A program made the position numbers and the translations under genes. A DNA stretch of 64,000 nucleotides, from positions 27,895,064-27,959,063 of the forward strand of contig NC_088296.1 of assembly GCF_032854445.1 (NCBI RefSeq), read 5' to 3'. This DNA comes from Liolophura sinensis (Eukaryota > Mollusca > Polyplacophora > Chitonida > Chitonidae). Position 1 is the stretch's first letter. Every line of letters starts with the position of its first letter. The notes under the pieces are model-generated. The model did not search any database. It was not told the DNA's origin and saw only the letters and a list, made by a program, of their open reading frames with translations. Positions 1 to 64,000 of the stretch are shown here, piece after piece.

Positions 1-2070
1 CATTCTAATGCTGTTGCTTCCATTTTCTTCAAATTTGGGACGAAAATGGAACTTATTGGTACAAACAATCTGATTTTTGTCTTCCTCCGCTTTGACATAA
101 AATTAGAAATTTTCTAAAAACTATTATTTCCTAATTCGTATTCAGTTTTCTAGACCGAGAATGTATCCAGAAGAGTCTGCACATGCCTGTCACATGGATC
201 GGCACCAGAACTTACCTTAAGCTAACATAATGATGATAAGCAAAGCTACATCTTAATTGGATTTCCTTCTGCTTCAGTTTAACGAAATGAATCTTATATT
301 CACCGTCCAAAGAATCAGTCATTAAATATAACGTCTGCACAAAGTTATGGTGGACTGAACTGAATGTAACATGACAACTGATGCTATGGTCGTCACAATC
401 AACTGAAGATTTCTCTCAGCACTGATGGAGATTTGTAGTCGACTGTGTGTGTAGATCCGTTTACGGGGTATACCATGGCGTTCGGTGAAGGACCCAGTGA
501 TACGACAGTGGAACAAATGAACATAGGAAGTATAAAAAAACTTGATTATTGCACTTGTAATTATATGTAACATTGACGATACATACTCCTGACAACAAAG
601 TGGTTTTACAGCCCTTTTTTTGTACATTTTCACCATAGGTCTATGTTCCACTTGTCAAACCTCTGGTAGCTCCCGGACCAGGTAAGTTCGAAAAACAGTC
701 GAAGACATTTGAGGATATCTGTGTGATGATAGGTGGATACATTCTGAGAAGAGGACTTTTCATGTGGTTAAAATTGAACCTGAAGGCAACAGTTCGCATT
801 TATCTGTGAGAATGTAATGAATACAGTGGGGTGTCTCCAATGTCCTTATTAACACATATGCTACTGTGTTTTCGGCATCATCCCCTTTCATTACATTTCA
901 CGTAACTGTCGATGATGTGATTTGAATTCTCATATTACCACTAATGTGGAGTAGGCCCAATGCGTCATTTTGGTGCTTGAGTCTTGGCCAAATGTCAGCG
1001 ACCACAGACGTTCGACGCAAAGTACTCAGGGTGATCAAGGCTCAACGAATAAGGCTTTCCTGCTCACGGGACGTTTAATCTGCCTTAGCACGAGACATAC
1101 AGACTATCTGTGGCTTTTGTGGGTTTGTAAGATAACAACCCACTTCACCGACACGTAACAACCTGAAATGTGTTGTGACGTTATGCAGTGACTATGTAAC
1201 AAATACATGTTGTTATTATCTAACAAATAAGAATTGTGTATGAATAAAAGAGCAATGAGTGGCTTACTGCATGGTAATCTATTTCTATATTTCTATGTGT
1301 AAATGTACTATCCATACGTGAACATTCGGCAGGAATCTATGCGTTGAAGACATTGGTATACCCGACTTCAAACAAAATGGACGTTCTAGGTCAGTAATCA
1401 CAGGACCAGTTCCAAAACGACGCGTAACACAAATCACCACTGTAATACGACGTATATAAAGACTATGTAATGTGCGACATTAGGACGAATTCATGCCAAG
1501 ATGAAAGGGACTGATCTGAAAAATGCATAATCCTTTATCCCCAGACCTCACGGTTGTGATAAGTAGAGAACAAGTACTGGACGATAGTTGGCAGGTGTAC
1601 TTTACAATCAAAAGTAAAGGAATACGAGATTTTAAAATATCTTTGTTATTAAGTTATTTACATTACAACTCAAGGTTCAGCCTTTAGACAAATCTTCAAA
1701 CTTGTTTTATAGTATTATTATCTTCCAGTTGTGCCAAATCTGGCGCTTTTATCACAAAAATGAGCTGTTGGTTTGATATTCCGCTTTACTACCACTTCAT
1801 CAATATTGACCACACAGGCTGACCTTACAGGAGTGGTATAAACAGATACTTTGTACAGATACGTAAACTGTGATGTAAACATTATTATACAGTGTAGGCT
1901 GATGCCCCTACGCAGTGGAATAGACTGAGCGTACACAACGTTATCTAATAGTGATTAAATTAACATAGATCAAAAAAAACACTGTTATTTATTTTACCAG
2001 GGATGGGCAAAAGATTTCTGGCTTTACAATGCACAAGCTCGAGTAGAGTGCTTTGACTGGAACAGTAAAA
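1..2070. other. Unannotated AT-rich stretch, no gene recognised
   Basis: I read both strands and found only short open frames (up to about 109 codons). They show no domain, no splice context and no similarity to anything else in the window. No ankyrin exon, SINE or tandem repeat is visible. It may be intergenic DNA or part of a long intron upstream of the first ankyrin exon. Confidence 0.5.
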
Positions 2071-2280
2071 CTATGACCCGATGTGTGAACAATTAGTGGG
2101 ACCATTACCTGAAGTGTGAACAATCAGTTGGACTATTATCCGAGGTGTGAATAATCAGTTGGGACTATTACCCGAAGTGTGAACAATCAGTTGGACTATT
2201 ACCCAAGGTGTGAACAATCAGTGGGAATATTACCTGAAGTGTGAACAATCAGTGGGACTATCACCTGAAGTGTGAACAGC
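2071..2280. repeat. Minisatellite, about 31-bp unit, 6-7 copies
   Basis: The unit reads roughly CAGTGGGACTATTACC followed by TGAAGTGTGAACAAT. Copies differ by single substitutions and one-base indels (for example TTGGGACTA against TTGGACTA). It ends abruptly at GAACAGCAGAGC. No coding role is apparent. Confidence 0.85.
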
Positions 2281-2351
2281 AGAGCAGGCGTACAGGACCA
2301 TTAATTACAGGTAGGAACATTCTACATGTGTGCAGACACTGGTCCAGTGTT

Positions 2352-2405
2352 AGATGCGCCACGATATGGCTGAAATATTGCCGATCTGGCGTTAAACCAT
2401 AGTCA
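2352..2405 (+). mobile_element. SINE 3'-tail-like fragment
   Basis: The stretch contains GATATGGCTGAAATATTGCC followed by GATCTGGCGTTAAACCATA. This resembles the conserved 3' end of tRNA-derived SINEs that I recall as common in molluscs. No Pol III box is visible upstream, so at most it is a short 5'-truncated remnant. The assignment rests on pattern memory. Confidence 0.4.
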
Positions 2406-4929
2406 TTCGTGTATGCATACATTGTGTGGACCAGGGGCTGTCACTTCAGATCTCATGTGTGATTATTGCGACTAATTATATATTTGTCATCACTTTTGCT
2501 CAATGTACTTTACTCTCATAACTTTGCCTTCTGATTTCCTAACTTCAAATGTTCTTTGAAAACGCATTCTGTGCGCCATATTATTAGCTCTGTATAAAGA
2601 GTAATTCAACAAGCCGTCTTACATAGAGGGCCTATACCACTGGTCATCGTGATATACGGAGATGAAATTAATGTATGGCATAGATTACGGAAAGGATTTT
2701 AAAGTCCTGAAGTAATTTCGTTAACACGGATTATCCTGACATAAAATTTCTGATATAAATGCCCAATAGAGAGTATATTCCAGGAACAGTTTTATTCAGC
2801 GTGCACAACGTGACAGAGAGTTCGTTAATCAGTTCGGCAGCTTGTTATCAGTTCTGTAAAATACAGAAAAACAGATATCAAAACAGTGATACGGAGTTAA
2901 GTCAAATGCACATTGCCGCACCTGTACTATATAATAAGTAGTTAAATGAAATAATAGTCAATCAGACCAAGACGACCTGTGTACGTAAATAAACAACGAT
3001 ATTTCTCCATCAATTACATTAAATAACAGAAGACACAAAAAAGCACTGTCATCATCTCGCAAATCTTGTGAAGGTATGTAACATTACGATCGTCCACTGA
3101 AACTGAAATTTTCTAGTATACAAATGAAAGTAACAAAAATACGTATAGACTTAATCAAATTCGATTAATGCAACAAAATATCAATTCAGGGGGAACAAAC
3201 TCTTACATGATTTAATCAAAGCACGTTACTCAACATTACGCTACAACAGCGCTACATATCATTCAAATCACTGCAATATTCCGGTCATTTAAGGTATATG
3301 CTTAGCCAAGTCAAACAGTTAGAAGAAATAAATGCATTACCAGATTCTGTGAACCTCTCAATCAAAAACTCAATGAAAATATCTCCTATTTATGATACAA
3401 AACATAGCTGGACAAACACTTAAAGAAGCAGAAACTTAAATATTAAACAAATACCATTGCAAATAGTATGCATTTCCTCGAATGTACATGCCATAAAAAA
3501 TTCTAATGTGGACCTTAAGTTGATAAATTTATAAATACATTCGCCAAAACCCGCTGTGGGCGACTCCATATCGCCAAGGAACTAGTCCTGAAGGTCTTCT
3601 GTGTGAGGAGGAGAATTCACTTCGGAAACCGCCCAAGTGCAATTCGTACATTTTCGGTAGAAAATGTTACGTAACCTGCCAATTGCCAGCACTTTGCGTT
3701 GCTTTGGTGATTTCTGCTTGACTATCGGGAATCTGGGGCGTTAGTTCCGAGTTTACACAAACAAGCAGCAGTTTTAACGACTGTCATTGGCTGAGAGGCA
3801 ACACACCCCGAGTATAAATTACAGGGTGTAAAGATGGAGGCTGCGATGGGCTGCCGTTTTCAGGCTTTACGTGTATGGCTAGGGAAAATCGCAAAATTGT
3901 GCAGGAAGTACCACAGCTAGAAAAAAAATGTGCCTCTTTTCTAATGCCATGTTTCTTCTCCTTTAACCCTAGAAAACACAATGCATTAATTAACCTATCT
4001 AAAACAAGAGAACGCTGCTGGGGAAAAATAATAAACCTGGCAGATTTACTGAATGAAAAAATATACGTATAATGCCCTTTACATAAAATTAAATAAAAGA
4101 ATTTAAATTACATGAAGAAATAAAAGCATTTACTGTGCAAAAATTACAAGTTTCTTACAGTGCAGCAGTGCGTACAGTCTGCGATATTTGAAAAGTGTGC
4201 ACCCGTAGTGTTGCGGTCGAGGAAAGGGAAATAACTCAAACACAATGTCATGAAGATATAGCTTCCTGTTTTCTAAACTGATCCATGTTTCGAATTTCCA
4301 AGATAGAAGGCATATCCCGTGATCTCTCCAGGCAACAGTAGGAAATTGTCTGCCGTGTTTTAATCTGCTCACAACCAGCACATTGTCATTACTCAACATG
4401 TATTTTGAGTATAAACCCACCGAAACAAAGTTAGTACTAAAGTCGTTAAGCGAATTCCTTATTGCATGTGAGGGGACTTATTAAACCGAAGTTCATGACA
4501 AGAATCATGAGGAACGGCTTGCTCCAAAGTAGTGGGATTACTTTTGTGTGTGTAACAATTTACCACTTGATTAAAGAAACACATTTAATCCCATGATGTA
4601 ATCTTATAACCAGATTATAATCATAGCGGATCACAAGGTATATGTACTAGCATTATAGCTTACAGACTCTAGCATTTCTTTTAGAGAATCGCCTATATTC
4701 AACTGCCTGTAAAATCAGTCATAATCGCTACGAACATGCCTCTAGTTAGTGTCACGTTGCAGCCCAATCTCTACACATTGATATATTGGACGTCCATGTA
4801 CTACAAAGAAATTGCAGAATACTCTTTCTAATTCATAATGTTAAATTCCATAAGCTTAGTTTCGATACCAAGACTCATTGGTTGGGGTTGACGTAATAAT
4901 TATTCAGAAGCAAGTTGCATGCTGGATAA
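2406..4929. other. Unannotated stretch, no gene recognised
   Basis: Only short unsupported open frames occur. One spot looks promoter-like: TATAAATT near 3814 followed by an ATG in good context at 3833. The ATG lies closer than a normal TATA-to-start distance and opens a frame of under 30 codons, so I do not call a gene. Confidence 0.45.
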
Positions 4930-5570
4930 TAAGCGTAGTGCTTGAATATAGTGCTAGCACGCTCTCCGCTACTTGACCCTCCAATATCAAAGCTTGTTAC
5001 TCGAATATAGACATCTAGTTGAATGTAGTGCTCAAACTTTCTCTGCTACATGTTCCTCCAATATCAAAGCCAGTTACTCGAATATAGACATCTATACTTA
5101 AATGTAGTGCTAGCACGTTCTCCGCTATTTGACTATCTAATATGAAAGTTATTTACTGAATATAAACATCAAGTTGAATGTTGTACTCAAACGTTCTCTG
5201 CTACTTGTCCCCCCAATATCAAAGCTAGTTACTCTAATATAGACATTTACTTGATTGTAGTACTAGCACGTTCACCGCTTTTTGTCTCTCCAATATCAAA
5301 GCTATTTACTCGAATACAGACATCAACTTGAATGCAGTGATACCACGTTCTCCGCTACTTGACTCTCCAATATCAAAGCTTGTTACTCGAATATAGACAT
5401 CTAGTCTTCCATCTCTGCTATGAGCCTCTCCAATATCAAAGCTATTTACTCGATATAACATCTACATGAATGTAAAGTTAGCACCTAACCCGCTACCTAT
5501 CTCCCTAATACCAGAGCTATTTACTGGAATATAGACATCTGCTTGAATGTGGTGCTAGCATGCTATTCTT
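4930..5570. repeat. Minisatellite, about 77-bp unit, 8 copies
   Basis: The core CCAATATCAAAGC recurs near 4981, 5058, 5137 (variant), 5213, 5290, 5367, 5430 and 5506, a spacing of 76-79 bp except for one shortened copy of about 63 bp. Each unit also carries TACTCGAATATAGACATCTA and a TAGTGCTAGCACGTTCTCC-like segment. Copies are diverged. One copy (5137) is altered to CTAATATGAAAG. Confidence 0.88.
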
Positions 5571-5850
5571 TATATATAGATATGCGTAGAACAAAACTGA
5601 AACTGCTGATCGATGGACATTTTCCACAATGCCTGACATCACTAAATGGGCTCCTGCAATAGGCCTACGTCGTGTCATGTGGCTTTTGTCAAGGGAGACA
5701 ACACTGCACTCAGCCAGGGCGAGTGAAACCATAACATATTCATTTAACATTTAATCAGTGCATGTTGGTAGCTACAATACAACCGCTGGTAATAGGCTAC
5801 ATAACAGTCACAGTGTGAGTTTAACTTCCACATGTATTCTGAAAGAAACC

Positions 5851-6220
5851 GAATGAATGAATGATTGAATGAATGAATGAATGCTTTTTCCTTAACGTTG
5901 TACTTAACAATTTTTCAGTCATTTGACGACGAGGGGTGATTGGGTGTGTGTATATACATTATACTGTGTCATCTTGTGGCAGGGCGACTCCATGCCGCCA
6001 AAGTGCTGCCGCCATTAAGGTATCACGCCGAAGACACCAGACATAACCCCTGCCCACTCACATTATACTGAGACCGGCGAACAAGCCCTGTTTCCTTGCT
6101 CTAACCTCTCAGCACTGAGTGCCAAGCGAGGCAGCAAAAAGTACCGTTTTTAATCCAGGTTGGATTCAGGTCTCCCGACTTCGAGGCGGACACTCTAACC
6201 ATTAGGCCATCAAAGAGGTC
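5851..6220 (-). mobile_element. tRNA-derived SINE, family C
   Basis: Read on the minus strand, it starts at 6220 with a tRNA-like head. TGGCCTAATGGTTAGAG is an A-box-like motif near 6210, followed by GTCCGCCTCGAAGTCGGGAG and a B-box-like region. The body runs through a central section ending in TGACTGAAAAATTG. The tail is an ATTC/GAATGA simple repeat at 5851-5885. It shares tail wording with family B (10733-11095) but has a different head. The copy is old, with many mismatches in the shared part. Confidence 0.75.
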
Positions 6221-6922
6221 AAAAGAGAGAGAAATTGAAAGCCACATACTGCATGGTAACCAACTAAATCTTATAAATGACACTGAAGACAACAGAATAT
6301 AGCATTTAACTTAAGCTTAATACCCAGAGAAAGTGTAAGTTGCACATGGGTAATCGACTGATACATGTGGGACCTTATACCATGCATATCTGCATGACTC
6401 TACATAGTACCTAAAATATGATACTTCTACAACCATGGAAGGAACGTCAGGTCGTGCCCTTTTTGTTGGTGCATGATCACATACAGTGCGGGTTCGGTAC
6501 CGCCCATCGACAGGGACTTTGTAGATACTCGCAGTCACTCTCTTTGTGGTGTATAGGTGAAAACAAACGGTTATTTGGCGGCGCTCGCATAGTCGCATAT
6601 CTAACGTTTAAAGACCACTTGTCTTCTACCAGTATGATGTGTATATCTGTTCGTCACACACTGGCCGGTGATTTACCTCAAGTACATCAGTTTCCTCCAT
6701 TTTAAAACTGACCACCATGGCATAAACATTCTTGACAATAGCATCCGGCAGCAATCAGTCAGTCAACCAATTAACCATGGATACAATATAGTACATGTAG
6801 AATATAGTTATGGTTACTCAGTGGTAATATCATAAACATGTTACAGATATAGGGATATATATGAATATGCAAACTTCTCCTGGGAGCAAATAACGACTTG
6901 ATGTATTGTTTATGATAGAAAT
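6221..6922. other. Unannotated stretch, no gene recognised
   Basis: Open frames on both strands overlap at 6317-6705 but none has a recognisable domain or splice-site pair. I see nothing else. Confidence 0.45.
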
Positions 6923-7120
6923 GGTGGGAATCCGTTGTCATTTGGGTGGAGATCCGCTGTCACCAGGGTGGAGATCCGTTGTCACCCGGGTGGAGATCTG
7001 TTGTCACCTGGGTGGAGGATCTTTGTCACCTGGGTGGAGATCCGTTGTCACCTGGGTGGAGGATCGTTGTCACCTGGGTGGAGATCTGTTGTCACCTGGA
7101 TGGGAATCAGTTTTCACTCG
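6923..7120 (+). repeat. Minisatellite, 22-bp unit, 9 copies
   Basis: Nine contiguous units of consensus GGTGGAGATCCGTTGTCACC plus two variable bases can be laid out without gaps from 6923 to 7120. The first and last units are the most diverged. Units 5 and 7 share the variant GGAGGATC. Since 22 is not a multiple of 3, the same peptide motif rotates through all three forward frames, which makes three overlapping open frames here. They are repeat artefacts, not genes. Confidence 0.95.
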
Positions 7121-7647
7121 TAATAGTGAGCCATGTGTTTAATGTGTAGAGTGACTTTACTTAGGCCTCTCTGCAGACAGAAAAAGAGAGAGCTGGCTGG
7201 TTTACAAACAAAGTCATTTTGTATAATATCCCCATTGTTATTTTAACACCCAACAGACAGAAGGAAGAGATATACATGGGACGATGAAGTTCAATCCCGG
7301 GGATTTCGTTCGGCGATTGGACCCGATGGTTGCAAGCGTCAGCGCCAAGGATAAGGTAAACGATGTACAATTAGGGCTTACAGTTTGGTCATGTAACCGT
7401 TGCTATCATTGACAAATGATGGACACTGAGATAAATAAGTTGTGTCTGAGATAAATAAGTCGTTGTCCGAGCTTACTGAATAACCACCATCACACATCTG
7501 TCAGTTTTTCCTGCAGAGCAAGGTGTTTAACCACTGGTAATTTATTTCACACATAATTTTCTCTGCTTACTCCTGTGGGGTTTCTTTAACAACTCAACCT
7601 CAAAAATAATAAATAACTAAATAAACACTAATTAAATAAACAAATCT

Positions 7648-7915
7648 TACATTGTGACATTATACAGTTAAGAAAGACGTTTTTTCGTTTGACAGCTGTA
7701 GAAAATAACGCCAGTGTGTATGAGTGCCTGTAATATACAGACACATAGACATAGTGATTTCAAAGGGTTAACTGGAAAATCAGTACATTGACAAGTGAAA
7801 TTAACACGACTTGTCCATTTCCAACCGCATATAAATGTTAACAACGAATTTATTCAAATGCATAAAATGTGACCATTACCTTGGTTAAGTTCTGCACTGC
7901 TCTTACATTATACAG
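7648..7915 (+). repeat. Intronic repeat block ahead of exon B
   Basis: From CTTACATTGTGACATTA through AATAACGCCAGTGTGTATGAG to the acceptor at 7915, this matches blocks near 15410, 16830, 19010, 20270 and 22370 inside the A array. It is the least rearranged version because here it still leads into an intact exon (7916-8014). In the array the same block leads to exon remnants. The 527 bp before it (7121-7647) show nothing I can name. Confidence 0.75.
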
Positions 7916-8014
7916 AAAGGATGGACAGCCTTACACTGTGGAGCTTGGAAAAACAACGTGGATGCTGTTCGTGTGCTGCTGGAGAAGGGCGCTGATGTAA
8001 ATGTACAGAATCAG
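7916..8014 (+). CDS. Ankyrin repeat exon, class B
   Basis: This is the first ankyrin exon in the window: 99 bp, 33 codons, one complete repeat. It follows acceptor TTATACAG and ends at donor GTATAG, which is weaker than the GTACGT used by its neighbours. The peptide starts K-G-W-T-A-L-H with GAW in place of the usual AAL, then [16 protein letters not shown], which fits helix 2 and the loop of an ankyrin repeat. It ends in QNQ where class A ends in QDK. It appears to be the intact parent of the short exon scars (GAAGGGCGCTGATG...AATCAG) seen through the 13-23 kb array. Upstream exons are not identifiable, so the true 5' end of the gene is unknown. Confidence 0.82.
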
Positions 8015-8900
8015 GTATAGGTGATGTATGGATATGAGGCCACAATGCTTAAAATCTCAACCCAGATAAGTACCCGTTCTCAGTATATTGAGAAGTAAAT
8101 TGAACATAAACAACAACAATAATATGCAGAAAGAAGAATTAAACTAAATTAAATTAAATTCCCTTTGTCTTTGAAGCCAGTATTTCAAACAATCAGCTCC
8201 GTGTCATCATCTCAGGTACTATGTTTACATCTGGTTGTGTTAAACACCAGTTGGTCACAGAGAAGTGCACGTTTATCACTGGCTTTGGTGGCCGTCATTT
8301 TCGCCAGCGAACGTTTTGACTTGATTCCTGTTGCCAGATTAACCTGGTCTTCAAATTATTGAACAAATACCTGAGGCGTAGTGCCAATTAGTCGACGTGC
8401 CATATCCTAGATACAGAACATTGATTATCGATCGTTGACAATTTTTTTCTGAGCCATATAATTTAAGCCATATACGGGCCGTCAGGCGGTCGATAGATCG
8501 AGTTTTCAAAGTTAAAACAGTTACTGTTATGTAGATGAGAATTACATTTCTAATAGCATATGGTCCTGAAAGACATTCTTCAATTTAAAGGAATGTGTTT
8601 TGTGGCATTTTATGTTCAATAAAGAGAGTTACGCCGTGCCAAAATTCAAAGGTGTCAGTGGCATAAGCACCACTTCGCCATATGAAGAGTCTAATCAGCT
8701 GTCTACTTGTCATGTCACGTGATCTATATCAAGCTATTCAGGTGGGATCGGCGATGTTCGGCCGGCAAGTTCAAATTAGGCAGAGTTGAAATACCTGATA
8801 CCTGATACGACACCAAAAAAAACAGCTCATTATCGTTTTATTTTTAAATTCCTCGTATGAAGTATCTTTTCAAGTATTACATTATATATACTTTGCACAG
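8015..8900 (+). repeat. Intron between exons B and A, made of repeated segments
   Basis: The section 8140-8290 (around AGCCAGTATTTCAAACAATC) recurs at 9700-9790 and 44115-44220. The section 8340-8880 (AATATTGAACAAATACCTGAG to the exon acceptor) recurs at 44405-44800 and 49690-50270. These shared introns tie exon 8901 to exon 50280 and to the region around 44.4 kb. No independent gene is seen. Confidence 0.7.
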
Positions 8901-8999
8901 GATGGGTTGACACCTTTGCACTGTGCAGCTCTGAAAAACAGTGCGGATGTTGTTCGTGTGCTACTGGAGAAGGGCGGTGATATCGGTGCACAGGATAAG
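8901..8999 (+). CDS. Ankyrin repeat exon, class A
   Basis: A 99-bp phase-0 exon between acceptor TTTGCACAG and donor GTACGTGG. The repeat reads D-G-L-T-P-L-H-C-A-A in the first hairpin and helix, then [12 protein letters not shown] and ends QDK. Two features are unusual: GG in place of the near-invariant GA before D, and IGAQ in the loop. The exon is followed by the class A intron start (GTACGTGGTATACTGATGTGAGG). A dead LINE separates it from the next A exon, as the LINE at 44.8-47.7 kb does for exon 43488. Confidence 0.88.
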
Positions 9000-9510
9000 G
9001 TACGTGGTATACTGATGTGAGGCCGGCCACAATACTTGACAATAGATTGTGCTTTGCTATTTACTTTTCTTACATGCAAATGACGCTTGAATTTCAAGAT
9101 CTGTACTAGGCACCAAATCCACCGGCTGCAACTAAATAAATTTGCTCTACATATAATATAATAAGTGATCTATTTCAACTTCCATCTTTAGAACGACGAC
9201 GCATATTTTATGACCTCTTTTTGTAGTCCGAAGATGTAAGTAACATATTCCGTTTGACAACTGTAACGCCAAAATAACGCCAGTGTGATGTGTGCCTATG
9301 ATATACAGACACATAGACAGAGTGATTACAATAGGCAAACTGGAAAATCAGTACATTGAGAAGCGAAATGAACAAGTTCTACCCATTTTCAGCCACACAT
9401 AAATGTCTGCAACGCCTAACACTCTCATATCTGTATTTTTGATTCAGATTTAATTTTAAAAATGAGACCACTGCATTTATAAAGTTCTAATTTACTCTTA
9501 CAATATACAG

Positions 9511-9547
9511 TAAGGATAGACACCTTTTCACTTTCCTCGTGTGACAG
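9511..9547 (+). pseudogene. Exon scar related to class B
   Basis: After an acceptor-like ATATACAG, the sequence TAAGGATAGACACC resembles the start of exon 7916 (AAAGGATGGACAGCC) but degenerates within about 30 bp and has no donor. The same scar is at 43915-43952, so the damage predates the duplication that made the two halves of the window. Confidence 0.6.
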
Positions 9548-10067
9548 GAATGAATTATGGCACGGTAGGCCTACACAAGATGAGAACTCGTCGAATGACG
9601 CACTGGTATAATTTTATTGCATTTTATGAAACAAAATATAAAAAACACAACATATGCAGTTATACAGAAATGAGAATTGAACCAAATTAAATTCCATCTG
9701 CCTTTAAAGCCAGAATTTCAAATGATCAGCTTCGTGTCGTCAGCTCAGATCCCATGTTTATATCTGGTTGTGTCCAACACCATATGGCCAGAAAGAAGTG
9801 GCCAAATGTGCACAGTTTATCTCGTTAAAATATATCCAATAATGTTAAATTGTTCCATAAATATTAAATTAAAATATGTAGTCCAAATCACAGACTGATT
9901 TAATAATGGTCTTTTGTCTAGACAATATCTTGCAATCGGGGGCCATTGCCTCATCTTGTTTTACTCAGACAAATTGGAAGCGTTTTTTTCGCATCGCCTG
10001 ATGCAAGTAAAATAACTGAGGATATAGGCAAGTGTATTTTGGACATTTGTAATATCTTTATTCCAAA

Positions 10068-10311
10068 TATTTATTTATTTATTTCATTGGTGTTTTACGC
10101 CATACTCAAGAATATTTTACTTATACGGCGGTGGCCAGCATTATGGTGGGAGGAAACCCCGACCATCAGCAGGTTGCTGCCAGGACCTTTCCACGTGCGG
10201 TCAGAGAGGAAGCCAGCATGAGCTGGACTCACAGCGACCGCACTGATAAGAGGCTCCTGGATCATTACACTGCGTTAGCGCGCTAACCATCTGAGCCACG
10301 GAGGGCCCCTC
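10068..10311 (-). mobile_element. tRNA-derived SINE, family A, inside the LINE
   Basis: On the minus strand the head near 10310 reads GGGGCCCTCCGTGGCTCAG, followed by GTTAGCGCGCTAACG-type sequence (A box). A B-box-like segment follows, then the body and the end GAGTATGGCGTAAAACACC with an AAAT tail. ATTCCAAA (10060) and AATCCAAA (10312) flank it and look like a target-site duplication. The right LINE copy has the same insertion (45244-45512), so it predates the duplication. Confidence 0.88.
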
Positions 10312-10344
10312 AATCCAAACAAATATGTCATTATTAGACCTCGT

Positions 10345-12600
10345 GATAAACCTTGGGTAACTAATGAACTCCGCCTGTCCATGACCAAACGAGGTAGAGA
10401 GAACTCAAATAGAGATGCCGACTGGGCAAACATTTCAGACGAATTATAAATGATACCATAACCCTCAATAGAAGGACTGGAGAGAAGTGCGATAAAGGCT
10501 TAGATGCTGCTATTTCTAATGAAGCCTCTGGCTCCGAAAATTGATGAACGTTGATTAAATATCTACCAAAAACCAAGGTAAATCGTCTGGGTTATGCTCT
10601 ATGCAGCTCAACAGTAATACATACACTGAGTCACACAATACTGCAAATGCATTTAATTGCCCGCCAAACAGAACTGGATGATGGTATTGCTGTCTTGCCT
10701 GCCTCCCCGCCCATGGCCAGTAACACTTTAGAGTGAGTGAGTGAGTGCTTGGGGTTTAACGTCGTTCTCAACAATTTTTCAGTCATATGACGACGAAGGA
10801 ATCATTAGGGTGCATGCACGTGTAATGTGCCTCCTTGTTGCAGGACGGATTCCCACCGCTCTTTTATTTAGTGCTGCATCACTGAGACGACTTACCGAAG
10901 GCAAGTAAGTCGCCCCGCCCGAGCCATTATACTGATACGGGTCAACCAGTCGTTGCACTATCCCCTTCATGCTGAACGCCAAGCGAGGAAGTTACAACTT
11001 CCTCTTTTAAAGTCTTAGGTGTGACTCGACCAAGGATTGATCCTTGATCTACCGGTCCCGAAGCGGACGCTCTACCAACTGTGCTATCCGGGCCGGTAAC
11101 ACTTTAGATGTTGTCACGATATCATCTCAAGAAGTTGAGGACATTCTCTCCAGCTTAGACATGTCGAAATCCTTTGGACGTGACGGGATTCACAATCGAG
11201 CCACTTGCGTCATGCCACTTGTCTGGAAAGAAGCCTGTATCACCCCAATCCATAAAAAAGGCCGTGCTGACGACATTGAAAATTACAGGCCTATTTCGCT
11301 CACGAGCAATTTAACACTTTTACAGTTTCCTGCTTAATAGAAATGTACTTAGTAATTTACAGTCTGGATTTCGCTCTGGTAACGGTACAGTTTACTAACT
11401 GGTGGATATTTACAGCTATATATCCAGTGCTCTTGATGGCGGAAAAGAGGTGCGTGCTGTTTTTTGTGACATGAAAAAGGCATTTGATCGTGTTTGCCAC
11501 AGGTCTACTTTACAAGCTCGACAAAGCTGGTGGAAACGGGATTCTTCTCTTGTGGATTAAAGATTATTTAGCTAACAGAAAAATATCGGTTAATATATCT
11601 GGAAAAACCTCTGCTGAAAAATCCTAAATTCAGGTGTTCCACAAGGTTCGGTTTTAGGACCCATCCATTTCCTTGACTATATAAATGATATTGCGCGCGA
11701 CTTCGGGGCTCAAGTTAGATCAAATTTGCTGACGACAAGCCTTTATATTTAACCTTTAAAACTCCCAATATTGGTATGGACATAAATGCAACGCACAGCC
11801 TCATGCACAATTGTTTGTGCAAGGCAATCCCATCTCGGATGTCTTCTCACTTAAAAACCTCGGCCTCATCTGCACGATGGAAGGACCATATAAACAATTT
11901 AGTTGTAAAACTTTTCCATATGTTAAACTGTTTTAGAAGCTTGAAATACCGAGGCTCGCGTCAGTCACTGGAGCGCTTATATCAGTGGTTTATTCTTCCA
12001 CATTTTGACTATCTGGGATAATTGTTTTGCATATCAAACTGAAATATTAGAAAATCTTCATTTAGATGCATTGCGCACCATATCTGGCTGTACTCGTGGT
12101 ACCAGTCAACACTTATTATACACTGAAACTGGGATTCTCCCACTATCAGAACGAAGAAGTAGGCCTAAGTTAAAGCCCTGTTTAAAATGTTTTATAATAT
12201 ATCTCCAGGTTACTTAAGCCAACTTTTGCCCTTGTCGGTAGGCACACAACACTATAATCTAAGAAACTGGCAACATCTTTATTCGCCAACTTATTTGTCC
12301 CATCCACTTCTCGAAAGTGGAATAATCTTCCTTAAGATATTCAAAAAACTACTTTTTGTGATTTTTGTAGATCACTATTTAAAGATGCTAAGGTTCCAAA
12401 ATATTACTATAGGTCTAACAGACAAGTTGAAAATATCCACACACAACTTCGTCTGGGTTGTTCCCAACTAAAAGCACACATGTTTGCAAGGCACATTTCT
12501 AACTCTGCATGTTGGGCTTGTGGCCATCAAATCGAAGCTTGCTTCCTTTTTTTTTTCACAAGAGCCCTAAGTATGGAGCATGTAGATTAGACATCTTCGG
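10345..12600 (+). pseudogene. LINE reverse transcriptase remnant, left
   Basis: Pieces of the RT are readable in shifting frames. The segment at 11100-11337 contains IHKKGRADDIENYRPISL, the conserved pre-palm motif. Near 11470 comes KAFDRV (motif A with its catalytic Asp), and near 11635 GVPQGSVLGP (motif B). The motif C region near 11725 is shifted out of frame by a small deletion compared with the right copy, where LFTDDK is readable. Several stops separate these pieces. The protein would have copied the LINE's own RNA; this copy cannot. Confidence 0.85.
10733..11095 (-). mobile_element. tRNA-derived SINE, family B, full length
   Basis: Read on the minus strand, GGCCCGGATAGCACAGTTGG (A-box-like, 11095 downward) is followed by TAGAGCGTCCGCTTCGGG and a B-box-like GGTCGAGTCACACC. 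A conserved body follows, and the tail is CACTCACTCACTC at 10733. It is flanked by perfect 13-bp target-site duplications, GTAACACTTTAGA at 10720-10732 and 11096-11108. The equivalent point in the right LINE (about 45890) is an empty site, so this insertion postdates the duplication. Confidence 0.93.
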
Positions 12601-12839
12601 ACATACGAAGACTAAATAATTTACGACCTAGAAAGTCTCCTTTATGGTAATCGTTTATTATCACCATGTAAAAATGTTGCAATATTTGATCAACTACAAG
12701 ACCTTGTTCTTGCAATAAAAAAATTGAAAAAAATTAATGAACTACTACTTCTTACTGTAGCGTACCCCTGCCCCCTCCCCCAACACACAAATCTGGACAC
12801 ATAACACTGTTGTATTAAATTATCTGTGCACGTGTATGC

Positions 12840-13111
<272 letters not shown>

Positions 13112-13290
13112 GTATAACCAAATTTCATATAATCAAAATCACAAAGACATAGTGATTTTCAAAAGGCGAAGTGGAAAATCAGTACATTCAGAAGTGAAAT
13201 GAACAAAACGTGCCCATTTCCAATCGTATATAAATGTCAACAACGCCTTACACGCTCAGGTATTTATTCAAATTCATAAAATAAGACGCT

Positions 13291-13321
13291 GAAGGGCGCT
13301 GATGTCAATGTACAGAATCAG
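13291..13321 (+). pseudogene. Exon B scar 1
   Basis: GAAGGGCGCTGATGTCAATG and AATCAG match the last third of exon 7916. The acceptor and first two thirds are deleted, and the donor is changed to GCGTAG. It is not a usable exon. Confidence 0.8.
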
Positions 13322-13711
13322 GCGTAGGTGATCTATGGATATGAGGCCAGGCCACAATGCTTAAAAACTAAACCCAAAAAGAACACTTTCTCAATATACT
13401 GAGAATTGAAGAGGACATGATCTACCCATTTCCAGCCACACATAAATGACAGCAACTCCTTTCACACTCATGTCTTTATTTTTTACTCAAATTGTAAAAG
13501 TAGGACGACTGCATTTGTTAAGTTCTACATTACTTTCACATTACAATCTCGTTGAAATACCTCATACGACACCAAAGCAGCTGACAATCGTACCATTTTT
13601 ACATTCCGCGTGTGGATATGTGTATTTACGTGCAATATTAATCAATGTGTCATGAAAAGCATTTTTACTGATGTGGTATTTCAAGTATTGCATTATATTT
13701 ACTTTCCACAG

Positions 13712-13810
13712 AATGGGTGGACACTTTTGCACTGTGCAGCCCAGAGTAACAGTGTGGGTGTTGTTCGTGTGCTACTGGAGAAGGGCGCTGATATCGATGT
13801 ACAGGATAAG
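13712..13810 (+). CDS. Ankyrin repeat exon, class A, array unit 1
   Basis: A 99-bp phase-0 exon with acceptor TTTCCACAG and donor GTACGTGAT. The repeat starts N-G-W-T-L-L-H-C; the usual P of TPLH is L here, a change shared only with exon 18418. The turn after helix 1 is AAQSNSVG, and helix 2 is [12 protein letters not shown] with DVQDK at the end. AAQSNSVG is closest to AAESNSVG in exon 21762, so these two share ancestry in their 5' halves. All splice signals are intact. Confidence 0.9.
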
Positions 13811-14472
13811 GTACGTGATATACTGATGTGAGGCCGGCAACAATAGTTGACAAGAGATGGTGCTCTGTTATGTAGTTAGTTCACGTGGCAATTGAGCCTT
13901 GAATTTTAGGACTTTTCCTATGCGCCAAATCCACTGGCTGCCACTAAATAAATTTGCTGTACATAGGATGTAATGAGTGTGAATATTTCAAACTTCCATC
14001 CTTAGAAAGATGACGCCACAATCACGTTAGTTGTTGAGCAGACAGAGTATTTCAGTTAGCACCCGAACACATATTAACGACTTTAAGTTGTCGAAATCCC
14101 CTGACAAAATTTCACCAACCTGTGAACTTCATACTGGATTGAAACTCTACATACTGTTTTAAAACTCATAATGTGAGTCTTTTCGATAAGAATTGCTGAG
14201 AATGTCGTTGTCTACGTGAAATATTATAGCCAAAATGTATCTGTTAATATAAAACAGGCGTTAGGACTAAAGTTTTTAAATTAAACTATTGCCAGTGTGT
14301 AGGAGTGCCTGTCATATAGACACATAGACATAGTGATTTTTAAAAAGGCGAAGAGGAAAATTAGTATATTGAGAAGTGAAATGTACAAGACTTGCCCATT
14401 TCCAATCGTATAAAAATGTCAACAGCGCCTTACACGCTCAGGTATTTATTCAAATTTATAAAATACGATGCT

Positions 14473-14503
14473 GAAGGGCGCTGATATCAATTTACAGAAT
14501 CAG
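14473..14503 (+). pseudogene. Exon B scar 2
   Basis: Same remnant as 13291-13321, with ATATCAATTTACAG substitutions and donor changed to GCATCG. It is unusable as an exon. Confidence 0.78.
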
Positions 14504-14893
14504 GCATCGGTGATGTATGGATATGAGGCCAGGCCACAATACATAAAAACTAAACCCAAAAAGAACCCTTTCTCATTATACTGAGAAGTGAAGAGGACAT
14601 GATCTACCCATTTCCAGCCACACATAAATGTCAGCAACTCCATTCACTCCCATGTCTTTATTTTTTACTCAAATTGTAGAAGTAGGGCCACTGCATTTGT
14701 TAAATTCTACATTACTTTCACATTACAGCCTCGTTGAAATATCCAGTACGACACCAAAGCAGCTGACAATCGTACCATTTTTACATTCCGCGTGTGGATA
14801 TGTGTATTTACGTGCAATATTAGTGAATCTGTCATGAATAGCATTTTTACTGAAGTAGTATTTCAAGTATTACATTATATTTACTTTCCACAG

Positions 14894-14992
14894 AATGGGT
14901 GGACACCTTTGCACTATGCAGCTTGGAATAACAGTGTGGATGTTGTTCGTGTGCTGCTGGAGAAGGGCGCTGATATCGATGCAAAGGAGAAG
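14894..14992 (+). CDS. Ankyrin repeat exon, class A, array unit 2
   Basis: A 99-bp phase-0 exon, acceptor TTTCCACAG, donor GTAGGTGAT. NGWTPLHYAAW keeps the complete TPLH signature, with Trp at the first variable position after AA. Helix 2 is [12 protein letters not shown]. The end is DAKEK instead of DVQDK, the only A exon here lacking the QD pair. The C-terminal change sits in the loop that joins the next repeat. The exon otherwise looks fully functional. Confidence 0.9.
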
Positions 14993-15528
14993 GTAGGTGA
15001 TATACTGATGTAAGACCGGCCACGATACTTGACGACAGATTGTGTTTTACTATGTCATTTACTCACGTGGCAATTCAGAATTCAATTTCAAGAACTGTTC
15101 TAGGCACCCAATCAACTGGCTGGCACTAAATAAGTTTACTCTACATAGGATGTAATTAGTGTGAATATTTCAAACTTCCATCCTTAGAAAGATGAGGCCA
15201 CGACCACGTTAGTTGTTGAGCAGACAGAGTATTTCAGTTAGCACCCGAACACATATTAACGACTTTAAGTTGTCGAAAACCCCTGACAAAATTTTACCAA
15301 CCTGCGAACTTTATACGAGGGTGAAAATCTACATGCTGTTTTAAAACTCAGATTGTGAGTGTTTTCGATAAGAATTGCTGAGAATTTCGTTGTCTTTGTG
15401 AATTTTACATTGTGACATTAAACAATTAAGAAAGGCGCTTTCCCGTTCGACAGCTGTAGAAAATAACGCCAGTGTGTATGAGTGCCCGTCATATAGACAC
15501 ATAGACATAGTGATTTTCAAAAGGCGAA

Positions 15529-15596
15529 CTGTGGAGCTCAGAAAAACAAAGTGAATATTGTTTGTGTGCTGCTGGAGAATGGCAGAACAGAATCAG
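15529..15596 (+). pseudogene. Exon B scar 3, longest remnant
   Basis: It begins at CTGTGGAGCTCAGAAAAAC and keeps helix 2 wording (GTGTGCTGCTGGAGAA), then jumps by an internal deletion to CAGAACAGAATCAG. Donor GTATAG is intact but there is no acceptor. This copy retains about 68 bp of the parent exon, against about 31 bp in the other scars, so it is an intermediate or an independent deletion. Confidence 0.75.
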
Positions 15597-15986
15597 GTAT
15601 AGATGATGTATGGATATGAGGCCAGACCACAATACTTTAAAACTAAACCCAAAAGTACACTTTCTCAATATACTGAGAAGTGAAGAGGACATGATGTACC
15701 CATTTCCACCCACACATAAATGTCACCAACTCCTTTCACACTCATGTCATTGTTTTTTACTCAATTTGCAAAAATAGGGCCACTGCATTTGTTAAATTCT
15801 ACATTACTTTCACATTACAGTCTCGTTGAAATACCTGATACGACAGCAAAGCAGCTGAACAATCGTACCATTTTTACATTACGCCTGTGGATATGTGTAT
15901 TTACGTGCAATATTAGTGAATGTGTCATGAATACCATTTTTACTAAAGTTGCATTTCAAGTATTACATTTTATTTACTTTACACAG

Positions 15987-16085
15987 AATGGGCGTACACC
16001 TTTGTACTGTGCAGTCCGAAAAGACAATGTGGGTGTTGTTCTTATGCTGCTGGAGGAGGGTGCTGATATCGATGCACAGGATAAG
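15987..16085 (+). CDS. Ankyrin repeat exon, class A, array unit 3
   Basis: A 99-bp phase-0 exon with acceptor TTTACACAG and donor GTACGTGAT. NGRTPLYCAVRKDNVG carries Arg at the GxT position and Y for the H of TPLH. Helix 2 is VVLMLLEEGADI in place of [12 protein letters not shown], and the end is DAQDK. From CCTTTGTACTGTGC to GATATC it is identical to exon 17499 as far as I can read, which points to very recent duplication or gene conversion between them. Confidence 0.9.
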
Positions 16086-17077
16086 GTACGTGATATACTG
16101 ATGTGAGGCCGACCACAATACTTGGCAAGAGATGGTGCTCTGTTATGTAGTTAATTCACGTGGCAATTGAGCCTTGAATTTCAAGACCTGTGCTATGCGC
16201 CAAATGCACTGGCTGCCACTAAATAAATTTGCTCTACATAGGATGTAATGAGTGTGAATATTTCAAACTCCCATCCTTAGAAAGATGACGCCACGACCAC
16301 GTTAGTTGTTGGGCAGACAGAGTATTTTAGTTAGAACTCGGACACATTTTAACGACGTTAAGATGTCGAAAACCCCTGAAAAATTTTCACCAACCTGCGA
16401 ACTTCATAAGGGAGTGAAAATCTACATACTGTTTTAAAACTCATAATGTTAGTCTTTTCGATAAGAATTGCTGAGAATTTCGTTGTCTACGTGAACTATT
16501 AAAGCCAAAATGTATCTTTTAAAATAAAACAGCCGTTAGAGATAAGTTTAATTAATAACTACGAATCACTATATTAAACTGTTGACAAATAACGGCAGTG
16601 TGTATGAGTGCCTGTGATATAGACACATAGACATAGTGATTTTTAAAAGGCGAAGGAAAAAAGCAGTACATTGAGAAATGAAATGAACAAGACTTGCCCA
16701 TTTGCAACCGTATATAAATGTCAACAGCGCCTTACACGCTCAGGTATTTTTTTTCTGTAATTCTGTAAAGAATAATCTGTTAATCTGTAATAAACTACAG
16801 TTCATTAAATTAAACTGTTGACATAGATAAGTGTTATATTGTGATATTAAACAGTTAGGAAAGGTGTTTTCCGTTCGACAGATGTAAAAAATAACTCCAG
16901 CGTGTAGGAGTGCCTGTGATATAGACAAATAGATATACTGATTTTTATAAAGGCGAATTGGAAAATAAGTACATTGAGAAGTGAAATAAATAAGACTTGC
17001 CCATTTGCAACCGTATATAAATGTCAACAACGCCGTACACGCTCAGGTATTTATTCAAATTCATAAAATAAGACGCT

Positions 17078-17108
17078 GAAGGGCGCTGATGTCAATGTAC
17101 AGAATCAG
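17078..17108 (+). pseudogene. Exon B scar 4 (donor kept)
   Basis: The last 31 bp of the parent exon followed by an intact GTATAG donor. No acceptor or upstream exon sequence remains. The unit ahead of it (16100-17077) carries a second partial copy of the pre-scar intron with an insertion of TTTTCTGTAATTCTG-type sequence at 16746. Confidence 0.78.
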
Positions 17109-17498
17109 GTATAGGTGATGTATGGATATGAAGCCAGACCACATTACTTAAAAACTAAACCCAAAAAGTACCCTTTCTCAATATACTGAGAATTGAAGAG
17201 GACATGATCTACCCATTTCCAGCCACACATAAATGTCACCAACTCCTTTCATTCCCATGTCTTTATTTTTTACTCAAATTGTAAAAGTAGGACCACTGCA
17301 TTTGTTAAATTCTACATTACTTTCACATTACAGCCTCGTTGAAATACCCAGTTCGACACCAAAGCAACTGACAATCGTACCATTTTTACATTCCGAGTGT
17401 GGATATGTGTATTTACGTGCAATATTAGTGAATCTGTCTTGAATATCATATTTACTAAAGTTGCATTTTAAGTATTTAATTTTATTTACTTTACACAG

Positions 17499-17597
17499 AA
17501 TGGGTGGACACCTTTGTACTGTGCAGTCCGAAAAGACAATGTGGGTGTTGTTCTTATGCTGCTGGAGGAGGGTGCTGATATCAATGTACAGGATAAG
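17499..17597 (+). CDS. Ankyrin repeat exon, class A, array unit 4
   Basis: A 99-bp phase-0 exon, acceptor TTTACACAG, donor GTACGTGAT. It shares AVRKDNVG and VVLMLLEEGADI with exon 15987 but differs at both ends: NGW in place of NGR, and NVQDK in place of DAQDK. The pattern fits conversion of an internal tract between otherwise distinct exons. The preceding intron is 1.4 kb, the longest in the array, owing to a partly duplicated intron segment. Confidence 0.9.
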
Positions 17598-17995
17598 GTA
17601 CGTGATATACTGATGTGAGGCCGGCCACAATACTTGACAAGAGATGGTGATCTGTTATGTAGTTAATTCACGTGGCAATTAGGTCTTGAATTTTAAGACC
17701 TGTGCTGTGCGCCAAATCCACTTCCCGCAACTAAATAAATTTGCTCTACATAGAATGTAATAAGTGTTAATATTTCAAACTTTAATCCTTAGAAAGACAA
17801 AGCATATTTTAGAACTTGCTCATGTAGTCCGCAGATGTAACTAACGTAACGTAATGATCGCGTTAGTTATTGGGCAGACAGAGTATTTCAGTTAGAACTC
17901 GGACACATTATAATGACATTAAGTTGACGAATATGTATATGTTAACAGCGCCTTACACACTCAGGTATTTATTCAAATTCATAAAATACGACGCT

Positions 17996-18026
17996 GAAGG
18001 GCGCTGATGTCAATGTACAGAATCAG
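17996..18026 (+). pseudogene. Exon B scar 5 (donor kept)
   Basis: The 31-bp remnant with intact GTATAG donor and no acceptor. The intron between exon 17597 and this scar is shortened compared with other units. Confidence 0.78.
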
Positions 18027-18417
18027 GTATAGGTGATGTATGGATATGAAGCCAGACCACATTACTTAAAAACTAAACCCAAATAGTACACTTTCCCAAT
18101 ATACTGAGAATTGAAGAGGACATGATCTACCCATTTCCAGCCACACATAAATGTCAGCAACTCCTTTCACACTCATGTCTTTATTTTTTAGTCAAATTGC
18201 AAGAGTAGGACGATTGCATTTGTTAAATTCTACATTTCTTTTACATTACAATCTCGTTGAAATACCTGATACGACACCAAAGCAACTGACTGTCTTATTA
18301 TTTTTTACATTCCGCGTGTGGATATGTGTATTTGCGTACAATATTAGTGAATCTGTCATGAATATCATTTTTACTGAAGCAGCATTTCAAGTATTACATT
18401 AAATTTACTTAGCACAG

Positions 18418-18516
18418 AATGGGAGCACACTTTTGCAATGTGCATTCCTGAAAGACAATGCGGGTGTTGTTCTTATGCTACTGGAGAAGGATGCTGATAT
18501 TAACGTACAGGATAAC
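18418..18516 (+). CDS. Ankyrin repeat exon, class A, array unit 5, diverged
   Basis: A 99-bp phase-0 exon, acceptor TTAGCACAG, donor GTACGTGG. The frame is open but core positions are weakened: TLLQCAF replaces TPLHCAA, EKDAD replaces EKGAD (the loop glycine is lost), and the last codon is AAC, so the exon ends in C just before GT, a poor donor context. It may be under relaxed constraint or spliced inefficiently. Helix 2 (VVLMLLEK) still fits the fold. Confidence 0.78.
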
Positions 18517-19255
18517 GTACGTGGTATACTGATGTGAAGCCGACCACAATACTTGACAAGAGATGGTGCTCTGTTATGTGGTTAATTCACATGGCAACTG
18601 AGCCTTCAATTTCAAGAACTGTGCTATGCGACAAATCGACTGGCTGCCACTAAATAAATTTGCTCTACATAGGATGTAATGAGTGTGAATATTTCAAACT
18701 TCCATCCTTAGAAAGATGACGCCACGGCCACGTTAGTTGTTGAGCAAACAGAGTATTTCAGTTAGCACCCGGACACATATTAACGACTTTAAGTTGTCGA
18801 AAACACGTGAAAAAATTTCACCAACCTGCGAACTTCATACGGGATTGAAAATCTACATACTGTTTTAAAACTCACAATGTTAGTCTTTTCGATAAGAATT
18901 GCTGAGAATTTCGTTGTCTACGTGAAATATTATAGCCAAAATGTATCTGTTAATATAAAACAGGCGTTAGAACTACAATTCATTAAATTAAACTGTTGAC
19001 ATAGATAAATGTTACATTGTGATATTTAACAGTTAGGAAAGGTGTTTTCCGTTCGACAGCTGTAGGAAATAACGCCAGTGAGTAGGAGTGTCTGTGATAT
19101 AGACACATAGACATAGTGATTTTTAAAAAGGCGAAGTGGAAAATCAGTACATTGAGAAGTGAAATGAGCAAGACTTGCCCATTTCCATTCGTATATAAAT
19201 GTCAACAGCGCCTTACACGCTCAGGTATTTATTCAAATTCATAAAATACGACGCT

Positions 19256-19286
19256 GAAGGGCGCTGATGTCAATGTACAGAATTAG
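19256..19286 (+). pseudogene. Exon B scar 6
   Basis: The remnant ends AATTAG where others have AATCAG, which puts a stop in the ancestral frame. The donor is changed to GCATAG. Confidence 0.78.
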
Positions 19287-19676
19287 GCATAGGTGATGTA
19301 TGGATATGAAGCCAGACCACATTACTTAAAAACTAAACCCCAAAACTACGCTTTCTTAGAATACTGAGAATTGAAGAGGACATGATCTACCCATTTCCAG
19401 CCACATATAAATGTCACCAACTCCTTTCACACTCATGTCTTTATTTTTTACTTAAATTGTAAACGTTGGACCACTGCATTTGGTAAATTCTACATTCATT
19501 TTACATTAAGATCTCGTTGAAATACCGGATACGACACCAAAGCAGCTGAAAATCGTAACATTTTTACATTCCGCGTGTGGATATGTGTATTTACGTGCAA
19601 TATTAGTCAATGTGTCATGAAAAGCAATTTTACTGATGTAACATTTCAAGTATTACATTATATTTACTTTGCACAG

Positions 19677-19775
19677 AATGGGTGGACACCTTTGTACTAT
19701 GCAGCCTTGAATAACAGTGTGGATATTGTTCGTGTGCTGCTGGAGAAGGGCGCTGATGTCAGTGTACAGGATAAG
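19677..19775 (+). CDS. Ankyrin repeat exon, class A, array unit 6
   Basis: A 99-bp phase-0 exon, acceptor TTTGCACAG, donor GTACGTGAT. NGWTPLYYAALNNSVD is followed by [12 protein letters not shown] and SVQDK. The AALNNSVDIV block is shared with exon 20610. Class A exons with ADV (this one, 20610, 23022, 43488, 48256, 50280) form one subgroup and those with ADI another. All signals are intact. Confidence 0.91.
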
Positions 19776-20609
19776 GTACGTGATATACTGATGTGAGGCC
19801 GGCCACAATACTTGACTAGAGATGGTGCTCTGTTATGTAGTTAATTCACGTGGCAATTCAGCCTTCAATTTTAAGACCTGTGCTATGCGCCAAATCCACG
19901 GGTTGCCACTAGATTAATTTGCTCTACATAGGATGTAATGAGTGTGAATATTTCAAACTTCCATCCTTAGAAAGATGAGGCCACGACCACGTTAGTTGTT
20001 GAGCAGACAGAGTATTTCAGTTAGCACCCGAACACATATTAACGTCTTTAAGTTGTCGAAAACACGTGAAAAAATTTCACCAACCTGCGAACTTCATCCG
20101 GGATTGAAAATCTACAGACTGTTTTAAAACTCATAATGTGAGTCTTTTCGATAAGAATTGCTTAGAATTTCGTTGTCTACGTGAAATATTATAGCCAAAA
20201 TGTATCTGTTAATATAAATCAGGCGTTAGAACTAAAGTTCATTAAATAAAACTGTTGACATAGATAAATGTTACATTGTGATATTTAACAGTTAGGAAAG
20301 GTGTTTTCCGTTCGACAGCTGTTGAAAATAACGCCAGTGTGTAGGAGTGACTGTGACATAGACACATAGAGATAGTGATTTTTAAAAAGACGAAGTGGAA
20401 AATCAGTACATTGAGAAGTGAAATGAAGACGACTTGCCCATTTCCAACTGTATATAAATGTCAACAGCGCCTTAGCAGCTGACAATTGTACCATTTTTAC
20501 ATTACATGTGGGGATATGTGTATTTACGTGCAATATTAGTCAATGTGTCATGAATAGACTTTTTACTGAAGTTGCATTTCAAGTATTACATTTTATTTAC
20601 TTTACACAG

Positions 20610-20708
20610 AATGTGTGGACACCTTTGCACTATGCAGCCTTGAATAACAGTGTGGATATTGTTCATGTGCTGCTGAAGAAGGGCGCTGATGTTAATGTAC
20701 AGGATAAG
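20610..20708 (+). CDS. Ankyrin repeat exon, class A, array unit 7
   Basis: A 99-bp phase-0 exon, acceptor TTTACACAG, donor GTACGTGAT. It starts N-V-W-T: the glycine of the N-G turn is Val through a single base change (GGG to GTG), unusual for an ankyrin hairpin. The rest is canonical: TPLHYAALNNSVD, IVHVLLKKGADV, NVQDK. The preceding intron lost the exon B scar and its flanks by a deletion joining AGCGCCTTA to GCAGCTGACAATTG near 20474. Confidence 0.89.
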
Positions 20709-21340
20709 GTACGTGATATACTGATGTGAGGCCGACCACAATACTTGACGATAGATTGTGCTTTCCTATGTCGTTTACTTACGTGGCAATTGAGCCTTGA
20801 ATTTTAAGAACTGTACTAGGCTTCAAATCAACTGGCCGCCACTAAATAAATTTGCTTTACATAGAATGTAATGAGTGTGAATATTTCAAACTTCCATCCT
20901 TAGAAAGACGTCGCGACGACCACGTTAGTTGTTGAGCAGACAGAGTATTTCAGTTAGCACCGGAACACATCTTAACGACTTTAAGTTGTCGAAAACCCCT
21001 GAAAAAATTTCACCAACCTACGAACTTCATACGGGAGTGAAAATCTACATACTGTTTTAAAACTCATAATGTGAGTCTTTTCGATAAGAATTGCTTAGAA
21101 TTTCGTTGTCTACGTGAACTATTAAAGCCAAAACGTATCTTTTAAAATAAAACAGCCGTTAGGAATGAGTTTAATTACTAACTACGATTCACTAAATTAA
21201 ACTGTTGACAAATAACGCCAGTGTGTATGAGTGCCTGTGATATAGACACATAGACATAGTGATTTTTAAAAGGCGAAGTGTATATGTCAACAGCGCCTTA
21301 CACGCTCAGGTATTTATTCAAATTCATAAAATACGACGCT

Positions 21341-21371
21341 GAAGGGCGCTGATGTCAATGTACAGAATCAG
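21341..21371 (+). pseudogene. Exon B scar 7
   Basis: The 31-bp remnant with donor changed to GCATAG. It is the same length as the other short scars, so they share one deletion event. Confidence 0.78.
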
Positions 21372-21761
21372 GCATAGGTGATGTATGGTTATGAAGCCAG
21401 ACCACATTACTTAAAAACTAAACCCAAAAAGAACACTTTCTCAATATACTGAGAATTGAAGAGGACATGATCTACCCATTTCCAGCCACACATAAATGTC
21501 AGCAACTTCTTTCACTCCCAAGTCTTTATTTTTTACTCAAATTGTAAATGTAGGACCACTGCATTTTTTAAGTTCTACATTACTTTCACATTATAATCTC
21601 ATTGAAATACCTGATACGACAGCAAAGCAGCTGACAATCGTACCATTTTTACATTACGCGTGTGGATATGTGTATTTACGTGCAATATTAGTGAATGTGT
21701 CATGAAAAGCATTTTTACTAAAGTTGCATTTCAAGTATTACATTTTATTCACTTTCCACAG

Positions 21762-21860
21762 AATGGGTGGACACCTTTGCACTGTGCAGCCGAGAGTAAC
21801 AGTGTGGGTGTTGTTCTTATGCTGCTGGAGAAGGGCGCTGATATCGATGCTCAGGATAAG
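21762..21860 (+). CDS. Ankyrin repeat exon, class A, array unit 8
   Basis: A 99-bp phase-0 exon, acceptor TTTCCACAG, donor GTACGTGAT. It looks mosaic. The first half (NGWTPLHCAAESNSVG) resembles exon 13712, while the second (VVLMLLEKGADI, DAQDK) resembles exon 15987. Both halves are canonical ankyrin sequence and the exon looks functional. Glu follows AA, giving a distinct charge at a surface position. Confidence 0.9.
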
Positions 21861-22600
21861 GTACGTGATATACTGATCTAAGGCCAGGCCACAATACTTT
21901 ACAAGAGATGGTGCTCTGTTGTGTAGTTAATTCACGTGGCAATTGAGTCTTAAATTTTCAGACCTTTCCTATGCGCCAATTCCACTGGCTGCCACTAAAT
22001 AAATTTGCATTACATAGGATGTAATGAGGGTGAATATTTCAAACTTCCAGCCTTAGAAAGATGACGCCACGACCACGTTAGTTGTTGAGCAGACAGAGTA
22101 TTTCAGTTAGCACCCGAACACATATTAACGACTTTAAGTTGTCGAAAACCCCTGAAAAAATTTCACCAACCTGCGAACTTCATACGGGATTGAAAATCTA
22201 CATACTGTTTTAAAACTCACAATGTTAGTCTTTTCGATAAGAATTGCTGAGAATGTCGTTGTCTACGTGAAATATTATAGCCAAAATGTATCTGTTAATA
22301 TAAAACAGGCGTTAGAACTACAGTTCATTAAATTAAACTGTTGACATAGATAAATGTTACATTGTGATATTTAACAGTTAGGAAAGGTGTTTTCCGTTCG
22401 ACAGCTGTAGAAAATAACGCCAGTGAGTAGGAGTGTCTGTGATATAGACAGATAGACATAGTGATTTTTAAAAAGACGAAGTGGAAAATCAGTACATTAA
22501 GAAGTGAAATGAGCAAGACTTGCCCATTTCCATTCGTATATAAATGTCAACAGCGCCTTACACGCTCTGGTATTCATTCAAATTCATAAAATACGACGCT

Positions 22601-22631
22601 GAAGGGCGCTGATGTCAATGTACAGAATCAG
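22601..22631 (+). pseudogene. Exon B scar 8
   Basis: The 31-bp remnant with donor GCATAG. The unit around it is nearly identical to that around 19256, with a long matching intron stretch, so these two units probably arose from a recent multi-unit duplication. Confidence 0.78.
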
Positions 22632-23021
22632 GCATAGGTGATGTATGGTTATGAAGCCAGACCACATTACTTAAAAACTAAACCCAAAAAGAACACTTTC
22701 TCATTATACTGAGAAGTGAAGAGGACATGATCTACCCATTTCCAGCCACATATAAATGTCACCAACTCCTTTCACACTCATGTCTTTATTTTTTACTTAA
22801 ATTGTAAAAGTTGGACCACTGCATTTGTTAAATTCTACATTCCTTTTACATGACAATCTCGTTGAAATACCTGATACGACAACAAAGCAGCTGACAATCG
22901 TACCATTTTTACATTCCGCGTGTGGATATGTGTATTTACGTGCAATATTAGTAAATCTGTCATGAATAGCATTTTTACTGAAGTAGCATTTCAAGTATTA
23001 CGTTATATTTACTTTGTACAG

Positions 23022-23120
23022 GTTGGGCGGACACCTTTGTACTATGCTGCCCTGAAAGACAATGTGGATGTTGTTCGTGTGCTGCTGGAGAAGGGTGCTG
23101 ATGTCAATGTACAGGATAAG
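23022..23120 (+). CDS. Ankyrin repeat exon, class A, array unit 9 (last of array)
   Basis: A 99-bp phase-0 exon, acceptor TTTGTACAG, donor GTACGTGAT. The first codon is GTT (Val), a change shared with exon 43488 (V-G-Q-T). The repeat reads [33 protein letters not shown]. Sharing Val with 43488 hints that these two are close paralogues across the two halves. After this exon the array decays into exon-tail fragments (23480 and 23848). Confidence 0.9.
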
Positions 23121-23479
23121 GTACGTGATATACTGATGTGAGGCCGGCCACAATACTTGACGATAGATTATGCTTTCCTATGTCGTTTACTCACGTGGCA
23201 ATTGAGCCTTGAATTTTAAGAACTGTACTAGGCTTCAAATCAACTGGCCGCCACTAAATAAATTTGCTCTACATAGGATGTAATGAGTGTGAATATTTCA
23301 AACTTCCATCCTTAGAAAGACAACGCATATTTTACAACTTGGTCTTGTAGTCTGCAGATGTAACTAACGTTTCTTAAGGACCGCGTTAGTTATTGGGCAG
23401 ACAGAGTATTTCAGTTAGAACCCGGACACATATTAACGACTTTAAGTTGTCGAAAACCCCTGACAAAATTTCACCAACA

Positions 23480-23488
23480 CAGGATAAG
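23480..23488 (+). pseudogene. A-exon tail fragment 1
   Basis: Only CAGGATAAG, the last three codons of an A exon, remains. It is followed by a normal class A donor and intron (GTACGTGATATACTGATG). It joins directly to AAAATTTCACCAACA from inside the preceding intron, so an unequal exchange or slippage replaced nearly a whole unit. Confidence 0.8.
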
Positions 23489-23847
23489 GTACGTGATATA
23501 CTGATGTGAGGCCGGCCACAATACTTGACGATAGATTATGCTTTGCCATGCCGTTTACTTACATGACAAATTAGCCTGGAATTTCAAGACCTGTGCTTTG
23601 CGCCAAATTCTCTGGCTGCAACTAAATAAATTTACTCTACATAGGATGCTATAAGTATGAATATTTCAAACTTCCATCCTTAGAAAGACGACGCATATTT
23701 TACAACTTGCTCTTGTAGCCCGCGGATGTAAATTACGTAACTTAGTGACAGCGATAGTTTTGGGGAAGACAGAGTATTTTAGTCAGAGTTCGTACACATA
23801 TTAACGACTTTAAGTTGTCGAAAACTCCTGAAAAAATTTTACCAACA

Positions 23848-23856
23848 CAGGATAAG
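23848..23856 (+). pseudogene. A-exon tail fragment 2
   Basis: The same CAGGATAAG junction as at 23480, 368 bp downstream, followed by GTACATGATATACTGATG. The truncated unit was therefore duplicated in tandem after the original deletion. Confidence 0.8.
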
Positions 23857-25489
23857 GTACATGATATACTGATGTGAGTACGGCCTCAATAATTGATGAT
23901 GGATGGTGCTTGCTAGGTAGTTTACTTACGTGGCAACTGAGCCTTGAATTTCAAGACCTGTGCTTTGCGCCAAATCCTCTGGCTGCAATTAAATAAATTC
24001 TCTTGACATAGGATGTAATAAGTGTGAATTTTTCCAACTTCGAAGTTAAGATTGACGACGAATATTTTATAACGTCTTTTTGTAGACCGAAGATGTAACT
24101 AACGTAACCTAATGAGCTTTCAGCGCTTCAGATCTTGAACAGACAGAATATGTTTATAGGTTCAGTAGAAGTAAATTATGACGCGATAGCGTTTCTGCAA
24201 TGGTAACTTTCTCACACCTTTTTATAAAATGAATAATCGCCTGATAGCATTATAACATGTATATCAGTATATGGTGAACTCCCAGTTATTAATTTAATAA
24301 GACCAATTTCAAAGCACGTTTTGTATTGTTGATAAAGCAAAATGAATTTAGCAATCCACATTTTGTCTCCATTTCTTGTACACCATTAGGTAAATATTCG
24401 GTTGACCTGTACATTTACATGTAAGGTTTTTGACAGCAGTTTATCAATTGTTTAATTGCCCAAGTGTGTACTTTTTAATTTACATCCATTATTACAGTGA
24501 GCTAATGTAGATTAGCTGAGGTAGGTAAACGTTCGTGTTATTTCCTTACCTGTGATCTATATGTTTGAAAACTACGTCATAGCAAACCTTTGATCAGATT
24601 TTTTACTTTAAAGTAAGAATACTAGTAATTGAAAGTACCGCCAAACACTAAGATTGTAGACTAAATTAGTTCGTAATACTTTGCAGAGTGTAAATGTCTA
24701 CTGTGAAGTTAAAGAAAACGAGAAAAACACACACTATGAAGTGTATGTCAGACGAAATACTTTTTTTTTAAAATTTTCACGGTCTATCAAACGGCTTTTA
24801 AAACACTGGATACTTCAGTGGCCTTTTCTGGCCATATCGTGAACAGTGGCAATATGTAATGTAATAATATCTTTATCACTTGATAATTGCAGACTGCTAA
24901 ACTACTACATTAAAATGCGCTTGTTACATAAATACAATAATTGAATTGGCCCTGAACCAAAATATTTCTTAATGGATATATCATTCATAAATAAAGACGA
25001 TCCTATGCTAATGAAGGAGCCAGAGATCATTCATTGTTTTGATGATGACCCTGGATCCTTGATATCGCGAGAAGGTAAGGTTCGTGGAAACATTCTACGG
25101 GGAGCGGTGGACATAAGGCAACATCAGGCAACAGGACTTGGAACATAGACAAATTCGAAAAATGTAACATGACTGTAGACTGTCTAGGGATACACCAAGT
25201 ACCTCCAGAGCGTTCCACCCAAAACGTTGTTTGATAAATCTCAAGATGTTCGTTCTTAAGAGATGAAATTGTGAGTGCACACTATCCCAACAGTAAAGCA
25301 GACAAAACGCCTCAAGGATTATTATGCAGATGCAGTTGTTCCCTAATGGAGAGAAAAAACGAGCTTCGAATCGAGTTTCCTTAGCTCAGTGTACTTAGAA
25401 CAGCAATCCAGAAGCTTGACCAAAGGAACTTTGCCCTACACACAAAACAGACCTTTGTTCTACAGTTGTGCATTAGAAACTAAATTCTA
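23857..25489. other. Intron with no recognisable feature
   Basis: To about 24140 the class A intron repeat can still be followed. From there to 25489 I see AT-rich sequence with short meaningless open frames on both strands and no repeat shared with the rest of the window. Confidence 0.5.
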
Positions 25490-26610
25490 CACAAAGATGA
25501 GCCTTCCTCCAGAAGTAGCGACATTAAGCCATAATCTTTTATATATTCATTCCTCCAGAAGTAGTACAGGGAAGAAACAGAAATAGACTGTAGGAGTTAA
25601 TGAAAACGTACAATGAAAAACACTTCTTATAACGAATGTTCTCCTTCTATATCAAAATGTGGTGTGCTGGAGAGATATACATGTAGCATCAAGGTCAAAA
25701 CGTCCACTCAAGGGTCAATCCTCGGTCGAGTCACACCTTAGACATTAAAAGAGGAAGTTGTAACTTCCTCGCTTGGCGATCAACATGGAGTGGATAGTGC
25801 AACGACTGGTTGACCTGTATCAGTATAATGGCTCGGGCGGGGAGGCTTACTTGTCTTCGGTAAGGCGTCTCAGCGAAGCAGTACTAAATAGAAAAGCGGT
25901 GAAAATCCGTGCTGCAAACAAGGAGGCACATTACATCCACTCTAAGGATTGCTTCGTCGTCATACGGCTGAAAAATTGTTAGGTACGACGTTAAATCTCA
26001 AGCACTCACAAACTTACTCAAGACGTCCACAAACAATCATACTTCACAGTGAGTTGGATGAATCACTTTACTTTGTTTTTCGAATGAGGAGAGAAATCTT
26101 CTCCGCTATCCAGAGAGCTTGACCTTACAACGAACCAATGACTGCCAATGCCCAGGTTTCCGTCATTACAGCCACCATGCAATTAAGACATCAAATTAAG
26201 AAGCAAGATATTAGTTAAACCGTTCATAGCAACCGCAGACAGATAAACGAGAATGTGGAAGTCCTTCTGAAAAAATCAAAAGTCTTCCTGTTTCCTTTAG
26301 TTTTTAGTGTCATCGTAAGACCCCTAATATGTGCCATTTTGAATTTATCATTAAACTTGAAATCAACAGTTAATTTTAACAGAAACATGATAGAATGCCC
26401 TAAAATGTTTCAAAACATAAAGTTTATGTCTTTTTTGTCATTTTCTGGCTGCAAGGAAAATTGCAGATAAAGTCCTTTTCGCCACTCTAGCTCACCCCTC
26501 TCCCAAGTCACGTAGGGCTAAACTATCTTCTTTCATCAAAAAATCTGCTGTTGTGTTTGAGAAGAATGTCTAGTATTAGATAACGAATTAGTTATATCAA
26601 TGAATATCGG
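25490..26610 (+). repeat. Intronic block shared with 48965-49640
   Basis: From CCTCCAGAAGTAGCGAC to AATGTCTAGTATTAG the sequence matches the right half, apart from the SINE at 25708-26022 that is missing on the right. A 71-codon open frame at 26255-26470 has no domain and is broken in the right copy, so I do not call it a gene. Confidence 0.85.
25708..26022 (+). mobile_element. tRNA-derived SINE, family B, 5'-truncated
   Basis: It starts in the B-box region (CTCGGTCGAGTCACACC), runs through AAGAGGAAGTTGTAACTTCC and the conserved body, and ends near AAGCACTCACAAACTTACTC. ACGTCCAC at 25700-25707 and 26023-26030 is the target-site duplication. The right half has AAAACGTCCACAAAGAATG, an empty site, near 49170. 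Insertion is therefore younger than the duplication, or lost precisely on the right, which is less likely. Confidence 0.92.
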
Positions 26611-26613
26611 TTA

Positions 26614-26645
26614 TATGAGTGAGTGAATGAGTGCTTGGGGTTTAA
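26614..26645 (-). mobile_element. SINE family B tail scar at a deletion joint
   Basis: GAGTGAGTGAATGAGTGCTTGGGGTTTAA is the tail of an inverted family B SINE with no body. It lies exactly where the left half passes from the 25490-26610 block to the 26640 block. On the right, about 1.5 kb including exon 50280 lies at that point. Confidence 0.8.
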
Positions 26646-28175
26646 GGATGATAATTTCTTCTTCATTTTCGTTTTTGACGAAGTTTGCCAACAAAGGACC
26701 ATAATTCTCAACAGTCCATCAAAACAAAACAACAACAACGGATGCGCTTTTTGAAAGCTTGAAAACGACCTTTATTTACTGACAGAAGCTGATCTAATCC
26801 TATTTTTCCTAAATGAATAAATGACCCTTCACAAACTGGAATAATAACACAACTAAAGACGGATTTGTGTCCTCCTACCCTCCTTCGAACGTGACAAAAG
26901 ATTTTGGGCTAAATTTCAAACTCTAAGACAAAAAGCTTTAGTGGATAGCTCAATATTTTCATTGTGAAACGTGTTAGACAGAATTGCGAGTTGGCCAATT
27001 GAGTTAGCCGTCTAAGCTTAGCCTTTAGACTTTTAGTGAAACAGTTCCCCAGTCGCTCTCCCTTCAAACACCTGATGCAGTTACTTCTATTTGTCAAATC
27101 CGTCAAAGCTCTCAGCACATTGGCTCGGCTTGATCGTAACGAAGTAACCGAGGACAGACGCGGCATAGTGCTCGACATACGAAAAAATAAGTAACATAAG
27201 TGTCAGAGAGGTCCATGTATTTAAGGCATTATTTTGTGCCCAAACGCCATGACAAACTGCCACGGCAAGTAACGGTAGTTATCATTGCTTATATAACTAT
27301 CGTTTGTACAAGCCTTCGAGTAAAAAATACATTCTGTAAATGGCTTTAGCATTACAGAATAAAAGGTATTTTTATCATTATTGAAATCTGAACTCCAAGC
27401 TATATAAATACATGTAACATCCAGTAACAATGTTTGTGCGAAAGATTTGCCGTGCGGATTTCTGGTGGAATCTGCGAGCTCACGTATACGTCTCAACCTA
27501 GCACTTCATACTGCCAAAAATCAAGAATTTTCTTTTCAAATCAAACTGGGTCTTACTTAGGACATGAACAGTTAATTATGCTGTATAAGATTGTCCCAAT
27601 ATGGCAACTGTTCGCAAAGTGTATCCATTGACGGAGGACAGAAATTTAATCATGCCATATACCTATATACTGTAGAGTTTTAAATCATTGACGTCCTGTT
27701 CATTCCTTGTGAAATGGATCCAATTTGAGTCGTCTTCATACTGCTTATCTTTACCTTCACCTTTCCTAAGTGCACTTCGATTAAGTCACTTTGACATATT
27801 CACTTTTTGACATATTCTTTGAGTAAAGCAATTTTTATAACTTTTTAACCTGTTACATCCTCTGCCACATATGTTCCTTTGTCACGTTCGTATGGAGCCT
27901 TGTACAAATAATAATTACTTTCATATTTTGAAAGCCTACACTGTTAATGAAACTGTAAAAATGAAGATTATGTTTGTAGTGATGTGTTACACTGCGTTCT
28001 GACCTATTATGTTTATTTTTAAAGCTTTGTTGTTTTCTTGTAGTTATTATGTTATATTGAACTCTTTGCTCTTATACTTTTTGCATAATCGGCTGTGATA
28101 CTGAGCCTAATTGACCTTTGGAGTCTTAATGTAAACTAAACTACACTATTTTTACTGTCTGGCGACATAATTCAG
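26646..28175 (+). repeat. Intronic block shared with 51137-52584
   Basis: Matching sequence starts at GATGATAATTTCTTCTTC and continues to the F exon. On the minus strand it holds a TATATAAG motif (near 27291) and a short open frame (26909-27178) whose part around NCIRCLKGERLG is kept on the right (51261-51461) but otherwise broken. I do not recognise a protein. It could be an old mobile fragment or a regulatory segment. Confidence 0.75.
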
Positions 28176-28274
28176 GACGGGAGGACCGCTTTGCGCATCG
28201 CGTCAGAGTTAAACCATGCGGGCGTTGTTGTTCTGCTGGTAAAGAAGGCTGAGGATGCCAGTGTACAGGATAAG
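28176..28274 (+). CDS. Ankyrin repeat exon, class F, left
   Basis: A 99-bp phase-0 exon, acceptor CATAATTCAG, donor GTATGTGAT. The repeat DGRTALRIASELNHAG, VVVLLVKKAEDA, SVQDK is less canonical than class A. IAS replaces LAA or CAA, and KAEDA replaces KGADV, so the loop glycine is missing in both F copies. That both copies keep the same unusual KKAEDASVQDK argues that it is a real feature of class F and not decay. Its partner is 52585-52683. Confidence 0.84.
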
Positions 28275-29102
28275 GTATGTGATACTGCATCTGTAGAGAG
28301 CTAATGAAATCAACCACAGTGTATGATGGCGAATGGTACAGAATTATGGTCCTTAAATACGTCGAAAGGCAACCTTAATTTGAACTGTGGCGCATGGCCC
28401 CATCACGTATTCATGTGCTATATGGAGAAACATACTTGGACCATTCTAGTTCATATCATGTAGCACTTAAGGCGAGTGTGCCCTTCCAAGTTGAACTTTT
28501 ACAGCTTATTAAGTCTATCCTGTACTTCGGGTCGTTCATTTTGTCATTACTTTGGATGACTATTATTGATACGTTATAGATATGGAAATTAAGCCTTCAC
28601 AGGTTATATACAGAGTATTTCCACAAAAATTTTATCGTTGATGTAAATAAGGTTTGTACATCATTTTATAATCTACATAAAGTCTGGTGTTGGGACATTT
28701 TGTTACAAACTCAAAACGTGACATTATGGCACAGGACATACTGACACATGAAACCCGAGTAGCATTTAGTGTCAAAATATCGCTGATCGACATGCTGGGT
28801 ACGGGCCTATATCGAACTGTCTTGTGCCTAAATGTCACTCTCCGTAATGTCGTCTATACATACTAAAATGTGCTGACTGGATATTACTGGATATTGAGTT
28901 TTAGCTGGCATTAAATGTATGCAGTATCTTCGATGGGAGACTGTGAGTATATCTGTAAACAGTGAGTAGGGTAAATATGTAACTGACTAGTTAAGATATC
29001 TGTTGTATACCGGAGATATGTGCAGATGAGTTAAATATTGTAAACTTATGTCGTAATCGTAAATCGATGTCGTAATTGATACATAGTTATGACAACCCAC
29101 AG
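28275..29102 (+). repeat. Intron F-G, first half duplicated at 52684-53200
   Basis: Matching runs from the F donor to about 28830 (CATGCTGGGTAC...TATCGAACTGTC). The remainder to exon G has no counterpart on the right, where a deletion joins to sequence equivalent to 29810. No other feature is seen. Confidence 0.75.
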
Positions 29103-29201
29103 AGAGGCCAGATGTCTTTGCACAAGGCAGTAACGGACGGTGATATAGACAGAGTGCGTCTACTCGTGAAGAAAGGAGTGAGTCTCACAACACAGGATCA
29201 G
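29103..29201 (+). CDS. Ankyrin repeat exon, class G, single copy in window
   Basis: A 99-bp phase-0 exon, acceptor CAACCCACAG, donor GTATGTTGA. The repeat is RGQMSLHKAVTDGDID, RVRLLVKKGVSL, TTQDQ. MSLH stands for TPLH, and DGDIDRVRLLVKKG is a good helix 2 and turn. It lacks any copy on the right half, where a roughly 1-kb deletion removes its position (about 53200). It is the only exon class represented once besides B. Confidence 0.84.
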
Positions 29202-31480
29202 GTATGTTGAGTAGAACCAGCTATAATTAATAGATCAAGGGCCAAATCTTCATAACTACATGTAAATGTATATGGTCCGAGTAAGGAATAATTCAAAAGA
29301 CATGTGGACCATACAGCTGTATTACACACTCTTCTCTCATTCAACTAGATCATGCAAATGTCTTCATACAACTGTACATAGCAAGAACATGTCTTTCGTT
29401 GCATCCCACTATTTAAGTTTGTCTGAGTTGTTCGATCCTCGCTAATTCAAGTTGAAAATGTAGCTGTCGAGGACAGTAATTCCAAGATCTGCTTTGGCAG
29501 GTTTTGCATAAATTATGTTGGTAATAGTAATGATAACTACGGTAAAAAGGAGACAAACGTAAAAAAAAATACAGCATGTTGGATTTGAATCGCAGACAGC
29601 CAGGTATCTAGTACAGTGGTAATACTACTATAGGCCAGCATACAGGGTATGTGGCTTTGATCTTCTGCTTGTAGCCGAAAACAAAAGACACAAAGAATAG
29701 ACTGTTGCAAGGTTGATGCCCGTTGCCGCGATAAATTATAGTGGCGAAGAAATTCCATGCAGTCTTACACAAACTCGCCTGCTAAATGGATAAGAGGCTT
29801 TCGAACAGTTTTGAACACTTTTGTTGCTAATTTCATAAAAACTACCCAGCACGAGAGAAAACTAAGAGCAGAATGGACATAAGCAGTCTGAAATATATCA
29901 GAAAACTTGAAGGTTATACAAATCCAGAAATTTTTGTGATCTGATATTTTTGACCACCTTTAAAGTTGTGAACGAACTTCGACGCCGTCCTTAAACTTCA
30001 TATACACATGGTCAGTTTACAAGAATACGAAATTTTACAAAAATTCGTTCATTAGTAAAAAGACGTTTTAAAACAATTCTAAGATGAAAGAAATCCAGAA
30101 TGGCCGAAAAAACAAGCGACCAACTTTGTCCCGTTTTTACACGATGTTCTCTGCCTGTCCGGCCTCGCTTAGCGCTCAGCACTGGAAGGTTAGAACAGGA
30201 AAAGAAGACTGAAATGTGACTGGGTTGGGTGTCATGTCTTGTGTCTTTGGCATGAAACTTCAGTGGCGGCACCCAGGACTTCCCCTGCCACAAGAGGACA
30301 CAGTATATGTACACACACCCAATGACTCCTCCTCGTCATATTTATTCATTCATTCTTAGGACTTTCCTAAGACATACATACGTTTCATTAAAATCGAAAT
30401 GAATTTAATCTCACCTAGCGGAAACAAAATTTGCCTAAATGTCACGTAGTTTTACTTAAGGCCATTAAAAATTTTAACTTTAAGTTTTGAAAGGTATTTT
30501 AGCGATCACTTGAAAACCAGAGCTTGAAGGGGAATTGTAAATGTCATAATCCTAAGGTCAGTTAAGCTTTTGTTTGAGCCAATTGTGCACATTTTACAGT
30601 AGACGTAACTTTGCGCTATTTTGCCTAATTTACACATGGAATTTATTCATATTAAAAAGAATTGATTGACACAAGTCTGCATGTCTACAAACACGTGTTA
30701 CAAGTTTGAGGTCAATCGGTTCAGTTGTTCTGGAAAATAAGATTCTTAAAAGGGTTTTCATATAAATCCAGATGTTACCAAGTCAAAGCTTTCCTCGCAG
30801 TGTCAGCTTGGTTCTGCTCAGTCACAGCTTAGTGCAGGTTGGTGAATAACCAAGGCTGAAAGTACTACAATATCGAGAGTAACGCCAGATCAGCGATGAC
30901 AGTGACACAAATGATACATAACACACATAAGCAATAAATTTTGGACTCTTGGCAGCTTTCCTGGTTTAGGTCTGCATTCGAATTTTTCAGTCAATGCTTC
31001 ACTAAAAGCGTCATACACACACTGCTTAGCGACATGGCTCAGGCGAGAGTAACATACAAAAGAATATACACCATGGGAAGGATTCAAGGTGGACAATTCT
31101 GTAAAAATTTGTAACGATTTAAATAGTAATTTCTATGACGTCACTGACCGGGGATTGCTGACTCGTTTTCTTGTCATCAAATATAATTCGTGATGTTATA
31201 TAAATTAGCCAAACGCTTCAGGTTAGGGATGCAGAGTTTTTGTTTCTTCACCTACATGACATACACCTGTCCGGTTTCCACCCACCATAATGCTGGCCGA
31301 CGTCGTATAACTGAAATATTCTTGAGTACGGCGTAAAACACCAATCAAATAAATAAATAAATAACAATATGCAGCAAAATTATAAAAATTTGCCCTGCAG
31401 TCACACTGTATAATGTAGTTAATAGACCGCTCTTCGTGGGCCATAGTTGCGCACTACTGATCAGATTACGCCATTACCTC
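29202..31480 (+). repeat. Intron G-E', second part duplicated at 53210-54814
   Basis: 29202-29810 is left-specific and shows nothing recognisable. From TTTTGTTGCTAATTTCATAA (29820) to 31240 it follows the right half (53215 onward) with small indels. A family A SINE 3' piece lies at 31270-31364. No coding feature is seen; the open frames on the minus strand near 30012-30314 and 30890-31096 are disrupted in the paralogue. Confidence 0.75.
31270..31364 (+). mobile_element. SINE family A, 3' fragment
   Basis: TCCGGTTTCCACCCACCATA is followed by ATGCTGGCCGACGTCGTATA, the end GAGTACGGCGTAAAACACC and AAAT repeats. The head and Pol III boxes are absent. The right half has no matching + strand copy here, only a degraded reverse fragment near 54670-54715. 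Confidence 0.82.
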
Positions 31481-31989
31481 AGTCTGTGGTGCTGTGTGTG
31501 ACCACGGCACTGTGTTACAGTGTCATTGCGGCACTGTGGTACATCGCTACGATGCCGTGGTGCAGTGTATGACCGAGGCACTTTGTTACAATGTGACCAC
31601 TAAACTGAAGTACATCGCTACGGTGCTGTGGTACTGTGTGTGACCGCGGCACTGTGGTAGAGTGCCATTGCGGCACTGTGGTAGAGTGCCATTGCGGCAC
31701 TGTGGTACAGTGTCTTTGCAGCACTGTGGTACATCGCTACAGTGCTGTGGTGTAGTGTATGACCGCGGCACGTTGGTACAGTGTGACCGCGACACTGAAG
31801 TACATCGCTATGGTGCTGTGGTGCTGTTTGTAACTGCGGCACTGTGGTACAGTGTAACCGTGGCACTGTAGTGTATCGTTACGATGCTACGGCGCTGTGT
31901 GTGGCCGCGGTACTGTAGTACATCGTTACGGTGTTGTGGTGCTAATAGCGACCGCCATACTGCGGTACAGTGTGATTGCGGCACTGCGG
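31481..31989. repeat. GC-rich satellite, about 24-bp subunit, left copy
   Basis: Subunits of the form GTGGTACAGTGTGACCGCGGCACT alternate with GTGGTACATCGCTACGGTGC-type variants for about 21 copies. The tract stays open in several frames on both strands because stop codons are rare in it. It ends at GCACTGCGGACTAACGCAAC, about 145 bp before the E' exon acceptor. The paralogue at 54815-55280 holds the same place before exon 55426. Confidence 0.92.
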
Positions 31990-32133
31990 ACTAACGCAAC
32001 ACATCCTTGGTCAGTTCGGTTTATCAATAGATAGTTTGTTTACCTACACGATATACACTAACAATCGGGAGATACATCTATACCACTGATGTCTATGAAC
32101 CTGCTACATGCATGTAATTGTGACATTCCACAG

Positions 32134-32232
32134 GAAGGAGAAACGGCTGTTCATTGGGCAGTGTGTAAAAATAATGCGGATATTGTCCGTCAGATTGTGG
32201 ATCTGGACGGGGATATCAACATTCAGAATAAG
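32134..32232 (+). CDS. Ankyrin repeat exon, class E', left
   Basis: A 99-bp phase-0 exon, acceptor CATTCCACAG, donor GTGAGTTG. The repeat is EGETAVHWAVCKNNAD, IVRQIVDLDGDI, NIQNK. TAVHWAV matches the TPLHxAA pattern, and the loop has DLDGD in place of EKGAD. The right copy (55426) has lost the last two codons. Partial, frameshifted relatives of this exon's first half occur at 34649, 36852, 58706 and 61646. Confidence 0.87.
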
Positions 32233-33915
32233 GTGAGTTGTTGTTGCTTGGGAAACACACATATTACATACGTGACGAGCCAGATGTAACATCATGGAAT
32301 CACTGTGGTCTTAAATGAAAAGAACACATTTAATACAATCAATACCTTACCTGAAAGACCTACACAAATTGTATGGAATTTCTTTTTAAGTTTTCCTCAG
32401 AAAGAAAAAAAGGTTTAAACATCGTTATTTTCTACAAAATCCACCGATACGACAAACATTAAAAGTCCACTATTTTCACCACGCTTTAGACTTATCCAAT
32501 GAAAGGCCTCCTTTCCTCCTCTTAAATCTTCATTGTGACGTCACTGTGCTTAAGGTTTTACTTCTACCATAAGTGTCCAGTAGTAGCTAAATACGTACGT
32601 ATATGGTGAATATTAATGTGTTTAGACCAAGGAAGAGTTTGGGATTCATTAGAGGGCACATCATGCCTACATCCGTGGCTGTAGGCTGCCAAATTGTGCC
32701 TGGAATGCCATGCCCTGAATAGCTACTGGGCAAAGCTAAGCGCGATGACGTATGTAATCTGTTAAAATGGCGGCCTGAAAGGGATTTCCCAGCCTTCGAT
32801 GTTTAACTATTAATTATTCAAATAACAAGCACTGCTGGCAGAAAATTGAGACATTCTTTTAAACTTTAAGTATAGCTCTTTCACATAAGTTATAGGTTGT
32901 ATGAGTGTGTTCTTTTCTTTGAAATGAAATCAATGTTACAAAGCTGTTTGTATGATAGGCTCTTTTCTGAAATAGACTTTTGACTGGTACTTGATTAGTA
33001 AGCATGACAGAACTCCTAAGTACAAAGCTCATGAATACACAATTCTGAACACACACACATGAAGGCCTCAATGTCATACATGTGCATGCTCAAAGATGTT
33101 TTCTTGCTTACGTTCTAATGTGGAGGATGCCTTGATTTGATTAAAATTTTGTCAGATAAACATGAAAACCCGAGGCAGCCTAATTGTACTCCTGATGCAG
33201 CTGGACTCTCTGTATTGTTTATAGGAGACGTATACCATAGTCTGGTTTGTATTCTAGAAACCAGTATGTCTTTCCGTCATAAATTGTTTTGTCCCGGCGC
33301 AAGTAAACCAAAAGAGTTAACTACATCGGGTATCACCACGTTATATTATCATTTATGTATTGATCCGTCCATTCATGTAAATGCCTAAATAGCAGGAAAT
33401 AACACGGTCGCTAGCATCCGGCCTTAAGCTGAATTAGGTACAAAAAATAAAGTGATATTACGGGCAATTAATTTGACGTCACTGGTCTAGAAAGGCTCAA
33501 AGGCTGTGTTGTCATCACATTTAACACACAGAACCATTAAAAGAATGCAAAGGAACCAGGCCTTATTGATAATTAGTCCACCGGAAGAATCCTGGTAAAT
33601 TATATAAGAATATAATATAATTACTCACACAGCACAAAGAGTAAAACCAAAAGGGTTTTATTCTCACTGTTCGTGTAAATGTTTAAATGGTAGCAAATTC
33701 CCCCGCACCATGGCACAATGGTTTAAGCAGATTTTGGCAGAAAAATCAATAAATAAATAAAAAACGTTGATGTTAGTTGCAACTTCTTTTTTGTTCCAAT
33801 ATGTTTGAATTTAGAACTTTGGCGAAATGAAGTTTTGTGTGGTAGGTGAATCGACGCAAGTTCTACATGCCGGGGGATAAGGTCATAGTTTGTATATTGT
33901 TGTTACGGTACACAG
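32233..33915 (+). repeat. Intron E'-C, duplicated at 55519-57942 and partly at 40470-40920
   Basis: The block from CATGTGCATGCTCAAAGATG (33078) to about 33600, including TCTAGAAACCAGTATGTC, occurs three times in the window (33.08, 40.47 and 56.98 kb). An 83-codon open frame in it (33137-33388) is shortened or altered in the other copies and has no domain, so it is not called a gene. Confidence 0.8.
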
Positions 33916-34016
33916 GAGGGAAAGACGCCATTACTCCTGGCTCATCGGAGACAAATGATCTGAATCGCCTTCGTCTCCTAGTGAGGAATGGAGTTGATGT
34001 CAACATTCAGGATCCA
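33916..34016 (+). pseudogene. Ankyrin exon, class C, left, frameshifted
   Basis: Acceptor GGTACACAG and donor GTACGTCAT are intact, but the exon is 101 bp. In the incoming phase, EGKTPLLLAHR is followed by a stop at codon 16. The tail LVRNGVDVNIQD is readable only in another frame. Compared with class D, two extra bases lie around CATCGGAGACAAAT. Inclusion would truncate the protein. The next possible AG, 3 bp downstream, does not cure the phase. Copies at 60903 and 63833 have one more base upstream and are in frame. Confidence 0.85.
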
Positions 34017-34648
34017 GTACGTCATCAGACCGATTAAATGAAAAACCACGTTATCGATGTCAATATAAACAACGGGTTTATGTTTCAATTATCCACAAAA
34101 GCGATTTTTTAAATGTTAATTGGATAAAACATGTTTGAAAGGCTTCAACACTAAATCTAGGCTCGAGGGAATATGAACTAAATTGGTAAACGTAAACTGA
34201 GGATGCCTGGAATATATTGAACATAATTGGTACCATTGCTAAATACTTTTACGGTGCATACCACAGTTTGGTTCGTTTGACTGGAATACATTCCTGATGT
34301 GCTCTTAAATGAGGTAGATATGACGTCAGTGACCGTAATTTACCAGGAAGAGGCCCAGATATATGTACCGAATGGTGCCGCGAGTGTGCGGCAACAAACA
34401 GTTCACAGAGACTGTGCTACTGAAGTGTGCCTGCTTAAATTACAGTCAGTCGTCATGTACATCGTGCTCTAGTATTTCCGCAACCTGGAAATAAAAGAAA
34501 TCATACAGGTGGAAATGTAAGTGGTAACATTCTTGAAATGTACAATTCGTTAGCTATGTGAGTAACACTTACAATGGACAAGAGCGACAATACAATAAAT
34601 AGCACTGGATTATGTGAACATATTACCTTACTGTCACCTGTTCCACAC

Positions 34649-34688
34649 GAACGAGACAGTTGTTCATTTGGCAGTTTGTAAAAATAAT
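34649..34688 (+). pseudogene. Half-exon relic of class E', copy 1
   Basis: GAACGAGACAGTTGTTC through GTAAAAATAAT corresponds to the first half of exon 32134 with 2 bp missing. It is preceded by CCACAC (AG lost) and followed by a GTACGT donor-like motif. It is not a usable exon. Confidence 0.75.
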
Positions 34689-34962
34689 GTACGTTTACAC
34701 TGGAAACGTATACCTTGTGTGGTGACAACTGTTGTAGAATTGTAGAATCCAAATGAAGCTAATGTTATGAATGCAATTTTGGAGTGTTTACATAATTTGT
34801 TAATGTTAGCATGTCAATCTGATTAGTGCTAGGTTAATTTTGTTGGTGATTTCGGGATTGTATTCCTATAAAGTTTATTGCCAACTAAAAACTTGTATGT
34901 GTCCAAAGTTCCCGCGCCTTTTTTAATACTCAGTCTTGACTTTATCTTCAAACATTTTTTTA

Positions 34963-35230
34963 GGGGGCCTCCGTGGCCCAGTCGGTTAGCGCCCTGGCGC
35001 AGCGTAATGACCCAGGAGTCTCTCACCGATGCGGTCGCTGTGAGTTCAAGCCCAGCTCATGCTGGCTTCCTCTCCGGCCGTACGTGGGGAGGTCTGGCAG
35101 CAACCTGCGGATGGTCGTGGTTTTCCGCCGGGCTCTGCCCGGTTTCCTCCCACCATAATGCTGGCTGCCGTCGTATAAGTGAAATATTCTTGAGTACGGC
35201 GTAAAACACCAATCAAATCAATAAATAAAT
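34963..35230 (+). mobile_element. tRNA-derived SINE, family A, full length
   Basis: The head GGGGGCCTCCGTGGCCCAGT carries GGTTAGCGC (A-box-like), and GAGTTCAAGCCCAG near 35040 is the B box. The end is GAGTACGGCGTAAAACACC with AAAT repeats to 35230. It was duplicated together with the flanking relic and D exon: the partner is 37164-37431. Confidence 0.93.
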
Positions 35231-35542
35231 CATACTATTTTTAATTTTACCAGATGTAAATATATCTTTATACTGGAAACGTATTCCTTGTGTGTAGACA
35301 ACTGGTGTAAAATTGTAGAATCCAAATGTTCACAAACGACGCTAATGTTATGTACACAGTTTTGGAGTGTTTGCGTTATTTAATGTCAGGATGCCAACCG
35401 GTTCAGTGCTTGATTTGGTTGAAGTTTTCAGAAATGTAAATATATAGAATTTTTTTCCCAAATATAAACCTGTATGTGTCAGATGTCTCCGGCCTTTTTT
35501 TTAACCCTGACTTCATCTACATACTATTTTTAACTTTTACAG

Positions 35543-35641
35543 GACGGAAAGACGCCTTTGCTTTTAGCACTGAGGGCAAATAATCTGGATCTTGCTCATC
35601 TGTTGGTAAAGAGAGGCGCTGATGTCAATGTACAGAATAAG
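35543..35641 (+). CDS. Ankyrin repeat exon, class D, left copy 1
   Basis: A 99-bp phase-0 exon, acceptor AACTTTTACAG, donor GTATGTGG. The repeat is DGKTPLLLALRANNLD, LAHLLVKRGADV, NVQNK. Compared with other D exons it has LAHLLVK where they have LVRLLVE or LVRQLVE, and QNK where they have QNE. The pre-exon intron (35235-35520) contains an extra piece that starts with a near-copy of the D acceptor (CATACTATTTTTAATTTTACCAG), a possible decoy. Confidence 0.9.
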
Positions 35642-35922
35642 GTATGTGGTGTACAGTACGATGATTTTCACATTGCTCGGACTCTAGACTGAATAAGACC
35701 AACATTAAAATAGATGTTTTATTTCTGGTTTATTTCCAGGAATACAGTCTAAATTGATTCTCCATTGAGGTGTTCTGGTTCCTCTGTGCGTGCAAATATC
35801 AAGGGGTACAAAATACCAACAAAGCAAACAGATTTGCTTTGTAGAAAATGTTGCTTATACTATTGCATACATTACCCGCAAACAGATCTTCATTGAGTAG
35901 TTATGGCCATTTTTTAATCTGT

Positions 35923-36091
35923 TGATTTATTTATTTCATTGGTGTTTTACGCCGTACCCAAGAATAATTCACATATACGACGGCGACCAGCATTATGGTG
36001 TGAGGAAATTGGGCAGAGCCCAGGGAAAAGCCACGACCATCCGCAGTTTGTAGTCAGGTCTTTCCACCCGGAGAGTAAGCCAGCATGAGCA
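35923..36091 (-). mobile_element. SINE family A, truncated
   Basis: The AAAT-type tail lies at the low-coordinate end (GATTTATTTATTTCATTGG), followed by GTGTTTTACGCCGTACCCAA and part of the body to CAGCATGAGC. The head with the Pol III boxes is missing. It sits in the D-D intron; the equivalent place after exon 37554 (around 37830) has no SINE. Confidence 0.85.
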
Positions 36092-36851
36092 GATGTCGAT
36101 GTGTCGCGACTTACATTTCTTCATTTCCGCTGTTGTCATGGTTACCAGATCGCCAGTTTCCCTCATAGGTACTATATATATAATTTTGATGTGATTTCGA
36201 GTTCGGTGAACACCCCAACCTTCTGTTTTTCAGCCAGAGGTTTAATTTTTGGTGGATACATAGATACACAGATAAAAATGTTTCACGACTCACATTTGTC
36301 CATTTTCGCAGCTGTCATGGTAACTAGATAGCCATTTTCCCTCTATATGCTACATAAACAGAAATGATTTCGTGTCGGGCTACAACTCCAACTGTTTTCC
36401 GCCTAAAGTTTGGATTTGAGGTAGGCACCTTTGTCCACTTCCGATAAAGTGTTTGGAAGTGTACTCCTAACGTGCCCTTAAATAAGGCAGATATGATTTC
36501 AGTTACGGTAATTTACCAGAAAGAGGCCCAGATATATGTACCGAATGGTGCCACAAGTGTACGGTAACAAACAGTTCACGACTTTACACAGGCTCTGCCA
36601 CTGAAGTCCGCCTGCTTAAATAACAGTCAGTCGTCATGTACATCGTGCTCTAGTACCAAACTTTGATTTTACATAAATGTCCGCGTCCTGGAAATAAAAG
36701 AAATCAAACAGGTGGAAATGTAAGTGGTAACAGTCATGAAATGTACAATTCGTTAGCTATATGAGTAATACTCACAATGGACAAGACAGACAATACAGCA
36801 AATAGCACTGGATTATGAGAATATGTTACCTTACTGTCACCTGTTCCACAG
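36092..36851 (+). repeat. Intron between the two left D exons
   Basis: The sequence 36105-36420 recurs at 37830-38130 (CAGATAAAAATGTTTCACGA landmark), and 36440-36890 recurs at 34290-34690 and, more diverged, at 58310-58730 and 61250-61670. It consists of cassette introns only. Confidence 0.8.
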
Positions 36852-36891
36852 GAACGAGACAGTTGTTCCTTTGGCAGTTCGTAAAGATAAT
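36852..36891 (+). pseudogene. Half-exon relic of class E', copy 2 with both splice-like ends
   Basis: A 40-bp piece (GAACGAGACAGTTGTTCC to AAAGATAAT) lies between TTCCACAG and GTATGT. Both ends look like splice sites, but 40 bp would shift the frame, and the ankyrin helix 2 is missing. It is 2 bp shorter than the corresponding part of exon 32134. Confidence 0.72.
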
Positions 36892-37163
36892 GTATGTTTA
36901 TACTGGAAACGTATACCTTGTGTGGTGACAACTGGTGTAGAATTGTAGAATCCAAATGAAGCTAATGTTTTGAATGCAATTTTGGAGTGTTTACATTATT
37001 TGTTAATGCTAGAATGCCAATGTGATTAGTGCTTGGTTAATTTTGTTGGTGATTTCGGAAATGTATTCCTATAAAGTTTATTCCCAACTAAAAACTTGTC
37101 AAAAGCCTCCGCGCCTTTATTGACACTCAGTCTTGACTTCATCTTCATGCAGTTTTCTTTTTA

Positions 37164-37431
37164 GGGGGCCTTCGCGGCTCAGTCGGTTAGCGCGCTAGCG
37201 CAGCATAATTACCCAGGAGTCTCTCACCAATGCGGTCGCTGTGAGTTCAAGTCCAGCTCATTCTGGCTTCCTCTCCGGCCGTAGGTCGGAAGGTCTGCCA
37301 GCAACCTGCAGATGGTCGTGGTTGTTTACCCGGGCTCTGCCCGGTTTCCTCCCACCATAATGCTGGCCGCCGTCGTATGAGTGAAATATTTTTGAGTACG
37401 GCGTAAAACACCAATCAAATAAATAAATAAA
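37164..37431 (+). mobile_element. tRNA-derived SINE, family A, ending 24 bp before a splice acceptor
   Basis: A full-length family A copy with head GGGGGCCTTCGCGGCTCAGT and tail AAATAAATAAATAAAT at 37418-37431. The D exon acceptor follows after only CATACTATTTTTAACTTTTACAG, so the branch region upstream of the exon consists of SINE sequence. Confidence 0.92.
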
Positions 37432-37455
37432 TCATACTATTTTTAACTTTTACAG

Positions 37456-37554
37456 GATGGAAAGACGCCTTTGCTTTTAGCCCTAAGGGCAAATAATCTG
37501 GATCTTGTTCGTCAGTTGGTAGAGAGAGGCGCTGATGTCAATGTACAGAATGAG
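37456..37554 (+). CDS. Ankyrin repeat exon, class D, left copy 2
   Basis: A 99-bp phase-0 exon, acceptor AACTTTTACAG, donor GTATGTGG. The repeat is DGKTPLLLALRANNLD, LVRQLVERGADV, NVQNE. It arose with relic 36852 and SINE 37164 by tandem duplication of the 34.6-36.3 kb segment. Gln at VRQL is shared with class E' helix 2 (IVRQIV) but is probably independent. Confidence 0.9.
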
Positions 37555-38343
37555 GTATGTGGTGTACAGTACGATGATTTTCACATTGCTCGGACTCTAG
37601 ACTGAATAAGACCAACATTAAAATAGATGTTTTATTTCTGGTTTATTTCCAGGAATACAGTCTAAATTGATTCTCCATTGAGGTGTTCTGGTTCCTTTGT
37701 GCGTGCAAATATCAAGGGGTACAAAATACCAACAAAGAAAACAGATTTTCTCCAAAACCCCGTAGAAAATGTTGCTAACACTATTGCATACATTACCCGC
37801 AAACAGATCTTCATTGGGTAGTTATGGCCAATTTGTTCATTTCCGCTGTTGTCATGGTTACCAGATCGCCAGTTTCCTCATATGTACTATATATATATAG
37901 ATATGATTTCGTGTTCGGGGAACACACCAACCTTCTGTTTTTCACCCAGCGGTTTAATGTTTGGTGGATACATAGATACACAGATAAAAATGTTTCACGA
38001 CTCACATTTGTCCATTTTCGCAGCTGTGATAGTAACTAGATAGCCATTTTCCTTCTATATGCTACATAAACAGAAATGATTTCGTGTCGGTCTACAACTC
38101 CAACTGTTTTCCGCCTAAAGTTTGGATTTGAGGTAGACATCTTTGTCCTCTTGCGTTGAAGTGTTTGGAAGTGTATTTGTTGGGGCGTATGTTGTGTTTA
38201 ACTGAACTCTGCTTTAATCTAGCCTCAACCCGTACAACATCCTTGTCCATATAAAGGAGATGCTGTTTTGGGGAGCAGTAATAATTAGAAAAGAAAACCG
38301 TGTTACGAGTATATAAATGGCATATTAATGTGACATCCCACAG

Positions 38344-38442
38344 GAAGGAGAGACGGCGTTGTTTTGGGCAGTGAGGATAGATGATATGAACCTTGTTCGT
38401 CTGTTGATAAAGCACGGAGCCAATGTCAACGTACAGAATAAG
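38344..38442 (+). CDS. Ankyrin repeat exon, class E, left
   Basis: A 99-bp phase-0 exon, acceptor CATCCCACAG, donor GTACGTAC. The repeat is EGETALFWAVRIDDMN, LVRLLIKHGANV, NVQNK. TALFWAV replaces TPLHWAV, and GAN stands for GAD, which is common in ankyrin repeats. The right copies (59830, 62761) differ mainly in the helix 1 to helix 2 turn (RTGDLN against RIDDMN) and in the donor. This is the last exon before a roughly 5-kb stretch without ankyrin sequence. Confidence 0.9.
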
Positions 38443-39299
38443 GTACGTACTGTATGGCTATTTAATAGGAGAGCATGTTGGACCAAGCACCATTTTAAAC
38501 ACCTTTTGTTTCTTTAAATACACATATGAACAAAATTCAGAGATGAAACTTGTTCACTTCGGGCGCGAATTATTTATACTCTGCTGCCTCTGGCGTAAAC
38601 ATAACATTAAGTATGGTGGGAACAAAAATAATGTTATTTCTTTGCTATGACCAGAAATACATCAGAAAGCGTCAGGGTTATCTCAAAATGCAAAACTTTT
38701 TGTCACACCATGTTTTCCACCAATGGCAAGATTTAAAAGTTGTGAAGGCATTTTGAAACCTTTTGTAAACTATATATATATTCACTTAGATTCTGTGTAC
38801 AACAGGATAACATTTTAGAACAGTCGTTTCATCATTTAAAAAATTCTAAATTTCACGAAATCCGAAATCGTCGGTAAACCACGTAACCAACTTTGCCCAG
38901 TCTTTTCAAGACACTGCTGTACAACAGGGTATCGCCTTGTTTGGTAACAGCATATGAAAGTCTGTCTGTGTAGGGATGTTAGGGAATGCTAGGAATTTCC
39001 GGGTATGACGTGCCCTTTTTAGTGACCACTGTATGTCATGGAGCAATACTTAGAGAATCTGCCCTCCGAGCGATACCCAGTATTATTGTTGTCAGGACTA
39101 CCAACCAAATTTTGTGTGCCCACTACAAAGAAAACTTCTGCACCAAATAAGTTGAATACCTTACACGGTATTTCCCTGTTGTCTGAAATAATGCATAACA
39201 AAGAAACTGGAGTGCTACAATGTGCAGTAAACTTTGTCCGCCTGCCACAGAGTATAATGTCGTCCATGCACCGCTATACGTGGCACATTGGTGCAACTT
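38443..39299 (+). other. Post-E intron or intergenic stretch
   Basis: The first part (to about 38600) follows the sequence after exons 59830 and 62761 (CATGTTGGACCAAG, GCGCGAATTATTTATACT). The rest is unique in the window. An 87-codon open frame at 39038-39301 overlaps the start of the satellite and has no recognisable domain. Confidence 0.55.
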
Positions 39300-39730
39300 G
39301 AATACATCGCGTCGGTGACATTGGGGCGGAACTTTCATAGATCGCCACGGTGCCACTGGGGCGGTACTGGCATACTTTGATACGGCGCCACTGGGGCGAA
39401 ACTCTCATATGTCGCGACCAGTCTGCGACGGCGCTTCTGGGGCCGCCCAGCCTGCAACGGTGCCACTGGGGTGAACTGTCATACATCGCAACGGAGCCAT
39501 TAAGGCAGAACTGTCATCATCGGGACGACGACACTAGGATGGAACTGTCATAAATCGCGACGGAGCCACTGGAGCGGAGCTGTCATACATCGCGACGGCG
39601 CCCTTAGGGCCGTCCAATCTGCGTCCGCGATGCTGGGGTAGCCCAGTCTGTGAGGGCACCACCGGACCTGAACTCTCATACATCGCGATGGCGCCACTGG
39701 GGCTGCCCAGCCTGCGTTGGTGCTACTGGG
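39300..39730. repeat. GC-rich minisatellite, about 35-bp unit
   Basis: Units such as ACTGGGGCGGAACTGTCATA followed by CATCGCGACGGCGCC recur with considerable divergence, and some units carry GCCCAGCCTGCAACGG in place of the CATACATCGC part. It is distinct in sequence from the 31.5 and 54.8 kb satellite. The base composition contrasts sharply with the AT-rich surroundings. Confidence 0.85.
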
Positions 39731-41489
39731 GTCACTGGAAGGAATATTTTAATAACAAATGCTCCATTGCGACTATCGCAATTTCAGTATCTTACACAAA
39801 CTGGAAGTCTTGCAAAATCTGTCAAACACCGAAGAGAATTTGAGAACATACGATCTGCATTCACCGAGAGACAGGCCAGCGCAGTGGATAACATACGAAT
39901 GTATTGCAAGATACAAGTAGCAGAATTTATGTGGGCCTAAGGCTGTACATTTCAACCTTGAGTAAAGCCCCTGTTCATTTCAGTAGCTGTTACACCTTAA
40001 ATTCACTACACTGTAAACCATTGAAACAAATGATATCAGCAGCTTAGTTTCCGATGATTTGTCCAGTTAACTTTCGTAACACTTAGACTCTGAAAACTCC
40101 TGAATGCTAGCAAATTCATTTACAGAAGCAGAATTAATCGATCTGTTGCTTGGCATAGTTAGAACTTTAGGTTATCGTCCAGGCATCTTCCCTCTTCCAC
40201 CTCTCCAGACGGTCGTTTGTTTCAGAATCGCGGCATTGTAGAAGGCGCTGCCGACTTAAGTTAAACAAACTTGTCTTTGTTAACTATGCCCAGAATACGG
40301 TCGGTAACAGAGTAGGCCTAGTTTGTTACTGTTAACAAACAGTCTGTTAAAAAATGGTCAACAAAGTAAACCGTGTTGAAATACAGAGCAGTATTTTCAG
40401 TGTGCGTTATGCAGTTATCTTCGTGTTACCCAAATTTCATCCACTACAAGTAAAAGAATGAATGTGAAACATGTGCCTGCTCAAAGATGTTTTCTCTCTT
40501 ACGTTCTAATGTGGAGGATGCCTTGACTCGATTAAAACTTTATCAGATAAATATGAAAACATGCGGCAGCCTAATTGTACTCTTTTTGCAGCTGGACTCT
40601 CTGTGTTGTTTATAGGAGACGTGTACTTTAGTCTGGTTTGTATTCTAGAAACCAGTATAAGTTTCCATCAAAATTTCTTTGTCCCGACGAAAGAGCTAAC
40701 TACATCGGGTATCACCACATTATATTGTCATTTATGTAATAATCTATCTATTCTTGTAAACGCCTAAATAGTAGGAAATTATGCGGCCGCTAGCACCGGG
40801 AAAGTTAAATTAAGTAAAAAAAAAAGTGAGCTCACTTTTGCTGTCTTTTCATCAAATTTAACAATCCAGGCCTCATGCCTCGCCCACCAGCATAAACCTG
40901 GTAAATTATACAGGAAAACTTAAGGATTGACAGTAAAATTTTTATTGGAGTATAAATGAAAAACCGCTGAGCACCACTGTGCAAAATACATGAAGCCGCA
41001 TGTCCGTGCCCGTTTCACCGTGTGATCATACTAAGGTAGGCATGACTGTTTACCAGTCTTAATTCTCTCTAGGCTATCCCCAGACGATGTACTGATGCCC
41101 CTGTTTGTAAATGTGAATATAATACAGACGAAAGTAAATATATATGCAGTGTTCGGTTTGTCATTTTTTCGGTTTGTTTGGTGCTAGACGGGGACTGCTC
41201 GCCGTCACATCCCTACCCCTCCTTTTTGTGATCACTGGGAACAACTCCAAGCATTTTACAGAAAACTTTACTTTCCCACATCACGGAAGAGACGCAATCA
41301 GACTTTACCAAGAATGGAGTCGCCTACAAGATGAAAAGTGTATCAACTATCACACGAAAGTAGAGCAAACTCTTGCAGTTTCCTTAGATGCACGACTTTA
41401 CATTATATCTCCACGTCCTTAAGGATTCCTAACAAGGATAGGTATAATTAAAGAATTACAATGAAGTAGCATGTCTGCCAATCGTCAGG
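39731..41489. other. Stretch with an orphan cassette intron
   Basis: 40470-40920 is a third copy of the E'-C intron block (GTTCTAATGTGGAGGATGCC, TCTAGAAACCAGTATAAG), but no C exon follows. A 92-codon open frame at 41144-41422 (+) has no domain I recognise. A family-level search of its translation would show whether it is an exon or a mobile fragment. The rest shows nothing. Confidence 0.5.
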
Positions 41490-43325
41490 GTTCATTTAAT
41501 AGTGATACGTAACAGTTGAAACGACATAATGCTCTCAAGATTACGGTGAAACAACAATGGTTTCTTTGGTATGGACACCGGCGAAATTTGCTGGACATTC
41601 CTATATGGCCCAGGCCGAGGATGTGGAAACTTCTTGCATCGTCCCGGAGAAGGTCTGGGATTATGCACTGACACTTTATCGCCTTCCTGGGACAGAGGTT
41701 CACGAGAATGGTGGTCATAGTGGCTCTTCTCCTCCTGTTCAGCCAGGTCTATGTTGGCTTTGACCAGCTCACGGGCTTCTCGTGGACGAACCATGACTTC
41801 AACTTTGTGTTCGTCTGCAACCTTAAAGGCTGAAATCCTCGAAAGGAGTGCGGTGTCCACTGGTAACAAGGGTTCTCTACATTAGAGTAAACAGAACCTT
41901 CAGGCGTTTCCCGGATGCTCTTTTGAATGCTTGTTTTGTGGGCAAACTGTGCGAATGGTATGATACAGTCCTAGTCACGGTAATGGTTACTAACATACAT
42001 GGACACCAGTGTTGCCAACGTATGATTAAACCTATCCACGAGCCCATCTGTCTGCTGATGATAGGTAGAAGTATTTACTTTGTTAGTGTTCATGATTTCG
42101 CAAATCTCTTTTAACAGCTTGGGTTAGAAGTTCGTTCCTCTGTCTGCCAGGAGGACTTTGGGACTTTCATGACGAGCAAATATTTCTTCAACACATAGCT
42201 TGGCACATGTACGTGCATCTTGGGACTTTATTGCGAAGGGTTTTCGTCATTTCGTCAGGTAGTCGCTGACCACAACAATTTACTGATTACCCTCATCCGT
42301 AGGCAGGAACAGGCCTAACACATCTACAGCGATACGATTATATGGTATATGGTTATAAGAGGGTTTTTTCCGTAGGTCTTATTAAACCAAGGTGACCGGC
42401 TGTTTGATGATCGTACTACATGAACAAGACCTCGGCGATAATTGACTGCGGAACTACCAACTGTTTCCGGGTATATTTTCCGCGTCCCCGTGAGCCTGGA
42501 CTCCAGAGGTGATACAAGACACCATCCTCCAGTAAATAGTCTCCCAACTCGGCGACAATTTTCCTAGTCTCTGTAGACGTTGCTGGTAGGATACCATCCT
42601 CTAGATACCTCAACATTGCAGACGCGAACATGTCCTTCATTTGGGATATCCGAAATAATGTGTTTCGAAAGCCAACGACATCATCAGATTGTTGCACTTG
42701 AGCAACAGCATACGGTCAACGCGACAGGCCGTCAGCATTACCATGCTTTGCACCTGACCTGTGCTCGATCTTGAGGTCATATTCCTGGAGTTCCAGTGAC
42801 CATCTGGCAAGTTTTCCAACGGGATTTTTCTGACTCATCAGCCATCTGAGTGGGGTGTGATCCGTCACAATGGTGAATGTTTGACGGGAAAGATAATGAC
42901 GGAACGTCATTATACCCTAAAAGAGGGTGAGGGCTTCTTTCTCAGTGGTTGCATAATTTTGTTCTGCTTTCTTCAGCTGCCGACTTCCATGGGCACTCGT
43001 TTGCTCTTCTTCACCATCAAGCTGAGCCAATACAACACCTAATCCGTGATTCCTGGTGTCTGTGTGGAGCACGAATAGCAGAGAGAAATTTGGATAGTGT
43101 AAAGTAGGTGTAGCGCAAAGAGTGTCTCTCAGATGTTTGTATGCGTTTTCGCATTCCTGACACCATGAAAATTTTACATCTTTCTTCGGGAGACAATGCA
43201 GATAATGCGATAATACGACACAACTCCCAGAAAACTGCAGAGTTCAGTCACATTGGAAGTTCTTACTTTCTCCGCATCAAGGGAAAGAGTATTTCACCGG
43301 TTCGCTGCGACCCTTTACCAATGAG
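41490..43325 (-). mobile_element. Dead gypsy-type LTR retrotransposon pol fragment
   Basis: Minus-strand frames read, in order, the end of a reverse transcriptase (TELCSFLGVVSYYR near 43240), an RNase H (42716-42960), an integrase zinc-finger region (42416-42700, with HLGLIRP-like wording) and an integrase core (DRGTNF near 42140, YHQQTDGLVDRFN near 42050). No LTRs, gag or protease were found. Stops at conserved Trp positions and several frameshifts show it is inactive. It lies upstream of exon 43488 near the junction of the two duplicated halves. Confidence 0.88.
42716..42972 (-). pseudogene. Gypsy-type RNase H domain remnant
   Basis: The reading is LKKAEQNYATTEKEALTLF, then a TAG stop where Trp is expected, then FRHYLSRQTFTIVTDHTPLR and HGNADGLSR. 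TDH and NADGLSR are hallmark positions of Ty3/gypsy RNase H. The domain would degrade the RNA strand during reverse transcription. The stop and lack of an upstream intact frame make it a pseudogene. Confidence 0.88.
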
Positions 43326-43487
43326 CATACTGTCATGACTACTCTAGTTTCACTTTATGCTGTTAATTTACATGCTTTCTGAGAAATGTCGTGGGGAAAG
43401 TGCTTAATTATGTATTAGGTAAACACTCAAGTTAAATAATGTATAAGTGTGTGCGTTACCACATTACATCATATTTACTTTGCACAG

Positions 43488-43586
43488 GTTGGGCAAACAC
43501 CTTTGCACTATGCAGCCCTGAAAAACAGTGTGGGTGTTGTTCGTGTGCTGCTGGAGAAGGGCGCTAATGTCAATGTACAGGATAAG
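43488..43586 (+). CDS. Ankyrin repeat exon, class A, first of right half
   Basis: A 99-bp phase-0 exon, acceptor TTTGCACAG, donor GTACGTGAT. The repeat is [33 protein letters not shown]. The following intron is a deleted version of that after exon 8901 and leads to the same class B scar and the same LINE, which sets it as the right-half counterpart of 8901. Its coding sequence, however, is closer to exon 23022 (first codon GTT), a sign of exchange between exons. Confidence 0.9.
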
Positions 43587-44814
43587 GTACGTGATATACT
43601 GATGTGAGGCCGACCACAATACTTGACAATAGATTGTGCTTTGCCTGTACTAGGCACCAAACCCACGTAAGTAACACACGTTTTTCCGTTTGACAGCTGT
43701 AACGCCAAAATAACGCCAGTGTGATGTGTGCCTATGATATACAGACACATGGTGATTACAATAGGCAAACATTGAGAAGTGAAATGAACAAGTTCTAGCC
43801 ACACATAAATGTCAGCAACGCCTAACACTCTTATATCTGTATTTTTTTTTATTCAAATTTTAAAAATAGGACCACTGCATTTGTTAAGTTCTACATTACT
43901 CATACATTATACAGTAAGGATAGATAGCTTTTCACTTTTCTCATGTGACAGGAATGAATCATGGCACGGTAGGCCCACACAACATCAGAAGTCGTTGAAA
44001 GACGCACCGGTATAATTTTATTGCATTTTTTAAAACAAAATATAAAAAAAACACACAACATATGCAGTTATGCAGAAATGAGAATTGAACCAAATTAAAT
44101 TCCATCTGTCTTTTAAACCAGAATTTTAAACGATTAGCTCCGTGTCATCAGCTCAGATGACATGTTTATATCCGGTTGTGTCCAACATCAGATGGCCACG
44201 AAGAAGTGGTCAAATGTGCACAGTTTATCCCATTAAAATATACCCAATAATGTTAAATTGTTCCATAAAGGTTAAATTAACCAAGTGCAGTGCCAACAAC
44301 GTGCGCATATTCAGTGGCGGTTTTGGTGGCGGGAATTTTTGCCAGCGAACGTTTTGACCTGATCCCTGCTACCGGATTAACTTGTGATTTCTTGGTGTTA
44401 CGTTCTTCAAAATATTGAACAAGTACCTGAGACGAAGTGTCAGTAAGGTCTTTTTCTAGTTGCAGATGATAGATTATAGAGCATCGAAAGCCTTTATCCG
44501 AGCCATATAAAGTAAGTCATATACGGGCTTTAAGGCGATGGATCGAACGAGCCTGTCATCGAGCCTGTTTTTTTCAAACAAAGCTACCCACATATATGTC
44601 AAAATTACCCTTCCAAAATATATTGTACTTAAAGACATTCTTTTAGTGTAAAGAGATATATAAGTTTTATGGTACTCACATGCACGTCAAAATTACCTTT
44701 CTAAAAATATATTGTACTTAAAGACATTCCTTTAATGTAAAGAGATATATTAGTTTTATGGCACTTTATGCACAATAAGGCGAGTTAAGGCCTACCAGAA
44801 TTCATGACACTCTG
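43587..44814 (+). repeat. Intron before the right LINE, paralogous to 9000-9890 and 8340-8700
   Basis: 43620-44270 matches 9030-9860 with deletions, and 44380-44800 matches 8340-8650 and 49650-49990. A local duplication of about 80 bp (ATATATTGTACTTAAAGACATTC, twice, at 44617 and 44707) lies inside. No gene is seen. Confidence 0.78.
43915..43952 (+). pseudogene. Exon scar related to class B, right copy
   Basis: After ACATTATACAG the sequence TAAGGATAGATAGC resembles the start of exon 7916, as at 9511. It decays within 35 bp and has no donor. Confidence 0.6.
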
Positions 44815-45243
44815 GTAATAAAATAAGTGGTTGTAGGTGACTTTAATTTTGACTCCTTACAAAGCCCTCATCCTAAAATGTACCAAACTGAACATGTACT
44901 TGAGCTCAAACAAATGATAACAGAACCTAAACGGATTACCCCAACGTCCAAATCACTGGACTGATTTGATAATTTGTCCAGAAAATATCTTGCAATCGGG
45001 GCTCTTTGCCTTTTTTTGTTTTGACAACCATGGCAATAGCGTGACTGTCAACTTTGATGTACCACTCAATTCAACGTTTAAATAGCGCATATACTCTTAT
45101 GATCAAATTGATAGGGATGGTCTTAAAAACTATTTTACCCAGACAAATTAAAAGTGTTTGTTTTTTCCATCGCCTGATGCAAGTAAAAAAACTGAGGATA
45201 TAGACAATTGTGTTTTGGACATTTGCAATATCTTCATTCCAAA

Positions 45244-45512
45244 TATTTATTTATTTATTTCATTGGTGTTTTACGCCGTACCCAAGAATACTTCACTTAT
45301 ACGACGGCGTCCAGCATTATTGGGGGAGGAAACCGGGCAGATCCCGGGGGAAACCCAGGACCATCCACAGGTTGCTCACACACCTTTACACGTACGGTCG
45401 GAGGGGAAGCCAGCATGAGTTGGACTTAAACTCACAGCGACTGCATTGGTGAGACGCTCGTGGATCATTACACTGCGTTAGCGGGCTAACCAACTGAGCC
45501 ACGACGCCCCTC
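45244..45512 (-). mobile_element. tRNA-derived SINE, family A, in right LINE
   Basis: An inverted family A element flanked by ATTCCAAA at 45236-45243 and 45513-45520, at the same LINE position as the copy at 10068-10311. It is the orthologous insertion carried by the duplication. Confidence 0.9.
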
Positions 45513-46129
45513 ATTCCAAACAAATATGTCAATATCAGACCTCATGATAAGCCTTGGGTAATTAATGAACTCCGCCTGTCCATGCGCAAACGAGATAGAG
45601 AGAACTCAAAAAGAGCGGCCGACTGGGCAAATTTCGGACAAATTATAAATGATACCATAACCCTCAATAGGAGCACAAGGGAGAACTGTGATAAAAGGTT
45701 AGATGCTGCTATTTCTAATGAAGCCCTTGGCTTCAAAAATTGATGAGCGTTGACTAAATATCTAGCAAAAACAGTAATATATACACTGAGTTACAAAATA
45801 TTGCAAATGAATTTAATGAATACATTGCCCGCCAAACAGAACTGGGTGACGGTAATGCTGTCTTGCCTGCTTCCCCGCACATGGCCAACAACACCGTAGT
45901 CGTTGTGACGACATCATCTCATGAAGTTGAGGACATTATCTCCAGCTTATACCTGTCGAAATCCGTTGGACCTGACGGGACTCACAATCGATTTTAAAGA
46001 CCTGTGCGTCAGTGTTATCTACACCTTTGTGTAGACTCTTTAATCTGTGTCTTGCCTGTTGTGTCATGCCACTTGTCTAGAAACAAGTATATCTGACTTC
46101 CATCTATAAAAATAGGCCGTGTTGATGAC

Positions 46130-47724
46130 ACTGAAAATTGTAGGCCTACCTCGCTCACGACCAATTTAAGTAAAGTCTTTGAAAGGTGCATTCACAAACA
46201 CCTTTACGATTTCATGATTGATAACAATGTACTTAGTAATTTACAGTCTGGATTTCGCTCTTGTAACAGTACAGTTTACGATCTGGTGGATATTTACAAC
46301 CAGGCATGCAGTGCCCCTGATTGTGGGAAAGAGGTGAGCGCTGTGTTTTGTGACGTTAACAAGGCATTCGATCGTGTTTGGCACAACGATCTACTTTACA
46401 AACTCGACGAACTGATGCAAATTGGAATCTTCTCTTGTGGATTAAATACTATTTAGCTAACAGAAAAATATCGGTTGTTATATCTGGAAAAACATCTCCT
46501 CAAAAAGTCTTAAATGCTGGTGTTCCACAAGGTTCGGTTTTAGGACCCGTCCTGTTCCTTGACTATATAAATGATATTGCGTGCGACTTCGGAGCTCAGG
46601 TTAGATTATTTACCGACGACAAGCCTTTGTATTTAACCGATAAAACTCCAGATATTGCGACCAATGGACTTGATCAAGAAAAAGAAAGAAAGTATCAGTC
46701 TGGGCCGATAATTGGCTAATCAATTTAACATTAAAACTGTGTCTCGTGTCTTTTCACATAAACGCAACGCAGAGCCTCATCCAACATTGTTTATGCAAGA
46801 CAATCCTATCACGGATGTGTCCTCACATAAGCACCTCGGCCTTATCTGCAAGGTGGAAGGCCCATATAAACAATCTAGTTGTACAGAGTTTTCCCATGAT
46901 AAATTGTTTTAGAGGCATGGAATGAACAAGCTCTCGCGTCAATCTATAGAGCGCTTATATCTGTCCTTTATCCTGACTCATTTTTGACTATGATTTTTTA
47001 TATAGCCAACTGAAATATTAGAAAATCTTCATTCAAGTGCATTACGTACCATATCTGGCTGTACTCGTGGTACCAGTCAAAATTTATTATACACTGAAGC
47101 TGGGATTCTTCCTCTATCAGAACGAAGAAGTAGATATAAGTTAAAGCGCTTGTATAAAATGTTTCATAATAATTCATATCTCCAGGTTACTTAGGCCAGC
47201 TTACACCCTTGCCAGTAAGCACACAACACTATAATCTAAGAAACTCACAACATCTTTATTCGCCAACTTATTTGTCCCATCCACTACTCCTCATTGTGGA
47301 ATAATGTTCCTTAAGAAATTCGAAAAACTACTTTTCGTGATTTTTGTAGGTCACTATTTAAAGATGTTAGGGTTCCAAAGTATTACTATAGGCCTAACAG
47401 ACAAGTTGAAATTATCCACGCGCAACTTCGTATGGGTTGTTCCCAGCTAAAAGCACGCATGTTTGCGAGACACATTTCTGACTCTGCAAGTTGCGCCAGT
47501 GGTCGTCAAATCGAACATTGCTTACATTTCTTTCACAAGTGCCCTAATCTATGTTTGCACCACAAGTGCCCTAATCTATGTTTGCAGCATAGCTTAGACA
47601 TTTTCGGACCTACGGATACTATTCCAGGCGTAGAAAGCCTCCTTCATGGTAATCGTTTATTATCACGATGTAAAAATAATGCGATGTTTGATAAGCTTTA
47701 TTCTTGCAACAAAACGATTTAATT
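46130..47724 (+). pseudogene. LINE reverse transcriptase remnant, right
   Basis: The frame at 46214-46456 contains VFCDVNKAFDRVWH (motif A, catalytic Asp) and then shifts. The overlapping frame at 46378-46719 holds GVPQGSVLGP (motif B) and LFTDDK (motif C, both catalytic Asp residues). After further breaks, the C-terminal zinc-finger-like HCLHFFHKCPN appears at about 47515, followed by a 27-bp in-frame tandem duplication (CACAAGTGCCCTAATC). Frameshifts near 46440 and 46710 make it inactive. Confidence 0.88.
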
Positions 47725-47750
47725 AACTACTACTTTTTATTGTAGCTTAC

Positions 47751-47925
47751 CCCCCCCCCCCCCCTTTAACACACACATACACCCCCAACACACACACACA
47801 CTTTTCATTGCCTTGCAAATCTGGATACATAACATTGCTGTATTAAATTATTCTTGCACATGTATGCAAGTGTGTATGTGTGTGTGCGTGTGTGTGCGTG
47901 TAAATATATATAGGCAGTTCATTTG
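47751..47925. repeat. Poly-C, (AC)n and (GT)n simple repeats
   Basis: A run of 14 C, an ACAC-rich tract, and further on a GTGTGTGCGTG tract ending in ATATATATA. It corresponds to the 12765-13024 region of the left half, without the long TA expansion. Confidence 0.92.
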
Positions 47926-48255
47926 GTTGAATAAAATATTGTTTAAAAAAACAGAATTCCCAGGTGTCAGTAGCTTAAGCTCCACTGCCATATTAAGAGT
48001 CTAATCAGATGTCTAATTGTGACGTCACGTGATCTATACCACGCGATACACCTAAGTTCGGCTGTGTTCCGCCGACAAGTCTTAATTAAGCGCAGCTAAA
48101 ATCCCTGCTACGACACCAAAACACCTGACAATCGTACTATTTTTACATTCCCAGTGTAGATATGTGTAATTACGTGCAATGATAGTAAATGTGTCTTTAT
48201 TAGCATTTTTACTGAAGTAGCATTTCAAGTATTACATTATATTTACTTTGCACAG

Positions 48256-48354
48256 GATGAGAGGACACCTTTGCACTGTGCAGCACTCAATAACAGTGTG
48301 GGTGTTGTTCATGTGCTGCTGGAGAAGGGCGCTGATGTCAATGTACAGGATAAG
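48256..48354 (+). CDS. Ankyrin repeat exon, class A, right half second
   Basis: A 99-bp phase-0 exon, acceptor TTTGCACAG, donor GTACGTGAT. It begins D-E-R-T: Glu replaces the hairpin Gly through GAG for GGG. The rest is canonical: TPLHCAALNNSVG, VVHVLLEKGADV, NVQDK. It sits at the place of the whole left array, so it may represent the pre-expansion state of a single A exon after the LINE. Confidence 0.9.
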
Positions 48355-50279
48355 GTACGTGATATACTGATATGAGGCCGGCGAGAATACTTGACGATAG
48401 ATGATGTTTTGCCATGTCGTTCACTTACATGACAAATGAGCCTTGAATTTCGATACCTGTGCTATGTGCAAAATCTGCTGGTTGCAGCTAAATAAATTTG
48501 CTCTACATAAGATATAAAAAGTTTGAATATTTCAAACTTACATCTTTAGAAAGACGAAGCATATTTTATAATCTCCTTTTGTAGTCCGCAGATGTAACTA
48601 ACGCAACTTAATGATTTTTTACCGCTTTAGTTCTTGAGCAGGCGGAGTATTTAGTTAGAACTTGAGCATATTCCAGCGATTTCATTTTCTTGAAAACCCC
48701 TGACAAAATTTCACCAAACTGCGAAATTTATAAAGCGGTGAAAATCTGTCTACTGTTTTAAATTCACAATGTGACTCTTTTTGATACGAATTTCTGACTA
48801 TTTGTCGTCTATATTCTTATTCCGCTATCAAAGCCAAAACGTATCAGTGTCAAACCGTACCCATGGATATAAAACAGCCGCTTGACCTAAGTTTAATTTT
48901 AACTGAGGTTCATCAAACTGCTGGCTATGATAAATGTTACACTGTCACGTTCTATAGCTGATTGTTGTACTTTTCCTCCAGAAATAGCGACGTTAAACCA
49001 TAATCTTTCATTCATTCATTCCTCAAGAAGTAGTGCAGCGGAGAAACAGAAACAGGCTGTAGAAGATAACGAACACGTACAATAAAAACGCTTCTTATAA
49101 CGAATGTTCTCCTTCTAAATCAAAAAGTGCTGTACTGACAGATTTCCATGTAGCATCAAGGTCAAAACGTCCACAAAGAATGACATTTTACAGTGAATTG
49201 GATGAATCACTTGACTTTGTCTTTCGAATGAGGAGAGAAATCTTCTCATCTATCCAGAAAACTTGACATTACAAGAAACCAATGACTGCTAATACCCAAA
49301 ATTCCGTAATTACAACCACTGTAAAACTAAGTCTTGCAATTTCCTTTGGTGTTTAGGGTCACGAAAAGACCCCTACTGTCTGGCAATTTGAATTTACCAG
49401 TGATTTTAGACTTCAAATCAGCAGTTAATGGTTAATAGAACAACCACAGAATGCCCTAAAATGTTACTAAACATAGAGTTTATGTCTTTTGTCAATTTCT
49501 AATGCAAAGAAAATTGCTAAATGCAATCCTTCTCGCCACTGTAGGTCACCCCTCTTCCAAGCTACATAGGGCTAAAATGTCACTTTTCATCAACAAATCT
49601 GCCATTATCTTTGAGAAGAAGAATGTCTATAATTAGTTAAGGTAGTGGGTACCTAGCATTTCTTGGTGCCCTGTTCTTGAAAATATTGAACAAATACCTG
49701 AGACAAAGTGTTGGTAAAGTTTTTTTCTAATTAGAGATGATAGATTACAGAGTGTTAAAATCTTTTATCTGAGCCATATAACGTAAGTCTTATGCGGGGA
49801 ATCAGTTGGTGGATGGATCGAGTATTCGTCACCGCACATGTCTTTTTCAAGCGAAGCTGCTGTAATGTAGATGAGAATCACCCTTCTAAAAATATATTGT
49901 CCTGAAAGACATATCGCCGATGTAAATGAATATATTAGTTTTAAGGCATTTTATGATCAATAAGGCGAGTTGCGCCGTGCCAAACTTCATAACTGTCAGT
50001 AGCAAAGCTGCACTTGCCATGCAAAGAATCTGATTAGCTCTCTACTTGTGACGTCACGCGATCTATACCATGCTCTGCAGATGAGTTCGGCCGTGTTCAA
50101 CCGGCAAGTGCAAAGCGCACTTGAAATAGCTTATCCGCCACCAAAATAACTCACATTTGTATTTTTTTATATTCCACGTATCAATAGGTGTAGTTACGTT
50201 TAGTATTAGTAAATTTGCCATTAACAACATTTTTACTGAAGTAGCATTTCAGTTATTACAGTATTTTTTCGGTTCTCAG
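48355..50279 (+). repeat. Intron between exons 48256 and 50280
   Basis: 48355-48930 follows the class A intron. 48965-49640 matches 25490-26610 without its SINE. 49650-50270 matches 8340-8880 and 44380-44800. No gene is seen. Confidence 0.8.
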
Positions 50280-50378
50280 GATGGGAAGACACCTTTGCAC
50301 TGTGCAGCTCTTAAAAACAGTGTGGATGTTCTTCGTTTGCTGCTAGAGAAGGGTACTGATGTGAATGTACAGGATAAG
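50280..50378 (+). CDS. Ankyrin repeat exon, class A, right half third
   Basis: A 99-bp phase-0 exon, acceptor GGTTCTCAG (unlike the TTTGCACAG of other class A exons), donor GTACGTGAT. The repeat is DGKTPLHCAALKNSVD, VLRLLLEKGTDV, NVQDK. It has a near-consensus ankyrin core with GTD for GAD. The matching position in the left half (26610/26646) is a deletion joint, so this exon has no left counterpart there. Confidence 0.92.
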
Positions 50379-52584
50379 GTACGTGATATACTGATGTGAG
50401 GCCGACCAGAATACTTGGCAAGAAATGGTGCTCTGTTATGTAGTTTATTCACGTGGCAATTAAGCCTTGAATTTCAAGACCTGTGCTATGCGCCAACTCC
50501 ACTGGTTGCAATTAAATAAATTTGCTCTACATGGGATATAACAAGTGTTATGATTTCAAACATACATCTTTAGAAAGACGACGCATATTTTTTAACCTCC
50601 TTTTGTAGTCCGCCGATGTAACTAACGTAACTTGATGGCTTATTTACCTCTTTAGTTCTTGAGCAGGCAGAGTATTTTAGTTAGAGCTCGCGCACATTTT
50701 AATAACTTCTAGTTGCTGAGAACCCCTGTAAAATTTTTACCAATCTGCGGATTTTAAAAAGCAGTGAAAATCTACACATTGCTTTAAAGCTCATAATGTG
50801 AGTCCTCTCGATAAGAATTTCTGAGTATTTTGTCGTGTATATGAACAGTAAGCTATTTAAGGCAAAATGAATCCCCTAGAAAACAGCTGCTTGACATGAT
50901 TTTTTTTTAATTACTGTTCACTAAATCAAACTGTTGATTGAGGTAAATGATAAATGGCTGAGGGTCATTTCGCCGACTATTGTAAACAGGCTACGAAAAA
51001 TTTCACCATCCTTTTTTACAAAATTAAAACTGTGTAAAGCTTAGCCGGCTTACCTTATAAATTTGAATCCATGATGATAATTATTAAACTGACTTCAATA
51101 GATAAATAAATTAAACTACTATGTATAAATATTTAAAAACGATGATAATTTCTTCTTCATTTTCGTGTTTGACGAAGTTTGCCAACGAAGGGCCATAACT
51201 CTCAATAGACAATCGAAGCAAAACAACAAAAATGGATGTGATTTTGGTGGTTTGTGAGCTTTAAAACGGCCTTTTTTCTGACAGAAGTTGATCTAATCCT
51301 ATTTTGCCTGAATGAATAAATTGAAAAAATGAATAAATGAACTGAGTTAGCCGTCTAGGCTTAACCTTTAGACTTTTTGTGAAACGGTCCCCCGAGCGCT
51401 CTCCCTTCAAACACCTGATGCAGTTACCTCTCTTTGTCAAATCTGTTGAGGCTTTCTGCACAGTGGCTCGGTTTGATCGTTACCAAGTTACCGAGGACTC
51501 ACGCGGACTAGTACTCGACAGACGAAAAAAAATAACATAAGTGCCTGAGAGGTCCGTGTATTTAAGGCGTTATTTTGTGCCCAAACGCCGTGACAAACTG
51601 CCAAGACAAGTAACGATAGTTATCGTTGCTTATATAACTATCGTTTGCTTAAGCCTTTATTGTTCGAGTAAAAATACATTCTGTAAATGGTTTTAACATT
51701 AGAGAATAAAAGGTATTTTTACTGTAATTGAAATCTGAACTTGAACCAATATGAATACAATTAACAGCCAGAAACAATGTTCGTGCGAAAAGTTTGATGG
51801 AATCTGCGAGCGCGTGTAGACGCCTCAACCGAGCACTTCACGCAGCCAAAAGTCAAGACTTTCTTTTTTTTCAAATCAAACCGGGTCTTACTTAGGATAT
51901 GAACAGTTAAATATGCTATTTAAGATTGTTCCAATATGGCAACTGTTCGCAACATGTGTCATTGAAGGAGGATAGAAACTTAATCATCCCATATGCCTTT
52001 ATACTGTAGAGTTTTAGATCATTGATGTCCTGTTAATTTAGTGTAAAAAGATCGAATTTCAGTCGTCTGCATACTGTTTATCATTACCTTCAGCCTTCCT
52101 TAATACACTTTGATTAATTCATTTTGACATTTTCTTTGAATAAAGGAATTTTTTATACCTTTTTTTTACCTGTTACATCCTCTGCCACATATGTTTCTTT
52201 GTCACGTTCGTATGGAGCCTTGAACAAATAGTTAATACTTTAATCTTCCGAAAACTCACACGTTAATGAAACTGTAAAAATAGAGATTATGTTTGGTTTA
52301 ATAATTATGTTAGAACACTGTATTCTACATCAGTTATTTTCTGTATATAAGCACATGTGTAAGTTTTAATGTTTCTTATAGTGGGGTCTTACAGTGCGCG
52401 ATAATCTATTATGTTTACTTTTTAAAACTGTTTTGTTGTTTTCTTTTTGTAGTTATTATGTTATATTGAACTCTTAGCTCTTATACTTTTTACATAATCG
52501 GCTGAGATACTGAGTCTAACTGACCTTTGGAGTCTTAATGTAAACTAAACTACACTATTTTTACTGTCTGGCGACATAATTCAG
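50379..52584 (+). repeat. Intron A-F, right; second part paralogous to 26646-28175
   Basis: 50379-50960 is class A intron with the usual landmarks. From 51137 (AACGATGATAATTTCTTC) it tracks the left half to the F exon. The minus-strand frame around NCIRCLKGERSG (51261-51461) is the damaged partner of 26909-27178. Confidence 0.75.
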
Positions 52585-52683
52585 GAGGGGAGGACCGCTT
52601 TGGACATCGCGTCAGAGTGCAACCGTAAGGGCGTTGTTAAAGTGCTGTTGAAAAAGGCTGAGGATGCCAGTGTACAGGATAAG
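52585..52683 (+). CDS. Ankyrin repeat exon, class F, right
   Basis: A 99-bp phase-0 exon, acceptor CATAATTCAG, donor GTATGTAAT. The repeat is EGRTALDIASECNRKG, VVKVLLKKAEDA, SVQDK. Compared with 28176 it has TALDIAS and VVKVLLKK, both closer to consensus than the left copy, while KAEDASVQDK is unchanged. Substitutions between the copies keep the frame open. Confidence 0.88.
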
Positions 52684-54814
52684 GTATGTAATACTACATC
52701 TATAGAGATCTAATGAAGTCAACTACAGTGAATGTCGGCGAAAGGTGCAAAATTATTTAGATTAAATACGTCGAAAGGGAACCTTAATTTGAGCTGCGGC
52801 ACATGGCTCCATCACGTGTTCATGTGCTATATGGAGAAACATACCTGGACCATTCTAGGTTATATGATGTAGCACTAACGGCTAGGGTGCCCTTCCAAGT
52901 TGAACTTTCACAGATCATTAAGTCTATCCAGGACATCGGGTCGTTCATTTAGTCATTACTTTGGATAACTATTATTGATACGTTGTAGATATGGAAATTA
53001 AGCCTTTACAGATTATACAGAGTGTTTCCGTAAATATTTTATCCTTTTATAATTTACACACAGTCTGGTACCAGGACACTCTGTTACAAACTCAAAACGC
53101 GCCTTTATGGCACACGACATACCGACACATGCTGGCCAAGTGAAATATAGTGTCAAAATGTCGCTGGTCGAAATGCTGGGTACATCGAACCGTCGTGTGC
53201 CAACAATTTTCAACACATTTGTTGCTAATTTCATAAAAACTACAAAGCACGAGGGAAAACTAAGAGTAGAATTGAAATAAGCAGTCTTAAAGGCAACAGA
53301 AAACGTCAAGGTTATACCAAATCCAAAAATTTTTGTGACCCCATATTTTTGATCACCTTAAAGTTGTGAACGAATTTCAACGCCTTTCTAGACGTTTTAA
53401 AACAATTCCATGATGAAAGAAATCCAAAAAGGGGGACAAAACAAGCGACCAACTTTGTCCCGTATTTACACAATGTTGTTTTTAGGCCTGTACCGCCTCG
53501 CTTGGCGCTCAGCACTGGGAGGTTAGAAGAGGGAAAGAAGATAGAATTGCGACTGGGTTAGGTGTCATGTCTTGTGTCTTTGGCATGATACTTCAGTGGC
53601 GGCACCCAGGACTCACTCTGCCACAAGAGGACACAGTATATCCACTTAATGACTCCTCGTCGTCATATTTATTTATTCATTCTTAGGTCTTTCGTAAGAC
53701 ATACATACGTTTCATTAAAATCGAAATGAATTGACTATCACCTTTAGCGGTATCAAAATTTGCCTAAATGTAATGTAGTTTTATTCAAGGCCATTAAAAA
53801 TTTTAACTTTAAGCTTTTAAAAGGTTTTTTAACTTGAAAACGGGAGTTGTGAATGTCATATCCCTGAGGTCAATTAGGCTTTTGTTTGATCCAGTTGTGC
53901 AGATTTTACAGTTGACCTGTTAGTGCTATTTTGACTGGTCTGTCCAAGCCTATTTTACACATGGAATTTATTTACATTAAAAACGTTTAATTGCCACCAA
54001 ACCACAAATGTATAGTCAGGTCTGCCACGTTTAAGGTCAAGCGGTTCAGTTGTTCTGGAGAATAAGATTCTTAAAGGCTTTTCATATAAATCCAGATGAT
54101 ATCAAATCAAACCTTTCCTCGCAGTGTCAGCTTGGTTCTGCTCAGTCACAGCTTAGTGCAGGTTGGTGAATAAGCAATCCTTCATCGTGCATTCATAAGG
54201 TAGAAAGTACCACATTATCGAGAGTAACGAGTATTGATACATATCACACCTGACCAATAAATTCTGCACTCTTGGCAGCTTTCCTGGTTTAGGTCTGCAT
54301 TCGAATTTTTCAATTAATGCTTAGCTACAAGCATCATACACACACTGCTTAGCGACATGGCTCAAGTGAGACTAACAAGTTTGTACACCATGGAAAGGAT
54401 TCAAGGTGGACAATTGTGTAAAAAATGTGTACTGATTTGAATAGTAATTTCAGTCCTGGGATTGCTGACGCGTTTTCTTGTCATCAAATATAATTCATAA
54501 TGTTATAGAAATTATCCAAACGCATCAGGTTAGAGGACTTGTATCAAAGATTTTCTTCACCTACATGACATACACCTATTATATTTGTCTAACATCCCGA
54601 AGAAAGAAGAGATACATGTAGCCGCTCACCGGGCAGTGATTACAAATAATACATTTCTTTATGTACTGATTTTAGTGTTGATTAACGCCATACTAAATAT
54701 TGTTCACTTTTACGATGAGTGAAAAAGGTGAAAAAAGTGGAGCGCCACAATCTCCAGCAAAATTATAAAAATCTGTCCGGTTGTCACATGGTATAATGTA
54801 GTCCATACACTGCT
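52684..54814 (+). repeat. Intron F-E', right
   Basis: 52684-53200 matches 28275-28830. A junction near 53200 then skips to sequence matching 29810-31240, so about 1 kb including a G exon is absent. A degraded reverse family A SINE fragment lies near 54670-54715. No gene is seen. Confidence 0.78.
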
Positions 54815-55280
54815 TCAGAGTCTGTGGTGCTGTGTGTGACCACGACACTGTAGTATATCGCTACGGTGCTGTGGTGCTGTGTGTGACCGCGGCACTGAGG
54901 TACAATGTGACTGCGGCATTGTAGTATATCGTTACGGTTCTGTGGTGCTGTGTGTGACCGCGGCACTTTGGTAGAGTGTGACCGCGGCACTGTGGTACAA
55001 TGTGATTGCGGCACTTTGGTACATCGTTACGGCGCTGTGGTGCTGTGTGTGACCGCGGCACTATGGTACAGTGTGACCGAGGCACAGTGGTACAATGTGA
55101 TTGCGGCACTGTGATACATCGTTAAGGTTCTGTGGTGCTGTGTGTGACCGCGGCACTTTGGTAGAGTGTGACCGCGGCACTTTGGTACAGTGTGGCCGCG
55201 GCTCTTTAGTACAGTGGGATCGCGGCACTGTAGTACATAGATACGGTGCTGTGGTGCTGTGTGTGATTGCGGCACTGCGG
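54815..55280. repeat. GC-rich satellite, about 24-bp subunit, right copy
   Basis: The same GACCGCGGCACT / TACATCGTTACGGTGCTGTG subunits as at 31481-31989, in a different order and number. It ends at the same boundary (GCACTGCGGACTAACGCAAC), about 145 bp before the E' acceptor. Overlapping open frames on both strands are by-products of the repeat. Confidence 0.92.
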
Positions 55281-55425
55281 ACTAACGCAACACATCCTTG
55301 GTCAGTTCCGTTTATCAACAGATAGTTTTGCTTACCTACACGATATACACTAACAATGGGGAGATACATCTATACCACTGACGTCTATGAACCTGCTACA
55401 TGCATGTAATTGTGACATTCCACAG

Positions 55426-55518
55426 GAAGGAGAAACGGCTGTACATTGGGCAGTGCTTAAAAATAATGTGGATCGTATCCGTCAGATTGTGGAACTGGGC
55501 GAGGATACGAGCATTCAG
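55426..55518 (+). CDS. Ankyrin repeat exon, class E', right, two codons short
   Basis: Acceptor CATTCCACAG. The exon reads EGETAVHWAVLKNNVD, RIRQIVELGEDT, SIQ and ends directly at donor GTGAGTTG. In exon 32134 the sequence between CAG and GTGAGT is AATAAG; here those 6 bp are deleted, so the donor joins the exon two codons earlier. At 93 bp (31 codons) the exon stays in phase 0. The repeat would lack its last two residues (N-K). ELGEDT is also unlike the usual EKGADV. Confidence 0.85.
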
Positions 55519-56393
55519 GTGAGTTGTTTTTGGAAACACACACATTACGTAAGTGACGAGCTACATGTAACATTGTGAAGTTCCTGTGGTCTTAAATGAA
55601 AGGAGCACATTTACACAACGAATACTTTACATGAAAGAGCTATACAAATTGTATGGGATTATTTTTACGTTTTCGTTAGAAAGAAAAACGGTTTAAACAT
55701 TGTTATTTTCTACAAAATCCACCGATACGACAAACATTAAAAGTCGCGCCATACGTTAGGCTTATCCAATGAAAATCTTCCTTTCCTTCTCCTGAATGCT
55801 CATTGTGACGTCACCATGCTTAAGGTTTTACACCTACTGCATGATTAATATGCATTTCCAGTATTAGATAAATACATTCGTATATCGTGATAATCGTGGA
55901 TATTAATGTGTTTAAACAAAGGAAGAGTTTGGGGCGCACTAAAGGGCACATCATGCCTACATCCGTGGCTGTAGTCTGACAAATTACCTGGAATGCCATT
56001 CCCTGAATAGCTACTGGGTAAAGCTAAGCACGATGACGTATGTAATCTGTTAAAATGGCGGCCTAAAAAGACTTCTAAGCCTTCGATGTTTAACTATTCA
56101 TTATTCAAATAACAAGCACTGCTGGCAGAAAATTGAGATATTTTATTTAACCTTAAATATAGCTCTTTCACATAAGTTATAGGTTGTATAAATGTGTTCT
56201 TTTCTTTGAAATGAAATTAGTGTTACAAAGCTGTTTGCATAAAACATTCTTTTCTGAAATAAAATTTTGACTAGTATTTGGTTAGTAAACATGACGGAAC
56301 TCCTAAATACAAGATTCCTGAATACACAAGACTCCTGAATACACAATCCTGAACACACATGTATTTCGTTGTGTTATCTTCGTGTTACCTATA
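55519..56393 (+). repeat. Intron E'-C, right, first part
   Basis: Follows 32233-33077 of the left half with small indels (landmarks CATCATGCCTACATCCG and AACAAGCACTGCTGGCAG). No gene is seen. Confidence 0.78.
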
Positions 56394-56806
56394 TTAAATT
56401 CACTATATCAATATTTGTTTATTTTTGCACTTTATTTATTTATTTTTGCATTTTATTTATTTATTTTTTTTATTTTATTTTTTTATTTATTTTTTATGTT
56501 TTTTTATTTATTTTTTATTTTTTTATTTATTTATATTTAGTTTTAATTTATTTTTCATTTATTTTTTTTAGTTTATTTTTTTATGTTTTTAATTTTTTTT
56601 TAAATTTTTTTATTTATTTCTTTATTTTTTTTTATTTTATTTATTTAATTTAATTTATTTAATTTAATTTAATTTATTTAATTAATTTGATTTATTTTTT
56701 TTCTATTTAATTTATTTATTTATTTGATTTAATTTATTTTATTTAATTTACTTATTTATTTTAAGTTATTTATTTTATTTTATTTATTTCTTTATTTATT
56801 TGTTTC
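56394..56806. repeat. T-rich low-complexity tract, expanded SINE tail
   Basis: Over 400 bp of TTTA/TTTTATTT permutations with almost no G or C. It abuts the 3' end of an inverted family A SINE (56807-56965), whose tail is normally a few AAAT units. I therefore read it as an expanded SINE tail. The 94-codon open frame in it encodes only Phe/Tyr/Leu/Ile and is an artefact. Confidence 0.88.
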
Positions 56807-56965
56807 GTGTTTTAAGCCGTACTCAAGAATATTTCACTTATACGACGGCAGCCAGCATTATGGTGGGAGGACACCAGGCACAGCCCGGGGGAAACTCACG
56901 ACTATCCACAGGTTTCTGCCAGACCTTCCCACTCACGGGAGGAGAGGAAGCCAGCCTGAGCTGGT
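56807..56965 (-). mobile_element. SINE family A, truncated, with expanded tail
   Basis: GTGTTTTAAGCCGTACTCAA and GCCAGCATTATGGTGGGAGG match the family A 3' half on the minus strand. The tRNA-like head is missing. There is no counterpart in the left half near 33070. Confidence 0.87.
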
Positions 56966-56966
56966 A

Positions 56967-57942
56967 CCATGTTTAACGTCATGCATGTCCATGCTCAAAG
57001 GTGTTTTCTTGCTTACGTTCTAATGTGGCCTTGACCTTGACTCGATTAAAACTTTGTCGTCAGATAAATATGAAAATCTGAGGTAGCCTACTTGTACTCC
57101 TGATGCAGCTGGGCTCTCTATATTGTTTATAGAACACGTGTGCTGTAGTCTGGTTTGTGTTCTAGAAACCAGTATGTCTTTCCGTCATAAATTGTTTTGT
57201 TCCGGCGCAAGTAAACCAGACGAGCTAACTACATCGGGTATCACCACATTATACTATCATTTATGTATTCATCCGTCTATTTATGTAATGCAAGAAAATT
57301 ACACGGTAACTAGCATCCGGCCTTAAGCTGAATTAAGTAAAAAAAAAAAATAAAGTGTTGTTACTGGCATTAATTTGACGTCACTGGCGTAGAAGGACTC
57401 AAATGCTATGTTGTCATCACGTTTAACAGACAGCAACATTAAAAGAATACAAAGGAACCGGGCCTTATGGAGGCTTAGTCCGCCAGCAGAATCGAGGGAT
57501 ATAGCGATACAATATAATAAATCTTAGAACACAGAGAGTATCAGCAGTGTGATAGTTGGCAAATTATATGAGAATACAATATAATTAATCACACAGAACA
57601 AAGAGTAAAGGCAATGTGATAGTTGACAAACAGTCACCTGTGCAACAACGCTTCTTTTCGGTCTACGCTTTTCACTCAGTTAGGGTTTTATTCTCACTGT
57701 TCGTTTAAATGCTTAAATGGTAGCAAATTGCCCCCCTCCCTCAAGGCACAATGGTCTAAGCAGATTTAGTTAAAAATTAAATAAATAAATAAAAAACGGT
57801 GATGTTAGTTGCAATTTTTTTCCCAATATGTTTGAATTTAAAACTTTAGCGAAATGAAGTTTTATGTGGTAGGTGAATCGGCGATAGTTCTGCATGCCTG
57901 GAGATAAGGTCGTGGTTTATATAGTATTGTTACGGTACACAC
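56967..57942 (+). repeat. Intron block before C exon, copy 3
   Basis: 56985-57350 is the third copy of the block at 33078 and 40470. 57370-57620 contains a short internal duplication (ACACAGAGAGTA and ACACAGAACAAAGAGTA, each followed by AGTGTGATAGTTG). No gene is seen. Confidence 0.78.
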
Positions 57943-58044
57943 GAGGGAAAAGACACCATTACTCCTGGCTCATCGGAGGCAAACGATCTGGATCGGCTTT
58001 GTCTCCTAATGAGGAATGGAGTTGATGTCAACATTCAAGATCTA
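57943..58044 (+). pseudogene. Ankyrin exon, class C, right copy 1, both splice sites lost
   Basis: This 102-bp equivalent of exon 60903 has ACACACG in place of ACACAG at the 5' side and ATACGT in place of GTACGT at the 3' side. The frame itself stays open (LMRNGVDVNIQDL end). With acceptor and donor both mutated it should be skipped. It carries both the early extra A (GGGAAAAG) and the later two-base insertion. Confidence 0.83.
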
Positions 58045-58705
58045 ATACGTCATCAAATCGATCAAATAAAAAAACACGTTACCGATGTCAATATAAATAA
58101 GGGGTTTATGTTTCAATTATCCACAAAAGCGATTTTTTTAATGTTAATTGCATAAAACATGTTTGAAAGGCTTCAAAACTAATTCTAGACTCGAGGGAAT
58201 CTGAACAAAATTGGTAAACATATATTGAGGATGCCTTGAATATATTGACTATAATTGGTACACTTGCTGAATATTTTTACGGTGTAAACCACAGTTTGGT
58301 TCATTTGACGGGAATACATTCCTGATGTGCTCTTAAATGAGACAGATATGACGTCAGTGACGGTAATTTACCAGAAAGAGGCCCAGATATATGTACCGAA
58401 TCGTGCTGCAAGTGTAATGTAACAGTTCACGACTTTACACAGACGGTGCTACTGAAGTCTGCCTGCTTCAAACACAATCAGTTGACACGTCCATCGTGCT
58501 CTAGTACCAAACTGTGACTTTACATAAATGTCCGTGCCCTGGAAATAAAGGGACTCATACAAGCATATATGTAAGTGGTAACACAGTCATGGAATGTACA
58601 GTTCGTTAGCTACATGAGTAACACTCACCATGGACAAGACAGACAATACAACAAATAGAACCTAACTATGTAAACAGTGTTACCTCACTGTCACCGGTTT
58701 CACAG

Positions 58706-58730
58706 TTGTTCACTGGACAGTTCGTAAAAA
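58706..58730 (+). pseudogene. Half-exon relic of class E', copy 3
   Basis: TTGTTCACTGGACAGTTCGT follows TTTCACAG. It is shorter than the left relics because GAACGAGACAG is deleted, leaving about 25 bp, and there is no donor. Confidence 0.6.
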
Positions 58731-59021
58731 AAATATATCTTTATAGTGGAAACGTATTCCTTGTGTGTAGACAACTGGTGTAAAATTGCATAATCCAACT
58801 GTCCAGAAACGACGCTAATGTTATGTACACACTTTTGGAGTGTTTGCGTTATTTAATGTCAGGATGCTAATCGGTTCAGTGCTTGATTTTGTTGGTGTTT
58901 TCAGAAATGTTATCATATAGATTCTTTTTCCCAAATATAAACCTGTATGTGTCAAAAGCCTCCACGTCTTTTTTGACACTCAGGCCTGACTTCATCTATA
59001 TACTATTTTTAACTTTTACAG

Positions 59022-59120
59022 GATGGGAAGACGCCACTGCTTGTAGCTCTGAGGGCAAATAATCTTGATCTTGTTCGTCTGTTGGTAGAGAGAGGCGCTG
59101 ACGTCAATGTACAGAATGAG
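59022..59120 (+). CDS. Ankyrin repeat exon, class D, right cassette 1
   Basis: A 99-bp phase-0 exon, acceptor AACTTTTACAG, donor GTATGTGG. The repeat is DGKTPLLVALRANNLD, LVRLLVERGADV, NVQNE. TPLLVAL is the only class D copy with Val here. No SINE lies before it, in contrast to the left D exons, so the acceptor context is the ancestral one. Confidence 0.91.
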
Positions 59121-59249
59121 GTATGTGGTGTATAGTACGATGATTTTAACATTGTCTCTAACTCTAGACTACGTAAGACCAACACTAAAATACATGCATT
59201 ACTTTAGGTCTATTTCCAGGAATACAGTCTAAATTGATTCTCCATTGAG

Positions 59250-59526
59250 ATACCGCCTCTTATAGCACAGTTAGTAGAGCGTCCGCTTCGGGAGTGGTAG
59301 ATCCAGGATGAGTCCTGGGTCGAGTCACACCTAAGACTTTAAAAGAGGAAGTTGTAACTTCCTGGCTTGGCATTCAACATGACGGGAATAGTGCAACGAC
59401 TGGTTTTAGAGCGGTGGAAATCCGTCCTGCAACAAGGAGGCACATTACATACACCCTAAGGATTCCTTCGTCGTCATATGACTGACAAATTTTTAAGTAC
59501 GACGTTAAACACAAGCACTCACTCAC
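59250..59526 (+). mobile_element. tRNA-derived SINE, family B, internally deleted
   Basis: A-box-like TAGCACAGTTAGTAGAGCG and B-box-like GGGTCGAGTCACACC are followed by AAGAGGAAGTTGTAACTTCC. Compared with 10733-11095, the middle (TATAATGGCTCGGGCGG part) is deleted. The tail is CACTCACTC. Target-site duplications TCTCCATTGAG lie at 59239-59249 and 59527-59537. The left half has no SINE at this point (37680). Confidence 0.92.
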
Positions 59527-59701
59527 TCTCCATTGAGGTTCCGCTGTGCATGTAAATATTAGGAGATACAAAATACCAACAAATATAATGAATAATTATT
59601 TATTAAATAGATATGGCCAATGGTCGCTCAGTAGTGTTTTTAGACTAGCCTCGCAATTAGTACAATATCCTGGCAGACCATAGGAAAGAGATAATACTTT
59701 C

Positions 59702-59753
59702 TGGGGGGAGGGGGTTAGGATGGGTGGGGTGGTTGTGGGGTGGTTGTGGGGCA
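59702..59753 (+). other. G-rich tract, possible G-quadruplex, upstream of E exon
   Basis: Runs of GGGGGGAGGGGG, GGGTGGGG and repeated TTGTGGGG lie 77-128 bp before the E acceptor. At least four G-runs of three or more lie within 50 bp on the + (transcribed-RNA) strand. A copy lies at 62641-62692; the left cassette lacks it. Confidence 0.75.
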
Positions 59754-59829
59754 GTGGTAATTAATAATTAGAAACCAAACCTTGTATCGTGACAGTATAT
59801 AAATGACGTGTTATTGGGACATCCCACAG

Positions 59830-59928
59830 GAAGGAGAGACTGTATTGTTTGGGGCGATGAGGACAGGTGATTTGAACCTTGTTCGTCTGTTGATAAATCA
59901 CGGAGCCAATGTCAACGTACAGAATAAG
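59830..59928 (+). CDS. Ankyrin repeat exon, class E, right cassette 1
   Basis: A 99-bp phase-0 exon, acceptor CATCCCACAG, donor GTAAGGGC. The repeat is EGETVLFGAMRTGDLN, LVRLLINHGANV, NVQNK. FGAM differs from FWAM in copy 62761. RTGDLNLVRLLINHGANVN is an ideal turn and helix 2. Confidence 0.91.
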
Positions 59929-60902
59929 GTAAGGGCTGCATGGTTGTTTACAAAGAGAGCATGTTGGACCAAGAACCATATTAAACACCTAGTTTTATCT
60001 TCAAATACATGCGTTCACAAAAGTCAAAGACGGAAAGTTATTCACTTTGAGCATGAATTATATATACTATGCTACCTCTGGCGCAAACACAATATTACAT
60101 GAACAAAAATGATATTACCTTTGCAATCTACACCTAATTAAAGGTGAACTGACAAAAAAAAATTAGATCAACACTTCTCTACCCAAATATTTTGCAAATA
60201 AACGCCTGAACGTGCGTTAATATATTTTAAGTGCATTTGCAGTGTAGAAAAAAGAATCATTTTGCAGAAACATACACATGTACATGCTAAGGTAAGGGAA
60301 TTAACCAGTGTTTAAGACGGCTAACGTCTAAAGTCCTGGCTAATACTTGTCTCAATTTATACTTGCTGCAGAAGACTTCATCTTGGCTATACTGTTATGT
60401 CAGCAGGAAAGAATGGTGTCTTTGGATTTGCAATTAATTTGACGTCACTGATATAGAAGGACTCAACATGCTGAGTTGTCATCACATTTAACATACAATA
60501 CCATTAAAACAATACAAAGGAGCCAGGCCTTCTGGATGCTTAGTCCGCCAGCAGAATCGGGGAATACAGAGATACAATACAATAAATCTTACAGCAGTGT
60601 GATAGTTGGTAAATTGTCCCATGTGAAACATCGCTTCTTTTCATACAACGTCAATTACGGTTTTGTACTAACTACTTACGGAAATGCTTAAATGGTAATA
60701 AATTGCACGCACTTTAGCACGATGGTTTACGGAGCATTAGGTAAAAAAAGACTGTGATGTTAGTTGCAATTTCTTGTTTACTATAATACGTTTGAATTTA
60801 AAATGTTGGGAAAATGAAGTTTTGCGTGGTAGGAGAATAATTGCAAGTGCTGCAAGCCGGGAGATAAGGTCGTGGTTTGTATATTATTGTTACGGTACAC
60901 AG

Positions 60903-61004
60903 GAGGGAAAAGACACCATTACTCTTGGCTCATCGGAGAAAAGTGATATGGATCGCTTTCGTCTCCTAGTCAGAAATGGAGTTTATGTCAAAATTCAGGA
61001 TCTA
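60903..61004 (+). CDS. Ankyrin exon, class C, right copy 2, 34 codons in frame
   Basis: A 102-bp phase-0 exon, acceptor GGTACACAG, donor GTACGTCG. It reads EGKDTITLGSSEKSDMD, RFRLLVRNGVYV, KIQDL. The helix 2 half is a good ankyrin segment, but the TPLHLAA half is replaced by DTITLGSSE because an early +1 and a later +2 insertion leave about ten codons in a shifted frame. Whether this 34-residue unit folds as a repeat is doubtful. It can be spliced without breaking the protein frame. Confidence 0.75.
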
Positions 61005-61645
61005 GTACGTCGTTCACAGATCAAATGAAAGACCACGTTATCTATGTCAATGTAAACAATTTTAACAATGTTTTAATGTTAATTGGGTAAAAAATGTTTG
61101 AAAGACTTCAAAACTAAATCTAGACTCGAGGGAATCTGAATTGAATTTGTAATCGTATACTGATGATGCCTCGAATATCTTGAACAGAATTGGTACCATC
61201 GCTAAATATTTTTACGGTGTAATACCACAGTTTGGTTCATTTGACCGGAATACATTCCTAATGTGCTCTTAAGTGAGACAGACATGACATCAGTTACGGT
61301 ACTTTACCAGAAAGATGCCCAGATATATGTACCGAATGGTGCCGCAGGTTTACAGTAGCAAACAGTCCACGACTTTACACACACTGTGCTACTGAAGTCT
61401 GCATGCTTCAAACACAATCAGTCGTCACGTACATCATGCTCTAGTACCACACTGTGACATTAAATAAATGTCCGTGCCCTGGAAATAAAGCGACTCATAC
61501 AAGCATATATGTAAGTGGTAACACAGTCATGGAATGTACAGTTCGTTAGCTACATGAGCAACACTCACCATGGGCAAGACAGACAATACTACAAATAGCA
61601 CCTAACTATGTAAACAGTGTCGTCTCACTGTCACCGGTTTCACAG

Positions 61646-61670
61646 TTGTTCACTGGACAGTTCGTAAAAA
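61646..61670 (+). pseudogene. Half-exon relic of class E', copy 4
   Basis: The same short remnant (TTGTTCACTGGACAGTTCGT after TTTCACAG) as at 58706, carried along by the cassette duplication. Confidence 0.6.
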
Positions 61671-61957
61671 AATGTATCTTTATACTGGAAACGTATTCCT
61701 TGTGTGTAGACAACTGGTGTAAAATTATAGAATTCAAATGTTCAGAAACGACGCTAATGTTATGTACACACTTTTGGAGTGTTTGCGTTATTTAATGTCA
61801 GCATGCTAACCGGTTCAGTGCTTGATTTTGTTGGTGTTTTCAGAAATGGAATCATATAGAATTTTTTCCCAAATATAAACCTGTATGTCAAAAGTGTCCG
61901 GCCTTTTTGTGACACTTAACCCTGAATTCATCTACAAACTATTTTTAACTTTTACAG

Positions 61958-62056
61958 GATGGAAAGACGCCTTTGCTTTTAGCCCTGAGGGCAAATAATC
62001 TGGATCTTGTTCGTCTGTTGGTACAGAGAGGCGCTGACGTCAATGTACAGAATGAG
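61958..62056 (+). CDS. Ankyrin repeat exon, class D, right cassette 2
   Basis: A 99-bp phase-0 exon, acceptor AACTTTTACAG, donor GTATGTGG. The repeat is DGKTPLLLALRANNLD, LVRLLVQRGADV, NVQNE. Gln in LLVQRG is unique to this copy. Its nearest relative is 59022; TPLLLAL matches the left D exons. Confidence 0.91.
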
Positions 62057-62186
62057 GTATGTGGTGTATAGTTACGATGATTTTCACATTGTCTCTAACT
62101 CTAGACTACGTAAGACCATCACTAAAATACATGCATTACTTTAGGTTTATTTCCAGGAATACAGTCTAAATTGATTCTCCATTGAG

Positions 62187-62463
62187 ATACCGCCTCTTAT
62201 AGCACAGTTAGTAGAGCGTCCGCTTCGGGAGTGGTAGATCCAGGATGAGTCCTGGGTCGAGTCACACCTAAGACTTTAAAAGAGGAAGTTGTAACTTCCT
62301 GGCTTGGCATTCAACATGACGGGAATAGTGCAACGACTGGTTTTAGAGCGGTGGAAATCCGTCCTGCAACAAGGAGGCACATTACATACACCCTAAGGAT
62401 TCCTTCGTCGTCATATGACTGACAAATTTTTGAGTACGACGTTAAACACAAGCACTCTTTCAT
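62187..62463 (+). mobile_element. tRNA-derived SINE, family B, cassette 2 copy
   Basis: The same internally deleted element and position as 59250-59526. TCTCCATTGAG before it and the mutated TCTTCATTGAG after it mark the old target-site duplication. It was copied with the cassette and is not a new insertion. Confidence 0.92.
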
Positions 62464-62640
62464 TCTTCATTGAGGTTCCGCTGTGCATGTAAATATTAGG
62501 AGATACAAAAATACCAACAAATATAATGAATAATTATTCATTAAATAGATATGGCCAATGGTCGCTCAGTAGTGTTTTTAGACTAGCCTCTCAATTAGTA
62601 CAGTATCCTGGCAGACCATAGGAAAGAGATAATACTTTCT

Positions 62641-62692
62641 GGGTGGAGGGGGTTAGGATGGGTGGGGTGGTTGTGGGGTGGTTGTGGGGCAG
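62641..62692 (+). other. G-rich tract, cassette 2 copy
   Basis: The counterpart of 59702-59753 with GGGTGGAGGGGG at its start. It precedes exon 62761 by about 70 bp. Confidence 0.72.
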
Positions 62693-62760
62693 TGGTAATT
62701 AATAATTAGAAACCAAACCTTGTATCGTGACAATATATAAATGACGTGTTATTGTGACAG

Positions 62761-62859
62761 GAAGGAGAGACAGTTTTGTTTTGGGCGATGAGGACAGGTG
62801 ATTTGAACCTTGTTCGTCTGTTGATAAATCACGGAGCCAATGTCAACGTACAGAATAAG
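62761..62859 (+). CDS. Ankyrin repeat exon, class E, right cassette 2, altered acceptor
   Basis: A 99-bp phase-0 exon, donor GTAAGGGC. The repeat is EGETVLFWAMRTGDLN, LVRLLINHGANV, NVQNK. The acceptor region is TTATTGTGACAG, while the other E copies have GACATCCCACAG: six bases (ATCCCA type) are deleted, removing what little pyrimidine tract there was. The AG is retained, but splicing here may be weaker than at 59830. Confidence 0.86.
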
Positions 62860-63832
62860 GTAAGGGCTGCATGGTTGTTTACAAGGAGAGCATGCTGGGC
62901 CAAGAACCATATTAAATACCTAGTTTTATCTTCAAATACATGCGTTCACAAAAGTCAAAGACGGAAAGTTATTCACTTTGAGCATGAATTATATATACTA
63001 TGCTACCTCTGGCCAAACACAATATTACATGAACAAAAATGAAATTATATCTTTGCAATCTACACCTTATTAAAGATGAAAAGATAAAAAAATTAGATCA
63101 ACACTTCTCTACCCAAATATGTTGCAAATAAACGCCCGAACGTGCGTTTATATATTTCAAATGCATTTGCAGTGTAGAAAAAAGAATCATTTTGCAGAAA
63201 CATACACATGTACATGCTAAGGTAAGGGAATTAACCAGTGTTTAAGAGTCCTGGCTAATACTTGTCTCAATTTATATTTGCTGCAGAAGACTTCATCTTG
63301 GCTATACTGTTATGTCAGCAGGAAAGAATGGTGTCTTTGGATTTGCAATTAATTTGACGTCACTGGTATAGAAGGACTCAACATGCTGAGTTGTCATCAC
63401 ATTTAACATACAATACCATTAAAACAATGCAAAGGAACCAGGCCTTCTGGATGCTTAGTCCGCCAGCAGAATCGGGGAATATAGAGATACAATACAATAA
63501 ATCTTACAGCACAGAGAGTAACAGCAGTGTGATAGTTGGTAAATTGTCCCATGTGAAACATCGCTTCTTTTCATACAACGTCAATTACGGTTTTGTACTA
63601 ACTACTTACGGAATTGCTTAAATGGTAATAAATTGCGCGCCCTTTAGCACCATGGTTTACGGAGCATTAGGTAAAAAAAGACTGTGATGTTAGTTGCAAT
63701 TTCTTGTTTACTATAATACGTTTGAATTTAAAATGTTGGGAAAATGAAGTTTTGCGTGGTAGGAGAATAATTGCAAGTGCTGCAAGCCGGGAGATAAGGT
63801 CGTGGTTTGTATATTATTGTTACGGTACACAG

Positions 63833-63934
63833 GAGGGAAAAGACACCACTACTCTTGGCTCATCGGAGAAAAGTGATATGGATCGCTTTCGTCTCCTAGT
63901 CAGAAATGGAGTTTATGTCAAAATTCAGGATCTA
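63833..63934 (+). CDS. Ankyrin exon, class C, right copy 3, at window edge
   Basis: A 102-bp phase-0 exon, acceptor GGTACACAG, donor GTACGTCG. It differs from 60903 by one visible residue (DTTTLGSS against DTITLGSS). It shows that another cassette continues beyond 64000. The same doubt about the first half of the repeat applies. Confidence 0.75.
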
Positions 63935-64000
63935 GTACGTCGTTCACAGATCAAATGAAAGACCACGTTATCTATGTCAATGTAAACAATTTTAACAATG

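What the first reader, a model, noticed from the sequence alone, without database searches (positions are those of the whole stretch)
7916..63934. A 56-kb run of single-ankyrin-repeat, phase-0 exons with no other domain
Seen: 31 exons or near-exons, 25 of them exactly 99 bp, each coding one 33-residue repeat from D/N-G to Q-D/N-K and flanked by AG and GT in phase 0. Known: symmetric exons can be duplicated, lost or skipped without frame change. Inferred: a giant solenoid gene that evolves its length by exon gain and loss, possibly with variable exon inclusion. I do not know of a described gene with this exact architecture, and none can be named from the sequence alone.
Basis: partly seen in the sequence, partly recalled or inferred. 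Interest (0 to 1): 0.82.

Follow-up and report, generated by a model that had tools for sequence, protein, structure and literature searches.

The report
Chiton ankyrin-exon gene with Ig ectodomain
The repeated small exons are real and look like the inner part of one very long chiton (marine mollusc) gene, which beyond the window appears to continue into membrane-spanning and antibody-like parts and has several sister genes that seem to have gained and lost repeat exons independently.

Summary
In detail: 25 exact 99-bp, phase-0, AG/GT ankyrin exons plus 6 altered ones on the + strand; 20 shuffled windows reached 12.8 bits at best. The array runs on to 97.5 kb with 10 more such exons, and it is not 'without other domain'. 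The last ankyrin exon is followed in phase by a transmembrane exon (TM1), an Ig V-like exon, a stalk exon and a second transmembrane exon. Forty joined exons stay open for 1383 residues. The last-ankyrin/TM1/Ig trio was found at 8 places in the genome; splice sites, lengths and frame are kept in 8 of 8. A likely first exon lies 5' of four clusters. Several paralogues show tandem exon-block spacings of their own. Assembly statistics match Liolophura sinensis, a chiton. Best reading: a tandem family of two-pass membrane proteins with a cytosolic ankyrin solenoid of variable length and an Ig ectodomain. Main rival: two abutting genes, TM1 being a signal peptide; only 2 of 8 copies exclude a start codon there. 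No transcript data were available.

The parts
7257..7355 (+). Likely first coding exon (ATG at 7284; N-terminal cap MKFNPGDFVRRLDPMVASVSAKDK), donor GTAAAC, phase 0
   Evidence: 4 matches in the genome, one 5' of each of the four + strand clusters on C2; ATG, acceptor and donor kept in 4 of 4, no indel
7916..8014 (+). ANK exon 1, 99 bp phase 0
8901..8999 (+). ANK exon, type A
13013..13111 (+). Degenerate ANK exon, 5' part and acceptor replaced by a TA repeat
13712..13810 (+). ANK exon, type A
14894..14992 (+). ANK exon, type A
15987..16085 (+). ANK exon, type A
17499..17597 (+). ANK exon, type A
18418..18516 (+). ANK exon, type A
19677..19775 (+). ANK exon, type A
20610..20708 (+). ANK exon, type A
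21762..21860 (+). ANK exon, type A
23022..23120 (+). ANK exon, type A
28176..28274 (+). ANK exon, type E
29103..29201 (+). ANK exon, type F (one copy seen in this gene)
32134..32232 (+). ANK exon, type D
33916..34016 (+). Type G exon, 101 nt, frame-shifted (would break the frame if spliced in)
35543..35641 (+). ANK exon, type B
37456..37554 (+). ANK exon, type B
38344..38442 (+). ANK exon, type C
43488..43586 (+). ANK exon, type A
48256..48354 (+). ANK exon, type A
50280..50378 (+). ANK exon, type A
52585..52683 (+). ANK exon, type E
55426..55518 (+). Type D exon shortened to 93 nt, open, phase 0, donor GTGAGT; possibly usable
   Evidence: read by eye
57946..58044 (+). Type G relic, donor lost (AT), usual acceptor changed
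59022..59120 (+). ANK exon, type B
59830..59928 (+). ANK exon, type C
60903..61004 (+). Type G exon, 102 nt, open, about the first third in a shifted frame
   Evidence: read by eye
61958..62056 (+). ANK exon, type B
62761..62859 (+). ANK exon, type C
63833..63934 (+). Type G exon, 102 nt, open, about the first third in a shifted frame; array continues beyond the window
   Evidence: read by eye

Best explanation
The window holds the likely first exon and 25 of 35 intact 99-bp ankyrin exons found for one gene of at least 92 kb (window coordinates 7257 to beyond 99500). The predicted product has an N-terminal cap, a cytosolic ankyrin solenoid, a first transmembrane helix, one extracellular Ig V-like domain with a short stalk, a second transmembrane helix and a basic cytosolic tail. 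It is one of a family on one chiton scaffold: 8 copies with TM1-Ig found, plus one cut off by the contig end. Sequence shows: exon chain, phases, open frame, 8-fold conservation of the ANK-TM1-Ig linkage, tandem exon-block spacings particular to several genes, dead exons. Inferred: that the exons are joined in one mRNA; the topology; and the function, namely that the Ig domain senses or adheres outside while the solenoid docks cytosolic partners, its length and surface changing by duplication of phase-0 exon-plus-intron blocks.
For: The TM1 exon matches 8 places (8 candidates, all scored), each 3' of an ankyrin-exon cluster, with a last ankyrin exon in 8 of 8. The Ig exon has its 8 best matches 0.36-0.38 kb 3' of each TM1; the next match falls from 67% to 37% identity. 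The TM2 exon matches 8 places: 7 of the 8 genes plus one extra near M5. In 8 of 8 copies last-ANK, TM1 and Ig keep AG/GT and exact lengths 99/97/351; distinct gaps are 0/0/0 in the exons against 5 and 5 in the two introns. The exon-1 candidate matches 4 places, one 5' of each of the four + strand clusters on C2, with ATG and splice sites in 4 of 4. The joined chain of 40 exons is open, 1383 aa, with two hydrophobic segments over 1.6 mean Kyte-Doolittle. Pooled dN/dS: type B exons 0.28, last ANK 0.30, TM1 0.50. Type A variability concentrates at the ankyrin target-binding positions, permutation p 0.010. Repeated exon spacings particular to genes P0, P2, P3, M2, M4, M5.
Against: No transcript evidence. 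dN/dS is about 1 for type A exons (1.01), 0.81 for C, 1.17 for D, 1.60 for E and 0.87 for Ig; codon bootstraps of last ANK, TM1 and Ig over 8 copies all include 1, and B was not bootstrapped. The binding-position enrichment is absent in groups B and C (p 0.43 and 0.40). The Ig exon scores below Pfam's V-set cut-off (23.4 against 26 bits), and by eye the usual second Cys of the fold is not in its place. An ankyrin hit lies 3 kb 5' of the exon-1 candidate in gene P2 (28158716), and 0 of 5 minus-strand genes match exon 1. Gene M2 has no TM2 match. P2 has lost the stalk acceptor. The 3' end of the gene was not found. Exon synonymous divergence exceeds intron divergence in the 59/62-kb unit (0.164 on 7 changes against 0.020), unexplained.
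Confidence: 0.62

Rival explanations
1. Two abutting genes duplicated together: an ankyrin-only gene, and a classic Ig receptor in which the 'TM1' exon is the signal peptide (signal peptide, V domain, stalk, TM, tail).
For: Exon order and phases (hydrophobic exon ending in phase 1, Ig exon 1-1, TM exon) are those of ordinary Ig receptors (recalled). 5 of 8 copies have an in-frame ATG upstream of TM1 when read through the intron, and a sixth (24400k) has a Met inside the TM1 exon ahead of the hydrophobic stretch.
Against: 2 of 8 copies (27762k, 24619k) have no start codon in either place. The TM1 acceptor AG is kept in 8 of 8, behind a pyrimidine tract in the 6 copies aligned. The last ankyrin exon ends in a phase-matching donor 123-132 bp before it (6 copies measured). 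No alternative last exon for the ankyrin chain was seen, though none was searched for systematically.
Confidence: 0.26
2. A decaying array: a formerly functional repeat gene that is now a bed of pseudo-exons kept by segmental duplication.
For: Altered exons in the window, G and H exons dead or altered in the copies seen, type A dN/dS about 1.
Against: 35 exons intact in length, frame and splice sites. Last-ANK, TM1 and Ig exons free of indels in 8 of 8 copies where introns have them. B exons at pooled dN/dS 0.28.
Confidence: 0.08
3. The family size is inflated by uncollapsed haplotypes.
For: Flanks about 229-237 kb apart match over long collinear pieces at 89.6-98.4% (170 of 820 rows printed).
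Against: Published heterozygosity is 1.24% and duplicated BUSCOs 0.9% (passages). Most flank pieces differ by 5-10%, and the Ig exon of P2 differs from the window copy by 33% in protein.
Confidence: 0.05
4. A canonical ankyrin (ZU5-UPA-death) or an ankyrin-rich TRP channel.
For: Many single-repeat exons; nearest solved structures by profile include Ankyrin-1/2, DARPins and NOMPC.
Against: ZU5 matches 8 places, none within 20 Mb of the locus on this scaffold. Ion_trans: 110 matches listed (150 of 198 candidates scored), none near the locus; the only ones on this scaffold are at 2.08 Mb.
Confidence: 0.02

Closest known systems
Canonical metazoan ankyrins (ANK1/2/3; Ciona ankyrin)
   Same: Long runs of 33-residue repeats, largely one repeat per exon (recalled for vertebrates; Ciona exon counts from passages of PMC5135030)
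   Different: No ZU5 match near the locus; exon-block make-up varies between paralogues; membrane and Ig exons follow in phase
Ankyrin-rich TRP channels (NOMPC, TRPA1)
   Same: N-terminal cytosolic ankyrin solenoid ahead of membrane helices (recalled); NOMPC among profile hits
   Different: No Ion_trans match near the locus; an Ig-like domain between two TM segments
Ig-superfamily type I receptors (signal peptide, V domain, stalk, TM, tail)
   Same: Phase-1 Ig exon, stalk exon, TM exon with basic stop-transfer
   Different: The hydrophobic exon ahead of the Ig domain is placed as an internal exon behind an ankyrin array; a start codon ahead of it is possible in 6 of 8 copies and absent in 2
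Tandemly duplicated repeat-exon genes
   Same: Domain repeats expanded by duplication of whole exons; PMC1553488 (passages) reports ankyrin domains duplicated several at a time
   Different: Here several paralogues each show their own block size

Membership tests
Ankyrin repeat (Pfam PF00023) | 33-residue helix-loop-helix repeat matching the profile | tested here: met
   25 of 25 window exons match PF00023 at E up to 1, best 8.2e-13
Canonical ankyrin (ANK1-3 type) | ZU5-ZU5-UPA module after the repeats | tested here: not met
   8 ZU5 matches genome-wide, none near the locus; two on this scaffold at 3.06 Mb
Canonical ankyrin (ANK1-3 type) | Death domain | not tested
   No search made
Ankyrin-rich TRP channel | Six-TM ion transport domain after the repeats | tested here: not met
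   110 Ion_trans matches listed (150 of 198 candidates scored), on this scaffold only at 2.08 Mb; the gene after TM2 was not fully traced
Immunoglobulin superfamily | Ig domain by profile | tested here: inconclusive
   98100-98450 exon: V-set E 7.2e-5 but 23.4 bits against a cut-off of 26; best PDB hits by sequence are antibody light chains, E 0.008 at best; by eye one Cys in the usual first place (LPCN) but none in the usual second place (KYSV)
Type I Ig receptor | Start codon and signal peptide ahead of the Ig domain | tested here: inconclusive
   In-frame upstream ATG in 5 of 8 copies, Met inside the exon in one more, neither in 2 of 8
Mutually exclusive exon cluster (Dscam-like) | Only one or some exons of a cluster joined per mRNA | not testable with these tools
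   No cDNA available

The most novel reading that the evidence does not exclude
A new family of two-pass membrane receptors in chitons in which a cytosolic ankyrin solenoid of gene-specific length, rebuilt by tandem exon-block duplication in each gene, is fused ahead of a fast-changing Ig V-like ectodomain: a recognition system that diversifies on both sides of the membrane by exon copy number and point change.
Probability: 0.28. Interest if true: 0.78.

Novelty: new variant of a known kind. Interest (0 to 1): 0.6.

Why it matters
If the exons are joined as predicted, this is an unusual domain order (ankyrin array, TM, Ig, TM). The family also offers a natural experiment in how symmetric exons let a solenoid change length: close paralogues on one scaffold with countable exons, dead exons in place, and duplication units particular to single genes. 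It makes the question of whether solenoid length is selected or neutral directly testable by long-read cDNA and population exon counts. I know of no described protein with this domain order (recalled). The paper searches made here for ankyrin architecture showed none in the rows listed; several lists were cut (20 of 53, 6 of 7, 12 of 83, 10 of 59, 10 of 82), and no proteome database could be searched.

Tried and rejected
Considered and rejected: chance (null); canonical ankyrin and TRP channel; haplotype artefact as the main account; RNA genes or tRNAs in the window (none reported); the 30-bp KGADVNVQNQ pieces as micro-exons (no AG directly before, 6 of 6). Paper searches gave nothing; the rows listed by 18, 50, 59, 63, 87 and 90 held nothing I recognised on this architecture from titles and abstract starts. 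PMC4358367 (passage search, one hit in its references), PMC5094078 (passages) and PMC12005716 (passage search with no hits) did not help. The Ig-like exons at 124366 and 130445 (window coordinates) were not assigned to this gene. Dropped rows: the position test used 13 of 14 type A exons, leaving out 7916, and was not run on types D and E. The 3' alignment used 5 of the 8 copies. The dN/dS figures pool all pairs, which are not independent.

Odds changed on rechecking: the claim that TM1 holds no Met was wrong for one copy (24400k), so only 2 of 8 copies, not 3, exclude a start codon there. I lowered the one-gene reading from 0.66 to 0.62, raised the two-gene rival from 0.22 to 0.26, and lowered the novel case from 0.30 to 0.28.
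Full report
WHERE IT IS. The window is C2:27895064-27959063 of a 609,464,459-base, 632-contig assembly. The published assembly of a Liolophura chiton has 632 scaffolds, 609,495,693 bases and N50 37,343,639 (passages). That N50 equals the length of contig C9 here; the totals differ by about 31 kb. A correction renames the species L. sinensis (whole text). I take the window to be that genome. The identification rests on these numbers, not on a sequence comparison.

THE OBSERVATION. A scan for open 99-base stretches between AG and GT and a profile of the 25 seeds give 25 intact exons, all on the + strand, each a full 33-residue repeat. All 25 match PF00023. Shuffled windows gave nothing above 12.8 bits. 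Upstream of six type A exons, 420-421 bases away, sit 30-base remnants of an exon end (KGADVNVQNQ or close) without an acceptor. I read these as scars of past block duplication.

BEYOND THE WINDOW. With 100 kb fetched upstream and 150 kb downstream the array continues with 10 intact exons at 65006, 65547, 69795, 71536, 72682, 81998, 83711, 84897, 96994 and 97399. After the last one come, in matching phases: 97630-97726 (97 nt, phase 0 to 1, hydrophobic, TM1), 98100-98450 (351 nt, phase 1-1, Ig V-like: V-set E 7.2e-5, just under Pfam's cut-off), 98870-98941 (72 nt stalk) and 99407-99500 (94 nt, TM2 with a basic end). A short further exon with kept AG and GT seems to follow near 99977 (by eye); the 3' end was not found. 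At the 5' end, 7257-7355 carries an ATG at 7284 and ends in phase 0. Joined, these 40 exons give 1383 residues without a stop.

IS THE CHAIN REAL? Genome-wide, TM1 matches 8 places, each 3' of an ankyrin-exon cluster. The 8 best Ig matches lie 0.36-0.38 kb 3' of them, 67-100% identical, and the next match falls to 37%. TM2 matches 8 places: at 7 of the 8 genes plus a second one near M5; none for M2. The exon-1 candidate matches 4 places, one 5' of each of the four + strand clusters on C2, including one cut by the contig end; the five minus-strand genes gave no match, and in P2 an ankyrin hit lies 3 kb upstream of it. DNA of all 8 TM1-Ig sites (and the window copy) shows AG/GT and exact lengths 99, 97 and 351 in 8 of 8, with 0 distinct gaps in each exon and 5 in each intron. 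The stalk exon keeps its acceptor in 4 of 5 aligned copies; P2 has lost it. Skipping it would keep the frame.

SELECTION. Pooled pairwise dN/dS: B 0.28, C 0.81, D 1.17, E 1.60, A 1.01; last ANK 0.30, TM1 0.50, Ig 0.87 over 6 copies; the tandem units at 59/62 kb and 71/83 kb give 0.12 and 0.35 on few changes. Over 8 copies the codon bootstraps of last ANK, TM1 and Ig all include 1. So point-change constraint is shown only weakly; the strong evidence is frame, length and splice-site conservation. In type A exons variability is higher at positions 1, 3, 11, 12, 31 and 33, the target-binding positions of designed ankyrin proteins (positions recalled): mean entropy 1.23 against 0.67, permutation p 0.010; groups B and C show no such enrichment. 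That fits diversification of a binding face in the A block, but it is one of three groups tested.

HOW IT CHANGES LENGTH. The exons fall into types A to H (my labels), and their order shows block duplication: A-run, E, F, D, G, H, B, C, then shortened versions of the same block. In the six copies of each that were read (by eye), G carries a 2-base shift or worse, with the 60903 and 63833 copies back in frame at 102 nt by a further base, and only the first half of a repeat can be recognised in H. Lower-bound exon hits per gene are P0 26, P1 (window) 25, P2 21, P3 14 (cut), M1 16, M2 21, M3 2, M4 23, M5 33 (P1 in fact has 35 intact exons, so the others may be undercounts too). Spacings seen three times or more differ between genes: 3345 bp in P0, 4305 bp in M5, 2590 bp in P3, 1275 bp in P2, 3805 bp in M2, 780 bp in M4; P1, M1 and M3 show none in this test. 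This is what tandem duplication of exon-plus-intron blocks predicts, and phase-0 exons make each step frame-neutral.

HOW IT MAY WORK. Positive residues after TM2 (by eye) and the cytosolic habit of ankyrin repeats suggest both ends inside and the Ig domain outside. The best-supported guess is a surface protein whose Ig domain binds something outside while the solenoid holds partners inside. An immune or self-recognition role would fit the family's tandem growth and the variable middle of the Ig domain (dN 0.22 in codons 35-72 against 0.09 and 0.11 either side), but nothing here tests it.

WHAT IT IS NOT. ZU5 and ion-channel domains were not found near the locus. The canonical ankyrin of this genome is probably on C1 near 19.42-19.44 Mb, where ankyrin and ZU5 matches lie together.

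MAIN DOUBT. The last ankyrin exon and TM1 are 132 bases apart in the window. If transcription starts between them, TM1 would be a signal peptide and this would be two genes. A start codon is possible in 6 of 8 copies (5 upstream in frame; 1 inside the exon) and not in the other 2; the acceptor is kept in 8 of 8. I prefer one gene, but only cDNA can settle it.

Noticed in passing
window coordinates -100000 to -62000 and 132000 to 174000 (loci L009-L012 and L025-L029): Two flanking stretches about 229-237 kb apart are collinear and mostly 90-95% identical (170 of 820 rows printed): a large tandem segmental duplication carrying the gene family.
   Followed up: partly
13292, 14474, 17079, 17997, 21342, 22602: Six 30-base remnants encoding KGADVNVQNQ (KGADINLQNQ in one), 420-421 bases upstream of a type A exon, without a preceding AG.
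   Followed up: partly
C2:498305-571112 (-), C30:95999-207139 (-), C11:32706693-32819480 (+): Further clusters of similar ankyrin exons without a TM1 match; the C11 cluster ends at the contig end, so this may be a related family split by assembly.
   Followed up: no
window coordinates 124366-124686, 152063, -77858, 129252, 130445: Other Ig-like exons downstream and upstream of the array, perhaps separate Ig genes in the same duplicated block.
   Followed up: no
window coordinates 186537-190752 and -41057 to -32451: A second, more diverged set of ankyrin exons; downstream 5 of 6 have AG and GT at the expected places, upstream 1 of 5.
   Followed up: no
window 46097-46453 (+): Reverse transcriptase fragment (PF00078, E 1.4e-11) inside the intron between 43586 and 48256.
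   Followed up: no
C99: Contig C99 holds COX1 seven times at roughly 15.5-kb steps: probably head-to-tail mitochondrial copies, an assembly artefact or a nuclear insertion.
   Followed up: no
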